Assembly: GCA_002205965.3 (NCBI GenBank)
Contig: NADL03000147.1
Coordinates: 62,001-126,000, forward strand
DNA: 64,000 bases
From: Kappaphycus alvarezii
Taxonomy: Eukaryota > Rhodophyta > Florideophyceae > Gigartinales > Solieriaceae
Direction of reading: 5' to 3'
In this document: positions 1 through 64,000 of the stretch, in pieces
How the letters are laid out: each line of letters begins with the position of its first letter
Numbering within the stretch: position 1 is the stretch's first letter
Notes under the pieces: generated by a model
Seen by the model: only the letters and a program-made list of their open reading frames with translations
Told to the model about the DNA's origin: nothing
The model's database searches: none
Program-made: the position numbers and the translations under genes

Positions 1-707
1 TGCAGATTATAGTTGTAGACTAACTACTATTTATACCTACTCCTCGGGCTAAGACCCTTACTGAAGAAAGCTAACCTCGTTGTCGGCTCTGTACTTGTTT
101 CCAACTTTCGCTGCGTCAACTAACCCTCGTCTTCAGCAGCGATGGCTATTGCAGCTCTATCCACCCCAAGGATCCCCCTTTTTCCATTCTCTATTTTTGG
201 CTTCGCCACGTCTACCCAGACCAGTCAAAGTAGAAGTATCCGTCTTCAGCGCCCCGGTAACCGGCGTGTACACAGATGTAGGTTACTTTGCCATAGTGAC
301 ATCGGTTCAATACTCGCTCCTAAGGAGAAACTTTAGTCAGATAAGCTCAACCACCCTCGTGACGAGGAGTGCTGAGCACCTTACCTCAGTGAGAAGTCAC
401 GATTCTCTCGTTCCAAGGACTCACTCCTCTTTTCCTAAGGGCACCTTCGTTCCCAAGGAACACGGTCCGGCCTTACAACTTGGAAGGCCATTAACCGTCT
501 CAATCACTGGAAGGAACACCCCTGCTCTACCACACCCCCGAACCGCCCTAACTGGTCGCTTTCTGAGCCACTACCGAGCAATCGGATTAAAGAGGAAGAG
601 GTAACTCGAACGCCCTGTGAGTCTTTGTGCGTGTCTTCTCGTGTGTCGTTGCCCAAGTGATTTCAGTTCAACGGCTTCACCACACACTCGCCGCCCACTG
701 CACTACA
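1..707 (+). mobile_element. Diverged copia-type LTR, open at the window's left edge
   Basis: This stretch is a diverged relative of the two ~1-kb solo LTRs at 21423-22423 and 56797-57794. The shared landmarks come in the same order: a TATTTATACCTAC promoter-like box, a 'ggctctg.acttg..ccaactt' block, an 'atccccctttt' block, a 'c-ttacaac--gga' block, a 'gaacgccctgtg.gtctt' block, and an end resembling ACTGCACTACA. It begins before the window, so its 5' end is unknown. It lies directly upstream of copia-type pol debris in the same orientation and may be that element's 5' LTR. It is visibly more diverged than the other two copies, so it is older. Family assignment to copia rests on the neighbouring pol fossil. 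Confidence 0.65.
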
Positions 708-2640
708 CTCTGCCGATTTTCATATTCCTTAAAAATTATTAAGGGTATTTGCTGATGTAAAAATGCAGCAATTGAAACAGAAAGCCAAGTGAAATACTGC
801 CGCACAGTTCTATATTATGCAAAATAGGTCTTATCTTCGCCTGTGTTACCTTGGAACTACAGTTGTGATTCAATATCTCTTAGTGAGTAGTTTAATCTTG
901 ACTGACAAAATATATCCCAAAGAAGATAATCTTATATACCATTATTTTACTTCCTATGAATATCGTCCAGGTATCATTTTCATAATCATATCGTCTAGTA
1001 CTTCGGTTTTCCTCACTTTTTACGAAGCACTCAGGTGCCCATATAGCGAGCATTGGATACAAGGAATGAGAAGTCAGACGCATTCTATCGTCTAGCTGAA
1101 AACATTTGAGATCGAGTCTTCACCGCCTAGTTGTAACGTATTCTCTTTGAAATGTGTGTTTGACCTGAAAAAGAATAGTTATGGAGTATTTATCCGGTAT
1201 AGGGCGCAAATAGTAGCGCAAGATGTATAATAAATCCGTTGTACAGCCTTTTTTGAGTTCTAAACTCCCGTAGTTTATTAGAAAACGTTACTATTGCTAA
1301 TGGGATGGCTGTGGCAATTGATTGTGTCGCAGAACACGTGGATATAAAGATTTCATTTATTTCATCACTCCTGGATGTTAAAAATTTCATGACTACTCCG
1401 GAGCTTCCTGACGGGTTAGGGGAGGAATTCGATTCTTATTATTGAGATGGGAACGTACGTCGGTTATTGAAGGCACTCTATGGCTTAAAGCAGGGAGAAT
1501 GTGCGTAGTAGAAAACATTAAACTCATAATTATTGTCTCTTTTCGGTTTTAGGCAGTATGTATATGACTCCAGCCTTTATTTCCAAAATATGGGAGCCAT
1601 CGGTTACAGTTACTCATCTACGTTGATGACTTGTTGACTGACGCCAAATGCATAGAGCAATTTCATGAAATGAGGGCAAATTTTGGTAATAGATTTTAGG
1701 CGAGAGATCTAGGCTTTATGATGCTGTTCCAGGGATAAGGATACACAATGCACGTGCCAGCGCCAAAGCATTTTGTTGAGTCAGAAAATTTCTGTTGCAT
1801 TCCTGCTTGAGACGTCCATTATGAAAATTGGTAGAAGTTCATCGACGCCCATGAGATCTGGAGTTCCATCTCTGTTAGCGCATGGTTGCTAAAACAGCGC
1901 CACAGACCAATTCGACATACCGTATGGTGAAATATTCAGCTCATTCATGCATCTCTCTATAAAAACTCGGTATGACATACGGTATGCAGTCTCACCTTTC
2001 GGATGCTATATGCAAAATTATAATCAAGAGCATTGGGTTGCAGCCAGGAACATTCTGAGGTATTTGAAGACCATAAGAGAACTTTGATTGAGGTACGATG
2101 AAGAATTGTATGTATATGTTTATACTGATTCCTAATGGGTTGAAGATGTGCAAGTACGTAAGTCCACCGGGGGATACTGTTTCCTGATTATAGAGATGGC
2201 TTTTTCCTGGAAGTCTTGGCTGTAAATGGTAGTAACAGAATCACAACTCGAATTTTAGAACATCACTCATGCTTCAGCAATTAAGGAAGCCATATCGATT
2301 CGTGGTTCGTGTAATGAATTACTGATCGCTGATTGGGGTGCAGGAATGCCATATTTTGCTGAAAATCAGGGTTCCGTAGAACTGTCAAAGGATAATATTG
2401 TTTCTTCGCGGATGCAGCAGATTGGCTTAGAGTTCAATCCCACCAAACAATACTTTAAGAAACTTCTTGTGAGTATTGACTATTTTAATACTTCACTAAT
2501 GGCGGCGGGTATGCTTACCAAGCTATTGGACAGGATCAAGCTGAACAATATCTTTAAAAATTCCAGGTTGCAGCATGAAATAACAGCGAAACATTGAACA
2601 ACGAAGGGTACATGTTGAATAGCGTGAAGATAAACCTGGC
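708..2640 (+). mobile_element. Ty1/copia retrotransposon pol fossil (RT and RNase H region)
   Basis: Short landmarks of copia-type reverse transcriptase are readable on the plus strand: an LYGLKQ-like block near 1480-1500 and a YVDDLL-like active-site block near 1617-1640. RNase H-type blocks (a YTDS-like and an STGGY-like motif) follow near 2125-2185. Order and spacing fit the 3' half of a Ty1/copia pol. No gag, protease or integrase is recognisable upstream, and no 3' LTR was found. The element is broken many times (well over five interruptions) and looks old. The first 490 bases (708-1199) show no recognisable domain. Confidence 0.75.
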
Positions 2641-5600
2641 TTCGTTATTCTATGTGGCATACTTATCATACCTTGAACTTTGAACTCCAGTGAGTAGACA
2701 AGATCAAAGAGGTCACGATAGAATTGCTGATAGCGAGAAACACTGAGTAATATGTGGTCCAGGTCGATGTTGAATGTTTGTGTGGGAAATATGTCTCCCT
2801 TTCGACTAAAGACACATAGCGGGTGAGAAACTCCAAGATAGTTTGAATTTTAAAGTGTCTATGTCTGTATAGTAGTTTGGATTGAGTGAAACTACCTGCC
2901 CCGATTGATAAGGAGGAGTAAGAGAGATATTTCCCATTCCGACTCTAAAGAGCCTTGAAACTCTTTTCCTTCAATACCATGTCATCGATTCTCTGCCAAC
3001 AAAACTAAATAATTATAGTGATCCATCGGACATTATGCACGTCCCGGCTGTATTTTCTTACTAACAGTAATTTTTCTGTCGGTTGATCGTTACGAAGTAA
3101 CATGTGCCTTAACACAAAATGTTTTCTAACTATAGCTCAAATGCTATAAGAATTTAATTTGTACGTAGTGCTTGCTACTAGTTGGACCTTTGCATTGTAA
3201 AGATAACCGAAGGTCGTATCTCATCTAGGTTCCCAAGCATTGCTTAGTTAGGCAACGCGCTAAATCATGCAGTGGCTTCTTTTTTATGTTGATTACTCTC
3301 AGGGTTTCCCCTGTTTTATAGTTCTGGCTCGTATTTTCAGTTAATCTCCTTTTTTGCAGGTATGTACTGAGTTTTCAATGTAGCCCCTTGCGATATTTTT
3401 ATCCTATCCGTCTCCAAAGGAGGACGAGTATCTTTACAGGAGTGGCTTTTGCAAGTTCCGTCTAAACAAGAGCGACTATTTTCGTACACCTTTAGCTGAT
3501 GCGCTTAAGTCATCTGTTTCTACTACACCTTGTGTCGCTTTACCTGGACTACACCTTCCAGTTAATTATTATACTGAGTTTCTCTATACTATTCAGTACA
3601 CCTTCAAACGAACGCCTAAACGCCTCCTTTTTCGGCTCTCCAAAAAATAACCCATCCGGAGGCACTCTTATTTACTTCTGGCATTAGAAAAGCCGCCTAA
3701 ACTTTCCCATGAGGGCTTTTCGGCGGATTGCACTACATCTCTATTCTCCTTAATGTACGCATATCATTTTTCACAGTTTGGAATGTCGATTTTAGTGCTT
3801 CGGCACCTGGATTAATGCAATCTCGTACAATTAAGAAATTTTTCCAATAGCTTACTTCGTGAGAGGAAGAAAGGTAAGTAGGGAAGTATATAAAAGGAAT
3901 ATTTAAATTCTTATACCATGAAAGGGATACGAGCGGAACATTTTCACTGAGTAACATCGTCAAAGACGCTGATATTACTCCTCGATAATGATGTCTCTCA
4001 GTGAGAGAAAGAAATGAGCCAGCGCTGAAAAAGTTTCATGGTTCCAGGCAGCGCCACTGCAGTACATATTACAATACGTTTTAACATAATTGTACTGTAA
4101 GCTGGCACTCCTCGAGATTTGAAGCTCGAAGTCTAAGGTTATATACGGATATTTTTAGCAGTATTTATCATGATAATACGCCTCACATTCATAGCGATCT
4201 CTGTGATTTCAATCGACTCAGTGAGGAAGGGTACTGTTTCGTATGGAGAGGAGACCCTTTTATTGGTAGAGGGGACCCTTTTATTGGTAATGAGTAAATA
4301 TTATTCATCAGCTTTGTAGGGTCGGGTACTTCTTATGAGGGCGGAATTGGGATGTTCCACAGAGTATGGATACAGCACGTCTATTTACCGAAGACTCGTG
4401 TCGAGATGACAATTGTACTCATATGAATCCATATTTATAACGCCAAAATTTTATTTATCCCACTACAAAATGACACCATTTGCTTCTCAATATATCTAAA
4501 AGCACAATTTGGTACTTTCACGTGCAAAAATTCAGAGTTTACACCTCAAATGTTCAATTGATCACACAAAAAGTTTGTCAACATCGGAAATTTAACCAAA
4601 ATTGACTAATCTAAATGACCCCCGTCAACAGCCCTTAAACTTTGTCAACACTCAGTCAACCCTTGTTAGGCCAGCGCCTGACTGTATGCTACTATTCTGT
4701 TCTCTTTGGAAAAGTAAGCGCGTCAACGAAACTTTGGTCAGAATCGAAGTTGAAACATCTGCCAGAAGACGTCCGACTTCGTTCACCGCAGACTGGTCTA
4801 TTCAGGACCGAACAAATTGCTTCAGATTGAAAATTGTCAAAGTCAAGTCAACAGAAGTATCTGAACGTGGCCTAGCAACGTCCAATGAAATAGAGACATC
4901 TACTGTCGTGGTCGAGCTATCTAATCGTCAACCTTAAGAAGAAGAACCCCGAGAAGAAGCCAATGGTATGACCGGAGTAGGAGTGTTATGCAAAAATTTG
5001 CATGGAAAAATTAGTACCAATCAGAAGGTATTATTACCCTTGAATTTATCAACAGCACATCTTCAATGGAAAGTAATTAGTTCAGCAGGGGATTTTTTGC
5101 CCTCCTGTGGAGCGCAAAGAGTCAGAGCCACTATTTATTTTCCCATTATATAGTGGGCCGATTAGGCCACAGCGGTTGTAGCGAATGAAGATGAAAATAC
5201 TTCTTCTATATATATGGGGTGTTAATCTTCAAGTATTCCGCTACCCATACTGGGCCCATTCCGCGACCGCCGCGAAAGGGCTTTCCTTCTTACTCAAGTA
5301 GCCCGTCACATGCGCACATTCCTGTTTCACATCTGATAGCAGTACAGTGGCGTAATATAGATATATGACGTCCACTATCTAAAAAACAGAGGTGTTTCCA
5401 GATACAAAATTGCTACCATAAGATAGTTGTGCGTAAAAAGAGGCGTATGTGGACGAGTGACTCAGGACCAACGAGTTTTTCTTAAAGGGGGAATGGTATA
5501 CCAACACTTTGCGAGCTACGGAATTGCTCCCGTAGACGTAACAGGTCAAATGAGATTATTGTAGATGACATAGGTCTCATTACATTACTAAAAAATCTTA

Positions 5601-5879
5601 AAGAGGAAGTGCCTTCCACCCCGCATCGCGGCTTGCGAGCTGTTTATAAATTTTGGGTCCGGAGTTGACTACCAACTTCTTTTCTATTGGAGTTTCACTT
5701 TGACGTTTTCTGCCAACTTGCTTTTCCTGTCCTACAGTTTACTCAGCTTATATAGAATTTTGGCTACCCCTAAAGTCCGAACGAAATTACAAAATATGCT
5801 ATGAAATCCATAATGATACTTTAAGTGGACGATATACTCTGAACAAAAGATACTTAAGACGCGCAAAATAAACCTATTC
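2641..5879. other. No gene recognised; low-complexity relics
   Basis: About 3.2 kb without a recognisable gene. Short open frames at 4602-4937 and 4968-5153 on the plus strand do not resemble any family I know. A short imperfect inverted repeat (GAAAAGCC...GGGCTTTTC) lies at about 3687-3722. A purine run, AAAGGGGGAA at 5484-5493, followed directly by TGGTATACC, looks like the polypurine-tract/3'-LTR junction of an LTR element, but I could not find the matching LTR end. The region is most simply read as eroded transposon sequence. Confidence 0.5.
4251..4289. repeat. Short tandem duplication (~20-bp unit, 2 copies)
   Basis: The block GACCCTTTTATTGGTA occurs twice in immediate succession, as units of about 18 and 21 bp. 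It is a local tandem duplication with no coding context. Confidence 0.8.
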
Positions 5880-6402
5880 CTCCCATTTCCCATCTCATAG
5901 ATCATATACACACTCCTCCGAAATATCTATGCTACCCAAGCAGTCCCCAAAAATATTCCCGAATAGCTCGCCGCTTTCTACCGCTTCTCGGGAAATATCC
6001 AAACCACTAAATATGCCCGCTTCAACACTTAACATCGGGACCATTTAGTCCCCTCCGTCTAATCCGAAGCCTACGCCATCACCTCCGCCACCTCCTTTCC
6101 CACCCATTTCCAGGATCTGCACGTCCGTGTATTCATCCTCTTCTACGGATTCTTTGCCCTTGTCGTCATCTTCTGAAGCTTCTTCCATAGCCGCCTCGCT
6201 CGACTCTTCATCATCACAAACCAACTCTGGGGCCACCCACTCCTCGCGTCTTCCTCCTCCTTTACAACTTCGTCATCAACCTCCTCCGCCTAGACCTCAA
6301 CAAAAGCCTTCAGACGAATTTTATGACTTTGGTTTTTTGTTTGGCTACAGAGATAGTCGTCCGCGTCGGTGGGACCTATATGGGGCAGGATGTGCCTTTT
6401 AG
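5880..6402 (-). pseudogene. Relic of an acidic C-terminal tail, homologous to 56479-56790
   Basis: On the minus strand this reads as a Glu/Asp/Ser-rich stretch (a frame at 6236-6045 is mostly acidic residues, then Gly runs). It is followed in another frame by a segment containing 'FSGLDIS', then 'GDCLGS'. The same order, acidic stretch then 'LSGLDI' then 'GDCLGA', occurs on the plus strand at 56479-56790, at the 3' edge of the zinc-finger tandem array. I therefore read it as a lone, degraded tail of a member of that gene family, 22 kb from the nearest intact member. Frames are disturbed and no zinc finger or PB1 is visible. The opposite-strand Ser-rich frame at 6127-6402 is most likely its shadow. 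Confidence 0.45.
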
Positions 6403-6929
6403 AGGGCGACGGTGACGGGTTTTTGAAATGGACCGGGAACGGTGCATTTGGTTTATTTTGATTTTTTTTGGAGGAGTGGTAGGGGACTGGAGATGTTAGA
6501 AGGGTTTGTGGTTCAGGTTGGATGGAGTTATTTAGGTTATAGCGAGAACTTTCTGTGGATTCGAAATAAATTAAAAAATAGGAAATATAATTTGTTGTTG
6601 CTCATTTGCGCGGGGTTTGTGGTTAAAAAGAGAGAATTTGAAGAAAATGGTATGCTAAAAGCGGAAAATAAATCGATTTAGGATTTATTTAGAGGGTTGT
6701 ATACAGTATTAACATATCTGATAAACGGCAGTGATTTTGGAGAGGATCGCAGAAAGGATAAGAAAGGTTAAGGAAGGAGATATATCCTCCCTGGGAAGGT
6801 GCTGAGAGTGAGAGAGGTTGAGGAAGGACTAACCATACAGACAAATTTTTACAAGAGAAGGCAATACAGTGAACCAAAAGTCGGTAGATGACTAAGACAA
6901 AAAAAAATTTCGTCCAGTCTAGCGGGCGC
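6403..6929. other. No gene recognised
   Basis: About 530 bases with no recognisable coding or RNA feature. The plus-strand frame at 6442-6681 is AT-rich and has no family resemblance. Confidence 0.5.
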
Positions 6930-7775
6930 CTGACTCCATCCCTAGTATGCCCCACCCCGTCGACCAGGGTTCCTTGGAACCGCTCCCTTTCGCTGCAGCA
7001 CACATTAACGTCCACACTTTCCTCAAAAATGTGCATCAGGAGGCGCTGGCCGAGGTTCACTGGCGCGACGACGAATGGGCCAGATCATCAAACCGGGACC
7101 TCCACACGGAGCTACACGGACGCCGATGTGGGGCTATGCATACGCAGTCTAGCGTTCCGCAAAGGCTCTGGTGCTGCTCTTCTCCAAGCACATCCCTCCC
7201 TTGACACGGAAGTGTCCATGGCGCAAACATTGACATGACTTTCTTCATAACGTAATCGCCGGCCGAATCGCCCGTGCCGCAGGCCTGGATTGCCAGATCG
7301 AGGTCCACTTCCTCGTGTTAGGCACTTAGCTGCGACCTGCCGACATACTGGTTCACCTACCAGCAGCTCCTGACGTCGTTGTGGCCCGCCCGATCACCTG
7401 CGACATCACCGTTTTCTCTCCCTTCAAGGACTACGTAATGACATAAGATGCACGGGAAATGCGCGGTTCTGCTGTGATTGCGCACCACAACAAAGTGACT
7501 TAAATGGATCGAAAAATGTGGCGTTGACTCGCCCGGCCTTCCTATAGACCTAAACAGGTACCCAATCTTGAATTTCAACCACTGGCTTTTGATTCCCTGG
7601 GTTCCCCTTCTCCCGAAACCATCCTCTTCATAGAGAATCTGCTGACCCGCATCGCGGACAGATTCAACATAGTAGTAGTTATGGGTACACAGATTTATAG
7701 GCGCATTAGTAGCACAATCTGGTCGTCGAGTGTAAAATCTATTTTGTCGCGCATGTCGCTGAAAGAGGGCTGACG
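6930..7775 (+). mobile_element. LINE 3' fragment, family A (degraded, 5'-truncated)
   Basis: Translated pieces in several frames match the intact-looking LINE fragment at 42907-44290: 'RVHW.DD.W', 'RI.RAAGLD', 'LRPADILV', 'CDIT.FSPFK' and the terminal 'RI...I.SRIY.R.S...WSS...ILSR' block. This is the region C-terminal to reverse transcriptase in a class of non-LTR retrotransposons, and it contains an endonuclease-like RPAD...DxTVVSP signature. The copy is 5'-truncated and frameshifted several times. It ends near 7775 just after the 'SRMSLKE'-like terminus. It is older than the 43-kb copy. Confidence 0.75.
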
Positions 7776-8469
7776 TGGACGTTCTGGTTAGCTCTCAGCT
7801 AGCATTATAGTCAGATCCTATAGCGGAAACCCGTTATATCTATGTCATAAAGATCGAACGAAATTCAGCAGACCATTGTATACAATAATTTTAATTTAAA
7901 ATTTTAGGTATTTTTGAACAATCATTTGTAATCATAGGCGTACATTCACTTGTTCTTTGGACACAATTAAGAGCATTTCTGTGTATTAGATAGTCTGAAA
8001 TGAGGTACAGTCAAAAGGTACGACCTCATAGGGCTGGTTTCACCTCCTATATAGCCGCGTACCCAACGTCGGCCCACGGGCTTTGCGTAGGTTGTTAGCT
8101 CCAACATTACAGCTAGGTATGTTTCAGTACACTGTATAGCGTATTGTGCGAAACGTGGATTAACGGCAAATTGAAATAAACAGAGGCTGACGCACTAAAA
8201 GCATCACCACTGACTTGGCGTAAAACTTTAAATAATTATATCGCTGTTTCATTTTCATTGGCTGCCGTAAATTTAGTTTGTTTACTCATTTCAATCTTTT
8301 CAGATTCTTCCAAAGGTGGAATTGTTCTGCTATTTCGCTGTCCGATCTCGTACTCGTGGTACTACCTATCGAAGTGGCTCTAGGGACTACTACTCCCTAA
8401 AGCCACTTCGATCCCATTGCCAACGCAGGTACCAAGACAATGAAAAATGCCATTGCTCGAGACTTTACG
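7776..8469. other. No gene recognised
   Basis: About 700 bases with no recognisable gene. It probably includes the 5' flank of the Harbinger element that follows, but I could not define a terminal inverted repeat. Confidence 0.5.
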
Positions 8470-9598
8470 TGCGATGGCCTATTTCAAATTATTGAAGACG
8501 TCCTTGAGTAAAGAAAAGAAGAAGTCCAGACGCAGAAAGGAGTATCAGGACCCTGTCGAGCACCGAACATCGAAAAATTTCGATTAGAAGCAACAGAAAG
8601 CTTACTCAAAGATTGTTTAAGCAAAAAACCGTTATACCCGTCTGCTGTTTTCAAGCGCAGATCTCGATTTTAGAGCACTTAGTTCACTCACATCTACAAT
8701 GCACTTCAGAAAAATCCATACTTCAGGCAAAAAAGGATTTTACTGTAAATATGGGATATCGGGACTGCAAAACGCCACTTTTGCACTTCGATTACTCGCA
8801 CTTGGATGTTCATCTGATATTACTGACGAATATCTACGAATGTGCTACTCCACAGCAGACCAGTGACTCAAATAATTTGTGAAAAGTCATATCACCTTTC
8901 TTGGAAGGGCATCTACGAGCACTTGCAGAGAGTGGCCTAAGTAAAATACTTGGGCGATTCAAGAGGCGGAGATTAACAGAATTTTTGGGTAGTATGGACT
9001 ACAGAAAATGAATTTGATAGACTTTTCCTACTGCATAGCATTGTCAATTGGAAGGGAAAGAAGTTGTACCGTCAATAACATTGAAGGCTATTGCAGATGA
9101 TACGTTATGGGTATGGTACGCAATCATTGGCATGACGAGTTCTTCTGATGATATCAATGTTCTTGATGGTTCACCTGTGTTAGGAAACATTGAAACGGAA
9201 GCTATTCCTCACCGATTGAGTTCGCCGTTGATGGCAAGAAGCGAAATATTCCATACTTTGTCTTTGAAGATATATATCCGAAATGGTCTTGTGCTATACA
9301 TACAGTACTAGAGGTTGTGAATGAAATGGAACGGTTATGTTCCAAATGCCAAGAGAAAGCAAACAAAAATGTGGAACGAGCGTTTGGGGTTTTTCAAAGC
9401 AAGTTGCATATTTTGAGTCGACTTGGGAGATATTGGTCAAAGGAGATTATGGCCTCCATGGTTAATTGCTGCATCATCTTGCGTAATATCGCCGTAGATG
9501 AACGTGAAATGCTCAATGAAGAATCTTATTTCCAAACTGAACATGATGGGTATCTATTAGTTGGTTCAACCGAAACGCCAATTTTAGGGCACTCTTGA
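8470..9598 (+). pseudogene. PIF/Harbinger transposase (DDE_Tnp_4/plant-transposon type), decayed
   Basis: Pieces in order match the PIF/Harbinger transposase family. First comes an Arg/Lys-rich N-terminal block with 'RRRKEY.DP' (about 8525-8560). It is followed by 'NRYTRLLF'- and 'DEYLRM'-like blocks, then 'PSITLKAIAD..LW.WYA..GM..S.DDINVLD.SP' (9067-9180). At 9317-9598 there is 'VERAFGVFQSKL.IL...RYW' followed by 'CCIILRNI.VDER', the hallmark helix containing the third acidic residue. The enzyme would cut and paste the element. The reading frame is broken by several stops and shifts, including a TAG near 8586 and a change of frame near 9311. A partner gene lies convergently at 9800-10620, the usual two-gene layout of these elements. 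Confidence 0.85.
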
Positions 9599-9799
9599 GA
9601 GTATTTCGTCTTCGACTATCATCTTTCCTGGTTCCCTTGCTACTCTTTGCGAAATTAACAACTTTACTCGGAATAACATGGAACTCCATAATACAAATAA
9701 TCTGTTGTTGCGTCATCAATGGATTGTGAAATCTTCATCTTTGTTATTTACTTTGTATATCACAGATGACTTTACAAATAATTGTCTATTCGTTTCGTG

Positions 9800-10620
9800 T
9801 AGCGAAGCGTTATCACACTGGGAGCACCCTAAAAACCCATAACTTCGGCGGCATTTGGTTGGCTTCAACTGAATTAAGTGCTGTCGACTTCTTCGCGGCT
9901 CTTGTTCTCGCTTTTCGAACCGCTTCTGCGCGCATGCGGTTGAAATAGTCCACATCATCTCCGTCATCACAGCCAGAAGGTGCGGACGAAAAAACTATTA
10001 TTTCATTGTGACGTTCGAGTGACTCGTTTCTAGCTTTCTGCAGTTCCACTGCTTGCTGTGCTAACTTGACCTTCTTTCGCACTGCTTCTTCTTTTTTGAA
10101 GAGCTCTTTTGCTTTGCCTTCCGGTTTGTGGGTCCTTTGTAATTGACGCTGAGCTTCCATCTGCAGAGATACCTTCGTCCACTTCAACAACATTGGCGCC
10201 TGCAGATTCTGGTGTTTCGGTACTTTTCTTTAACAATGCTCTTGACAATGACCCCTCTGAAAACTTTTCTGGATCATGCAGCACATTCCACGCTGCGAAG
10301 AACTTGAAAGGCTTTCCGCGATTATCGCTAGCTAATTGTACCTTTACGCCATTTTAGATAGCCGCTGCAATACTGTGAACATCACTTTCAGTAGCAACAG
10401 TTGGTTTATAGCGTCGAATAGTATGGGCGCACCCAGAACACTTCACACACTCTTTGTTGATTAACTTGATTCTGCACATTATAGACCCTGACGTTCGATA
10501 GGTGTTTGTAGGGGGCTTCAGGCTATTGTACAAATCCGCGATTCGAGAGAAGAAGTCAAAAGATTTCTGCTCTGACCCTATGATAAGGTCTTCAGATATC
10601 TTGATTCAGGCTCGAGCTAC
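9800..10620 (-). pseudogene. NAM/Myb-like DNA-binding partner of the Harbinger element
   Basis: Read on the minus strand, the N-terminal part has 'FFSRIADLYN', 'CRIKLINKECVKCSGC' and 'ESDVHSIAAA', then 'F.FFAAWNVLHDPEKFSE'. This is the SANT/NAM-associated pattern seen in second ORFs of PIF/Harbinger elements and in plant 'no apical meristem-associated' proteins. The C-terminal half has the characteristic 'PEGKAKELFKKEE', a Lys/Glu-rich coiled coil, and 'ELQKARNESLERHNEIIVF'. The partner protein normally helps the transposase bind element ends or enter the nucleus. The frame changes between the two halves (around 10030-10190), so this copy is damaged. It converges on the transposase with ~200 bp between them. 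Confidence 0.7.
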
Positions 10621-11803
10621 TGCCTGATCCTCTGATAATGTGTAGTTTGCTGCCATGTTCCACGTGGCATTTTGCTGCACTACAATAGACGCGGTGATTG
10701 CGGTTGTAGTCGATGTGGTAACGCATGGAGATGCAGCAGATCCGCTCGGTTAGGATATCTGGGTTTTGGGCATGGTTGATAATGGGAAAAGAGTTGCCAA
10801 TGGTAGTGCGGAGATGTAGCAAGGTGTTTTCCCGAGGCCCTCCGAGGGACTTGGGAAAATCTTGGGGGTTGTTGAAATTGGCGCGAAACAGTTTGAAAAA
10901 GCACGTCGCCACCCAATCACGAGCTTCCAACTGTTTTGATCTTCGAAGCAAAGGGCAAAATTTCAGGGCTATATCCGATTGAAATAAGACAACATTCTGG
11001 CCCCATAATAAATATTTCTTTTTTTCGATGAGAAGAATCAAAATTGCTAAACAGGGGGGATGAAATTGAGGTGCTTTGCTTATTAGGGATGCAAAACTCC
11101 TATTATTCCAAGACTAGGGGGACAGTTCTTTGCAATGGAGAGTATGGAAATGAGGCCGAATCATTAAGTACTATCTTACAAGGGCTGGTGTGAGGCCAGC
11201 CGTAAGGCATGCTGCGTTAGACTAGACCGTCGCCGGAGCGAGTCTTTGCATAAGGACAGATCGCACCCGCCCGACGGTCAAATTGGTAAACTAAAAAATT
11301 TACACATTCAGTTATTTAGTCTTTATTGGTGTGGATGCTCAAATTTTTACAGGCTTGAAAAAGTGCAGTAATTTAAGTTGTCCGTTTCGTTCACAACTCT
11401 AATGTGGAGGAGTGTACTGGTCCATCAGATTGGCTAAAAAGCATCGGACTTGGCTTTCAAATGTCTAGATCAGCATCGGTCTTGACATAAATATAGAAGA
11501 AAACTTTACCGCATTAATATCGATCATTTTTTGTTTGTAGAGTTCATGGGGGGTCCCGCATGAGCCCCTACTGGAGGTCAGTAGTACTTAGTTCAGTACT
11601 TTGTTTTAAAATGTAAGCAAGAGTGCCGCTTGCTGATGTACCTTACGGTACTATACAATAAATTTTAATCTTTAGATATGCAGAACCATCTCGAGATAAC
11701 GCACCCCCAGTGGCAACGCCCTATACAGTATAGTGCGACAACCGTAAAGTGCACAATCCAGAAATAATGAAAGGAGCGTGGTTCCCTCTGCCTTTACTAT
11801 CTT
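10621..11803. other. No gene recognised; contains a structured inverted repeat
   Basis: No protein family is recognisable. Overlapping frames on both strands at 10592-11041 cannot both be real, and neither resembles a known domain. A nested hairpin at 11225-11279 is listed separately. The right boundary of the Harbinger element and the left boundary of the Tigger element must lie here, but I did not find clear terminal repeats. Confidence 0.5.
11225..11279. other. Nested perfect inverted repeat (55-nt hairpin)
   Basis: The outer arms GACCGTCG (11225-11232) and CGACGGTC (11272-11279) are perfectly complementary. Inside them GCGA/TCGC and GTC/GAC also pair around a ten-base loop. A second small perfect stem (GGCTGG...CCAGCC) lies just upstream near 11183-11201. 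It could be a transposon subterminal hairpin or a structured transcript. It does not resemble a tRNA. Confidence 0.5.
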
Positions 11804-13564
11804 TCAGTAGGCTTCATAAACTCCACTATCAACGTTTTGGGTCTTTCGCTTCTTGTTTTCTGGATAGAAAGTGTCAAACAAAACTCTTTTAGCTCTTCTC
11901 AAAGCATCAGAGGCCGCTTGCACCCCCAGGCCGTCAACGTTTTCTTCAGCCATTTTAAACGGGCCAGTAATCTCCAGTAGACAACTTATCTTAGACACAT
12001 CACGATTTACATCCGAAGGGGAAGAAAACTCCTCGCTGTCAGAATCAGATCCTTCAGATTCACCGCGTTCTAAACTGTCCCATGCATCATTGCACATCGC
12101 TTCTTTGACGTCTTCTTCATATTCAACGTCTTCCCAACTAGCAATATCCTTTCTCGCTATGTTAGTCACCAACTGTCAAATATCACTCAATGGATGTTTG
12201 CGTAATTTCAATTCCTCAAAAGAAACAATTATTTTAGGTAATTGTATATCGTACTCCGCATCTTCTCTTGTACCACTCTCAGCCTTCCAGTGCTTCTCTT
12301 CTAAGTTGAATTGAATTTAACTCGGCAAGATTTCCGCCTTAGCCCGGCACCTCGCAATAGTTTGTACCGAAATCTCCTTTCATGACGTCTTGACGAGCTC
12401 AGTGACATCCAGAATATGAGAGTCATGTACGTCATCCAGCCCTCGCATTCCACCTTTCAAATTCTTTGCTGCGGGGCGTAGTTTATCTCGTTCCCCAATT
12501 ACACTGCTCATTCTCGTAAGAAGAAATCGATGATACCTCAACTTGAATGCAGCAATAATAACCATGTCCGCTGGTTGCTGGTTGATAAACGAATGTACAA
12601 TTAGGAGGAAGAGTAAGAATTGTCACATGGTGTCTGTAATCAGTAATATCTGTGCCACGAGGACCGCAACTATCCATTACCAGCGCAACAAGCTTGGAAG
12701 TGTGACGTCGAATAGAAGGGTAAAAGAACAATGAGAACCATTTTCAAACGTTATGCAATCTGATCCGGCGTTCTTTTGAGAAAAGTATGGCACGGCTGGC
12801 GGCCTCTTGCAGAAGCGCCGAGGGTTGGTAGCTTTTTCGATTACAGCCATGGGTAGTTTAAGTGTACCAGTAGCATTTATGCAAACAAAGCAAGTGATCT
12901 GATATTGCAAACCCACTTCAGTGCTTCCACAAAGCGTTTTCTTATTTTATTCAGGAATTATGTACGTTCCCTTAGGAAAAAGATTGTAAAACAAGCCTGT
13001 CTCGTCTATGTTGAAAATGAGATCTGTAATGTAGAAAAGAAGAGCGTCCCTGAGCTCAGCAATACCTGACGCCACGGCAGCAATCCTGAAAGACTCAGCC
13101 TTTCCATGAAGAGTGACGGATCGAAGCGCATGTCTCGATACAAATGAAGTAATCCACAAAAAATTTGCCTTAAGGCTCTCTACTGCAGACTTTTGAACCG
13201 GGTCTTTCAGCTTTTCTAGGAGAGTATCTCGAATGTTCATCGCCTTTGCGAAAATCGTGTGGTCATTAACAGGATACGTGGCGCTCCGCGCTATCTGCAT
13301 CCATTCGTATAGCCGTTGCTCTAGAAGAGTATGTTTCGGCTTGACAGCTGCCTTCAGATGTAAAGAATGTTTCTGTTCGGCGCTTTTCAGTACTGACTCA
13401 CTGTTCTTCTTAATCTCGAAAACAGTGCGACGAGAGCAAGAAGACTTGTTCTGTGTTTGCGCAACAGAGAAACCTTGACAGAGAAGGCGAACAATTTCCA
13501 CTTTCTGAGAGAGCGAAAGGCTAGTTCTCTTCGTCCCGGGTCTGTATTGTTGTGTAGGATGCAT
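11804..13564 (-). pseudogene. Tigger/CENP-B-like transposase (pogo superfamily), decayed
   Basis: The minus-strand start at ATG 13564-13562 opens a 205-codon frame. It begins with a CENP-B-type helix-turn-helix (LSLSQKVEIVRLLCQGFSV...) and an HTH_Tnp_Tc5-like block, then reaches the first catalytic aspartate in 'NIDETGLFYNLFPKGTY', where a stop at 12947-12949 interrupts it. Beyond, other frames hold 'VMDSCGPRG' (second Asp region, ~12670) and 'LPPNCT..YQP' (third motif region, ~12600). An acidic/basic C-terminus extends to 11804. Length and order match Tigger-like DDE_1 transposases of about 550-600 residues. It carries several stops and frame changes, so it is inactive. A perfect 16-bp palindrome lies 57 bp outside its start. 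Confidence 0.85.
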
Positions 13565-13620
13565 TTTGTGCGATCAGCGTTAGTGGACGATGGGTCATTG
13601 AGGTGCACAGGGACAATTAA

Positions 13621-13636
13621 GCCATTCATGAATGGC
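13621..13636. repeat. Perfect 16-bp palindrome GCCATTCATGAATGGC
   Basis: The sequence equals its own reverse complement and lies 57 bp upstream of the Tigger-like start codon. It may be a subterminal transposase-binding site or simply a chance palindrome. Confidence 0.6.
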
Positions 13637-13924
13637 CTAAAGAGGCAAGCACTTTAGGTGTATCAGATTACTAGCTGTGCGGCCCTGCTTTGTAGGAAAA
13701 CCGCGGGAACTGGACTCTTGACAGGGAAAATTTTTAACAGTACTCTGCAGATCCTGTAGTGCAGTGCTTTCATGAGAGAAGCTGATTCAGAGCTAATTAA
13801 TCACGTCAAGGGCACGTCAACTATGACAAGTGTCCATCATCTTGTCACGTGTAAAAACCGTGTCGCGGGGGTGCGATATGAACGATGTGCACTATCCATG
13901 TGTGCGTTATCTTGCCACCCCCCA

Positions 13925-14722
13925 CTGTATGGTAGTATACAGTACTGTACTGTAGTACTGTACTGTTAGGATTCAATTAGTACGTCGCATGTACACGTGT
14001 ATTTTCAGCAAAGTGTATTTACACGTACAGTAGAATTCTGTCAGCAACGTACCTACTTTGCATTTAGAGCCCCGCAAAGGTCTATATAAAGTGCCCCTGA
14101 CCTGGTCCCCAAGGCCAGATAGGCATCAGTGATTGGAAGTACACCAGTCCTGGTCCGTGCTTTGTTGTAACAGTACTGTACTGTACATACAGCACTGTAT
14201 TAGATCGGAAAAGAGACCTTTTATTTCATGGATTCTTAGTATTAGAAGAGGAAATTGACCCATAAAATACTGTACAGTACTTCAAACGTTGCGCATGGAC
14301 CGGATCATGGTCTCCACTAATGTGCCGGGCCGGACCACAATGACCCAGGACGGACTCAAGGACCGGATGTGAACGTGGTTTGTCAGGTGGAACAGCGGAA
14401 CAGGACTTTTTCACAACTGTCCGGTCCAGGACCGACGGTCCGCGCACAGTTGGCGAGGTTAATACGCAATCAGAACTAGTTTTCTCAATCATTTCTGTTC
14501 CTGGACAAATCCTGTATCTCCATTGGTGAGAGTGGAATTGTGTAAGCTCTGTAATGCAAAGGAGAACAAACCGCACCCTACTCTAAAATGGTTCAAGTGC
14601 GTTATTATTATTGCTTTAACTGGCTGGTTCCACCGCTCCACTTCGCGAAACGAGTCACAGGAATCTCACAGCGGCAAATGGTAGCAACAACCGTGCTACT
14701 GTACTGTAATGTACTGTATCAC
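13925..14722. repeat. Clusters of (TGTAC)n/(GTACA)n pentamer repeat, with a CGGACC-rich tract
   Basis: Runs of TGTAC or its complement GTACA, often meeting head to head, occur at about 13938-13966, 14170-14202, 14268-14282 and 14697-14722. Between them, 14290-14455 is dense in GGACCGG/CCGGTCC-type words. No gene is recognised in the interval. Confidence 0.75.
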
Positions 14723-15969
14723 ACCGTCCCTCGCTGGTCGCACTTGATGTTGTGCTCGCTGACTGCACCCTATTCAAAGTTACAGCCTAGAGCCGTTGAC
14801 TCTGTGGGCCTTTGAAACCAAAGGCACAACTAATCTTCGTCGTATCTCGTCGCTTCGACGAATTTTTCTGGGCAAGGCGTGCAGATCCCACATCGCTGGA
14901 AATATTCGTCGGCGAACGTCCAAAGGCCTTGGAGCTGCCACCTGGTTCTTTGCTCCTTTTGTAACATGGTGTTCTTTTGCATCCATTCGATCAGTGTGCG
15001 CATGGCACAGGGCAATTCAGAATCAGTACCTATCTCACCCTTGTCAGAAAGATTCTCTCCATGTCCCTTCAGAAATTTCGACCCCAATCACTTGCAAAAC
15101 AAATATCTATCAGCGCTCACATAACTCCGAAATCTGCATCCCATTTTCCCCTCTTTTTTTCCAAGCATTCTAGAGCTCCCCTCCGCACTAGTCCTCTACC
15201 GATTTCGCATGCCTTCTTACAAACGCAGTTGTCGAGATCCAGTCTTGCTCCTCCATCTCTTTGCTTATTCGACAGCATTTTATTCAACCCGCCGTATTAT
15301 CCCACTGCGACGGTGCGTTACTTTTGGTCTTTAGCAATCTCAAGTTGTCATGCAGATGCGAGTAACAGCTACCCACATCACTGCAAATCGATTGCCTGAA
15401 ATTGTCGGGGTCTCCGTCTTCCCGCTCCTGAATTCTCTCTTAGGGACAGTTAGATGATGCCCCCCAAAAGGACTCTCGAACTACGGCCCCCTTCCGAAAA
15501 GCATGGTATCTTTAGGTCATGTCACTCCGTGCGGAAGGACCTTTGTTGATGATTTTGTAACTAGTTGCCATGTCATCGACTTGACCGCAGCACCAATGGA
15601 CACCTTGTGTTTTCCTTGCATGCCACTTTCTGGATATCCTCCAGTACGGAGCTTTTCGGGGAAGTGTATGCTTGAGCCTGTGCCATGTTGAGAAATGAAA
15701 GTTTGAGAATATTATTGGAGTTCAGATCTTTCGGAGGGGTATATACTCATTTGTTGTATGTCATTTAATTGTTGTTTTCGTCAATGTCATGGAAACTGCC
15801 ACGCCGAATCCAGCGGCAGAAGTCCTACACCGAGGGACCATACAGAGGGCCACAGACCTCTCATCTGTCCGTGATTGTCAAAACCACCGGCAGGATTGAC
15901 GCCTAAGTCTAGCGAAAGATGGTGATCAGCACCGATAAAATACTTGATAGTACTGGCCTCGGAAAATGG
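14723..15969. other. No gene recognised
   Basis: About 1.2 kb downstream of the Spec3-like gene's 3' end. The plus-strand frames at 14796-15399 are Ser/Pro/His-rich and the opposite minus-strand frame (15087-14830) has Cys and Arg but no recognisable fold. A relic cannot be excluded. Confidence 0.4.
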
Positions 15970-16486
15970 TTATAGAGGTGCTGGAGGCGGAGGCGGAGGA
16001 TAGCTTCCAGGAGGAGCGGAACCGTATGGCGGGGGTGGAACTTTGTCGACAGGAATTCCAGTTTGTGGTGGTGCGGAGGCGGCGTTTGAATTGTGAACTG
16101 GGGGCGGCTGGGTGACTGCTGGATCCTCGCGAGGACCACTCTTAATAGCCTCATCATCCTTTGCTTTCTTCGCAAGCTTGACAGACCAAACAATGGCCCA
16201 GATCCAACCGACCAAAAACGGTGCAGTGAGAAGCTGCAAGATGCCTACCAGAAAAGTTCCCACATCGCATTTCTCCACAAAACAGGATGCAATCATTGTG
16301 CCAATCCCTGGGAAAAAAATATTCACGACAAGGATGATCAGCGCAAAATCCTAAACGGTGACATCAAGGTGGTTAGTGTGCTGGAAGGACTCGACGAAGA
16401 GAATGTACAGTCGGTAATTTGTAACAAGTTTTGCGTGAATGGTGACTTACTGATGGAAAACCATCCGGGAGCGCAGCGGAGCACAT
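15970..16486 (-). CDS. Spec3/stum-like two-pass membrane protein with Pro-rich tail (spliced)
   Basis: The proposed coding exons are 16486-16451 (MCSAALPDGFPS) and 16350-15970, separated by a 100-bp intron with GTAAGT donor and TTTAG acceptor; the frame is kept across it. The ~138-residue product has two hydrophobic segments: 'ILVVNIFFPGIGTMIASCF' (about residues 18-37) and one from about residue 45 to 68 containing 'ILQLLTAPFLVGWIWAIVW'. A polar, Pro-rich tail follows with 'PPPPYG', a PPxY-type WW-domain ligand. The 'FPGIGT...GILQLLT..FLVGWIWAI.W' pattern is what I recognise as Spec3/stum, a family linked in animals to ciliated cells and mechanosensation. In a fungus this would fit a zoosporic species, which is inference. 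A TATA box lies 112-119 bp upstream of the ATG. No decay is visible and it stands alone. Confidence 0.8.
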
Positions 16487-16597
16487 TTTGAAGAGATTGG
16501 GTAACTTTCAAGTTGGGGTAGTAGCTAACTGCGATTCGGCGGGGATTGTGTGTAGCGCGTGCGATGATGTCATAGAGCGGCGGTACCCGACACAACT

Positions 16598-16605
16598 TTT
16601 ATATA
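16598..16605 (-). promoter_or_regulatory. TATA box of the Spec3-like gene
   Basis: TATATAAA on the minus strand, followed by AGTTGTG, 112 bp upstream of the proposed ATG at 16486. Position and sequence fit a core promoter. Confidence 0.5.
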
Positions 16606-17724
16606 GTGACCAAAAAGTGTCCATGTGCAAAAATATGAAGGCCAGGACCGCAGTTTTCGTTCCAAAAACCGCGGTCCACCTTTATGAGGGACAAAATAGA
16701 TTAACTGCTATTTGCAAGGCCATTTTCCCTGTCATTGCAATTATCAGTAACGTATTTCTGTGCAACTCTTGCTGTTTTTGTTGGGCAGCATCAAGCTTCA
16801 ATACCGAAATAGCGCAAGAATGGGTCTTGAAGCTGCCATACACTCAGAGCCAAAATTGAATATTATTTAAGAAAAGGGCACCTTGGTATAAAATTTCCCG
16901 GTTAAACGTATTAGAACGATGGACTCGTGTTGTATGGACTGTAAGCGGGAAAATGCACACAGGCGAAAACGGGCCAAGAGGCCTATACACAGTACATTAC
17001 AGAGCCGTATTTACTTACTGTACTGTACTGTACATAGCGGGATTGTTGGCACAGTACGGATTCGGTAATTTGGTCCCAGAAAAAAATAGATATGCATCTA
17101 GGGGATTTAGTTTTTGAATATTTATTGAATCTAACTAAATCTAGGATTTCAATAATTCCATGATGCGTTGGAATTCAAGAAAATATCAATGTTTCATGTA
17201 TGGGCCAATTTCGGAGATTTTAGGGAAAGGGGATCGATTTTGTATGCATTCCAATGTGGGAATGTGCATAAACTGTATAATTTTAACCAGGAAACACTGT
17301 ACACAGAAATGTGCTGACAGCGGGATGCTTTTGAGAATAGATTTTTAGCAAAAAAACATGGCCACCTGATCCAAGAAAATAGAAATTTGTAGGCTTTTAC
17401 CATGATACTTTCTCGGTAACACAACTCCATGATTTTCTGAGAAAGGTTGAATTCGTACTATATCATGTGCAGTAAAGTAGGAAGAAATGTGGACTAAATC
17501 ATCCTTAACCATGCTTTTTGTTTAGGCATAGAAAAGCCTTTGTAATTTTAACATAACCTGGCTCAGTACTGTACAGTAGAGTACTATACAGTACAGTGGC
17601 AGCATGCTGTACTGTAAAGTATTGTACAGTACCACAACAGCAAAGTGCATTCTAAACGATGTTTGGTGTACCAAAGTTGGTCAGTCGGTGTACACTCAAG
17701 ATAAAAAGTAAAGATTCATCACCA
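16606..17724. repeat. Intergenic region with (TGTAC)n/(GTACA)n clusters
   Basis: Pentamer-repeat clusters lie at about 17018-17035 (TACTGTACTGTACTGTACAT) and 17564-17632, where orientation switches repeatedly. The latter also contains GCATGC and a near-palindromic core. No gene is recognised. Short open frames at 17160-17430 on both strands are AT-rich and unsupported. Confidence 0.65.
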
Positions 17725-17960
17725 TACCGATGCCCATCGATGCCCATCGGAGACCACATCCAAAGTGGTCGACGAGCATGCGGCCGCCATCGCAACCCGT
17801 ATCGGAAGATCTAAGACGAAGGTATACTCTCGGCTTTATCAAAAGCTCAGCTATGCCATTTGGTCCACGTGTGCAGATTCAGCGATTGGTCGTAGCCCGC
17901 AATATGCAAAAGTTTGCCTCCCGCTCCAAAGGTAGTCAATTTTAGTGGCCCTTTATACAA
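17725..17960 (+). mobile_element. LINE 3' terminal fragment, family B
   Basis: This matches, in the opposite orientation, the sequence at 42291-42560 over most of its length. Shared blocks include 'gatgcccatcggagaccacatccaa', the 'gtcgac...gcggccgcca' region, and the terminal 'caagtattgaagaaaattaatgag'. Its translation pieces correspond to the last ~60 residues of the LINE C-terminal region (the ...S.LYQKLSYA-WS... helix), so it is a strongly 5'-truncated insertion. Confidence 0.75.
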
Positions 17961-18288
17961 GTATTGAAGAAAATTAATGAGCAAAAACGAATTTATACTG
18001 TGCACCAAGTATTATGAGTAAAACATTGATTAGTACTGTAGCTATCCTGACGGTGCACACTCAAGATATGCAATAGTTCTCTAAACCAGATAGTGTGATT
18101 CTCATCAAACACCAAGTGATTCTCGAGTGAGCAACGAATATGGCAAAAGACTAAATATTGTGAAAATTCATTAGGGATTGAATAAAATACGCAGCAGAAT
18201 CCTTGTACATATACTGTACCACTTAAAACCCGAACATAAATCAAGTGTACGAAGTTTTTACTATAACGTCCATAACTCATAAATAGCC
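17961..18288. other. No gene recognised
   Basis: About 330 bases of AT-rich spacer downstream of the minus-strand transposase relic. Nothing supported. Confidence 0.5.
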
Positions 18289-19371
18289 TTAGAAATCCTC
18301 AAAGGACTGCCTCCCGCGAGCCTCAATAACCCTAAACTGCAGATCTGTACGTGCCTTACGCCTCTTTCTGTACCTCCCCTGAATGCGACGCCGCTTCAGG
18401 ATCCGGCCTGAGCCAATTTCGTGGATGCGATTGCGCATACAGTGAAAGCGACTGTTATAGTCAAAGCGCAACGGGTGCTAACGGATATGAAGATTTGTAA
18501 GGCCCACATAGAACTTAAAAAAATAATCATAGCCCTTTTCTGCCCACTTCCATCTCCCGCCTACAACATTACAGAGGCCTCTCAGCCGTCCAAAAATAAT
18601 TTCAACTATAATCCGGTCGCTAGAAATCCTGAGATTCTTATCCTCATAAGCTCTCGATAGATTCCCATTACGTGGGTTTTTCTTGGAAATAATTGCCCTG
18701 AAAATCTCCGCTGCTCCAGTGTAGCCCATAATCATAAGCACGGCCCACATATTCAGGTGTTGAGTGGCCAAATATTCTTGGTCTGGAGATTTGTACTCTC
18801 ATGATTCTTTTTTGTGTTCCAAAGAATGGAACTCGAGATTTTCCTGGAAAAGTTTTAAACCAGAACCTGACCCTGGATAGTGTAGAGAGAAACCAATCGC
18901 AAGACCTTTAGGAAGCACAGATACCTCAACTTTATACCCATACAGTTTATGCTTTCCACTGAAATATTTCTTACCTTCCTGTACGTTTCCGCTGGGCCTG
19001 TATAACTTCTGGAAGGTCACATCAGTTGCGTAATGAGCATATGTAAAGGACTGAAATGTATTCTACTCTAAAATTAATTTCATCATCGAAAACTGCGCCC
19101 CAACAGCTGTGACTGCAGCTTCAGAAATAAAGTCCGAAATTAGAATTACAAACTTCTTAATTAATGCTTCAAACGAAAGTCCTTTCTTCCCAAAAATTCG
19201 AGCTATCCAGTCCTATTGACAACCAGCTTTCAGCGTTGCTAACATCATAAAAAGCGCATCCTTACCTGTGATGTCGCTTTTTCTCCCCTTTCCAACATTG
19301 TAGTTTCGTTCGATGTACGCTCCAAACAAATCCCACAGTTTTTGAAATTCCTCCACACTAAAATTATTCAT
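18289..19371 (-). pseudogene. DDE_Tnp_4 (Harbinger-related) transposase with in-frame stops
   Basis: From ATG 19371-19369 a single 361-codon frame runs to the stop at 18289. It contains an N-terminal helical region (MNNFSVEEFQKLWDLF...), 'ATDVTFQKLYRPSG' (first catalytic Asp), 'YFSGKHKLYGYKVEVSVLP.GLAIG', 'WAVLMIMGYTGAAE' where family members usually have A-D-K-G-Y, and 'SSDRIIVEIIFGRL' with the third acidic residue. The tail is basic. This is the DDE superfamily endonuclease type common in oomycetes and chytrids. Four in-frame stops interrupt it (about residues 52, 111, 191 and 297). One looks like CGA to TGA. The second catalytic Asp is lost. Otherwise length and frame are remarkably preserved, so decay was by point mutation. 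Confidence 0.85.
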
Positions 19372-21422
19372 GCTTTAAATAGCCCCGGCACCGCCTGTTT
19401 CATAAAAAGTATCAAAAAATGAGCAAGGGTAGCCCTTTTCCTCGTCGCTTTCATAGGCTGCAATTGAGCTCAAATTTTGTAGTTCCGCATCGCGCTCTGC
19501 TGCTGCGTCCGCTAAAATTAAAAGCGCCTGGTTTTGCCTGGTGCGTGCTTACTGCGCACTCTTCGCGTTCGGAGTCATTTTTCGTCTCTGAATTGGGTAT
19601 GGGCGCTGGGGGGAGGAGTCTGCGTGGCATTGTGCTGAGGGCAACTCGTTTGGGTGGTTTCAGGTTGAGAATAGCGGATTTTGGGCTGTTTTGATCAATT
19701 TGTACACAGAAGGTGCACATTAAAACTGGTGCCTGAAGGTGTTTGCACAGCAAATTGGTGTCTGCTTTCCGGGCAAGAGATCACTCAAATATTTAAAAAC
19801 AGTAATATTTCAATTGGGCGTCTCATTCAATAAAAGGCGGGTGACTTTAGTTAGTACTGTATTTTCGGAGCATTGTTTTGAATTTTGTGTAGTTGGCAGT
19901 CTTTACAGTAGAGCCGCATAAAATTTGCAATCCCCTTATATTTCATTAAAAATAATGCGTGTTGCTGTAATCAACTGTGGTTCTAGAATAGTATTGGCTC
20001 TTTCGCAGTATCCCTAGTATTTTGTTGAGAGGTCTAATGAGTAAAGATCCTCTTCTCGACTGCAGTCCAGAACAGTAAATACCTTACAGTATATGTAGTT
20101 TTGCGTATGCAGACGATGTTTGCAAATTTAATTTCGTACCGTAATGCGTAGAAGAAGTTTGCGTTTCTGTGGCGATACAAGAGATGAAATCAGAGGTAAA
20201 CCACAATAACTAGCGTATGAATCACAAACTACCAAAAAAGAAAATTTCCAATGCCCATTGTGGTCATGGAAGTGATACAGTAAATACAAAATGAAGTTGC
20301 AAGTTGTTGTTGAGTGTTGTGTTGTTCCCCCCCGGTTGAGGCGGGGTTGGCGTTTTGTCTGCTGATGTCGACCGGTCCGGTAAGGAAAGTTATTTATTGT
20401 TACCCAGGGAAAAATAGTACCGCAGGGCGTACTTCTAGCGGCGTAGATACAACCAACCACATCTTCTATACATTGAAATTACCAAAAAAGTGCCCATTGT
20501 CGGTAGGTACACTTACGTTGTGTTCGCCGGTGTTTGAGCAGCGTACTGCTGAAAATCAGGACTTTCTGTTTGGGATGTTTAGTTTGTTCTTGATAATGCT
20601 GCAGAAAGTGTTTGATGTGCAATAAAATCTCGCTTTTTATGCTATAGAAACCCTCGCAAGGGTAGACGTCAGTTGTAAAACGTATACTTGTTGACATCAT
20701 ACATTGCAAAAACATTTATCTAATAACTATAAATTCGAATTATTCTCCCTAAATTCATGTCATGATGTGGTCATGATTCAAAGTCCCGTACGTGATCCCT
20801 AATAATTCTAATACTTCATGGAGAGCGTTAGTCAAATCAAAAGTCCAAACAAAAGTTCTCTTCAGCTCTCAATCCCACCATTATTACCTTCATTCTTCTT
20901 GCTTATCCATCCCTGACCTCTCCGGTAGCTTTAAATTCCTCGAAAGGAGCCTTGACTTTAGAAAATAGCATTTGCACGCATTAGCGCAATCCGCAAAGCT
21001 CTTCTGCCCTTACTTGTCACAATTGAATATCTTCTGAAGCAGCAAGCTGACGAGCTATTCCTAGAATAATTCATTGTTTGAGAAACCCCGTCTTAGTACC
21101 ATTTGCAGTATCACGGCCAGGAAAGTATTACACGTGTCTCGAGCAGTACGTTTACTGGTGGAAGTCTACTTAAAGCCATAAAAGCTGAGCTTGAATTATG
21201 AGTCTTCGTAAGCTCTCATATGCAGAGTGTTGAAAGAAAGTGGTGCGTACATGAAGCATACATCTTAACTTTCTGTGGCGTAGTAAATCGACTTGTTGAG
21301 GTTTTTGAATGCATTCTATTAAAAGTCTTCATTGTAATTTGAGAAGCACTATTGGCGTCACAACACAACACATCATGAAGAATTCGCAAGGGCCAAGTAG
21401 GCGAAGCGCGGACGGGGCAAAA
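19372..21422. other. No gene recognised
   Basis: Two kilobases with only short frames on both strands (19419-19753, 20128-20625). None resembles a known family and none shows convincing splice structure. A C-run followed by 'ggttgaggcgggg' lies at about 20328. Confidence 0.45.
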
Positions 21423-22423
21423 TGTAGTGCAATGGGCACTCACACTGTACTGCCATCAGCAGAGCTGATTTTGGTGATTTTTTTAATCTAATTCACTGCT
21501 AACCAGCAGGCACTGTACTGTACAGTACAGTAAGGGCAATTTTCTTTTGTCGCCCACTATTATTTTTGGTATTGTATCCTCACCCGATGGGGCTTGAGGG
21601 CTTGCAATCTGGACCACTCTGCCCCAAATGGGACCCGATATTTTCGCAAGTGAAAGGCACCTAGTGGGCCAAGTGTCGAATTTACTTATCTCTAACTTGG
21701 ATCCCTCTAACTTGGCTGACCCTAACCTCACTCACCCCGCCATCCTAGATAACCCTAACATAGTTAACTAGTATTTATACGTACCTGGCCACTAGGGCCC
21801 CAGATTAAACAGCTACCCCGGTGTTGGCTCTGAACTTGACTCCCAACTTCCGCCTTTGCAGAAACCTTGCCAACGGGAACTTTGGCTAAAGCCACGTTTA
21901 TCCGCCCGGGTCCCCCTTTCTATTCCCACCCCTATCCAATATTATACTATCCCTTTTGTTGTTTGTTTGTGATATTTACTCACCCTTGGCGCCCCGGACT
22001 CCGTCGTCTATATACAAATAAGAACTTCAAGGTTAACGTTGGTGACAACATCCTTATCTCCAAAGAAGATATTCAGCACACCTGACCCAATACTACATCT
22101 TATTTGTCCAGTATTACACCCCTGGTGTCTACGGTTATTTGGAATCGACCCATACCAAGTTTCTAGCATTCCGCGGACCACGGCCCGACCTTACAACCCG
22201 GAGGACAAGTATACCGTCCAGCCGTCCAAGGAATTACCCCCGCTCTTCCAACTCCATTTCTCCTCGCCGTCGGTGAGCTGTGTTACTGCATCGCAGGGTG
22301 CTTAAAGAGAAAGAGGGACAGCGAACGCCCTGTGGGTCTTCGTTTGTGTGTGGTGGATTTCTCATTGTCTGACGGTGTTCCGTTCCTAGACGAGAAGAAC
22401 TGCGCACCGCGCATTGCACTACA
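21423..22423 (+). mobile_element. Solo LTR (copia-type family), 1001 bp
   Basis: Ends are TGTAGTGCAAT and ATTGCACTACA, an 11-bp terminal inverted repeat of the TG...CA kind. It aligns end to end with the minus-strand copy at 56797-57794, roughly 90% identical by eye. It contains a TATTTATAC promoter-like box and one (TGTAC)n run. No internal region flanks it on either side, so it is a solo LTR. Flanks here (CAAAA / ACTCT) do not match, so the target duplication is lost or the copy is recombinant. Confidence 0.85.
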
Positions 22424-25400
22424 ACTCTCCAGTATTCGTCTCAATCAAAAATTCTATTAAGAGGCTTTTCTAGATTTTAAAATTGATCTTATGCAATTTA
22501 AAAGATTTTTTCGATCGGCTCCACACACCTTGAGATACATATCACAGCTCGCTTTTCCTTTTTTTGGACGTATGCTTGATCGAAATGTACCATTGAGATG
22601 GGATAATTAAGAATACCACATATTGAAAGGATAAGTTTTGTAGATACGTGGTGTAGCGTTTGGCAGCCATGGACGTGGAACTCTTTCATGTCTTCTTTGT
22701 AATATTGTCCAATATAAACGAGCTTAATATATCAGTCGATCAGTATCATGATTTTTAAGCGTAATTTCGAACCTTCCAGCAAAATTTTTTTCCTTCGAGG
22801 GAAGAGACAAGATCTTGAGGGCTCTGCAGAACTGATTATTATGGAGAACCTGAATTTCATTACGTTCGGCAGTCTAAAACACTGAGGATTTGGTAATTAG
22901 GGTGAAGAGAACATTTTTTGGTAATCTATTACGGTCTCAGTGTCAGTAAGAAGTCGTTTTTCACTCCTTTAAATGTAAGAACTTCAGGCATTCACAGTTT
23001 AACTTTTTTGAGAAATGTTTCGCCTAAGAAATGCTTTCAATTATTATATTTTTATATATAATTAATAATAAATATATGTGCAAATTAACATAAAATCGCA
23101 AATTTAAAGGATCCAGTTTTTCATAAAAAAATAAAAGTGTCCTAGAGGTAGTTTTATTTAATTTTTTGGCAATCTGATTTGTTTCAATTGTCTTATTTAT
23201 CAATTTGAGCAAATGATCTCACTAAATCATTTCGTTGGAAATTCAAATTTTGTTTTTCTCAGTAAAACAGCCATTATTATAAGCAACTCTTCTGGAAGGG
23301 TTCTACGACTACGAATTTCTCATTATTTTTTTACTATTTGTACAGATAATTTATTAATTACATTGGTAAATGAATGGATACTAGAGAGAATCAAATTAAC
23401 TCTTCCAGAAACCTTCAGATGGATACAACTTCCATTACAGTTTTCGTCCTTAAAATACATAATATCTTTTAAAATTCCCTTACATAATTGTAATGAAGTC
23501 ATTGCTTCCAATTTAAACAACCTTTTATATGCTTATGTGCGTTAAAGATGTCTTTCACTACTTTTTCCTTGAAATGCCAGTAAGTTATGAATTAGTACCC
23601 ATTTCAAGAGTTTAAGATTAATCAATGAATAATTTACTGTTTTAACAGTTTTTCCGTCTGGTGAATAGACTTCTAAAGCTCCTAATTTACCTGTGACCGA
23701 ATATTGCAAGATTTATTCAGTTTTTCTGGATATATTGAAATTTTAAATTTTATTTATTTAACGACTACTCTTTTATGCCCCTTAAATCATGTAATTTCTG
23801 TACAAATTCCTTTATGGTGTAGTCCATCAATTCGAGTATGTATCTAATGGTCTGAGTCTTTCGTAATTTCAATAGTACTATCATATTTAACAACTTCAAA
23901 GTAGTTACATCTCTGTTTTCGACACTAGAATCTAGATTTACCTTCGCTGGGCCTCGTAATATAAATGATGGTTTCCTGAAGACTGTTAAATGGCGACCAT
24001 CGTTTTGTAAAATCGTAAACATAGAACTGGTTTACAAGTGGAAAATAGAGCCGGCGTTTTCGCAACCGATAAAGAAAAGTTGATTATTAATCAATTATTG
24101 GTAAGAAGCTATGTAATTTTGTTGGTTCCTTCATCAAAATACTTATTCTAGACTGTCGAATGTCTCGCTAAGGTATGTTAAAAGGTCAAATAATACCGCA
24201 ATTATTTTTAGTGTGACAACATGACCTAATCTAGATCTGCCTTTGAAATCGTGGTATACTACGAAATATCCTTCTATATTGAACACTGCTTGATATCTCT
24301 GACACTTATATTTTGAATAATAAGGTAATAAAACTTCTAATTCCATTTCAATTTCATCAGTAATATCATCAAGTCCACTCAGATCAAAAAAATTAGAGGC
24401 GTAGCTCCAGTTTGGCTATCAATCTAATTGAAATTCATATATTACAATTCTTTAAGGCTTAATTTTTCCAAATATTATATGTTTCCGTCAGTTTTTAAAA
24501 CTAAATAAGAACTAACCTAGCCGTGATTCTGTTTTTTAACATAACGGCGATAAGAAAATGGATGAAACCCGGATCGAGGTTTACAGTTTGCCGCAAATGA
24601 AAGCACGAATTCAAAAGATAAATCACTGTAATCAAATGGAATAAACATATTGATTTTAATTCACAACGCAAAGAATTTAAACTGTGGAGACTCAAGCAGT
24701 TGTCAATCTTGGAATTATGAGGCCATAAAGTAGACTTTCTCAAATTTCATAATTTCTCATGATAGTATTTCTGTGCTGCACACTGCGTACTTCGCAACCC
24801 AGACAAATCAAAATTAAGCCTATCTCTCCTTGCTCTTTCCATGTAGGAATCCTCAGTCCTTGTTGAGTGGAAGTCTATTCGCTAATTGGTCTTTTCAGCA
24901 CAAAGCTTGAACAACAAATAGTATTAGTAATTTCTAAACCTTAATTTACTTCCCATAACACCCCAAGGAGTGCAAAGTCGGTTACAACAGTTCTTCAAAA
25001 TTAAACGATCTAAGGAAAATTCTCTATTCCTCTCCACATCTTCGACTCTAAAAAACCCACTCCTAGGTTTCTATTTTGGGGTACTTTTACACAAAACCTA
25101 TCTAGACCCCACTCCCTAATAACCCCATAACACGCATCGCATGCAAGAGAAGTACTATTAATATTTTCATATTCACTACTGGTTGCAGAAATACTGTTGA
25201 TAAATTTTATAACTTATTGCTCCCTATCCACTGCTTTTGACGCCATCAATTAGAGGTAGCACACATCGGCTGAGGGGGCCACATTAAAATAGAATCAGCT
25301 GAGCCTGTAGGATCTCATGTGAATGATAGTATTTAGAGTTACCCTCGGAGAATGAGGGTGTTTTGAGTTCGTAGCGTTTACCGGAATGAAAGTCGAGAGC

Positions 25401-27240
25401 TGAAGAGCGGACAAGAGGAGGGAATAACACGATAGCGGAGTATCGAGGGGAGCAAAGGAGCAGGGTGAAGGGAAGTAGCAAGCAAGAGATAGGGTAAGAG
25501 AGGCAATTGGGGCTTTTTGAAACTGTGATAATGTGATTTAAGTACTTACGGTGCTTTTCTATGCATTAGTTGGATTTTCATGCGTACCCACAGTATTTTC
25601 GTTGCCATTTTGAATGGGGTGCGACATTTTCAAATGCTGGGCTCTTTTGGATATTGTAGTTTCTAACGTTTCTATCCTTCGATATTTTGCAGTTACAAGT
25701 TGTGTTGTCACTGTGCAAGAAATAATTGAACGAAGCATTATTCACGAAAACAGCTGACGTCATGTCAAATTCTGATTTTATTGGACTAATCCTCACTACA
25801 TTTTTTCAGTTTTTCAACATTTAAAAACTTTTTTGTGTTAGAGAGGTCTATTGGATTCAAACTCATCCAAAAGGAATTTGAACTGCTCCAATACTAAATT
25901 AGACGATACATTTAATATCTCCACTCTTGTTAAAAGTACAACTTTAATTTTTAAATTACTTTTGAGAGCATTTGAAGAAGATGTGTATGTCAAGAAAATT
26001 TATTTCCTCGTTACGCACCTCCAGAGCCTTGACTAAAACCGATCACATCTTTCATACTTCATAATAACCCCAAAATCATCTCCAGCATCAACACGACCGG
26101 ACCCTCCTAATAAGCCTATCAAAAAAGTTGACGAATATTGCAGACATGGATACAGGATGAAAACTTTGGATACCATTTTTTCAATATCATACTCAGGCTA
26201 AACAGTCAGAAATTTGTATGTATTCTACAGGAGAAGGTGTTTCAGAGTCAAAAATATCAGGAATCTGAAGACTTCTTCATTGACGCAGTTTCTTCAACTT
26301 TTATCTCAAGATTAATTTCATCATTCTTATCATATCTTAAGTCTGAATAAGCTTCTTAAAATGCTTCCGGAGGATTAGATCAACCAATATGGCAAAGGAA
26401 GTGGGTTCAAGAATTCGTGCTGTCTTTTTGGATAAAAGTATCTTCAACTGTCTTCTCTGATTCCCCTTGCATTCAGTGAGCTTCAGCAGAATCTCTGTTG
26501 CACGCTATGGCTCAATCAGAGGCAGACTTACTCGGCGTCGCTAGTATTTAATCACTTAGCAAATCTTCTTCCAAAAAGGAATAGGCTTACTAAACGTGGT
26601 TTGAACTCTCCTACTTTTCACAATGGAAACTGTTATGTCAATTTGAAATTAAAGACTCATGTAGAAATTTTGTAGCGAAATAAATGTGCGGAAAATTTTT
26701 TTTGGAGTAGGTGTTTACTATGCTAATATTTTTACTGAATTGTTGTGCTTCTGATATGCCAAAATTGATAAATCTGATATAAGATCGGTGCAAAAATGCC
26801 CATTTATATTGTAAACCCGTATCAGACTATTCTACGTCAGGTGTCCAGACTTCGATGATTAAGCTTTGCTAATTATGTTCAGTAAAGCATAATAAATCCT
26901 TATAGCATAGACTTGTACTGGAAAAATGCATCAAGAATTAAATTTCTCCTTGAAGGAAAGAATTATTTTTTGTGGTTGTTGTCATCAGTAACTCTCTCAC
27001 CAAATAGTATCCTTGATGGCGATAAATTTTAAGCATTACTTCATTGATGCATATACTATGCGTAAACGCTTAAGAAACCTATCGGAGAACTACGTAAGAT
27101 TACGTATGCCTGTTCTCCGCTTTGATAATCTCTTGACCTCCTATCCTATTCTTTGTTTCGTGAGGAGCCCTTTCTCTGTTTTCTGGATTACTAGTTGCAG
27201 TCAGCTTAACCCTAGGTTACTGCAATTCCTTCATAGCGTG
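22424..27240. other. AT-rich island, probably eroded retroelement DNA
   Basis: Base composition drops visibly below that of the flanks, with long A/T runs (for example 23030-23090). No host gene is recognisable. A copia-type integrase/RT debris stretch on the minus strand (23323-24350) is listed separately. Other short frames (25851-26036, 26138-26350, 27013-27249) have no recognisable family. RIP-like or deamination decay would explain the composition but I cannot test it here. Confidence 0.55.
23323..24350 (-). mobile_element. Probable copia-type pol fossil (integrase core to RT start)
   Basis: Minus-strand fragments in order resemble the integrase core of Ty1/copia elements: a hydrophobic 'YFVVYHDFKGRSR' block near 24260, then an 'EF...LHDLRGIKE'-like block near 23780. 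A weak match to the start of the reverse transcriptase region follows near 23500-23330. The resemblance is by pattern only. The element is heavily broken, AT-enriched and old, and no LTRs were found. Confidence 0.4.
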
Positions 27241-28468
27241 GATTGCTAAACTATCCCCAATGCATGCGCTTTGCTGCCATTTTCGATACTTTACTCAACG
27301 GTTGTCATTTTGGACGTAAACTCTCGTCTTGGCATCTGCAAAGGTGCCAATGAATAACGCAGTCTGTGACGGTAGCTCCACCCAGGCAGTGCAAAATCCC
27401 CCGGAGGTCATTTCGGGATAGTAACCCTCAACGTTTTCAAATTTGCATCGTCATGGGCTGCCTATGAATCGCCGCCAAACTCCTGAAATCGATAATTAAA
27501 AATCCTATGTGCTTCCCAAGAGTGGGTTCTCGTTGTTAAAGCACTTTCACCTCCAAGCCCATAACAAAAGCAAGTGTACTTTGCAACGACCCGCTCCCAC
27601 ATACCCTAAGCGACAAGTAAAAGATGCGTGTTTAGTATCGTCGAAAATGACCTATCCTTGGACAGCAAGCGGTACTACGCAAATTCCTAACGCAATGGGA
27701 CGTGGTGATCCACATGCTTGATTCAAATATCAGTTCTATTATCTCTTCCAAGGTTCTTAACGGTGACAGTCCTGGTACTTACGTAAACGAGTGGTTTCTG
27801 TGCCAAGATTGACGAAGCACCGCAGATGTAAACTTTGGATGAATTGAATCCTTCATCGCGAGCTAGTATTGGAGCGAACAGGGTAGGAGCGATGATAAGA
27901 CAGATAGCCCAGTCTAGCCTCTGTGGGACACACAGCTTGACAGTATGACGGTGGTGCACGCATGAGATGCGTTATGCTAAATGATTCCCGTCTACATTTT
28001 GCAAATGCTTACGGAGGGGCAGCAACAACTAACGCTAAGGGCACAAAGTGCCGCTGTACACGTTCACACTGATCGATGGCATCGGGAAGTATGAGGGCGT
28101 GGCGAAAGAACTGATGAGAAATTGTGGCGTGCTCGCCTTTTTTTGTCTCATACATCTTTGCTTGAATCTGCAGCGCACTTCACGAGTGCTGATATGTTTG
28201 ATAGACAGACAGCAACCATTGGTGGACCGTCAGCATAGCACTGGACATGATTACCGGTTTCATCTCGAATCTGTGCTTGATGATCAACTCGAGTGTGTCC
28301 AATACCCGTCGTTCGTTCTCCACTAGCGGACCGGGGCTGGATATGTCCGCACGAAAGCAGCAATACAGGGTCTGCCTCCGAATCACAGATTTGGTGGGCA
28401 CTTGCAAGAATTGCCACCATGGCGATTGGTGAAAGCACATACCAAAATGATGCAACTCGTACTCCAAA
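27241..28468 (-). other. Unresolved region; possible minus-strand exon of a membrane protein
   Basis: A minus-strand frame from about 27962 to 27783 encodes a hydrophobic stretch (WAICLIIAPTLFAPIL) and then 'GFNSSKVYICGASSILAQKPLVY'. It ends exactly at a strong donor, GTAAGT (27782-27777). Upstream on the same strand (28500-28148) hydrophobic and polar pieces occur in changing frames. This could be an intron-containing membrane protein gene, but I could not assemble a consistent model and recognise no family. It lies downstream of, and in the same direction as, the PB1 gene at 28469-29625. Confidence 0.25.
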
Positions 28469-29625
28469 CTAGCCGGCCACTCCCAAATCCTTTCCGGCAC
28501 CCGGCCCTTCAGGAGCGACCATTCTCACCCTCACCCTGTCCCCCTGCTTCCTTACCATACTAAGAAATGGTGCCATTTCCGCCTCTGTAGATATCCTCAC
28601 AACGTCTCCGTCCTCATCCTTGTAACTGACGTCAAACTTCTCTTCCATGTTAAACGCCTCTGCCAACTGCTCCTTCAACACCTTGAAAGAGCAACCATGC
28701 TCCACAAAAACACATCTTGTACTATTCTCCCACCCATACCTGCAAGTTGCCTTTACAAAGAAGCGACCATCACGATGCACCAGCGGGGCTTCCTCTCCTC
28801 TGCCAGCATCTATCGGCACTCCTCTGCCAGCATCTATCGGCACTCTCCTCCCGACTTCTACGCGTGTCCCATTCCTCTCAGAACCGTGTTCGATTCTGCC
28901 AGCCGAGGGCACAGGCTGCTTTCCATGTCGACTTCCTTTACCATCCAGCTTCCCCGACTCTGCATCCGCCCGTCTCGTCAACCTCGCGACGGAACCAGCA
29001 GCCGCTCTTTTACCCGCACCCGATTCCAACTCGACACCGACGCCACACCCACCCTTTGCCCCCCCATAGACCTTTCGTCCAAACCAGGCCAACTCAATAT
29101 CCCTCTGTTCGGTCCTAACGGCCAAGACCGGCCTCGCCAATTCCCTAACAGCGGCCGCGGAAATATGGCTCCACCTACGCTGCGGTTGTGTCCTTTTCTG
29201 TGAAGTTTTAGCCAAGCGTGTAGCAACGGGTTGTGACCTTGTTCGAGGTGCCGGGTTAGCGTCTGCATGCAAGACGGTGCGTCGAGAGCGGTTGCGTCGC
29301 GTGTGAGGATGGGAAGGGGCAAGACTGACGGGACGACGTGCTTGGGTGTGACGGAGACGGTCGCGACGAAGCTGTGCGAGGTTGCGATGGGTGGAGGCGG
29401 AGTTTGGAGGCTGCGGGGAGTTGGGCTCTGGAGGAGGGGGTGGGGACGGAGAGGGGGAGGCGTGGTCGGAGGAGGAGGAGGGGGAGGGGAGGAAGGGAGG
29501 AATACGGAGGTGGAACGGGGGTGGGGGTAGTGGCGACGGCGTTTGGGTAGCGGGGTATGGGGGTCGGCGGAGACGGTACGGGCGGGAGAGAGGGTACGCG
29601 GGCGGTTGCGAGGAGGGGTGAACAT
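28469..29625 (-). CDS. PB1-domain protein, finger-less member of the GATA-like/PB1 cluster
   Basis: The likely start is ATG 29625-29623 (MFTPPRNRPRTLSPAR...), resembling the Pro/Ser/Arg-rich N-terminus of the neighbour at 30884-32269. The C-terminal frame (29272-28469) is basic and Arg/Gly-rich. It carries an 8-residue duplicated block (VPIDAGRG twice) and ends in a PB1 domain (about 28768-28500). The PB1 has 'FFVKATCRYGWE' with the conserved basic Lys and the acidic OPCA loop 'YKDEDGDVVRIST'. PB1 domains mediate head-to-tail protein assembly. No C-x2-C...C-x2-C finger is visible. The N-terminal frame and the PB1 frame differ, so an unrecognised intron or a frameshift lies between about 29272 and 28978. 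It may be a pseudogene. A weak case can also be made that it is a PB1-only partner of the fingered paralogues. Confidence 0.6.
28795..28842. repeat. 24-bp tandem duplication inside the PB1 gene
   Basis: Two perfect copies of a 24-bp unit, equal to eight codons on the minus strand (VPIDAGRG). It keeps the reading frame. Confidence 0.9.
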
Positions 29626-30883
29626 GGCGTTTATGGTGTGAGTGGACCGAGAGATTAAAAGCAAGGGGGTGAGAGTATGGGTGGGGGGTTTCTTTGTCGG
29701 GGAGGAATTACGGGAGGGAGGAGAGGAGGCCAGCTGGCTTGGAAGGAGCGGTTGGAGTAGGAGGGGTGCTTGAGTATGAGAATGATTTGAAATGGACTGG
29801 GCTGTGGGGTCGCTTGTGCTTTGCTTTGCTGTGCTTTGCAATGTACTGCACTGTCCGCTGTTTCCCTATATTTAATGCAATGTGGACTGTAGTTTGGTGG
29901 TACTGTTCAGTACTGTACAGCTTGATCTGCTGCGGGACAATGCCAGACGCATGCATTCGGCGCAGGGCCATCCCTTCCCCTCTCTGTAGACTCGGCGAGT
30001 GCATTGAAATTGAATTCCAACTGCCTGGTCTACCGTAGAGATGAATTTCTTGTCAATTCCACCCAAACTTCCATCTCTTCTCCAGTAGAGTTTGTGTGGT
30101 TGTTACAGTACAGTAAAGTACAGTACGTGCCTCTGCAACAGGTGGCATACGGTAGGCATCGCAGAGCCACTCAAAAAGACCCAAATCTCCACAAAGATCT
30201 ATTTTGATCTTTGTAAAGATTTGGCATGTATCGTACAGTACAATACAGCTGTACAACTGTCAGTACTGTACATGTACTGTACTGGAGCATTACGAGTTGT
30301 ACAGTAAAGTACTGTACTGTACTGGTACAATGCAATACTGTAGAGTTAAAGTACTGCGCCCCAGACAGGCAAGAATCAAGAGCCACATCCGATCAACACT
30401 CTTCAATATGCTAATCATTGGATACTGCCTCACTCTCGGCACAACTCTGACAAGCAAATCGTCCACACCACCTACCATTGTCATCGCGTCAAATCTCAAC
30501 TATTCAATTACCATTCCTCTCATACCGGGGATGTCAATCAAACCTTTACCAAATCCCTTGGCCGAATTTCGTCCGCCACATCATCGCCAAACATTTCGGT
30601 GCGCAATCCAACACACTTTTCAATACCAATCCCCCCAAACTATCTTGACTGCCTCCGAAAACCGCACACCCAAGCATCGACATACGTCCTCATACGCCAA
30701 ACAATTTTTCCAACATCTGCGTGCAACTGCAACTCTTGAATCCCCTTTTCAAACCACTCATCTACTCATCAAACATTACTTGAAACCATTCACAAGACGC
30801 ACTGTACCACTAAAAGCACACACCACCCAACTTCATCCACTCACATATCCACCTCCCAACCCTCTTGCAACCCTTTTGCCTGG
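29626..30883. repeat. Intergenic spacer with dense (TGTAC)n/(GTACA)n repeat
   Basis: Spacer between two minus-strand PB1 genes. Pentamer clusters lie at 29840-29932, 30107-30136 and especially 30232-30352, where head-to-head runs could fold into hairpins. The adjoining 30360-30880 is strongly C-rich on the plus strand. No separate gene is supported; the long plus-strand frame at 30204-31064 overlaps the end of the neighbouring gene and looks like a composition artefact. Confidence 0.7.
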
Positions 30884-32269
30884 CTACACCAACACTTTCA
30901 TCCGTAGCGGCGCAAGCTTGTGTTCCTGCACAAGCTGGAACAATTCCTCCATGTCCTTTTCCGATGCAATCGTCACAAAGTCTCCCTCCTCATCTCGGTA
31001 CCGGATTCCGAAACTTCCCTCCAACCCAAACATGCTAACCAGCTCCTCGCAAAGTCCTTCATAAGTCCACTTCGAGTCTATTCTCAGCCTTCTCAAATCC
31101 CCATCCTTCTCCACCTTGACAGTGATCATCCCATGACTCATCATTCCATCCACCTTCTTCTCCCCCTCTTGATCACTGCTCTGTCCTACTCCCGCACTAC
31201 CCGCCACACCCTTCCTCCCCTTGGCCTGCACTCCATCCATTCCCGCACCTTCCACCTTGGCGTTCATCACTCTGGTACACGGCACCATGATTGCCGCTTC
31301 AACAGACGCCGTTTCCACGTCCTCATCCTCCCTCTTTGGAGCCGCCAAGCTACTTCCCGCCACTCCCTTATTCGCATCTCTCGCCCCGCTGAAGATTCTA
31401 TCGATATTCCGTCTACGTTCCAAGACAGGCACGATTCTTCTCTTTCTCCCCTCCCTGGAACCTCTCGGCCTTCCCCTTTTCCTCCCTCCCCTCTTCATCC
31501 CAACAAAGAAACCCTCCTTAATCTCTCCGATTGCATCCTCGCCATCCTCTCCATCCTCTCCGTCCTCAATCTCCTCTTCCACTTCCCCCCCACCTTCCGA
31601 CTCACTGGATACAACAATACTGGCCATCTTTCCCAAATCCACCGGCGGTGTTCTCCTCAACCTTTTCCTGCCATCATCACCGTCGACAATACTGTCCTCT
31701 TGCTTCCGCAAGACGCCCCTCATCACCGCGCCACCTCTCTTCCCGTTCTTTGGACCCCCCCTTCTGCTGGGAGGTACAGCGACGCTATTCTCCCTAAGCA
31801 ACTCGAGATCCTGCGGTGACCCCGTGATCGGAGTAACAATAGGGTTGGTCAAATCTCTTGTCAACCTCGTTGCACCGCGGTGTTTGACAGGAAACCCAGT
31901 CACCCGGACCGGCTTCCAGCCTGCTTTCCTCGAGGCGGAGACGGTGCCACACGGGCCCTGATACAAGACGACGCGACGGTGATAATAGAGGTTGTAGCAG
32001 CGGCGACAGAGGGTTTGCAAGCCGTCTGGACCTGTGTTCCACTGTGCGGTGCGGGTGGTGTGACAGACGGTGCGATAGCAGCGTTTGACGGAGGGTGTGG
32101 AGGAGGGCGGGGAGTGGGAGGTGGAGGGGGCGGTGATGGCGGACGAAGGTGGGATTGCGGGTTGTGGATCGGGGGATGCGGCGCGGGAGGGGGAGAGGAT
32201 TGGGGGAGGCCAGCGACGACGGGGGACCAAGATGGAGCCGGCGGGGGAGGAGGCGCGACTGAACGGCAT
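30884..32269 (-). CDS. GATA-like zinc finger / AT-hook / PB1 protein (461 aa)
   Basis: An uninterrupted 461-codon frame from ATG 32269-32267. The Pro/Ser-rich N-terminus is followed by one GATA-like finger with Cys64, Cys69, Cys88 and Cys91 (C-x4-C-x18-C-x2-C) and the core 'TGPDGLQTLCRRC'. Then comes the family extension 'VVLYQGPCGTVSASRKAGW' and 'VRVTGF' (97-126). A hydrophobic-acidic SUMO-interaction-like stretch (SIVVSSESEGGGE, about 217-229) precedes a Glu/Asp/Gly run. A basic RGRPRG AT-hook core lies at 265-270. A PB1 domain spans 381-461 with 'ITVKVEKDGDLRRLRI' and 'YRDEEGDFVTI', so both the basic and the acidic face are present. The likely role is a nuclear DNA-binding regulator able to oligomerise. 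The finger resembles fungal/plant type IVb GATA but lacks the TP-W-R block, so DNA specificity is uncertain. Nothing appears broken. Confidence 0.85.
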   Translation of the reverse strand: MPFSRASSPAGSILVPRRRWPPPILSPSRAASPDPQPAIPPSSAITAPSTSHSPPSSTPSVKRCYRTVCHTTRTAQWNTGPDGLQTLCRRCYNLYYHRRVVLYQGPCGTVSASRKAGWKPVRVTGFPVKHRGATRLTRDLTNPIVTPITGSPQDLELLRENSVAVPPSRRGGPKNGKRGGAVMRGVLRKQEDSIVDGDDGRKRLRRTPPVDLGKMASIVVSSESEGGGEVEEEIEDGEDGEDGEDAIGEIKEGFFVGMKRGGRKRGRPRGSREGRKRRIVPVLERRRNIDRIFSGARDANKGVAGSSLAAPKREDEDVETASVEAAIMVPCTRVMNAKVEGAGMDGVQAKGRKGVAGSAGVGQSSDQEGEKKVDGMMSHGMITVKVEKDGDLRRLRIDSKWTYEGLCEELVSMFGLEGSFGIRYRDEEGDFVTIASEKDMEELFQLVQEHKLAPLRMKVLV

Positions 32270-33108
32270 GGCGAGGATTGTGTGGAGGGGGGTAGGATGG
32301 AATGGCGGAGGGGAGGGATAACAGGTTGTGCGGTGTGTGGGGAGGTCGAGGACAGTTGGGTGGCGGGGCGGGGCAGGAGGTTGGGTGATGGGGGACGTGT
32401 TGGGGGATTATGGGGGCGATGTATGCGGGGCCGGGGAGGCGGGGAGAGGGGCAGGGGTGAGCCAGTGGCGCTTTATCAGCAGGAAAGAATGCATTCGGCG
32501 CAAGGCGAAAGCGGGTGCTGTTAACGCGGAGAGTAGCAGACGGCGAAATCCCGCCGTACAGTAACTAGTATGCAGGGCGGTTTTGAAATTTGACAAAACC
32601 ACGTTTATCGTTGTGATGTGGATCACAAGGGGACTCGACTTTTTTCTTTTTTTTTCCTTTTTTTGGGTTAAATAGAGGGACGACTGTCTTTTCGAGCTTG
32701 AAGTAGGAAATTTTATCCATTTTATCCAAATACGCGAATGATAAACGGTATCAGTGATTTGGTGGTACACGCTACTCCATTCACAGTTGGACAAGTGGAA
32801 TAAATTCGAAATGGGAAACTTTGTCTTGAAACAAATCTTCGTTTTTAGTCAGCACAACGCAGGATGTACTGTACAATACAGTACTTGTACTGTACATACA
32901 GTACAGAATCTCCGAGATTACAGACAAATCACAGTACTGTTCTGTATTGTATTGTACAGTAACAGTAACATTATTTGAGAAAGTGCCTAATTTACAGTAT
33001 AACATGTACAGTACCTTGGGCCTTGCATTCATTTACGCAAATAGATTCCCGTACTGTACTGTACTGTAGATACTATGCAGTATGTATTTATATCCTGAGT
33101 GCAGTTCT
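32270..33108. repeat. G-rich upstream region then (TGTAC)n/(GTACA)n clusters
   Basis: 32270-32530 is very G-rich on the plus strand (C-rich on the coding strand of the gene it precedes) and includes a TGATAA-type word on the minus strand at 32478-32473. Pentamer clusters occupy 32867-32965 and 33040-33075. No gene is supported. Confidence 0.65.
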
Positions 33109-33201
33109 GGAATACAGTAATACTGCCCTCGGGCAGTCATCTCTCCGCTGGCAGCCTGGAATACACTAATACCGCCCTTGGGCGGTATCACTGTAATTCA
33201 T
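33109..33201. repeat. Tiny MITE-like element made of two related hairpins
   Basis: The left part, GGAATACAGTAATACTGCCC, runs into a perfect hairpin ACTGCCC-TC-GGGCAGT (33122-33137). The right part has ATACCGCCC-TT-GGGCGGTAT (33169-33188) followed by CACTGTAATTC. The left 30 bp and the reverse complement of the right 30 bp are alike, so the whole 93-bp unit has terminal inverted repeats, each with its own internal hairpin. It may be a foldback/MITE remnant. Confidence 0.55.
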
Positions 33202-34487
33202 GTCAAGAACAGAAACCTGCTGCGAAAACGTCCCTGCCGAATGATGTGTCAACATGACCAGTTTTTTTTGCAAAACAATGTTCATTGTACCCGCAAGATG
33301 ACAAATAGTGGCGAGAGTGATCTTCTGTAATTTCGTTGCATTACAAAAACCCCATTTTCCGACGTGTACAGTCCTGCACAGTTCTGTGCTGGCAACACAA
33401 TGGTACTGTACGGTACTGTAATTGTTGCCGACTTTATACAGCTGCCGCGAGTCGCGAGGACATTGGGACTGCATTCTGTACCGCACTGACATTCAGTACG
33501 GTATGCACATCCCGTCTTTGCTTCTCGTGTATAGTACTGTACTGAAAGAGGAATGTTTCTATCGTGTACAGTACAGCAGTTGCATTGTTGTAGTCAGTAA
33601 GAGCTTGTTGGGACGTGGCCGAGGCCGTCAGTTTGTAATTGGTTGTAAGAAAACAGGTGCAAGGGGAAAGAAAGATTTAGTGCGGGGTCTACTTGTTTAT
33701 ATTTTCGTTTAATGCCTCTACAGGTTTTTCGACGGCGGATTCAGGGAACATTATGCCTATTTATCCCAACGAAAACCACATCAGTACACTTGTATCGGCA
33801 CATGATCGGGATGCACTACACGATAATCGCTACTCTCCAAATGACCGGAATCAAGCCGAAATGTCAAGATATGATGCGATATTTTCTGGCGTTCATCCGC
33901 ATTTCCATACACTTGCAGGTATGAGAAACGGTTGTCGAGGTCCCACGTTGGGTTGACAGAAAAAGGAGAAATGCAACGAATACTTTGCTACATGAAATAA
34001 CACAATATCAGAAATAAAAACAAAAGTAACTTTTCTTTTTGTAAAAGTGCAAAACTTGACCAGTCAAAGCCATAATCGCGGAATTTCGGTCAAAACCTGA
34101 CAAATCAGGAGCCTTGACGCCAATTTCAAGAGTAGATACTGCTAGTCGTCTAGAGCTTCCCAGGAATATTTTTCCCCTCGAGATGTGCTGGATCCCCAAA
34201 TTTTTACTGATTTTTATGTATTAATTTTTAATTTAACAAGGATAATTCTCTTCCCGCAACTGAAATGCGAGGTTGTCGAAATTTAGCCGAAAAACAACTT
34301 GATTCAGCCTTTGAATTCCCGCCCCGATGACGCTGCAACTTCGAGTAGGATCTATTTCAATCCCTGCCCGCCTGCGCCGTTGGTCTCGCCGCTTCACACC
34401 CGTCCTCCTCGCCCACTCCGTTCCCACTTGACAACTCACCTGTAAACACCCTCTTCCCGTCTTACGCCCCCGTCCAAACTCCCAATC
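33202..34487. other. Spacer; more pentamer repeats, no gene recognised
   Basis: (TGTAC)n clusters lie at about 33363-33422 and 33531-33578. The rest, including frames at 33693-33956, shows no recognisable protein. The last 200 bases before the next gene become strongly C-rich, as in the other members' upstream regions. Confidence 0.55.
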
Positions 34488-35732
34488 ATGGCCATCGAGC
34501 CCTCCGCCGACGAGTTTCCTCCCCTGGAATTCGAGATGAAGGCCAGCAGCAACCATCCATCCTCGCCTGACAAAACTACCGCCGAGCCTACCTTGGTTGC
34601 ACCGGAGCAGCAACTATTGACCCCGGTCAAACTCGAACCCCAAACAACCACTCCCCTGCTTACCGCCTATGCCAACCCCGATCACATCTCACAGGCCCAC
34701 ATGCCTCTCACCGACACCGACTCCACTCACCCATCCCAAGTCGCCTCCGCATCTCCTCATCACCTCGTCCACACCCAATCGCAACAACTTTCCCAACCAA
34801 ACCACTCCACACAACCTCCTGCTTCCCCCCCTCAACAACATGACATGGACAATGACGCCATTCACCCAAGCAACCAGATTGTCGCCTTCCCCATGGAGCA
34901 CAGACCTCTGGACAATCAACAAACAACACCCCCTAGTCTCCAACCCGACCTGCCGCTCCCCGATCAGGAGCACCTACCCAATCCCCGCAACCTCTCCCGC
35001 CGCCGTGTTCCACCCGAGAGGCTCTCACCCTCTCTGGATGAGCCCCGTCCTCTAAAGATCTGCAAACGAGTCGAATGCGGTGCAATCGGCGTACGCAATT
35101 TATACAAGGGGCCCGACGGCCCCAGTACATTGTGCTATAACTGCTACATGAAATACCGTGCACTTCGCCTCGTCGTCTACATGCATCTCATCTCGGGTCA
35201 CATCTCCATTGCCCCGCATCCAGGTATGACTGCCATGCGTGTACTGGGCTTTGAACCGAGGTCCAAAGGACGGCTCCAACGACTTGAGCAGGCCGAGGTT
35301 GGTTCAACTGGAGGACAAGGAGGAGGACCACGAGTTGTTGGCACGCAGTCAGATGCGCGGGATGCAGAGTCGCGTCCGCAAGAGGCGCAGAGGCACTCCG
35401 CAGGCGACGGGGGAGCGTCAGAAGCGGCGCCGTTTGTCGCAACCACGCCCTTTGGCTGAGGGGTTGAAAGATGGCGAGGGGGTGTATGTCAAGGCCGAGT
35501 GGAGGTCGGATTTGAGGCGATTCCGTGTGCCGATCGGTGTCAGTTTACACGCGTTTCGGGAGGAGGTGCGCCGGGTGTGTTTCAGTGGAAGCGGGAGCAG
35601 TTGTTCTGTATCACGTTTAGGGATGAGTATGGTGACTATGTTCGGCTAGGAGAGCAGAGCAAGATGGCGCGCATGTTCGAGACAGCGGAGGACAAACCCA
35701 GCTCTGTCGTAAGAGTGAGAATTGTCTCCTAG
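34488..35732 (+). pseudogene. GATA-like zinc finger / PB1 protein with a pair of compensating frame changes
   Basis: ATG 34488 opens a Pro/Gln/Ser/His-rich N-terminus and one finger with Cys192, Cys197, Cys216 and Cys219 (C-x4-C-x18-C-x2-C; core 'KGPDGPSTLCYNC'). The extension 'LVVYMHLISGHISI.....MTAMRVLGFE' follows. After about 35255 the family-like continuation (a basic RKRRRG-type stretch, then 'VYVKAEWRSDLRRFRV', the start of PB1) is in the +1 frame. After about 35575 the rest of PB1 ('QLFCITFRDEYGDYVRLG') returns to the original frame and stops at 35732. The two shifts cancel. Explanations are a decaying gene, two indel errors, or unrecognised short introns. The first frame alone would give a 323-residue finger protein without PB1. 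Confidence 0.7.
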
Positions 35733-36837
35733 GTGGGTTTGTGCATGGACTAGTCAACATATCGGGTCGTTGCACAGAGTATCTTGCGAATTGAGTAACC
35801 GTCATGTTATGAATACCAGTAATGTCGAAGAATAAAGTTAGGGCAATGCATTTCCAGAAAGTCTACCGTACACTCGGATTTGACGAGTACGGTTAGCTGA
35901 AAGAACTTTAATACATTCAGTATCTAGCGGGACTGCGCACGCCCTAAGTATACAGCTAAGATCTAACCGGATGTACCTTTTAACTGAACCGCGTGTTCCA
36001 CGTCGGATACTTTGCGATATTCCTCACGGTCTGGCTGAAATTCCGGTCGCCGCCAGGATGTGCACTGAAATGCGCTACTGTCAGCTTGATTCCATTTGTG
36101 GTCGGTCCGCCGTATTGATTGGTATGTGAGGAGAGGCAATAGATTGCTGCTGTATGTTGGTGTGGTTCAATCATGGTCGATTCTCCGACGCAGGGGCGCA
36201 GGGGAGGGAGGAGGAGAGAGGCGTGGATGGTTGAGGCTGGCGAGTGTGTTATGTGGTAGTGCCCGATGCTTTGTGCCGAAAAACCATATTGGTCTTGGTA
36301 ATAACGTATGCTACAGTACTGGACGTATCTTGTCAAAGGCTTGGGACAGTTGGCTGCGCCTCTTTTGCAATTGAAACTTTCCACTTGAAAGATCAACCGT
36401 CCCGAATGGTTGAGCAGTGAATCTGTGCTCGGGAAAATGACGAGCCGTTTACTTACAGATCGGAAAGGGCCCCCAGATGAACGTAAGTGATTTGACATGT
36501 GAGATGGGTGATTGTGGGTTTTCCACCGCCGACAGTAGGTAACCTGTAAATCTTGCGAGCAATATGAGTCAATCCCGTAAGTTATGCCACACCGAATTTG
36601 GATTCCAACTCAAGAGAGTCCACGGAAAAACTCATGCAGCCTGGAGCACACACTCTCATACACTTGCTCAAATCTGATTCACACTTAGCCAGTACTTATC
36701 CCTTGCACAACCGCAGGATTGCAACCGACACTTTCCCCCAAGCCAATACTACTCAAAATGTCTTTCTGGCAACATCCTTAACCATGCAATGCCTCTGATC
36801 TCTTTCTATCTCCTGCTCAACAAATCCTGTGCTATCC
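35733..36837. other. Intergenic spacer; no gene supported
   Basis: A 172-codon minus-strand frame (36498-35980) begins with ATG and contains a GTAAGT, but it has no recognisable domain and I do not accept it as a gene. The 230 bases before the next gene are C-rich. Confidence 0.45.
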
Positions 36838-38559
36838 ATGCTTAGCACAAACCCTTACCCAGCACAACCTGTCGACAACTGCCTCCACACCGTACCCGTC
36901 CCTTACATTCACCGTTTCTTGAAATGGCCACATCACGCTACAACAAACGCTTCCGCTCAGATTCAGAATCGGAGTTCATATTGGACGGCTCCGATGATAT
37001 GCTTCGCCAAGGCTTGCTCGGCTTGCAAGAGAACCTCAACAATCGTAAACTGTCGAGGACCGGATGGCGTCAACACTCTTTGTTCCGCTTGTTACAAGCG
37101 TTATCGCTCCAAGAATCTGCGAATCTACCGATTGCCATCCGGAAGGCTTACTGCAACCAAGACAGTCGGAGCCACCCGCCTCATGGTCACGGGCTTCCCC
37201 TTCCAGATTAGAAGCAACTGGGTCGATACTGAGCGACCGAGTGTTCGAGTTGCAACAGCTGCTGAACATGCACGCTTGCCAAAACCAAAGAAATTTCGCA
37301 AGAAGAAAGTGCTCACTATCCCGAGTTCCAGCGACGAGGGCCAGTCGTCAGAGGAACCTGCGAGTGGTAGCAGGGGAGAAATGGATATTGGAAAGTGGTC
37401 AGCATCCAACTTTTTGTCCTGCATTGCATGTGGTACTGTTGGCAAGCCGCCTGATACTGGACCAGATGGCCCGCATACGCTGTGCGCCCAATGCGGACTG
37501 AGATACAGAAGTTTCCAGCTGCGGCTGTACAGACTGAGAAGCGGTCGCGTGACAGCTGAACCTTCCCCAAGGGCGTCCATGGTGCTTGCAACTGGATTCG
37601 AAGTGTATGGGATTGGATGCGACTGGCAACGGCCCCGTGTAAAGCCGGCGACGAGGCACCAACATGCCGTGGTCGCCCAGTTCGACAGGCTATGCCTCTC
37701 GTGCAGAAGGCAATATGATGCGTTGGGCACAGGGCCAGATGGGTATAAGACACTTTGCACAGCCTGCGGTGGAAGGTACTATCGTCAAGAACTTTGCGTG
37801 TTTCGGTCACCCGATGGCAGGGTTAGTGTGATGAGGAGGCCTGGTGCAAAAAGGGCGATTGTGATTGGGTTTGAACGAAGCGCACCCGACGTTTGCGGCA
37901 GATATGATTTGCGTTTTCCAATAGTTAGGATCGCGATGGCGGGAGAACACGCAAAGTTTCATTCCGGCGCCAACGGAGTCTGTGGGGCACGGATTGTCGA
38001 CCACCGGATGACTGACTATGACGAAGAAGTTGGGGAGGAGGTTGAGGGCACAGACCTGGGAAAGGACCAAGATTATGACAAGGAAAGTGGTGAATACGGG
38101 CGCGGGGACCTTACCGGAGAGTCGAACACGGATAAGAACAAATGGGGAATCTATGTTCCCAAAAAAGGAGTAGGTAGGCCTGTGCAGCTACTGGCAAGCA
38201 CAGGTAGCGATACGAACAAGGGCTCGTCTGGGGGGCGAAGGGCTAGGGATACATCCGGTACAGAGGAGAGACCACCAGCAACGAGACGAGATGAGAATTC
38301 AAGCTTTATTGTCAAAGCTACGTGCAGTTATGGGTGGGAGACAAAATTGAGGTACATATACGTTGCGTACGGTGTCAAGGTGACCTCCTTCAAGCAGGTC
38401 TTGAAAGAGACGTTCCGCATGGATGCCCCTTTTTCTATATGCTATAAGGACGAGGATGGGGATTCAATCCAGGTTAGTGAGGACGCCGATATGGCTCCGA
38501 TGTTTGCGCAGGCCAGGCATCGTCAGGGAGCATTACAAGTGCAGCTCAGGCCGCCATGA
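36838..38559 (+). CDS. Triple GATA-like zinc finger / PB1 protein (573 aa)
   Basis: The frame from ATG 36838 to stop 38559 is uninterrupted. It holds three copies of one module: fingers at Cys60-63-82-85, Cys195-198-216-219 and Cys286-289-307-310 (C-x2-C-x17/18-C-x2-C, each with GPDG..TLC..C). Each is followed by an 'L+.(Y/F)R.P.GR(L/V)(T/S)' strand pair and a 'V.GF' end. Ser/Glu-rich stretches separate them ('IPSSSDEGQSSEE' near 161-173). A long charged linker leads to a C-terminal PB1 domain (about 487-573) with 'FIVKATCSYGWE' and 'YKDEDGDSIQV'. The product should be a nuclear DNA- or protein-binding factor that assembles through PB1. The first ~55 residues look unlike a natural N-terminus. 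An ATG at 36924 in another frame begins a more plausible leader (MATSRYNKRFRSDSES...), so the true 5' exon structure is uncertain. It has the most fingers of the cluster. Confidence 0.85.
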   Translation: MLSTNPYPAQPVDNCLHTVPVPYIHRFLKWPHHATTNASAQIQNRSSYWTAPMICFAKACSACKRTSTIVNCRGPDGVNTLCSACYKRYRSKNLRIYRLPSGRLTATKTVGATRLMVTGFPFQIRSNWVDTERPSVRVATAAEHARLPKPKKFRKKKVLTIPSSSDEGQSSEEPASGSRGEMDIGKWSASNFLSCIACGTVGKPPDTGPDGPHTLCAQCGLRYRSFQLRLYRLRSGRVTAEPSPRASMVLATGFEVYGIGCDWQRPRVKPATRHQHAVVAQFDRLCLSCRRQYDALGTGPDGYKTLCTACGGRYYRQELCVFRSPDGRVSVMRRPGAKRAIVIGFERSAPDVCGRYDLRFPIVRIAMAGEHAKFHSGANGVCGARIVDHRMTDYDEEVGEEVEGTDLGKDQDYDKESGEYGRGDLTGESNTDKNKWGIYVPKKGVGRPVQLLASTGSDTNKGSSGGRRARDTSGTEERPPATRRDENSSFIVKATCSYGWETKLRYIYVAYGVKVTSFKQVLKETFRMDAPFSICYKDEDGDSIQVSEDADMAPMFAQARHRQGALQVQLRPP

Positions 38560-40837
38560 TGATCGGTTTAGATGGAAGGACCAGTACTGACCTTGATGAT
38601 GGGTTTTCCTGATGCCGATAAGGATAAAGGAAAGAGGATTACGGCGCCATGGTATTGTACGGGAAACCGATTTCGATGAAAACTTAGATCGGTAGGCAGA
38701 ACCTCCTCTTTTTTTCTCAGGTAGAAACAGACGATAGAGTGGCTCTTCTGACTCCATAGCTAAATGCAGCAGTGTACTAGAGCAAAAGTCGGAACACTGC
38801 CGTAAAATAATGGATGAAAAATGAAAGCTGACAACGGTATCTTCCGAGACAAATCCTTCTGCGGTAGCATGCCGCGTCAGTCGTCTTCACCAAAGCGGCC
38901 TGTCTATTGCCTGGTCTCTCCACATCTTTCATGACAATATGAAAACGTCTTGCATCCTCGTCGTTCAAAGACAATACCTCCAAAACTCCCCCGGTTCTCT
39001 GTTCTCTGAACTCTCACAGTAAACAGACACCCTATTTTCCCTCTTTGCAGTAGTGCTGAATTAAGCGTCAGATATTTTCATCTACGCCGCGACTGACTAG
39101 AACTCTTCGTGTCCAATACTTGCTCCGCCAGTTAGTAGTTACCTGCTGTGTCGATTCTGGCGGCTACTATTGCGGCAAAAGTATTTTCTCAACGGTCATT
39201 AATCGGAAGTTATTGCTACAGTAATTGAAGGCTTTCTCAAAACATTCGATTCCAGGCAGTAGAATTGGCTAAACTGAGTACATTCGGCCTATTTCGCGAA
39301 TGCTTTATGTAGTCAGCATGAGGTGCGATCGGGTATCTGTAGAATTCAAGGCCTACCAGATGTACCATTTACCAGAAGCGGCTCAAAAGCTGCAAACTCC
39401 ACAGTAAGCAATTGGGAGATATGCTCCCTTTCTTTGACCAGACAGCTCTTGGGCTGCTCGCATTGGCTCGCTTCTACCTTCCATTGGTTTCCTAAAGCTG
39501 CGCCAATACTATGGTCGATCCATCTGCTGGAGGGCTCGTTCTTGTGTCATACCGTAGCTTTCCATAGTCAGAGGACACCTGCCAGTTAGCCACACTCCAG
39601 TTGCAGTTACGTCACATCCTCATTCCTCTCAGGTGTGATCAAGCATGAAACCCTCTATTCTAAGAGTTGTGATTTTACCAATTTCAACAGAAGTTCCATA
39701 GTTTAATCGAGCTTAGTCGAGAAGCAAGAGCCCGATTCCAGCACCTCTCAATTATTGACCTTATGATACTTGAATGGATCTAGATAATAGTTAATTTTGG
39801 TAGACTGAAGAATCCAGCCCAAGAATGCGTTTGCTGGGACCTTTCTTCGTATTGAAACGATTGAATAGATTGCACTTGTCGCAACGAATAATAAAAGGTT
39901 GTTTTGGATGAATAGCTGCTGTGTACCATCAATTACTGGAGATACAGGTTGCCGAGTCTACACAGGGTCATCATTTCTTGTAGAAGTACTTTTTGTGCTG
40001 GTCGCAAGAATAGACTGCATAGACTGGGGCAGCTGACGGCAATGGAGCATTCTGGTAAGCTGATGACCAGATCCTTACAGAGAGGGCGCGAGAGACTTGA
40101 GGAGCGGCCCTGCGGCAGCGATTGGCGTTGAGGCTGAGCGAAATGCGCCCTCAGAGTAAGGAAAGTAGGATGACGTCAAATTGCAGGAAAAAGGTTCCGA
40201 GGTGGTCCGAGAGTTTTCAGTTGATTAAATAGACCAGGCTGGAATTAGTATCTAAAACGTGGGATGATCTGAGAGAGTGGATTTTATACGACGTGACCGA
40301 TGAAAGATGGACTGGGACTAGAGAGGCAGTTCCCTTCATGATAAAGAGAAAGAGCTACACGGCGGTTCACGGAAGTTGCAGCTGTATATATGTTGGGATC
40401 TAGTTATGGCTCGTCGATACGATGAGACTACAGCTGTAAGAGTGGCTAGAGAGATTGAGGAAGGAGTGATTTGTAGATGTAAATCAGAAAGCGGTTCTTT
40501 CGGGATCAAACAACAATAAATCCCCAGAATTTGAAGGGGATCAAAACAAGGGCCTCAGACGGGACCCTGCACTTGTCTTCGGAAGCGCACGAGGACCGCC
40601 GAGTATTTAGTCGTTGATGTTTATGGCAAAAAGGCTACAGACCACTGCTCTTTGGGTATTCATCGCCCAGCACTGACATTCCCCAAAAGTAGTATATGCA
40701 AATTTTTTGTCATCAGATGACAAAGATTCAACTCATTCGCCAATAAATCCCGTGAAAAGCCCATTCTACAGTCCCTCATCCGCAGCCCCCATTCCTCACC
40801 GCCGTCACCCTGCCGTGCACAAACGCCCCTTTTTTTC
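38560..40837. other. 2.3 kb without a recognised gene
   Basis: Short frames only (39323-39589, 39949-40131 on plus; 38777-38983 on minus), none with a recognisable domain. It could contain an eroded transposon. The last ~100 bases before 40838 are the C-rich upstream region of the next gene. Confidence 0.45.
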
Positions 40838-40845
40838 TATAAATA
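40838..40845 (+). promoter_or_regulatory. TATA box of the two-finger gene
   Basis: TATAAATA, 90 bp upstream of the proposed ATG at 40935 and after a T-run. The spacing fits a core promoter. Confidence 0.55.
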
Positions 40846-40934
40846 TCCCATTCTACCACCTCATCTCCCCAATAGCTTCCCACCCCTACCCCACCTCATT
40901 CACTCGCAACACACCTCTCCACTTGCCACCCACA

Positions 40935-41585
40935 ATGACGTCCTGCACCACTTATTGCCCCGCCTGTGACAAACACCATCGTCAAGCACAAATCTCTGAC
41001 AACCCCATGGCCACCACCCTCTGCCAATCCTGTACCAACTCCCTTCTCCTCAACTCCCGCTTCATCCCTCGTACAGGCTGTGTGCTCCCGGTCGAGCAAC
41101 GCCGCGTTCGCCCCAGCCATAGAACCCACGATAACTGGCATCGCAATCGCTCGCGCGATCAGAATAGCTTTCCCGAGCACCACCTCCCTCCTGCTTTGTC
41201 GCGTTCGGCTGTACCTCCACCCCCTGCTGTGCAAACTCGGGATGAACAGCGAGACGAAGCCGGGACGCCCAGCGGATCGTCCTCGACTTTCACTGCGGGT
41301 GAACAGGGTGAAGGTGATGAGGTGGACATGTGTTTGAAATGCCGCGCGACTGGGTGTGAGAGGCTGCGCTCGGGACCGGATGGGTATTGTACGCTTTGTA
41401 ACAAGTGCGGGGTGCAATACATGCGGCTTCGGTTGCCGTTGTACCAAACGGAGGACGGGAAGGTGACGGTTGTGCAGGGGGAAGATAGGGTACGGGTTAG
41501 TCATTTGGGGTTTGAGAAAAAGAGGCAAGGGAGGAGTGCACGGGATTTGACTCGACCGGTGGTGGAGAGGGTTGAGGAAAGATGA
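40935..41585 (+). CDS. Two-finger GATA-like protein without PB1 (216 aa)
   Basis: The start at ATG 40935 (MTSCTTYCPACDK) is chosen because the tandem-array paralogues start at the equivalent ATG (MSSCTTHCPSCDK). An in-frame extension to 40707 lacks similarity. Finger 1 has Cys8-11-30-33, is spaced like a GATA finger but lacks GPDG. Finger 2 has Cys133-136-155-158 with 'SGPDGYCTLCNKC', then 'LPLYQTEDGKVTVVQGEDRVRVSHLGF', the family extension. A Pro-rich and an acidic spacer lie between. The frame ends at 'VERVEER'. Compared with the array copies there is one extra base at about 41577. Past it, an open frame to 41796 continues the shared 'VTGENEIVGSQGEGGEE' tail, so the tail was lost by a 1-nt insertion. 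Probably functional as a short form, and the closest single-copy relative of the array genes. Confidence 0.75.
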   Translation: MTSCTTYCPACDKHHRQAQISDNPMATTLCQSCTNSLLLNSRFIPRTGCVLPVEQRRVRPSHRTHDNWHRNRSRDQNSFPEHHLPPALSRSAVPPPPAVQTRDEQRDEAGTPSGSSSTFTAGEQGEGDEVDMCLKCRATGCERLRSGPDGYCTLCNKCGVQYMRLRLPLYQTEDGKVTVVQGEDRVRVSHLGFEKKRQGRSARDLTRPVVERVEER

Positions 41586-42254
41586 GGGGGGTGCAGTGAG
41601 GGTGACGGGGGAGAATGAGATAGTCGGGAGTCAGGGGGAGGGCGGGGAAGAAGACAAAGGAGATAAGAGCGGTAATTTGCGAGGTAGGTTTATTGTGGAG
41701 TTGGGTGTAAAGAAGGTGATTGAGAAGAATAAGGAGGGCGTGGTAGACGGACTGTTTATTGAGGCGAAAATGAAAGCACAGGGGGCCGGAATATGAGGCG
41801 ATTTCCGCTGTGATGAGAAAGCGTTCGTACATCGAACTGTCTGAAATGCTGTAGGGGTGTTTCGGAACGGAGGATAAGTAGTTGGTGGAATAGGTATCAC
41901 GAAATACGGCAGAGGGGGAGTTTGTTAGGGTTGCGGAGGGTAATGAAGTGGTTGAGTTATGCCGTGTGGCGCAGTCGTACAAGATTAACATAGTTTGTTT
42001 TGAAGATTGGGACACCGTTTGACTTTTAATACAGATGTAGGAAGTTTCTTTGTTACATTTATTCATGTTGAATCATTCATTTACAGGTGTGCCGTGTTGG
42101 ACGCTGCCCGTCGTTGGCTTTATTACAACTGCTGTTACAGAAAACAGCATATTTACTCATTCCTTATCCAGAGTGTGCACCGACTGATCGATGCAGCAAG
42201 GAAACAATTGTACTCGACTAACTTGTAAGCCCGGCGAATCCGCTTGGTACAGTC
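41586..42254. other. Out-of-frame remnant of the gene's tail, then spacer
   Basis: 41586-41796 still encodes, in another frame, the acidic/basic tail shared with the array copies (NLRGRFIVELGVKKV...). After that no coding signal is seen. Sequence stays G-rich to about 41960 and then becomes mixed. Confidence 0.55.
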
Positions 42255-42290
42255 TCAATATGAAAGTATCAAACTTTCACACCCCTGTAC

Positions 42291-42722
42291 TTTTTTACTC
42301 ATTAATTTTCTTCAATACTTGAAAAGGGCCACTACAGTAGACTAGCTTTGGAGCGGGAGGCAAACTTCTGCATGTTGCGGGCTACGACCAATCGCTAAAG
42401 CTGCACACGTGGACCAAATGGCATAGCTGAGCTTTTGATAAAGCCGACAGGATACCTTCGCCTTAGAGCTTCCGATACGGGCCGCGATGGCGGCCGCATA
42501 CTCGTCGACCACCTTGGATGTGGTCTCCGATGGGCATCCCAGGGAATCAAAGGCTAGCGCGACAAACTGACAGCCGAGAAGCGGGCGTCCCGGTGAAGCA
42601 TGGCCAGGAATGGCGGCGATTTTGGTCTCAAAAGTCCCTCAGTTTCCGTCGTTCTGCCGCATTGGCGGCGGCGCGCGCTTCCCGGGCACCCTTGGATAGG
42701 AAGCAGTGTTGGAAACCCCTGC
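42291..42722 (-). mobile_element. LINE 3' fragment, family B (5'-truncated)
   Basis: On the minus strand the translation in mixed frames contains 'AREARAAANAAERR', then 'FDSLG.PSETTS' and 'YQKLSYAIWST', matching the last ~110 residues of the family A LINE region in order. A T-run at its plus-strand left end is the complement of a short A tail. It is inserted into the repeat described at 42255-44566. A second copy lies at 17725-17960. Confidence 0.75.
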
Positions 42723-42906
42723 ACCATCATTGCCACATTTACAGCCTTTCATGTGTTGATTTACTGTCAGAAATTTATTCCCTTCATTACACGTGGCAGT
42801 CATGATCTCCATTTCTTTTCCTATTATTCTGAAAAAGAATATATTTTTATATTATTTTTTATTAATATTCGCGGCGCAACTACCTTTCTTAAACCCCATA
42901 TACCAG

Positions 42907-44290
42907 TGGATTCTCCCTCTCAGATCCGCGCTTAGCAGAGTCCGCCGCTGAAGAATTTGATGATCTACAACGGTCATCATATGAAAAGTTACACGGCATA
43001 GCTCTCACGGACCGAGCCTGGGACCAAGTATGCCTCCCCATGCACCTCGGAGGCCAGGGCTTCGAAAGCATCGCCTCGTGCCTCCACGGCGCTGCCGCCG
43101 CCAGCATCATTGATGCTGCGCCCGCACGGCAGCGAACTTCCGCATACGCCACGCCGCGTGCTTGTGCACTAGCTTCTGGCCGCTACCGCGGCGACCGGTC
43201 CTTCCTCCTCCGTCAGGCTGGGCCTTCTCTCCGCCGTTTCGCCCTCTCCATCCCCGGAATAGTCGACCTTTCCACCCTTGACCCTCCAACTCTAGCTGCT
43301 TCACCCACCAACACACTAACCCTTCTCAAACGGGTGCAGCAAGAGGCGCGGGCAAGAGTACATTGGCACGACGACTCCTGGGAGAATGCCCCAGACCCGA
43401 CCGCCCATAGCGACGCCGACATTCGACATCGCATCCGTGGCCTAGCGTTCCGCCGCAGCCCCGCTGCGGCGTTTCTCTTCGCTCATCCCACGGCAGCTAC
43501 GAAGGTCCACACTACACACTGGCAGACCATGCTCCGCCGTCACCTCGGACTGCCAGTGTATGATGACTCCATGGCCCTCAACTGCCACCACTGTGACCAC
43601 CCCTTGGACACCCTCGGGGATCACGCCGCCGACCTCTGCTGCCCTGGTTTCGGCCGTCGTCACCGCCACAACTCGCTATGTAATGCGATTGCGACGCACG
43701 TTACCCGCGCCGCGGGTCTGGATACTCGGCAAGAGGTTCCGTTCCTCGTCCCGGGCACTGAGCTCCGCCCCGCCGATATCCTTGTACAACCACCACCAAC
43801 CCCGGAAGGCACAACGTTGCGCCCCATTGCCTGTGACATCACCGTCGTTTCACCGTTCAAGGCCGCAGTTCGCACCAAGGCGACCCAGGCTGCCGGAGGC
43901 GCTGCTGAACTGGCGGCCCGCGACAAGGTTACAACCCTGGAACGCAACATCGCCCGACGACTCCCCGCTCCATCGACTGGCCCATCTTCTGCGCCTTACA
44001 CGCCGAACTTCACGTTTCGACCTCTGGCGTTTGATTCCCTAGGTGCCCCTTCCCCTGGCACTATTGCATTTATCGAGGAGTTAGTTCCGCGGATCGCGTC
44101 CAAGTGTCACTCGACAGTTGGCATTGTCCGCAGCCGTATCTACCAGCGACTGAGTTGCACCCTGTGGTCCTCCATCGCCGAAGCTATCCTGTCCCGAGCA
44201 CCGATGCGCACGGACGACGAAGTACATCCGGTTAGATCTTAACCGTATAGTTAGGACGTGCGCAGTCCGCAGTAGATACTGAACGCATTA
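42907..44290 (+). mobile_element. LINE family A fragment: C-terminal region of a non-LTR retrotransposon ORF2
   Basis: A 400-codon frame runs from ATG 43040 to the stop at 44242 and continues open upstream in the same frame. It begins with 'AWDQVCLPMHLGGQGFES', typical of the segment just after reverse transcriptase. It then has 'CHHCDHPLDTLGDHAADLC' (Cys/His cluster), 'RHN', 'EVPFLVPGTELRPADILV' and 'ACDITVVSPFK'. The His/RPAD/D-T pattern is that of a restriction-like (PD-(D/E)xK-type) endonuclease region seen in one class of non-LTR elements. The polymerase itself is absent, so this is a 5'-truncated insertion, and it is the best preserved of three copies. It has strongly GC-rich codon use compared with its flanks. 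Confidence 0.85.
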
Positions 44291-44527
44291 AACTTCCTCC
44301 CTTTTTTGAACATGTGCCCTATTACTTGAACAAGAGAAAAAGTTTGCAAATTTTAATCATTTTTAATCATCCCCTTCGAAAACATACCCTTTCAAGATGT
44401 TTCAAAGACACATTCTATGAAGAAAAATGCGATGAATGCATTTCGGCGCCGAGGGAGAAACAGGGCGCGCTGTCTGCGACAAGTGGCTAAAATTTCCACG
44501 CGAACGTATGCAAATTGAGCAGATACT

Positions 44528-46232
44528 ATGAGCTCAGCAGAATCGGGCCCATACTCTCCTAGTATCAACCCCGAGAGGAAAGCATCAAACCCGTCCCTCC
44601 TTTCCCATCGCACACTACATCAAACCAAACATTACCGAGGCCCCCTCACCATGCCCCGTCGAACAAATGCACAGGAGTGCTTCGAGAGTTCCATCGGGGC
44701 AATCAACCATAGAGCAACGACACGCGATGCCGCTGCAACTGCCCGACTATCTCTCTCCATGTTTCACTATCGACTCAAACGTTCTCACCAAGAGCCCGAA
44801 GGCAGATGGAATTTATCAGTCGAACTGGAAAAAGAGTTTTCTCCCTGATAAACCACAATACAATGAATAGATTTCCGCTAGGCAGTGAGGATGTGGATGA
44901 AGCCATTCAACATATCGTTCAGGCAATGCCTGCAAAACGCCGTTCCAAGTTTCTATTCCTGAACAATCGCCTTGGTGCCAACTTTCTCCGTAACTTTCTA
45001 GACAGGAATAAACAAGACATTCGCTTCGGAAAGCCGTCACAAGAGGAGGACAAACGATAGAGGGAACGCAATATAGAAACGCTTACTAAGAATTTCGCAG
45101 CTTTAGAGAAGATCATCAAAGAGAATGAAGTTGATGAATCGCGTGTTCCCAACATTGATGAAAGCGGTCTTTGCCCGAGTGAAAGCCGAGGATGGGTTCG
45201 TATGAAAGCCCATATGACTCGAGGGAGTGCAGATGTTCGACTTACTCCCACATTTCGGAACATCGATCATTTCACATTGCTACCGGTTGATTTTTCAAAC
45301 GGTGATGTCGGTGCTCTGTTCTTTGTTTTTAAGGGATGCTCAATCAAGCATCGAGTACTCAAATATTGTGAAGTGGATACTATTGACAAGTTTCTGATCG
45401 GTCTGCTCTACGGTTCTAAAGTTATCACTCGTGGTGATATTGCTTGTGTCAATGGCAACGTGTTTTAAAAGTGGGCGCATACTTTTTTGTCTGGTAACAG
45501 TAAATTGAAGCTCACATTAGATAGTTATAGAAGTGATATGGGTTTTACTGTTTTCAAATTTTTACATGATAACGGTTTTATTGCGTCTGCAATCCCATCT
45601 CATACAAAAAGATCAACAAAATCGTTGGATGTTGGTCTGTTCTACACTTTTAAAGAATATATTCGCCAAGGGGTACAATCTATCGTACAATTTGATTGCA
45701 ATAATGCATATAGTGTTTTTACCTATCTGAAGATCGTTCAGGAGGCGTACGACACGGCCTACAAGCTGAGCACGCTTATCAGCGCATTTTCAAAGGCACG
45801 TATTCATATTGTTGACACTACTTCAATGCTACCTGTTTCCCAGCTTCCGGATGACCCTCAAAGATGCAGTGTACTGATTATGCAGCAATTAATTGTCCTA
45901 CTGAAAGTTAAGCGGCGAACGAAAAGAGAAAGCAGAAGCATTAAACAATTTTTTTACGGCAAGAATTTGTTGACACCAGTTTAGGCTTGGTTATTACGTC
46001 TGAATATGCTCTTAATCTGGCGCAACGTTGTGAAATGGAACTGACTGCTCGCATACAGGAGCGCAATGCGCGGAGTGCTGCAGCTGCAGCAAGAAATGCC
46101 TTGAAGAGAGATATAATTCGATCTGAAAGGCTACTGTTTGAGAGCCAGTCTTTGGCCTATTGTGTGCGCATGAATAGTGATCCCGATATCGCACCGCGGG
46201 GTTTGGCAATTAGGCGGCAGATGGCTAATTAG
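44528..46232 (+). pseudogene. Pogo-type (DDE_1) transposase, decayed
   Basis: A leader frame (44528-44848) has a psq/HTH-like segment ('AINHRATTRDAAATARLSLSM'). The main frame (about 44806-45984) then gives 'VPNIDESGLCPSESRGWVR' (first catalytic Asp), 'KLTLDSYRSDMGFTVFKFL' (second) and 'IPSHTKRSTKSLDVGLF..FKEYI' (third), the order of pogo/Tigger DDE_1 enzymes. Stops at 45058-45060 (TAG) and 45466-45468 (TAA) interrupt the main frame, and the N-terminal helix domain and a charged C-terminal coil (45987-46232) are in other frames. It is therefore inactive. It follows directly on the split repeat whose 3' end supplies its apparent first 13 codons. Confidence 0.8.
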
Positions 46233-46951
46233 AGAGTTGTCTTTCGTCGCGCATAAGGAGCACGTGCTAGCGCGAGTAATGGAAGTTTAATTTGATCTTT
46301 GGTCTCGTTGGTTGATAACGGCAGTCTATGAGCTGTGATTTGTCCATGGCCCATAAAATGATTAAAATTTTGTATTTTTTTGGATCAACTAATCATCTTT
46401 TCGTCCAAGGTTGAGGGAAATTTTGGCCAAAAGAATGATTTTTTATTCTTATTATATATTTACAGATACTCCTGTACTATTATTAATGAAGGTTGCATGG
46501 CCCTTTCTTTAACATACGCTTTCTTCGGATATGAAATAATTGAAAACTTCCCAACATGAAGCACTTGTTTGATTTATTTCCTTGTTTTGTTCAGGAATGG
46601 GGGCAATCCACTGGTATCAGAAGTGACCTAATTTCAGAAACACCAGTACAATACTGCACCGTATAATTCATCATGACAGGGCTTATCTCTTTGGTCTCAC
46701 TACCAATGCAGTGCAAATCTGCAACACCATCTGATGCGTACTAAAATCTAATTAAAGAAACAACATCAGAATAGAGGACTACTCATGTGCACCGTATCTA
46801 AACTTGAAAGATATTTTTGAGAATTGGTTGAGCGTGACAAATTCATGATTGTTTTCATTAATTTATGACACAACGACGATAATTTATTTCAGTGAACACC
46901 AAAGTTCTGAAAAAGAACCAAGCAAAAATATGAAAACTATATATATTCGAC
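46233..46951. other. No gene recognised
   Basis: AT-rich 3' flank of the pogo copy. A 'TGGTATCAGAAGTG' word at 46619-46632 resembles an initiator-tRNA primer-binding site but no LTR end is evident before it. Confidence 0.45.
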
Positions 46952-47017
46952 ACGCCATTTCCAGTGATGGCTGATAGCTTGGCGCAATGGGAATGACACC
47001 TGGATGTTAATCTCTAG
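46952..47017 (+). repeat. Diverged copy of a 65-bp segment flanking the array's first finger fragment
   Basis: 'catttccagt..tggctgatagcttgg' through 'atgacacct.gatgtt.atctcta' occurs here and again at 47404-47468 (and in every later unit). The zinc-finger tail at 47021-47403 therefore sits between two direct copies. This copy has about five differences, so it is older than the array. Confidence 0.85.
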
Positions 47018-47020
47018 AAA

Positions 47021-47456
47021 ATGCCGTGCGACTGGATGTGAGAGGCTGCGCTCGGGGCCGAATGGGCATTATACGCTTTGTAACAAGTGTGGGGTGCGGT
47101 ATATGCGGCTTCGGTTGCTTTTGCAACAGACGGGAGGCGGGAAGGAGACGGTTTTTGTGAAGGGGGAGGAAAGGGCCAGGGTTAGTCATTTGGAGTTTGA
47201 CAAAGGGAAGCAAGGGAGGAGTGCACCGGATTTGACTCGACCGGTGGTGGAGAGGGTTGAGGAGGATGAGGGGGGTACAGTGAGGGTGACGGGGGAGAAT
47301 GAGATATTCGGGAGTCAGGGGGAGGGCGGGGAAGAAAACAAAGGAGATACGAGCGGTAATGTGCGAGGTAGGTTTAGTGCGGAGTTGGGTGTAAAGAAGG
47401 TGAAACGTCATTTCCAGTGGTGGCTGATAGCTTGGGGCAATGGGTATGACACCTAG
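47021..47456 (+). pseudogene. Array copy 0: second finger and tail only
   Basis: It starts inside the finger ('KCRATGCERLRSGPNGHYTLCNKC'; the first zinc Cys is not encoded) and keeps the extension 'VFVKGEERARVSHLEF', the acidic tail 'VTGENEIFGSQGEGGEE' and 'GRFSAELGVKKV'. It lacks the promoter and first finger. It is the truncated left member of the array. After 'GVKKV' the frame runs into the inserted 65-bp segment and stops at 47456. Confidence 0.85.
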
Positions 47457-47571
47457 ATGTTTATCTCTAAAACATATCTTCCTTGTAGTCATTTTTGTTC
47501 ACAAAATGACCATGGATGCATTTTAAGGAATGTTGTATGTTTTTGAGACTTTTAAGTAAGCAGAAAGGTAT

Positions 47572-48009
47572 ATGCAAGCCATAAAGTGCGGCACCATCCT
47601 TTTCCGTTCAACGCAAACAGCTTTTTACAAAATAAATTCATTCTCACACAACTGCATACAACAGGAAAACTTCGCCAAGCGTGGATCTACAACAGATGCA
47701 GTTAATTCTGTTCTTGCTCAATTCAATTTGAATAGAGGACGAAAAAGGCATCCGATTCTTGTGGATCATGGACTTTACATGACCTCTACCATTAAGGATT
47801 TGGTTAAGGTTCTGGTTATGGACAAATATAGGATAGGCGCCCCATTTTTGGAGGGATTTCAGCTGTATGCTGAGAAGGTGATACCTTTTCATTCAACATT
47901 AGAAGTAGTTTATATCGACCAGGCTAGAAAGGTGACTGTCATGTTTAATTTTCCCCTTATTTCCCTGAAAATTCAAGCTTACGAACACCATATATTTGGC
48001 TACTCTTAG
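47572..48009 (+). CDS. Orphan 145-aa ORF, array unit 1
   Basis: ATG-initiated 145-codon frame, identical in translation in all four units. Visible features: an N-terminal 'FRSTQTAFYKINSFSH', a central basic 'LNRGRKRHPILVDHGLYM', and 'LVKVLVMDKYRIGAPFLEGF'. No signal peptide, membrane segment or family I recognise. It may be a fragment of an inserted element rather than a gene. It lies ~115 bp after the finger-gene tail, in the same orientation. Confidence 0.4.
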   Translation: MQAIKCGTILFRSTQTAFYKINSFSHNCIQQENFAKRGSTTDAVNSVLAQFNLNRGRKRHPILVDHGLYMTSTIKDLVKVLVMDKYRIGAPFLEGFQLYAEKVIPFHSTLEVVYIDQARKVTVMFNFPLISLKIQAYEHHIFGYS

Positions 48010-49115
48010 GCTGAGACGACGGCAAAATGCCCATAGTGATATGCGGGGACGATACAGGCTTCGAGCCGATGCTAGTCGAAGTCAAGAGGTAATTTATTTG
48101 CCCTTCTATTCAAGATAAATATGAAATTGAACGGGAAAGAATCGAAAGCTCGGAAAGTCTTCGTGGCTTGCAAAAGTATTTCAACAGTATTTAACGGTCT
48201 CAAATAATCATATAACTACATGAAGTACATTTAAACCGAGAATGTATTACAAAAGCCTCCCTTTATATATTCCAAGACAACTCACTTGATACTACTGGTC
48301 AGCGGAACTATGAGAAGAGCCATGAGTTTGTTATTGAGAGGCATTGGCGGCTTGAAGCCACTTCAGATGGCTGGAAGGATGCCAACGTGGTAATAAAGGA
48401 AAGCGTCGCTGGTCCTGAAGTGTCATAATTGGTTGAGAATGGGATATATGGGACATTTTGATGTCTTCCCTGTAGAATTTACTATTCATCCTAAATAGCG
48501 GCCAAATTTTGAACTGTATTTGATTATTGGGGTACATTATCTCCAATTGTATCCACTCAAGGGCAAGAATGTTTTTTACCAGGAAATATGAAATCAATTT
48601 CACCCTAGAACTGTGTTCATCATTTCAGATCAAAAAGGCCGATAATATTATTCCAAATCTTTGGTTTAAACGGCTGACTCGATAAAAAATCTAAATTCAT
48701 TCCCAGGTTTGTTTTGGCTCGGGTCCAAATTAGTCAGTCATTGTTTGTTATTTCTTTCAGATGGAGTATTTAGATATTCTTCAACTTTTTCAGCATAAAA
48801 TAGGGAAGGGAAAACGGTATAAGTATTAGACAAGATATAAAGCTATAGAACATCCTTTCATTGTCCAGATCAACCGCCAGAACATGATCCATCGACGTAC
48901 ACCACGTTATTAAGACCTCCTCTACCACTATATGTCAACGCAAATATCCTTTCATTGTGTCTTTGATATCGCAAAAAGAATACAAATCGTCATGAAGCAG
49001 CCTCTGACCTCATACTACCACCACATCCCTTCGTAAACGATTCTCCTTCTCCAAAAGCTAACTTCCCCACTCCTACCCATTCACACTCCAAAAACCTCTC
49101 CTCTTTCCATCGACC

Positions 49116-49808
49116 ATGTCTTCTTGCACTACTCATTGCCCCAGTTGCGACAAACCCATTCGTCAAGCGCGAATCTCTGACAACACAATCACCGCCACCC
49201 TCTGCCAATCCTGTACTACCTCCCTTCTTCTCAACTCCCGTCTCTTCCCTCTCAAAGGATGCGTGCTTCCGTTCGAACAACGCCGCGTCCGCCCAAGCCC
49301 TAGAATCAACGATAAGTTTCCTCGCAATCGCTCGCACGATCAGAATAGCTTTCACGAGCACCATTTCACCTCCTGCTCCTGCTTTGTCGCGTTCGGCCTT
49401 ACCACCACCCCTGCCGTGCAAACTGGGGATGAACAAAGGCAAGACAACGCTAGGAGGCCCGGCGGATCCTCATCGGCTTTAACCGCGGGTGAGCAGGGTG
49501 AAGATGATGAGGTGGACATGTGTTTAAAATGCCGCGCGACTGGATGTGAGAGGCTGCGCTCGGGGCCGAATGGGCATTATACGCTTTGTAACAAGTGTGG
49601 GGTGCGGTATATGCGGCTTCGGTTGCTTTTGCAACAGACGGGAGGCGGGAAGGAGACGGTTTTTGTGAAGGGGGAGGAAAGGGCCAGGGTTAGTCATTTG
49701 GAGTTTGACAAAGGGAAGCAAGGGAGGAGTGCACCGGATTTGACTCGACCGGTGGTGGAGAGGGTTGAGGAGGATGGGGGGTACAGTGAGGGTGACGGGG
49801 GAGAATGA
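49116..49808 (+). CDS. Array copy A: two-finger GATA-like protein (230 aa)
   Basis: ATG 49116 (MSSCTTHCPSCDK) with a C-rich leader. Finger 1 is Cys8-11-30-33 (no GPDG) and finger 2 is 'CLKCRATGCERLRSGPNG' followed by 'HYTLCNKC', with the extension ending 'VSHLEF'. This is the only array copy in which both fingers are in one frame. It has four Cs at 49407-49410 where copies B and C have five, which offsets an older upstream shift shared by all copies, so residues between the fingers (FTSCSCFVAFGLTTTP) are out of the ancestral frame. A 2-nt loss near 49775 ends it at 'EEDGGYSEGDGGE'. No PB1. It is likely the only array copy able to make the full two-finger protein. Confidence 0.7.
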   Translation: MSSCTTHCPSCDKPIRQARISDNTITATLCQSCTTSLLLNSRLFPLKGCVLPFEQRRVRPSPRINDKFPRNRSHDQNSFHEHHFTSCSCFVAFGLTTTPAVQTGDEQRQDNARRPGGSSSALTAGEQGEDDEVDMCLKCRATGCERLRSGPNGHYTLCNKCGVRYMRLRLLLQQTGGGKETVFVKGEERARVSHLEFDKGKQGRSAPDLTRPVVERVEEDGGYSEGDGGE

Positions 49809-50076
49809 GATAGTCGGGAGTCAGGGGAGGGCGGGGAAGAAAACAAAGGAGATACGAGCGGTAATGTGCGAGGTAGGTTTAGTGCGGAGTTGGGTGTAAA
49901 GAAGGTGAAACGTCATTTCCAGTGGTGGCTGATAGCTTGGGGCAATGGGTATGACACCTAGATGTTTATCTCTAAAACATATCTTCCTTGTAGTCATTTT
50001 TGTTCACAAAATGACCATGGATGCATTTTAAGGAATGTTGTATGTTTTTGAGACTTTTAAGTAAGCAGAAAGGTAT

Positions 50077-50514
50077 ATGCAAGCCATAAAGTGCGGCACC
50101 ATCCTTTTCCGTTCAACGCAAACAGCTTTTTACAAAATAAATTCATTCTCACACAACTGCATACAACAGGAAAACTTCGCCAAGCGTGGATCTACAACAG
50201 ATGCAGTTAATTCTGTTCTTGCTCAATTCAATTTGAATAGAGGACGAAAAAGGCATCCGATTCTTGTGGATCATGGACTTTACATGACCTCTACCATTAA
50301 GGATTTGGTTAAGGTTCTGGTTATGGACAAATATAGGATAGGCGCCCCATTTTTGGAGGGATTTCAGCTGTATGCTGAGAAGGTGATACCTTTTCATTCA
50401 ACATTAGAAGTAGTTTATATCGACCAGGCTAGAAAGGTGACTGTCATGTTTAATTTTCCCCTTATTTCCCTGAAAATTCAAGCTTACGAACACCATATAT
50501 TTGGCTACTCTTAG
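50077..50514 (+). CDS. Orphan 145-aa ORF, array unit 2
   Basis: Same translation as the unit 1 copy at 47572-48009; no family recognised. It lies downstream of array copy A of the finger gene in the same orientation. Confidence 0.4.
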   Translation: MQAIKCGTILFRSTQTAFYKINSFSHNCIQQENFAKRGSTTDAVNSVLAQFNLNRGRKRHPILVDHGLYMTSTIKDLVKVLVMDKYRIGAPFLEGFQLYAEKVIPFHSTLEVVYIDQARKVTVMFNFPLISLKIQAYEHHIFGYS

Positions 50515-51620
50515 GCTGAGACGACGGCAAAATGCCCATAATGATATGCGGGGACGATACAGGCTTCGAGCCGATGCTAGTCGAAGTCAAGAGGTAATTT
50601 ATTTGCCCTTCTATTCAAGATAAATATGAAATTGAACGGGAAAGAATCGAAAGCTCGGAAAGTCTTCGTGGCTTGCAAAAGTATTTCAACAGTATTTAAC
50701 GGTCTCAAATAATCATATAACTACATGAAGTACATTTAAACCGAGAATGTATTACAAAAGCCTCCCTTTATATATTCCAAGACAACTCACTTGATACTAC
50801 TGGTCAGCGGAACTATGAGAAGAGCCATGAGTTTGTTATTGAGAGGCATTGGCGGCTTGAAGCCACTTCAGATGGCTGGAAGGATGCCAACGTGGTAATA
50901 AAGGAAAGCGTCGCTGGTCCTGAAGTGTCATAATTGGTTGAGAATGGGATATATGGGACATTTTGATGTCTTCCCTGTAGAATTTACTATTCATCCTAAA
51001 TAGCGGCCAAATTTTGAACTGTATTTGATTATTGGGGTACATTATCTCCAATTGTATCCACTCAAGGGCAAGAATGTTTTTTACCAGGAAATATGAAATC
51101 AATTTCACCCTAGAACTGTGTTCATCATTTCAGATCAAAAAGGCCGATAATATTATTCCAAATCTTTGGTTTAAACGGCTGACTCGATAAAAAATCTAAA
51201 TTCATTCCCAGGTTTGTTTTGGCTCGGGTCCAAATTAGTCAGTCATTGTTTGTTATTTCTTTCAGATGGAGTATTTAGATATTCTTCAACTTTTTCAGCA
51301 TAAAATAGGGAAGGGAAAACGGTATAAGTATTAGACAAGATATAAAGCTATAGAACATCCTTTCATTGTCCAGATCAACCGCCAGAACATGATCCATCGA
51401 CGTACACCACGTTATTAAGACCTCCTCTACCACTATATGTCAACGCAAATATCCTTTCATTGTGTCTTTGATATCGCAAAAAGAATACAAATCGTCATGA
51501 AGCAGCCTCTGACCTCATACTACCACCACATCCCTTCGTAAACGATTCTCCTTCTCCAAAAGCTAACTTCCCCACTCCTACCCATTCACACTCCAAAAAC
51601 CTCTCCTCTTTCCATCGACC

Positions 51621-52470
51621 ATGTCTTCTTGCACTACTCATTGCCCCAGTTGCGACAAACCCATTCGTCAAGCGCGAATCTCTGACAACACAATCACCGC
51701 CACCCTCTGCCAATCCTGTACTACCTCCCTTCTTCTCAACTCCCGTCTCTTCCCTCTCAAAGGATGCGTGCTTCCGTTCGAACAACGCCGCGTCCGCCCA
51801 AGCCCTAGAATCAACGATAAGTTTCCTCGCAATCGCTCGCACGATCAGAATAGCTTTCACGAGCACCATTTCACCTCCTGCTCCTGCTTTGTCGCGTTCG
51901 GCCTTACCACCACCCCCTGCCGTGCAAACTGGGGATGAACAAAGGCAAGACAACGCTAGGAGGCCCGGCGGATCCTCATCGGCTTTAACCGCGGGTGAGC
52001 AGGGTGAAGATGATGAGGTGGACATGTGTTTAAAATGCCGCGCGACTGGATGTGAGAGGCTGCGCTCGGGGCCGAATGGGCATTATACGCTTTGTAACAA
52101 GTGTGGGGTGCGGTATATGCGGCTTCGGTTGCTTTTGCAACAGACGGGAGGCGGGAAGGAGACGGTTTTTGTGAAGGGGGAGGAAAGGGCCAGGGTTAGT
52201 CATTTGGAGTTTGACAAAGGGAAGCAAGGGAGGAGTGCACCGGATTTGACTCGACCGGTGGTGGAGAGGGTTGAGGAGGATGAGGGGGGTACAGTGAGGG
52301 TGACGGGGGAGAATGAGATAGTCGGGAGTCAGGGGGAGGGCGGGGAAGAAAACAAAGGAGATACGAGCGGTAATGTGCGAGGTAGGTTTAGTGCGGAGTT
52401 GGGTGTAAAGAAGGTGAAACGTCATTTCCAGTGGTGGCTGATAGCTTGGGGCAATGGGTATGACACCTAG
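51621..52470 (+). pseudogene. Array copy B: two-finger gene split by a frame change
   Basis: Same start and first finger as copy A, but a run of five Cs keeps the first frame out of phase with the second finger. The first frame stops at 51938 ('TTTPCRANWG'). The second-finger frame is open upstream from about 51889 ('SRSALPPPPAVQT', the ancestral reading as in the gene at 40935) to 52470, with the full acidic tail ending 'HFQWWLIAWGNGYDT' read from the inserted segment. It could yield two separate one-finger products or none. Confidence 0.75.
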
Positions 52471-52585
52471 ATGTTTATCTCTAAAACATATCTTCCTTGT
52501 AGTCATTTTTGTTCACAAAATGACCATGGATGCATTTTAAGGAATGTTGTATGTTTTTGAGACTTTTAAGTAAGCAGAAAGGTAT

Positions 52586-53023
52586 ATGCAAGCCATAAAG
52601 TGCGGCACCATCCTTTTCCGTTCAACGCAAACAGCTTTTTACAAAATAAATTCATTCTCACACAACTGCATACAACAGGAAAACTTCGCCAAGCGTGGAT
52701 CTACAACAGATGCAGTTAATTCTGTTCTTGCTCAATTCAATTTGAATAGAGGACGAAAAAGGCATCCGATTCTTGTGGATCATGGACTTTACATGACCTC
52801 TACCATTAAGGATTTGGTTAAGGTTCTGGTTATGGACAAATATAGGATAGGCGCCCCATTTTTGGAGGGATTTCAGCTGTATGCTGAGAAGGTGATACCT
52901 TTTCATTCAACATTAGAAGTAGTTTATATCGACCAGGCTAGAAAGGTGACTGTCATGTTTAATTTTCCCCTTATTTCCCTGAAAATTCAAGCTTACGAAC
53001 ACCATATATTTGGCTACTCTTAG
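52586..53023 (+). CDS. Orphan 145-aa ORF, array unit 3
   Basis: Same translation as the unit 1 copy; no family recognised. Confidence 0.4.
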   Translation: MQAIKCGTILFRSTQTAFYKINSFSHNCIQQENFAKRGSTTDAVNSVLAQFNLNRGRKRHPILVDHGLYMTSTIKDLVKVLVMDKYRIGAPFLEGFQLYAEKVIPFHSTLEVVYIDQARKVTVMFNFPLISLKIQAYEHHIFGYS

Positions 53024-54128
53024 GCTGAGACGACGGCAAAATGCCCATAGTGATATGCGGGGACGATACAGGCTTCGAGCCGATGCTAGTCGAAGTCAAG
53101 AGGTAATTTATTTGCCCTTCTATTCAAGATAAATATGAAATTGAACGGGAAAGAATCGAAAGCTCGGAAAGTCTTCGTGGCTTGCAAAAGTATTTCAACA
53201 GTATTTAACGGTCTCAAATAATCATATAACTACATGAAGTACATTTAAACCGAGAATGTATTACAAAAGCCTCCCTTTATATATTCCAAGACAACTCACT
53301 TGATACTACTGGTCAGCGGAACTATGAGAAGAGCCATGAGTTTGTTATTGAGAGGCATTGGCGGCTTGAAGCCACTTCAGATGGCTGGAAGGATGCCAAC
53401 GTGGTAATAAAGGAAAGCGTCGCTGGTCCTGAAGTGTCATAATTGGTTGAGAATGGGATATATGGGACATTTTGATGTCTTCCCTGTAGAATTTACTATT
53501 CATCCTAAATAGCGGCCAAATTTTGAACTGTATTTGATTATTGGGGTACATTATCTCCAATTGTATCCACTAAGGGCAAGAATGTTTTTTACCAGGAAAT
53601 ATGAAATCAATTTCACCCTAGAACTGTGTTCATCATTTCAGATCAAAAAGGCCGATAATATTATTCCAAATCTTTGGTTTAAACGGCTGACTCGATAAAA
53701 AATCTAAATTCATTCCCAGGTTTGTTTTGGCTCGGGTCCAAATTAGTCAGTCATTGTTTGTTATTTCTTTCAGATGGAGTATTTAGATATTCTTCAACTT
53801 TTTCAGCATAAAATAGGGAAGGGAAAACGGTATAAGTATTAGACAAGATATAAAGCTATAGAACATCCTTTCATTGTCCAGATCAACCGCCAGAACATGA
53901 TCCATCGACGTACACCACGTTATTAAGACCTCCTCTACCACTATATGTCAACGCAAATATCCTTTCATTGTGTCTTTGATATCGCAAAAAGAATACAAAT
54001 CGTCATGAAGCAGCCTCTGACCTCATACTACCACCACATCCCTTCGTAAACGATTCTCCTTCTCCAAAAGCTAACTTCCCCACTCCTACCCATTCACACT
54101 CCAAAAACCTCTCCTCTTTCCATCGACC

Positions 54129-54978
54129 ATGTCTTCTTGCACTACTCATTGCCCCAGTTGCGACAAACCCATTCGTCAAGCGCGAATCTCTGACAACACA
54201 ATCACCGCCACCCTCTGCCAATCCTGTACTACCTCCCTTCTTCTCAACTCCCGTCTCTTCCCTCTCAAAGGATGCGTGCTTCCGTTCGAACAACGCCGCG
54301 TCCGCCCAAGCCCTAGAATCAACGATAAGTTTCCTCGCAATCGCTCGCACGATCAGAATAGCTTTCACGAGCACCATTTCACCTCCTGCTCCTGCTTTGT
54401 CGCGTTCGGCCTTACCACCACCCCCTGCCGTGCAAACTGGGGATGAACAAAGGCAAGACAACGCTAGGAGGCCCGGCGGATCCTCATCGGCTTTAACCGC
54501 GGGTGAGCAGGGTGAAGATGATGAGGTGGACATGTGTTTAAAATGCCGCGCGACTGGATGTGAGAGGCTGCGCTCGGGGCCGAATGGGCATTATACGCTT
54601 TGTAACAAGTGTGGGGTGCGGTATATGCGGCTTCGGTTGCTTTTGCAACAGACGGGAGGCGGGAAGGAGACGGTTTTTGTGAAGGGGGAGGAAAGGGCCA
54701 GGGTTAGTCATTTGGAGTTTGACAAAGGGAAGCAAGGGAGGAGTGCACCGGATTTGACTCGACCGGTGGTGGAGAGGGTTGAGGAGGATGAGGGGGGTAC
54801 AGTGAGGGTGACGGGGGAGAATGAGATAGTCGGGAGTCAGGGGGAGGGCGGGGAAGAAAACAAAGGAGATACGAGCGGTAATGTGCGAGGTAGGTTTAGT
54901 GCGGAGTTGGGTGTAAAGAAGGTGAAACGTCATTTCCAGTGGTGGCTGATAGCTTGGGGCAATGGGTATGACACCTAG
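54129..54978 (+). pseudogene. Array copy C: two-finger gene split by a frame change
   Basis: Structurally the same as copy B: the first frame ends at 54446 and the second-finger frame ends at 54978, with the same five-C run. No base difference that changes the reading was seen between B and C. Confidence 0.75.
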
Positions 54979-55093
54979 ATGTTTATCTCTAAAACATATC
55001 TTCCTTGTAGTCATTTTTGTTCACAAAATGACCATGGATGCATTTTAAGGAATGTTGTATGTTTTTGAGACTTTTAAGTAAGCAGAAAGGTAT

Positions 55094-55531
55094 ATGCAAG
55101 CCATAAAGTGCGGCACCATCCTTTTCCGTTCAACGCAAACAGCTTTTTACAAAATAAATTCATTCTCACACAACTGCATACAACAGGAAAACTTCGCCAA
55201 GCGTGGATCTACAACAGATGCAGTTAATTCTGTTCTTGCTCAATTCAATTTGAATAGAGGACGAAAAAGGCATCCGATTCTTGTGGATCATGGACTTTAC
55301 ATGACCTCTACCATTAAGGATTTGGTTAAGGTTCTGGTTATGGACAAATATAGGATAGGCGCCCCATTTTTGGAGGGATTTCAGCTGTATGCTGAGAAGG
55401 TGATACCTTTTCATTCAACATTAGAAGTAGTTTATATCGACCAGGCTAGAAAGGTGACTGTCATGTTTAATTTTCCCCTTATTTCCCTGAAAATTCAAGC
55501 TTACGAACACCATATATTTGGCTACTCTTAG
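55094..55531 (+). CDS. Orphan 145-aa ORF, array unit 4 (partial unit)
   Basis: Same translation as the other three. The unit continues to about 56478 and then breaks off before the promoter of a further finger-gene copy. Confidence 0.4.
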   Translation: MQAIKCGTILFRSTQTAFYKINSFSHNCIQQENFAKRGSTTDAVNSVLAQFNLNRGRKRHPILVDHGLYMTSTIKDLVKVLVMDKYRIGAPFLEGFQLYAEKVIPFHSTLEVVYIDQARKVTVMFNFPLISLKIQAYEHHIFGYS

Positions 55532-56478
55532 GCTGAGACGACGGCAAAATGCCCATAGTGATATGCGGGGACGATACAGGCTTCGAGCCGATGCTAGTCG
55601 AAGTCAAGAGGTAATTTATTTGCCCTTCTATTCAAGATAAATATGAAATTGAACGGGAAAGAATCGAAAGCTCGGAAAGTCTTCGTGGCTTGCAAAAGTA
55701 TTTCAACAGTATTTAACGGTCTCAAATAATCATATAACTACATGAAGTACATTTAAACCGAGAATGTATTACAAAAGCCTCCCTTTATATATTCCAAGAC
55801 AACTCACTTGATACTACTGGTCAGCGGAACTATGAGAAGAGCCATGAGTTTGTTATTGAGAGGCATTGGCGGCTTGAAGCCACTTCAGATGGCTGGAAGG
55901 ATGCCAACGTGGTAATAAAGGAAAGCGTCGCTGGTCCTGAAGTGTCATAATTGGTTGAGAATGGGATATATGGGACATTTTGATGTCTTCCCTGTAGAAT
56001 TTACTATTCATCCTAAATAGCGGCCAAATTTTGAACTGTATTTGATTATTGGGGTACATTATCTCCAATTGTATCCACTTAAGGGCAAGAATGTTTTTAC
56101 CAGGAAATATGAAATCAATTTCACCCTAGAACTGTGTTCATCATTTCAGATCAAAAAGGCCGATAATATTATTCCAAATCTTTGGTTTAAACGGCTGACT
56201 CGATAAAAAATCTAAATTCATTCCCAGGTTTGTTTTGGCTCGGGTCCAAATTAGTCATTCATTGTTTGTTATTTCTTTCAGATGGAGTATTTAGATATTC
56301 TTCAACTTTTTCAGCATAAAATAGGGAAGGGAAAACGGTATAAGTATTAGACAAGATATAAAGCTATAGAACATCCTTTCATTGTCCAGATCAACCGCCA
56401 GAACATGATCCATCGACGTACATCGCGTTATTAAGACCTCCTCTACCACTATATGTCAATGCAAATATCCTTCATTGT

Positions 56479-56790
56479 GTCTAGAGAATGACGGGGCGAC
56501 TGAGGGAGTAATTGTGATCTCTGGCTCTTCTGAGGAAGATGAAGAGAGGGGTGTAGAGAAGAATGACGAATATGAGGGGGATGGAGACATGGAAAGTGCC
56601 GGAATAGTAGGGAATGGGCCGGAAAATATGGACCAGGGTTTCCCGACTCTGGAACCGGATGGGAGCATCCTCAGCGGTCTTGATATTTAGCAGGAGGCAA
56701 TGGAGAACTCTAAGCCGTTCGCGGATATTTGTGGGGACTGTTTGGGTGCAAGGGATAATTTGAGGGAGTTTTTTGGCTTTGATATGGAGG
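56479..56790 (+). pseudogene. Displaced acidic/SIM-like tail at the array's right edge
   Basis: Immediately after the last partial unit an open frame reads 'ENDGATEGVIVISGSSEEDEE', a hydrophobic-Ser-acidic SUMO-interaction-like stretch, then Glu/Asp/Gly-rich sequence and 'DGSILSGLDI' with a stop at 56688-56690. Past the stop the same frame continues 'GDCLGA'. The 30.9-32.3-kb gene has a similar 'SIVVSSESEGGGEVEEE' stretch between finger and PB1, so I infer this is the tail of the finger gene that the array interrupted. A homologous relic lies on the minus strand at 5880-6240. A solo LTR was later inserted six bases downstream. Confidence 0.55.
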
Positions 56791-56796
56791 CCTAAG

Positions 56797-57794
56797 TGTA
56801 GTGCAATGCGCGGTGCGCTGTTTTTCTCGTCTAGGAACGGAATACAGTCAGACAATGAGAAACCCAACACACACACACGAAGACCCACAGTGTGCTCGCT
56901 ATCTCTCTTTCTCTTTAAGCACCCTGCGATGCAGTAGCACAGCTCGCTGACGGCGAGGAGAAGTCGGGTTGGAAGAGCGGGTGTAATTCCTTGGTCGGCT
57001 GGACGGTATACTTGTCCTTCGGGTTGTAAGGCCGAACCACGGTCCGTGGAATGCTAAAAACTTGGTATGGGTCGATTCCATAGAACAGTAGACACCCGGG
57101 GTGTAATAATGGACAAAGGAGATGTAGTATTTGGTAAACTGTATTGCATATCTCCTTTGGGGATAAGGATTTTGTCACTAACGACAACCTTTAAGTTCCT
57201 ATTTCTACATACACGCCGAAGTCCAGGGCGCCAAGCGTCAGTAAATATCACAAACAAACAAAAAAAGGGGTATTGTAATATAGGATAGAGAGGGGGGAAT
57301 AGAAAGGGGACCCGGGCGGATAAACGTGGCTATAGCCAAAGTTGCCATTGGCAAGGTTTCTGCAAAGGCGGAAGTTGGGAGTCAAGTTCAGAGCTAACAC
57401 CGGGGTGGCTGTTTACTCTGGGACCCTAGTGGCCAGGTAGGTATAAATACTAGTTAAATAGGTTAAGGTTATTTACGACGGCGGGGTGAGTGAAGTTAGG
57501 GTCAGCCAAGTTAGGGATATCCAAGTTAGAGATACGTAAATTCGACACTTGGCCCAATAGGTGCCTTTCACCTGCGGAAATATCAGGTCCAATTTAGGGG
57601 CCGAGTGGTTCAGATTGAAAGCACTCAAGCCCCATCGGGTGAGTATACGGTACCAGGAATAATAGTCGGCGACAAAAGAAAATTGCCCTTACTGTACAAT
57701 ACAGTGCCTGATGGTTAGCAGTGAATCAGATCAAAAAAATCACCAAAATCAGTTCTGCCGATGGCAGTACAGTGTGAGTGCCAATTGCACTACA
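56797..57794 (-). mobile_element. Solo LTR (copia-type family), 998 bp, with 5-bp target duplication
   Basis: The ends are TGTAGTGCAAT and ATTGCACTACA (seen here as their complements) and the element is flanked on both sides by CTAAG. The TG...CA ends and the perfect 5-bp duplication are the signature of LTR-retrotransposon integration followed by loss of the interior. It aligns over its length with 21423-22423. The intact duplication implies that it is fairly young. It sits just past the acidic tail at the edge of the zinc-finger array. Confidence 0.92.
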
Positions 57795-58735
57795 CTAAGA
57801 TATTCAGGAAGGAATACATATATTTATCCTGATTGTAACTGTTTTTAGTCTTTCTCGTTCACACGATTCAATTCGATGCATTCTATGGTTCTTAGTATGT
57901 TTCGTTGAGACTTTAGAGATAGCCAAAAAGACTATATAATCTGAGTAAACTAATTAATCTTGTGGAAATCAAGCAAGTTGATAGACAACTTCAAATCAAT
58001 TCCCAAGTAGTAGGAAGTTGAGAGTCAACTTCAGACTCAAGAAAAGTTTTTCCTACGCTGGTCACAGAGCATCAGTGGTAGACCCTGCTCCTTCCATACT
58101 TTCTTGTAGCCCTCTCATCTGCGTTCTATATCCAATTCGTTTTGGTTCGTTCAACTATACCACGGTAGCATTTTTGTCCCTTGCAACACCTCTCTCTCGG
58201 AGTAGTTGGTTCTTAATATCTCTTCTCCCGACAATTTAACCCTATCAAAGGTATCAGATTTTCACACACTTGTACCACCACTGCCACATTTACATCCTTT
58301 TATGTGTTACTTTACAGTCAGAAATGTATTACCTTCATTACACGTGGCATTCATCATCTCCATTTCTTTTCCTACTATTCTGGGAAAGAATAAATTTTTA
58401 CATCATTTTTTATTAATATTCGCGGCGCAACTACCTTTCTTAAATCCCATATACCAGTGGACTGCCCCCCTTTTTGAACATGTGCCCTATTATTTGAACA
58501 AAAGAAAAGTTTGTAAATTTTAGTCATTTTTAATCACCCACTTCGAAAACATACCCTTTCAAAATGTTTCAAAGACACACTCTATGAAGAAAAATGCGAT
58601 GAATTCATTTCGGCGAAGAGGGAGAAATAGGGCGCGCAGTCTGCGACAAGTGGCTAAAATGTCCATGCGAATGTATGCAAATTGAGCAGATACTATGAGC
58701 TCCGCCAAATCGGGCCCACACTCCCCTAGTATGCA
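57795..58735 (+). repeat. Leader-type repeat upstream of gypsy pol (empty-site copy)
   Basis: 58245-58735 is the uninterrupted version of the repeat that is split at 42255-44566. 'ggtatcaga' at about 58249 resembles a primer-binding site and 57800-58245 could be an LTR, but I see no matching second copy. It ends with ATG AGC TCC GCC..., the same first codons as in front of the pogo transposase. Confidence 0.55.
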
Positions 58736-58829
58736 TGGACCGTTTCAGATCTAAGACAAGTAAGTGTACCGGTCACTCACTCATTTTAACTTACTGATAC
58801 TCAACCAATTTACCACAGGCCTAGACGTC

Positions 58830-61100
58830 AAACGCCAAAATATGACCAATTTATCTCTGAGAATGTTACAAGTATGCTGGAAAATGATATTATTCGGCCA
58901 GTTTCACCCCCATGGTCATTTTCAGTTGTGGTAGCACCAACGAAAGATGAAAAACTTCGCCTTTGCGTCGATTAGCGACAACAGAACCCCAGAAGGATAC
59001 TTAATCGATTTCCGATTCCAAACATGGAAGAAATCCTCGAGGACCTGAAGAACGGCAGAGACTTCACCTCAATTGACCTTTACACTGGCTGTTGGCAGAT
59101 TCTATTAAATGAAAAACCACATATTGCATGTCAAGACAGTTTTGGAGAGAATATCGGCATACAGCCTGAAAATTAAGTTGAGCAAATCTTTCTTCGAGAA
59201 AACTTCTATCCAATCACTGGTTCATATCGTCGATCAAGAGGGAATTTAAGTGAATCCAGAGAACCCGGAAAAAATCCAAGTTGGCATCAAGGCCCGCTTC
59301 AAAGAGGGAGGCTCGAAGCTTCTTAGGACTGGCCTCATATTACAGAAGATTTATCAAAGATTTCGCCAAGACTGCAGCACCGTTACATGCTAGCACTACG
59401 GAGAACGGAAAATTTTATTGGAACAATGAATTGCAAACTTCATTTGAGGAGCTTAAAGATAAGCTATGTATCCCCCCAGTGCTCATGTATCCAGATTTCA
59501 AGAGACCATTTGTTGTGGAAACAGATTCATCAGAAGAGTCTTGGGGTGCCATTCTGTCCCAAAAATATGAAAACGGAAGACTGCACCCTGTCTAATTCGC
59601 AAGTCGCACTCTGAATGATGCGGAAAAAGGATTTTCAGTCTGCGAGAAAGAATCACTAACTGTCTTCTTCGTACTGAAAAATTTTCGATTATACCTTTTA
59701 TCACTCGAAAAAATTGTCTTGATGACTGATCACCAGGCACTTACGACAGCATTCCAAAAGAAAGATGTACATCACCGCTCAGCCTGATGGCTCGACATTT
59801 TCGCAGAATATCGGTTTGAAATTTTGTATAAACTCGCGCACAATAATCAGCCTTCTGATTACCTATCCCGCTTGAGATATCTAATGAGTCCAAAAGAAAA
59901 AGCTTCCGAGGATATCGTCGGAGTTGCCGAGGTGCAAGTGCCGAACGAGAAAGAGTACGAAGCTAACATTCACGGACTAGTTAAATTCCTTGATGGAATA
60001 TAAATGAGAAAGGTTGGTCTTGAACACAAAAATTGGGTACTCAGGAATCAAAACGCTTTTACATTGTGGAATGGGAAACTCTTCCGACACACTAAAGCCT
60101 GTCCTCGTCTAGTGGCCCCTTTGAAATAATTAATGAAGGTCTTGAGGATTTTTCATGATGAGTTAGGGCATTGGGATCTCGAAACAACCAAACCATTCAC
60201 TACGAAGAGATTCTGGTGGTCCAGTATCCATAAGGACGTCTATAATTTCGTAAAGAGCTGCGACAACTGTCAAAAATTCACTCCGATACGAAAGTATAAC
60301 AAAACTCTAAGCTATTCAGTTTCCGGTCTTTTTGAAAATTTCTCAATCGACTTTGCCGGTCCATTCAAAGAAACCTCTTCCGTAAACAAATATATCTTTA
60401 CAGGGGTAGAACATCTTACTATATGGCCAATAGCAGTTGCAGTTGAGATGGCCAATGATGAGTTGGTCCTGAGATTTATCGAAAAAGAAATAATTGAACC
60501 GTTAGGTCTTCCGAAAAGGATCATCTCGTATAAAGCCCATTGTTTTCCTGCAACTTCGCTGCTTCGTTTTTTGGAAGAGAAAGGGATCCAGCTGAAGATA
60601 GTTCTATAATAAGCTCCGATGTCAAACGGGAGAGCGGAAAAGATGGTTGGAATCATCAAAAGAGCAATATCGAAAACTATGTCGGAAAATGAAATCCAGT
60701 GGGAAGATGCCTTACCAAAGGTGTTATACGGCTATAGTCTAAGAAAAGGAAGAAGTGGCCGCTAAAAATTCGAGTTATTGTACAGAAGGGCTCCTAGAAT
60801 GTTTAAAAGAGACATGGAAACAAATATTATCGATGAAGTGAGTAGAGAAGTCGAACTACTGGCCACCGAAGGCTCCAGATTACACCGCGCGTTAGCTAAG
60901 ACAAGAAAGAAGAATGCAGATACTCCAATCCAAAACTTTTCAGTCGGCTCTAGAGTACTTATATTACACGAAAAAACAATGCCGCAGGCTGTGAAGTGTC
61001 CTGCCTTCCAAACAAAGCCTGTTTTGAGCCGCCGATACTCAGCAAAGACGTTTAATGGAGCAAGACGTCGCGGGGAGTGTGCCCACTGTGTTGAGCAGTA
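58830..61100 (+). mobile_element. Ty3/gypsy pol fossil (RT - RNase H - integrase)
   Basis: Domain landmarks appear in Ty3/gypsy order. An RT block with 'VAPTKDEKLRLCVD' and 'FTSIDL' lies near 58930-59090, then 'FLGLASYYRRFIKDFA' near 59310-59370. An RNase H-type region with 'VETDSS' and 'MTDHQALTT' runs from 59510 to 59760. Integrase follows from 60130: an H-H-C-C zinc-binding region with 'CDNCQKFTP', then a core with 'NFSIDFAGPF'. No gag or protease is recognisable upstream and no flanking LTR pair was found. The element is broken, with on the order of ten interruptions. Confidence 0.85.
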
Positions 61101-61299
61101 GAATAAGCACTATAGATGCGCTGAAGACGCAACCAGGCTTCACGTTGTTAAAAGGCTCAAACAAGGCGCCCAAAAAATTCACATAGTAGCTGATCTCATT
61201 TAAGATCATAAAGACATGCTTAGGCAAGACGATGAACAGCATAAAACGTTGGAGCAGTGGTACTCAACGCAGGAAACGATGAAATTCATGGCCTTAATG

Positions 61300-62630
61300 G
61301 GAAATACCCATGATCGTGATTCTGATTCTGATTCTTCGAGTCCTCCGCTTACCGGCTATGTTAACATTCTTGAGGGTAAGTAACAAGACGTATATATCAA
61401 CACACAGAACTCCAAGAGCCGCAAGATATTTTGTTTGGCGACGAGGGTCAGTAAAAACTGATCCTTGTCGCCGGAAGTTAAAGAGAAAGGGTGAAGATGT
61501 GACTTACATGTCCGAGGGCAGGTCCACAGACCTCGTTTAGCAGATGCACCGCACTAGGCCACAACGGATTACAGTATTCTGTATCGAAACCGGTGCTCTG
61601 TGTGATAGGACGAAAGCAGTTGAACCGCGTTTGCTATGAGAATGGACTCCATGACTGCAGGATATTAGAATACAACAAAAGCTTCCTTTTTGCCGATACA
61701 ACCTTCCGGTCCTTGGGAAAGTTATAAATTGCCTTGAATACACCACCGGGAGCCCCAACTATCCGTGTTGGTTTGGATACCGTACAGGCTGACATTCTTC
61801 CACTCCTGGGAATGAACGTCATGGACATGGAAGCCTGAACGATGTGCCTTATCTCAAAGAAGTTGGCCAAACGCAGGAAGATACAAACGACAGATGGAAA
61901 TGAAGTATTCATGGATGAATGGTACTGCCCTATTATTTTCTCGCGAAGTAACCATCTGTACGCGGAAATGAGCTTCACATCTTCCATTTATTTTTAAAGA
62001 ATTCAGCTGTCTAAGCTCCATCAAAAAGTCTTACATCGTAGTGTATCAAAATTGTTTAATTTGATTAAGAGGCTGGACTGGAGCACGCAACGAAGGAGGC
62101 ACTTCATGAATTAGAAAGGATCGTGAAAGACTCTGACCCATGCCAACGTATAAAGCCTGGGTTCCATTGTTTCCGAGTCACAACTAGCGCAGGGTACATG
62201 CGCTTCAATAAACGGATCCCACTTGCCTTTATGTTCTTAGGTTTTGGCCACCAAGAACTACTTGAATCTGATGTCACGTTTACCTCTACTGAGTATTATC
62301 GCAACTGTCTGAACAAGGTGCAAGCTACTGCAGACTTCATGTTTGATGCCTCCCTGGAGCTTTTGAGTTATGCTTCGACAATACAATTAGAGTCAGAGAT
62401 GGACAAGGAGGTTATTGCTGATGAGTTAACCGAAGAAGCCGAAGTACGGCGCATTAAGCAATTAGCAAAAGAAAAGAAGCGCAATCGTTTGGCGTTTTTC
62501 AACAGTTCAGATGGCACGAGTTTGCGACTGAGAGCTCGCGGTCACGGTCCTGAGCCCTCTCAGCTTAGCTGGTGTGTTTTATGCGGACAAAAGCCGCGTT
62601 CCCCTTTGTCCACAAGAAATACATAAAAAT
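61300..62630 (+). mobile_element. Second retroelement fossil: retropepsin-like and integrase zinc-binding region
   Basis: Around 61680-61980 a pattern typical of retropepsin C-terminal halves can be read (an 'ILPLLGMNVMD'-like block). Around 62080-62230 there is an 'L.ELERI...CQR..PG...FRVTTSA' pattern typical of the segment leading into the integrase of the same element class. Because protease follows rather than precedes the gypsy pol at 58830-61100, this is a separate element. The 62123-62626 frame ends with a Glu/Lys-rich region of unknown nature. Family (copia-like or related) is uncertain. It is broken and old. Confidence 0.5.
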
Positions 62631-62639
62631 CACCTTCCA

Positions 62640-63165
62640 ATAACTGCTACCAACAGTATCATACCGTACATATGCACTAACGGGCCGGTGCTTGTTTGAG
62701 ACCGCTTGTGTGCGGCGCTAGCACTGTATGGTAATGGCCCAGGAGGGGCAAGCCGGGTCCGGCTGAAGAGACCATCAAATGGTGTGGCTGCTGTGTACTG
62801 TAGGCTGTACTGTACTGTAGGCTACTGTAATTATTGATAGCCCTAGTATCCGCGGGAAATGGGACAGCTGTCCATGAGGGTTGCCGCCGCCGTGTTACTG
62901 TACAGTACACTGGCCGGACGGAGTGAGACCACTGAGGATCAATTAAGATCGAGCCGCTGAGGGTCACTTAAGATCGAACCGCTGAGGGCCGACGGAAGAG
63001 TGCGCGAAGTCACGACACCGATCTGTTTTTGGGCTCACAGGCCTGTTAGGTACTGGGTGGTCTACGTCAGCCGCATGCAATGGTGCGCGAGCAACTGCGC
63101 CATTACCGTGCGAAACGGACCAAACGCCAGCGCAGAGGCGATGGTGTGAAGACCATCTATTTTGA
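62640..63165. repeat. (TGTAC)n clusters and a 25-bp tandem repeat
   Basis: Pentamer runs lie at 62797-62830 and 62893-62910. A ~25-bp unit (CCGCTGAGG..CA.TTAAGATCGA) is repeated about 2.3 times at 62929-62988. No gene. Confidence 0.75.
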
Positions 63166-64000
63166 CTCCTGACTAAAAGCCGTCTCAAGTGCTATGTTGT
63201 CAGGATAGTAGGTGCGACGAGGAATAACCTCCGTACAGGTATGATGGCGGTGGGCGATGGCCAGAAAACACTGTTTGAGAAAACGGGCAGTCTCAGCCGA
63301 GAGGGCACCGAGGGAATCGAAAGCTGGAGTTGGAATTGGAAACGAGAATCGCTTGAGGGCCATCCAGAAGGGTGACTGCGCGATGTGCTATCTTGCGATC
63401 CGAGGACGCGAATCTTGTCCCGTTGTGCAGAGTGTGCTGCGCGACTTGCTATCCGAGCGACTTTCGTGCGGGTGGCCGACTCAAAGGGCGATACAATGTT
63501 GATGTTGCAAGCGCGTGAGCGGGGTTGCGGCGGCATGGCGTTAGCTAGAGGAAGGAATCTTATACCAGCGAGACAGAGATCAGTCCCCGAGATAAGCAGC
63601 GGTGCCTCAAGCTCGCAGTCGCAGCCAGTTGCATGAATAACGTTTACGACTAAGGCATTGCGCACGAAGTTGTGCCGGAGGAGGCGGATGAATCCGATGC
63701 GACAGAGGTCGGGGGCATAATCCCTGGGGGTGGCCGTGGGCTTGTGGCAGTGAAGGCAGACGACAGGCGGGGGTCGTCGTACGCAGGGAGGCCGAGATGC
63801 CTTTGGAGCATTACGGACCATTGCGTGTCAGGGATCCGGCAGGAGGCCGGATGTGCGTAGAACAAGGCGGCACCAGGACTATGCCGGACGGCGAGGCCTC
63901 GGATGCCGAGTCGGATGTTTTCGTCACTATGTTGGGATGTGGTCAGGTTGGCGTCTCAGTCCGTGTCGTGCCAGTGGAGGCGGGCCCGAGGTTCGTTCTG
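63166..64000 (-). mobile_element. LINE 3' fragment, family A-related, degraded, open at the window edge
   Basis: Minus-strand frames (63821-63192 and others) contain 'CLHCHKPTATPRDYAPDLC', 'RHNFVRNALV', a 'LCLAGI' counterpart of RPADIL, and 'ACNINIVSPFESA'. The end reads 'FDSLGALSAETARFLKQC'. These match the 42907-44290 fragment in order, so this is the same C-terminal endonuclease-like region. The RPAD motif and other key positions are altered and frames change, so it is an old copy. It continues beyond the window. Confidence 0.8.

Follow-up and report, generated by a model that had tools for sequence, protein, structure and literature searches.

Gene content and context of the cluster

The window, by which we mean the whole analysed stretch of 64 kb, contains five gene loci within 28.4-41.6 kb; a tandem array occupies 47.0-56.4 kb. 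The loci are numbered 1, 2, 3, 5 and 6, number 4 being unused; their coordinates are compiled in Table 1. The N-terminal part of gene 1 is uncertain, with a plausible start in another frame, and the true N-terminus of gene 5 is probably also encoded in a different frame, starting near 36925.

Table 1. Coordinates of the genes, domains and repeats of the cluster
Feature	Position	Strand	Parts
Gene 1: PB1-only paralogue without finger	28472..29707	-	PB1 28520-28762
Gene 2: one GATA-like finger and C-terminal PB1; 461 aa, single open frame	30884..32269	-	finger 31997-32080, unit to ~31871; PB1 30887-31147
Gene 3, finger part: one finger	34488..35459	+	finger 35061-35144, unit 35070-35273
Gene 3, PB1 part: split over two additional frames	35464..35729	+	35482-35574 and 35598-35726
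Gene 5: three GATA-like finger units and PB1	36994..38559	+	finger units 37009-37245, 37417-37641, 37687-37917; PB1 38296-38556
Gene 6: one family finger unit, without PB1; N-terminal C2C2 motif	40935..41585	+	unit 41328-41534
Tandem array: four units of ~2.5 kb, the last shorter; a gene 6-like finger and no PB1 in every unit	47018..56379	+

The genome assembly comprises 336 Mb in 884 contigs and appears to hold two haplotypes, with a copy of the cluster inverted on contig C467. Pieces of this copy are 90.6 to 95.0% identical to the window at 26.6-42.3 kb. The host is likely a fungus, and probably an early-branching one. RPB2 from contig C590 scored 1299 bits against 3h0g, 1272 against 1i3q and 1265 against 28jc, which we take to be the enzymes of S. 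pombe, S. cerevisiae and a mammal, respectively; the scores are compatible with a fungal host without deciding the matter. On contig C556 of the same assembly (G000, locus L057), an RNA polymerase beta-like frame is followed by a second frame that we take to resemble the start of bacterial beta-prime, so that bacterial contigs are possibly present in the assembly.

The array units are spaced by 2505-2509 bases, and any two of them differ by 1-4 mismatches and 2-4 gaps over 1837-2507 bases. In the fetched region of the other haplotype (C467:120-150 kb) the array was absent and one gene 6 copy was present. Gene 6-like DNA was also detected on C467 at 109.9-112.0 kb, on C658, on C121 (two long matches) and on C595. 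The simplest reading of the array is a recent local amplification; it is possibly an assembly artefact.

Mobile elements were also encountered in the window. Pieces of a DDE transposase, presumably of the pogo/Tigger type, lie between gene 6 and the array at 45061-45984, where a PF03184 match (45469-45984, E 7.7e-4) was just below the cut-off. A Tc5-type transposase DNA-binding domain resides at 12950-13573 on the minus strand (PF03221, E 7.2e-5). An open frame of 449 aa at 42893-44242 had no Pfam match and looks like the C-terminal region of a non-LTR retroelement. Short GTACTGTAC-type repeats occur between genes at 30200-30350, 32865-32904 and 13941-13966.

GATA-like fingers

The pattern C..C (8-30) G[PA][DNEK]G .. 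LC..C was matched in genes 2, 3, 5 (three times) and 6 and in the second to fourth array units; for the first, only a looser finger pattern matched. The fingers have the four-cysteine spacing and the GPxG..LC..C of the GATA zinc finger (PF00320), and each is followed by a conserved tail some 50 residues long. A sequence-only reading of this DNA had assigned a GATA-like finger to at least five loci and the array, which holds for the five loci and the array except gene 1. This sole locus without the finger pattern gave at best 0.3 bits with a finger HMM of the family in six frames, compared to 63.7 bits for gene 2 as positive control.

The family HMM detected ten finger units in the window. Genes 2, 3 and 6 scored 64, 54 and 66.9 bits, the four array units 39-43 bits, and the units of gene 5 reached 95, 102 and 107 bits, values that are not independent because these units had been used for training. 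Genes 1, 3 and 6 were in neither the finger nor the PB1 training set. In 20 shuffled windows, neither family HMM gave a match at E<=0.01. With the Pfam GATA profile (cut-off 26.8 bits), the result was divided: the three fingers of gene 5 together scored 33.8 bits, while gene 3 (15.6 bits, E 0.012), gene 6 (19.1 bits, E 9.6e-4) and the two array copies given to Pfam were below the cut-off, and gene 2 fell on either side of it (25.2 bits, E 1.2e-5; 30.0 bits in the genome search). An NCBIfam scan gave nothing useful.

Finger numbers of 0, 1, 2 and 3 had been proposed, of which 0, 1 and 3 were found in the window. Gene 6 was rejected as the two-finger protein: the CPAC...TLCQSC near its N-terminus has no GPDG loop and was unmatched by the family HMM, a portion of this region in an array copy gave 4.1 bits, and Pfam returned only DUF7879 (E 0.0031, below the cut-off of that family). 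Kinship of this motif with the family fingers is doubtful. Two-finger members do exist elsewhere in the genome, e.g., on C667 and at C710:460 kb.

The core tryptophan of the GATA finger is present in five of 12 aligned finger units. In the window it was retained by one of six, that of gene 2, and is absent from gene 3, gene 6 and all three fingers of gene 5; outside, both fingers of the C667 paralogue and one finger each of C710 and C122 have kept it. A Foldseek search with a finger unit gave nothing at E<=0.001. Its top match was GATA18 (E 0.22, probability 0.99) and its fourth GATA3 (E 1.3), the match to the GATA fold being short (32-37 columns, E above 0.2). By sequence, gene 5 matched PDB entries weakly (GATA18, E 0.0067; PB1 of NBR1, E 0.44), and its full-length AlphaFold model was poor (mean pLDDT 42), only the PB1 domain being usable. 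With 124 WGATAR sites against an expectation of 136.6, the window shows no enrichment, and the count says nothing on binding itself.

The loss of the tryptophan in five of the six aligned window fingers, the short fold match and the low Pfam scores would suit fingers that have given up DNA binding and become protein-binding zinc modules, in which case the PB1 proteins would be scaffolds and not transcription factors. We consider this rather unlikely. A tryptophan has been retained in the C667 paralogue and in the gene at C710:460 kb, which score 53.9 and 44.4 bits, respectively, as GATA fingers, and L028, a canonical GATA factor encoded in this genome, gave 62.8 bits with the finger HMM and shares much of the tail.

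PB1 domains

PF00564 (cut-off 23.6 bits) was matched by the C-termini of gene 1 (38.4 bits, E 1.2e-9), gene 2 (50 bits, E 2.9e-13) and gene 5 (39.4 bits), as the sequence-only reading had anticipated, and the PB1 beta-grasp fold was recovered. The family PB1 HMM marked stretches in genes 1, 2, 3 (two pieces) and 5; its training included genes 2 and 5, so that their scores are not independent. The same reading had counted four members whose PB1 domain has both the lysine and the acidic loop. This applies to genes 1, 2 and 5; in gene 3, PB1 is in pieces of 14.9 and 28.7 bits (family HMM). The single piece of gene 3 submitted to Pfam had no match, and its copy on the other haplotype (L014) scored 17.2 bits, below the cut-off of 23.6. 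That members differ in the presence of PB1 was borne out by gene 6 and the tandem array, in which the family HMM found none.

In the alignment, genes 1, 2 and 5 and the C667 paralogue are two-faced, combining the basic lysine with the acidic loop; for gene 2, both faces were also seen in its alignment with the PB1 domain of PKC-iota (1vd2, E 8.1e-7). The domains of C456 and C122 lack the lysine and are acid-only, and in two copies of the C710 PB1 the acidic loop is degraded. Such a mixture of types among paralogues is what heterotypic pairing would need. In the PB1 tree, gene 1 groups with gene 5 at moderate support (91/87, below the 95/80 mark of the tool). Since it has a PB1 domain without a finger and groups with gene 5, gene 1 is a candidate partner or cap. 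Support was below 80 at seven of 13 inner branches, and the tree is compatible with one or several events joining finger and PB1.

Integrity and constraint

Mismatches between the haplotypes were counted by codon position in eight stretches, six of them from genes and two intergenic. First, second and third positions differed 9/8/30 times in gene 1, 3/4/22 in gene 2, 5/2/10 in gene 5 and 8/5/13 in gene 6. Gene 3 gave 8/6/11 in its finger part, a weak bias, and 2/0/2 in a PB1 piece; the intergenic stretches gave 21/30/22 and 20/26/25. Outside the cluster, the C667/C467 pair showed 7/6/20 and no indels, C456/C512 20/17/37 with 10 indels, and C122/C509 9/1/8 (PB1 part only). Constraint at the codon level is clear for genes 1, 2 and 5 and for the C667 gene; for genes 3 and 6 and C122 the test did not show it.

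Several frames are broken. Gene 3 is interrupted in both haplotype copies, at different places. Gene 5 changes frame before its first finger in the window, and its C467 copy has one frame across that point and is broken elsewhere. Such breaks are weak evidence for pseudogenes, because 49 of 60 indels in the six gene stretches are single bases absent from the C467 copy, as sequencing error gives. Together with the near-identity of the array units and the transposase pieces nearby, they might nevertheless suggest a graveyard of recent duplicates, some of them on mobile elements, which decay and have little function. For the cluster as a whole we judge this improbable in view of the third-position bias in genes 1, 2 and 5 and of the conservation of relatives in other genomes; the array units, gene 3 and gene 6 may still be such copies.

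The family in this and other genomes

The sequence-only reading had regarded the family as a local cluster. This view did not stand, as members occur genome-wide and proteins from other genomes also combine three fingers with PB1. The genome search, whose counts are lower bounds, gave at least 25 PB1 matches. Fourteen of them are accompanied within the fetched locus by a family finger unit, which in some cases lies in a different frame. The fourteen are genes 2 and 5 and the C467 copy of each, C667 and C467:293 kb, C456 and C512, C122 and C509, C32, C38 (twice) and C710. The remaining PB1 matches, 11 in number, comprise gene 1 with its copy, C513:568 kb, which has a ZZ domain (Pfam) besides PB1, C636:222 kb, C636:217 kb, C513:573 kb and the loci L004 (viewed over 3.2 kb only), L016, L017, L018 and L019. 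Two further places are outside the 25: gene 3 together with its copy, and C710:460 kb, which has two fingers and a PB1 of 19.5 bits, below the cut-off.

Among at least 29 GATA matches, 16 were family members or array copies. A family-like unit (67-68 bits) is present in two more, at C146:45 kb and at C467:216 kb, where PB1 was not seen. The finger unit at C146:45472-45576 lies in an open frame of 1361 aa about 16 kb before the window. For the remaining 11 (C690, C691, C513, C636, C858, C594, C761, C68, C813, C33 and C782), PB1 was not seen within about 3 kb, a scan that does not exclude weak domains because it missed that of C710:460 kb. The ten other than C761 read as ordinary GATA fingers.

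A search with gene 5 identified six proteins at E<=0.01 among 6185 candidates, 38 to 81% identical and all with PB1. P0002 and P0007 have three complete fingers, P0004 starts inside finger 1, and P0003, P0005 and P0006 start after it. For gene 2, 7985 candidates sharing most words were scored; P0009 (66%) and P0010 (33%) were recovered, both with PB1 and both starting after the zinc finger. A profile search with seven sequences, which needs shared exact words, gave nothing beyond the same six proteins. One relative comes from EukProt, the remainder from a source labelled lgn. That finger and PB1 are joined merely by adjacent genes or read-through in one assembly is scarcely credible, even though the linkage was read in six frames alone and several copies have the two in different frames: both parts share one open frame in members of all six groups, namely in genes 2 and 5, C667 and C467:293 kb, C456, C122/C509 and C710, and their order is that of gene 5 in P0002, P0004 and P0007. 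These data confirmed that the GATA-finger/PB1 family is real, conserved and wider than first described.

Proposed role

The domains, their linkage in one frame, the conservation in other genomes and the codon-level constraint on four genes are the observations on which we based an interpretation. With a probability of roughly two in three, we propose from the sequences that the proteins are nuclear regulators whose GATA-derived fingers bind DNA and whose C-terminal PB1 domain joins copies. One to three zinc fingers with their tails would contact DNA in the nucleus, and PB1 would chain copies head to tail by docking the basic face of one onto the acidic loop of another. At repeated sites, weak contacts of single fingers would sum, and paralogues could mix, which would permit combinatorial partnering. 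Gene 1, being two-faced and fingerless, may pair with such chains or cap them. We counted against this proposal the tryptophan loss, the low GATA scores, the lack of WGATAR enrichment, the weak PDB matches, the pLDDT of 42 and the broken state of gene 3 in both copies.

As a further, tentative possibility, the family could be a non-plant counterpart of the ARF-Aux/IAA system that arose independently, expanded with loss and gain of fingers and uses PB1 pairing as a combinatorial regulatory code. Two-faced, acid-only and possibly basic-only PB1 types as well as the PB1-only gene 1 would then find their place.

Comparison with known systems

Hormone and nitrate signalling in plants offers the best-known cases of a DNA-binding domain combined with PB1. 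In other proteins PB1 is attached to a kinase (PKC-iota) or an autophagy receptor (NBR1), whereas in this family it is joined to GATA-like fingers. With GATA factors (PF00320) the family shares the C-x2-C-x17/18-C-x2-C finger with GPDG..TLC..C, the high score of a two-finger member and much of the tail of the canonical factor. The window family differs from them in the mostly missing core tryptophan, the extra tail, the C-terminal PB1 and the presence of up to three units.

The sequence-only reading knew of no fungal GATA-PB1 family, and none was found in our topical full-text searches, which covered few subscription papers and no bioRxiv preprints. Of 5.39 million papers, two contain both 'GATA zinc finger' and 'PB1 domain'; to judge by their titles and abstracts, they deal with a rice antiporter and with drought in cowpea. 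"GATA" does not appear in the main text of a PB1 survey (PMC7051960), nor "PB1" in the sections consulted of a survey of fungal transcription factors (PMC5415576). Within the literature searched, the pairing is thus an undescribed joining of two known parts. Consulted sections of the PB1 survey, which covers 12 proteomes, list the fungal families Bem1, Cdc24, NoxR and Mug70; they have PB1 in common with the proteins studied here, and no DNA-binding domain is reported in that text for any of them (PMC7051960). If the host is a fungus, one more fungal PB1 family would stand beside these four (PMC7051960, in part).

The arrangement is similar to that of plant ARF, Aux/IAA and NIN-like proteins, where the DNA-binding part is also upstream and PB1 C-terminal, and gene 1 beside finger-bearing members resembles the Aux/IAA layout (PMC7051960, in part, and general knowledge). 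The B3 or RWP-RK domains of ARF and NIN-like proteins were not detected in Pfam scans of family members, whose finger is of a different kind. If our interpretation is true, an independent case built on GATA fingers would show PB1 oligomerisation to be a general route to graded, mixable regulators, and the family could be set beside ARF-type systems to learn why the latter include PB1-only partners.
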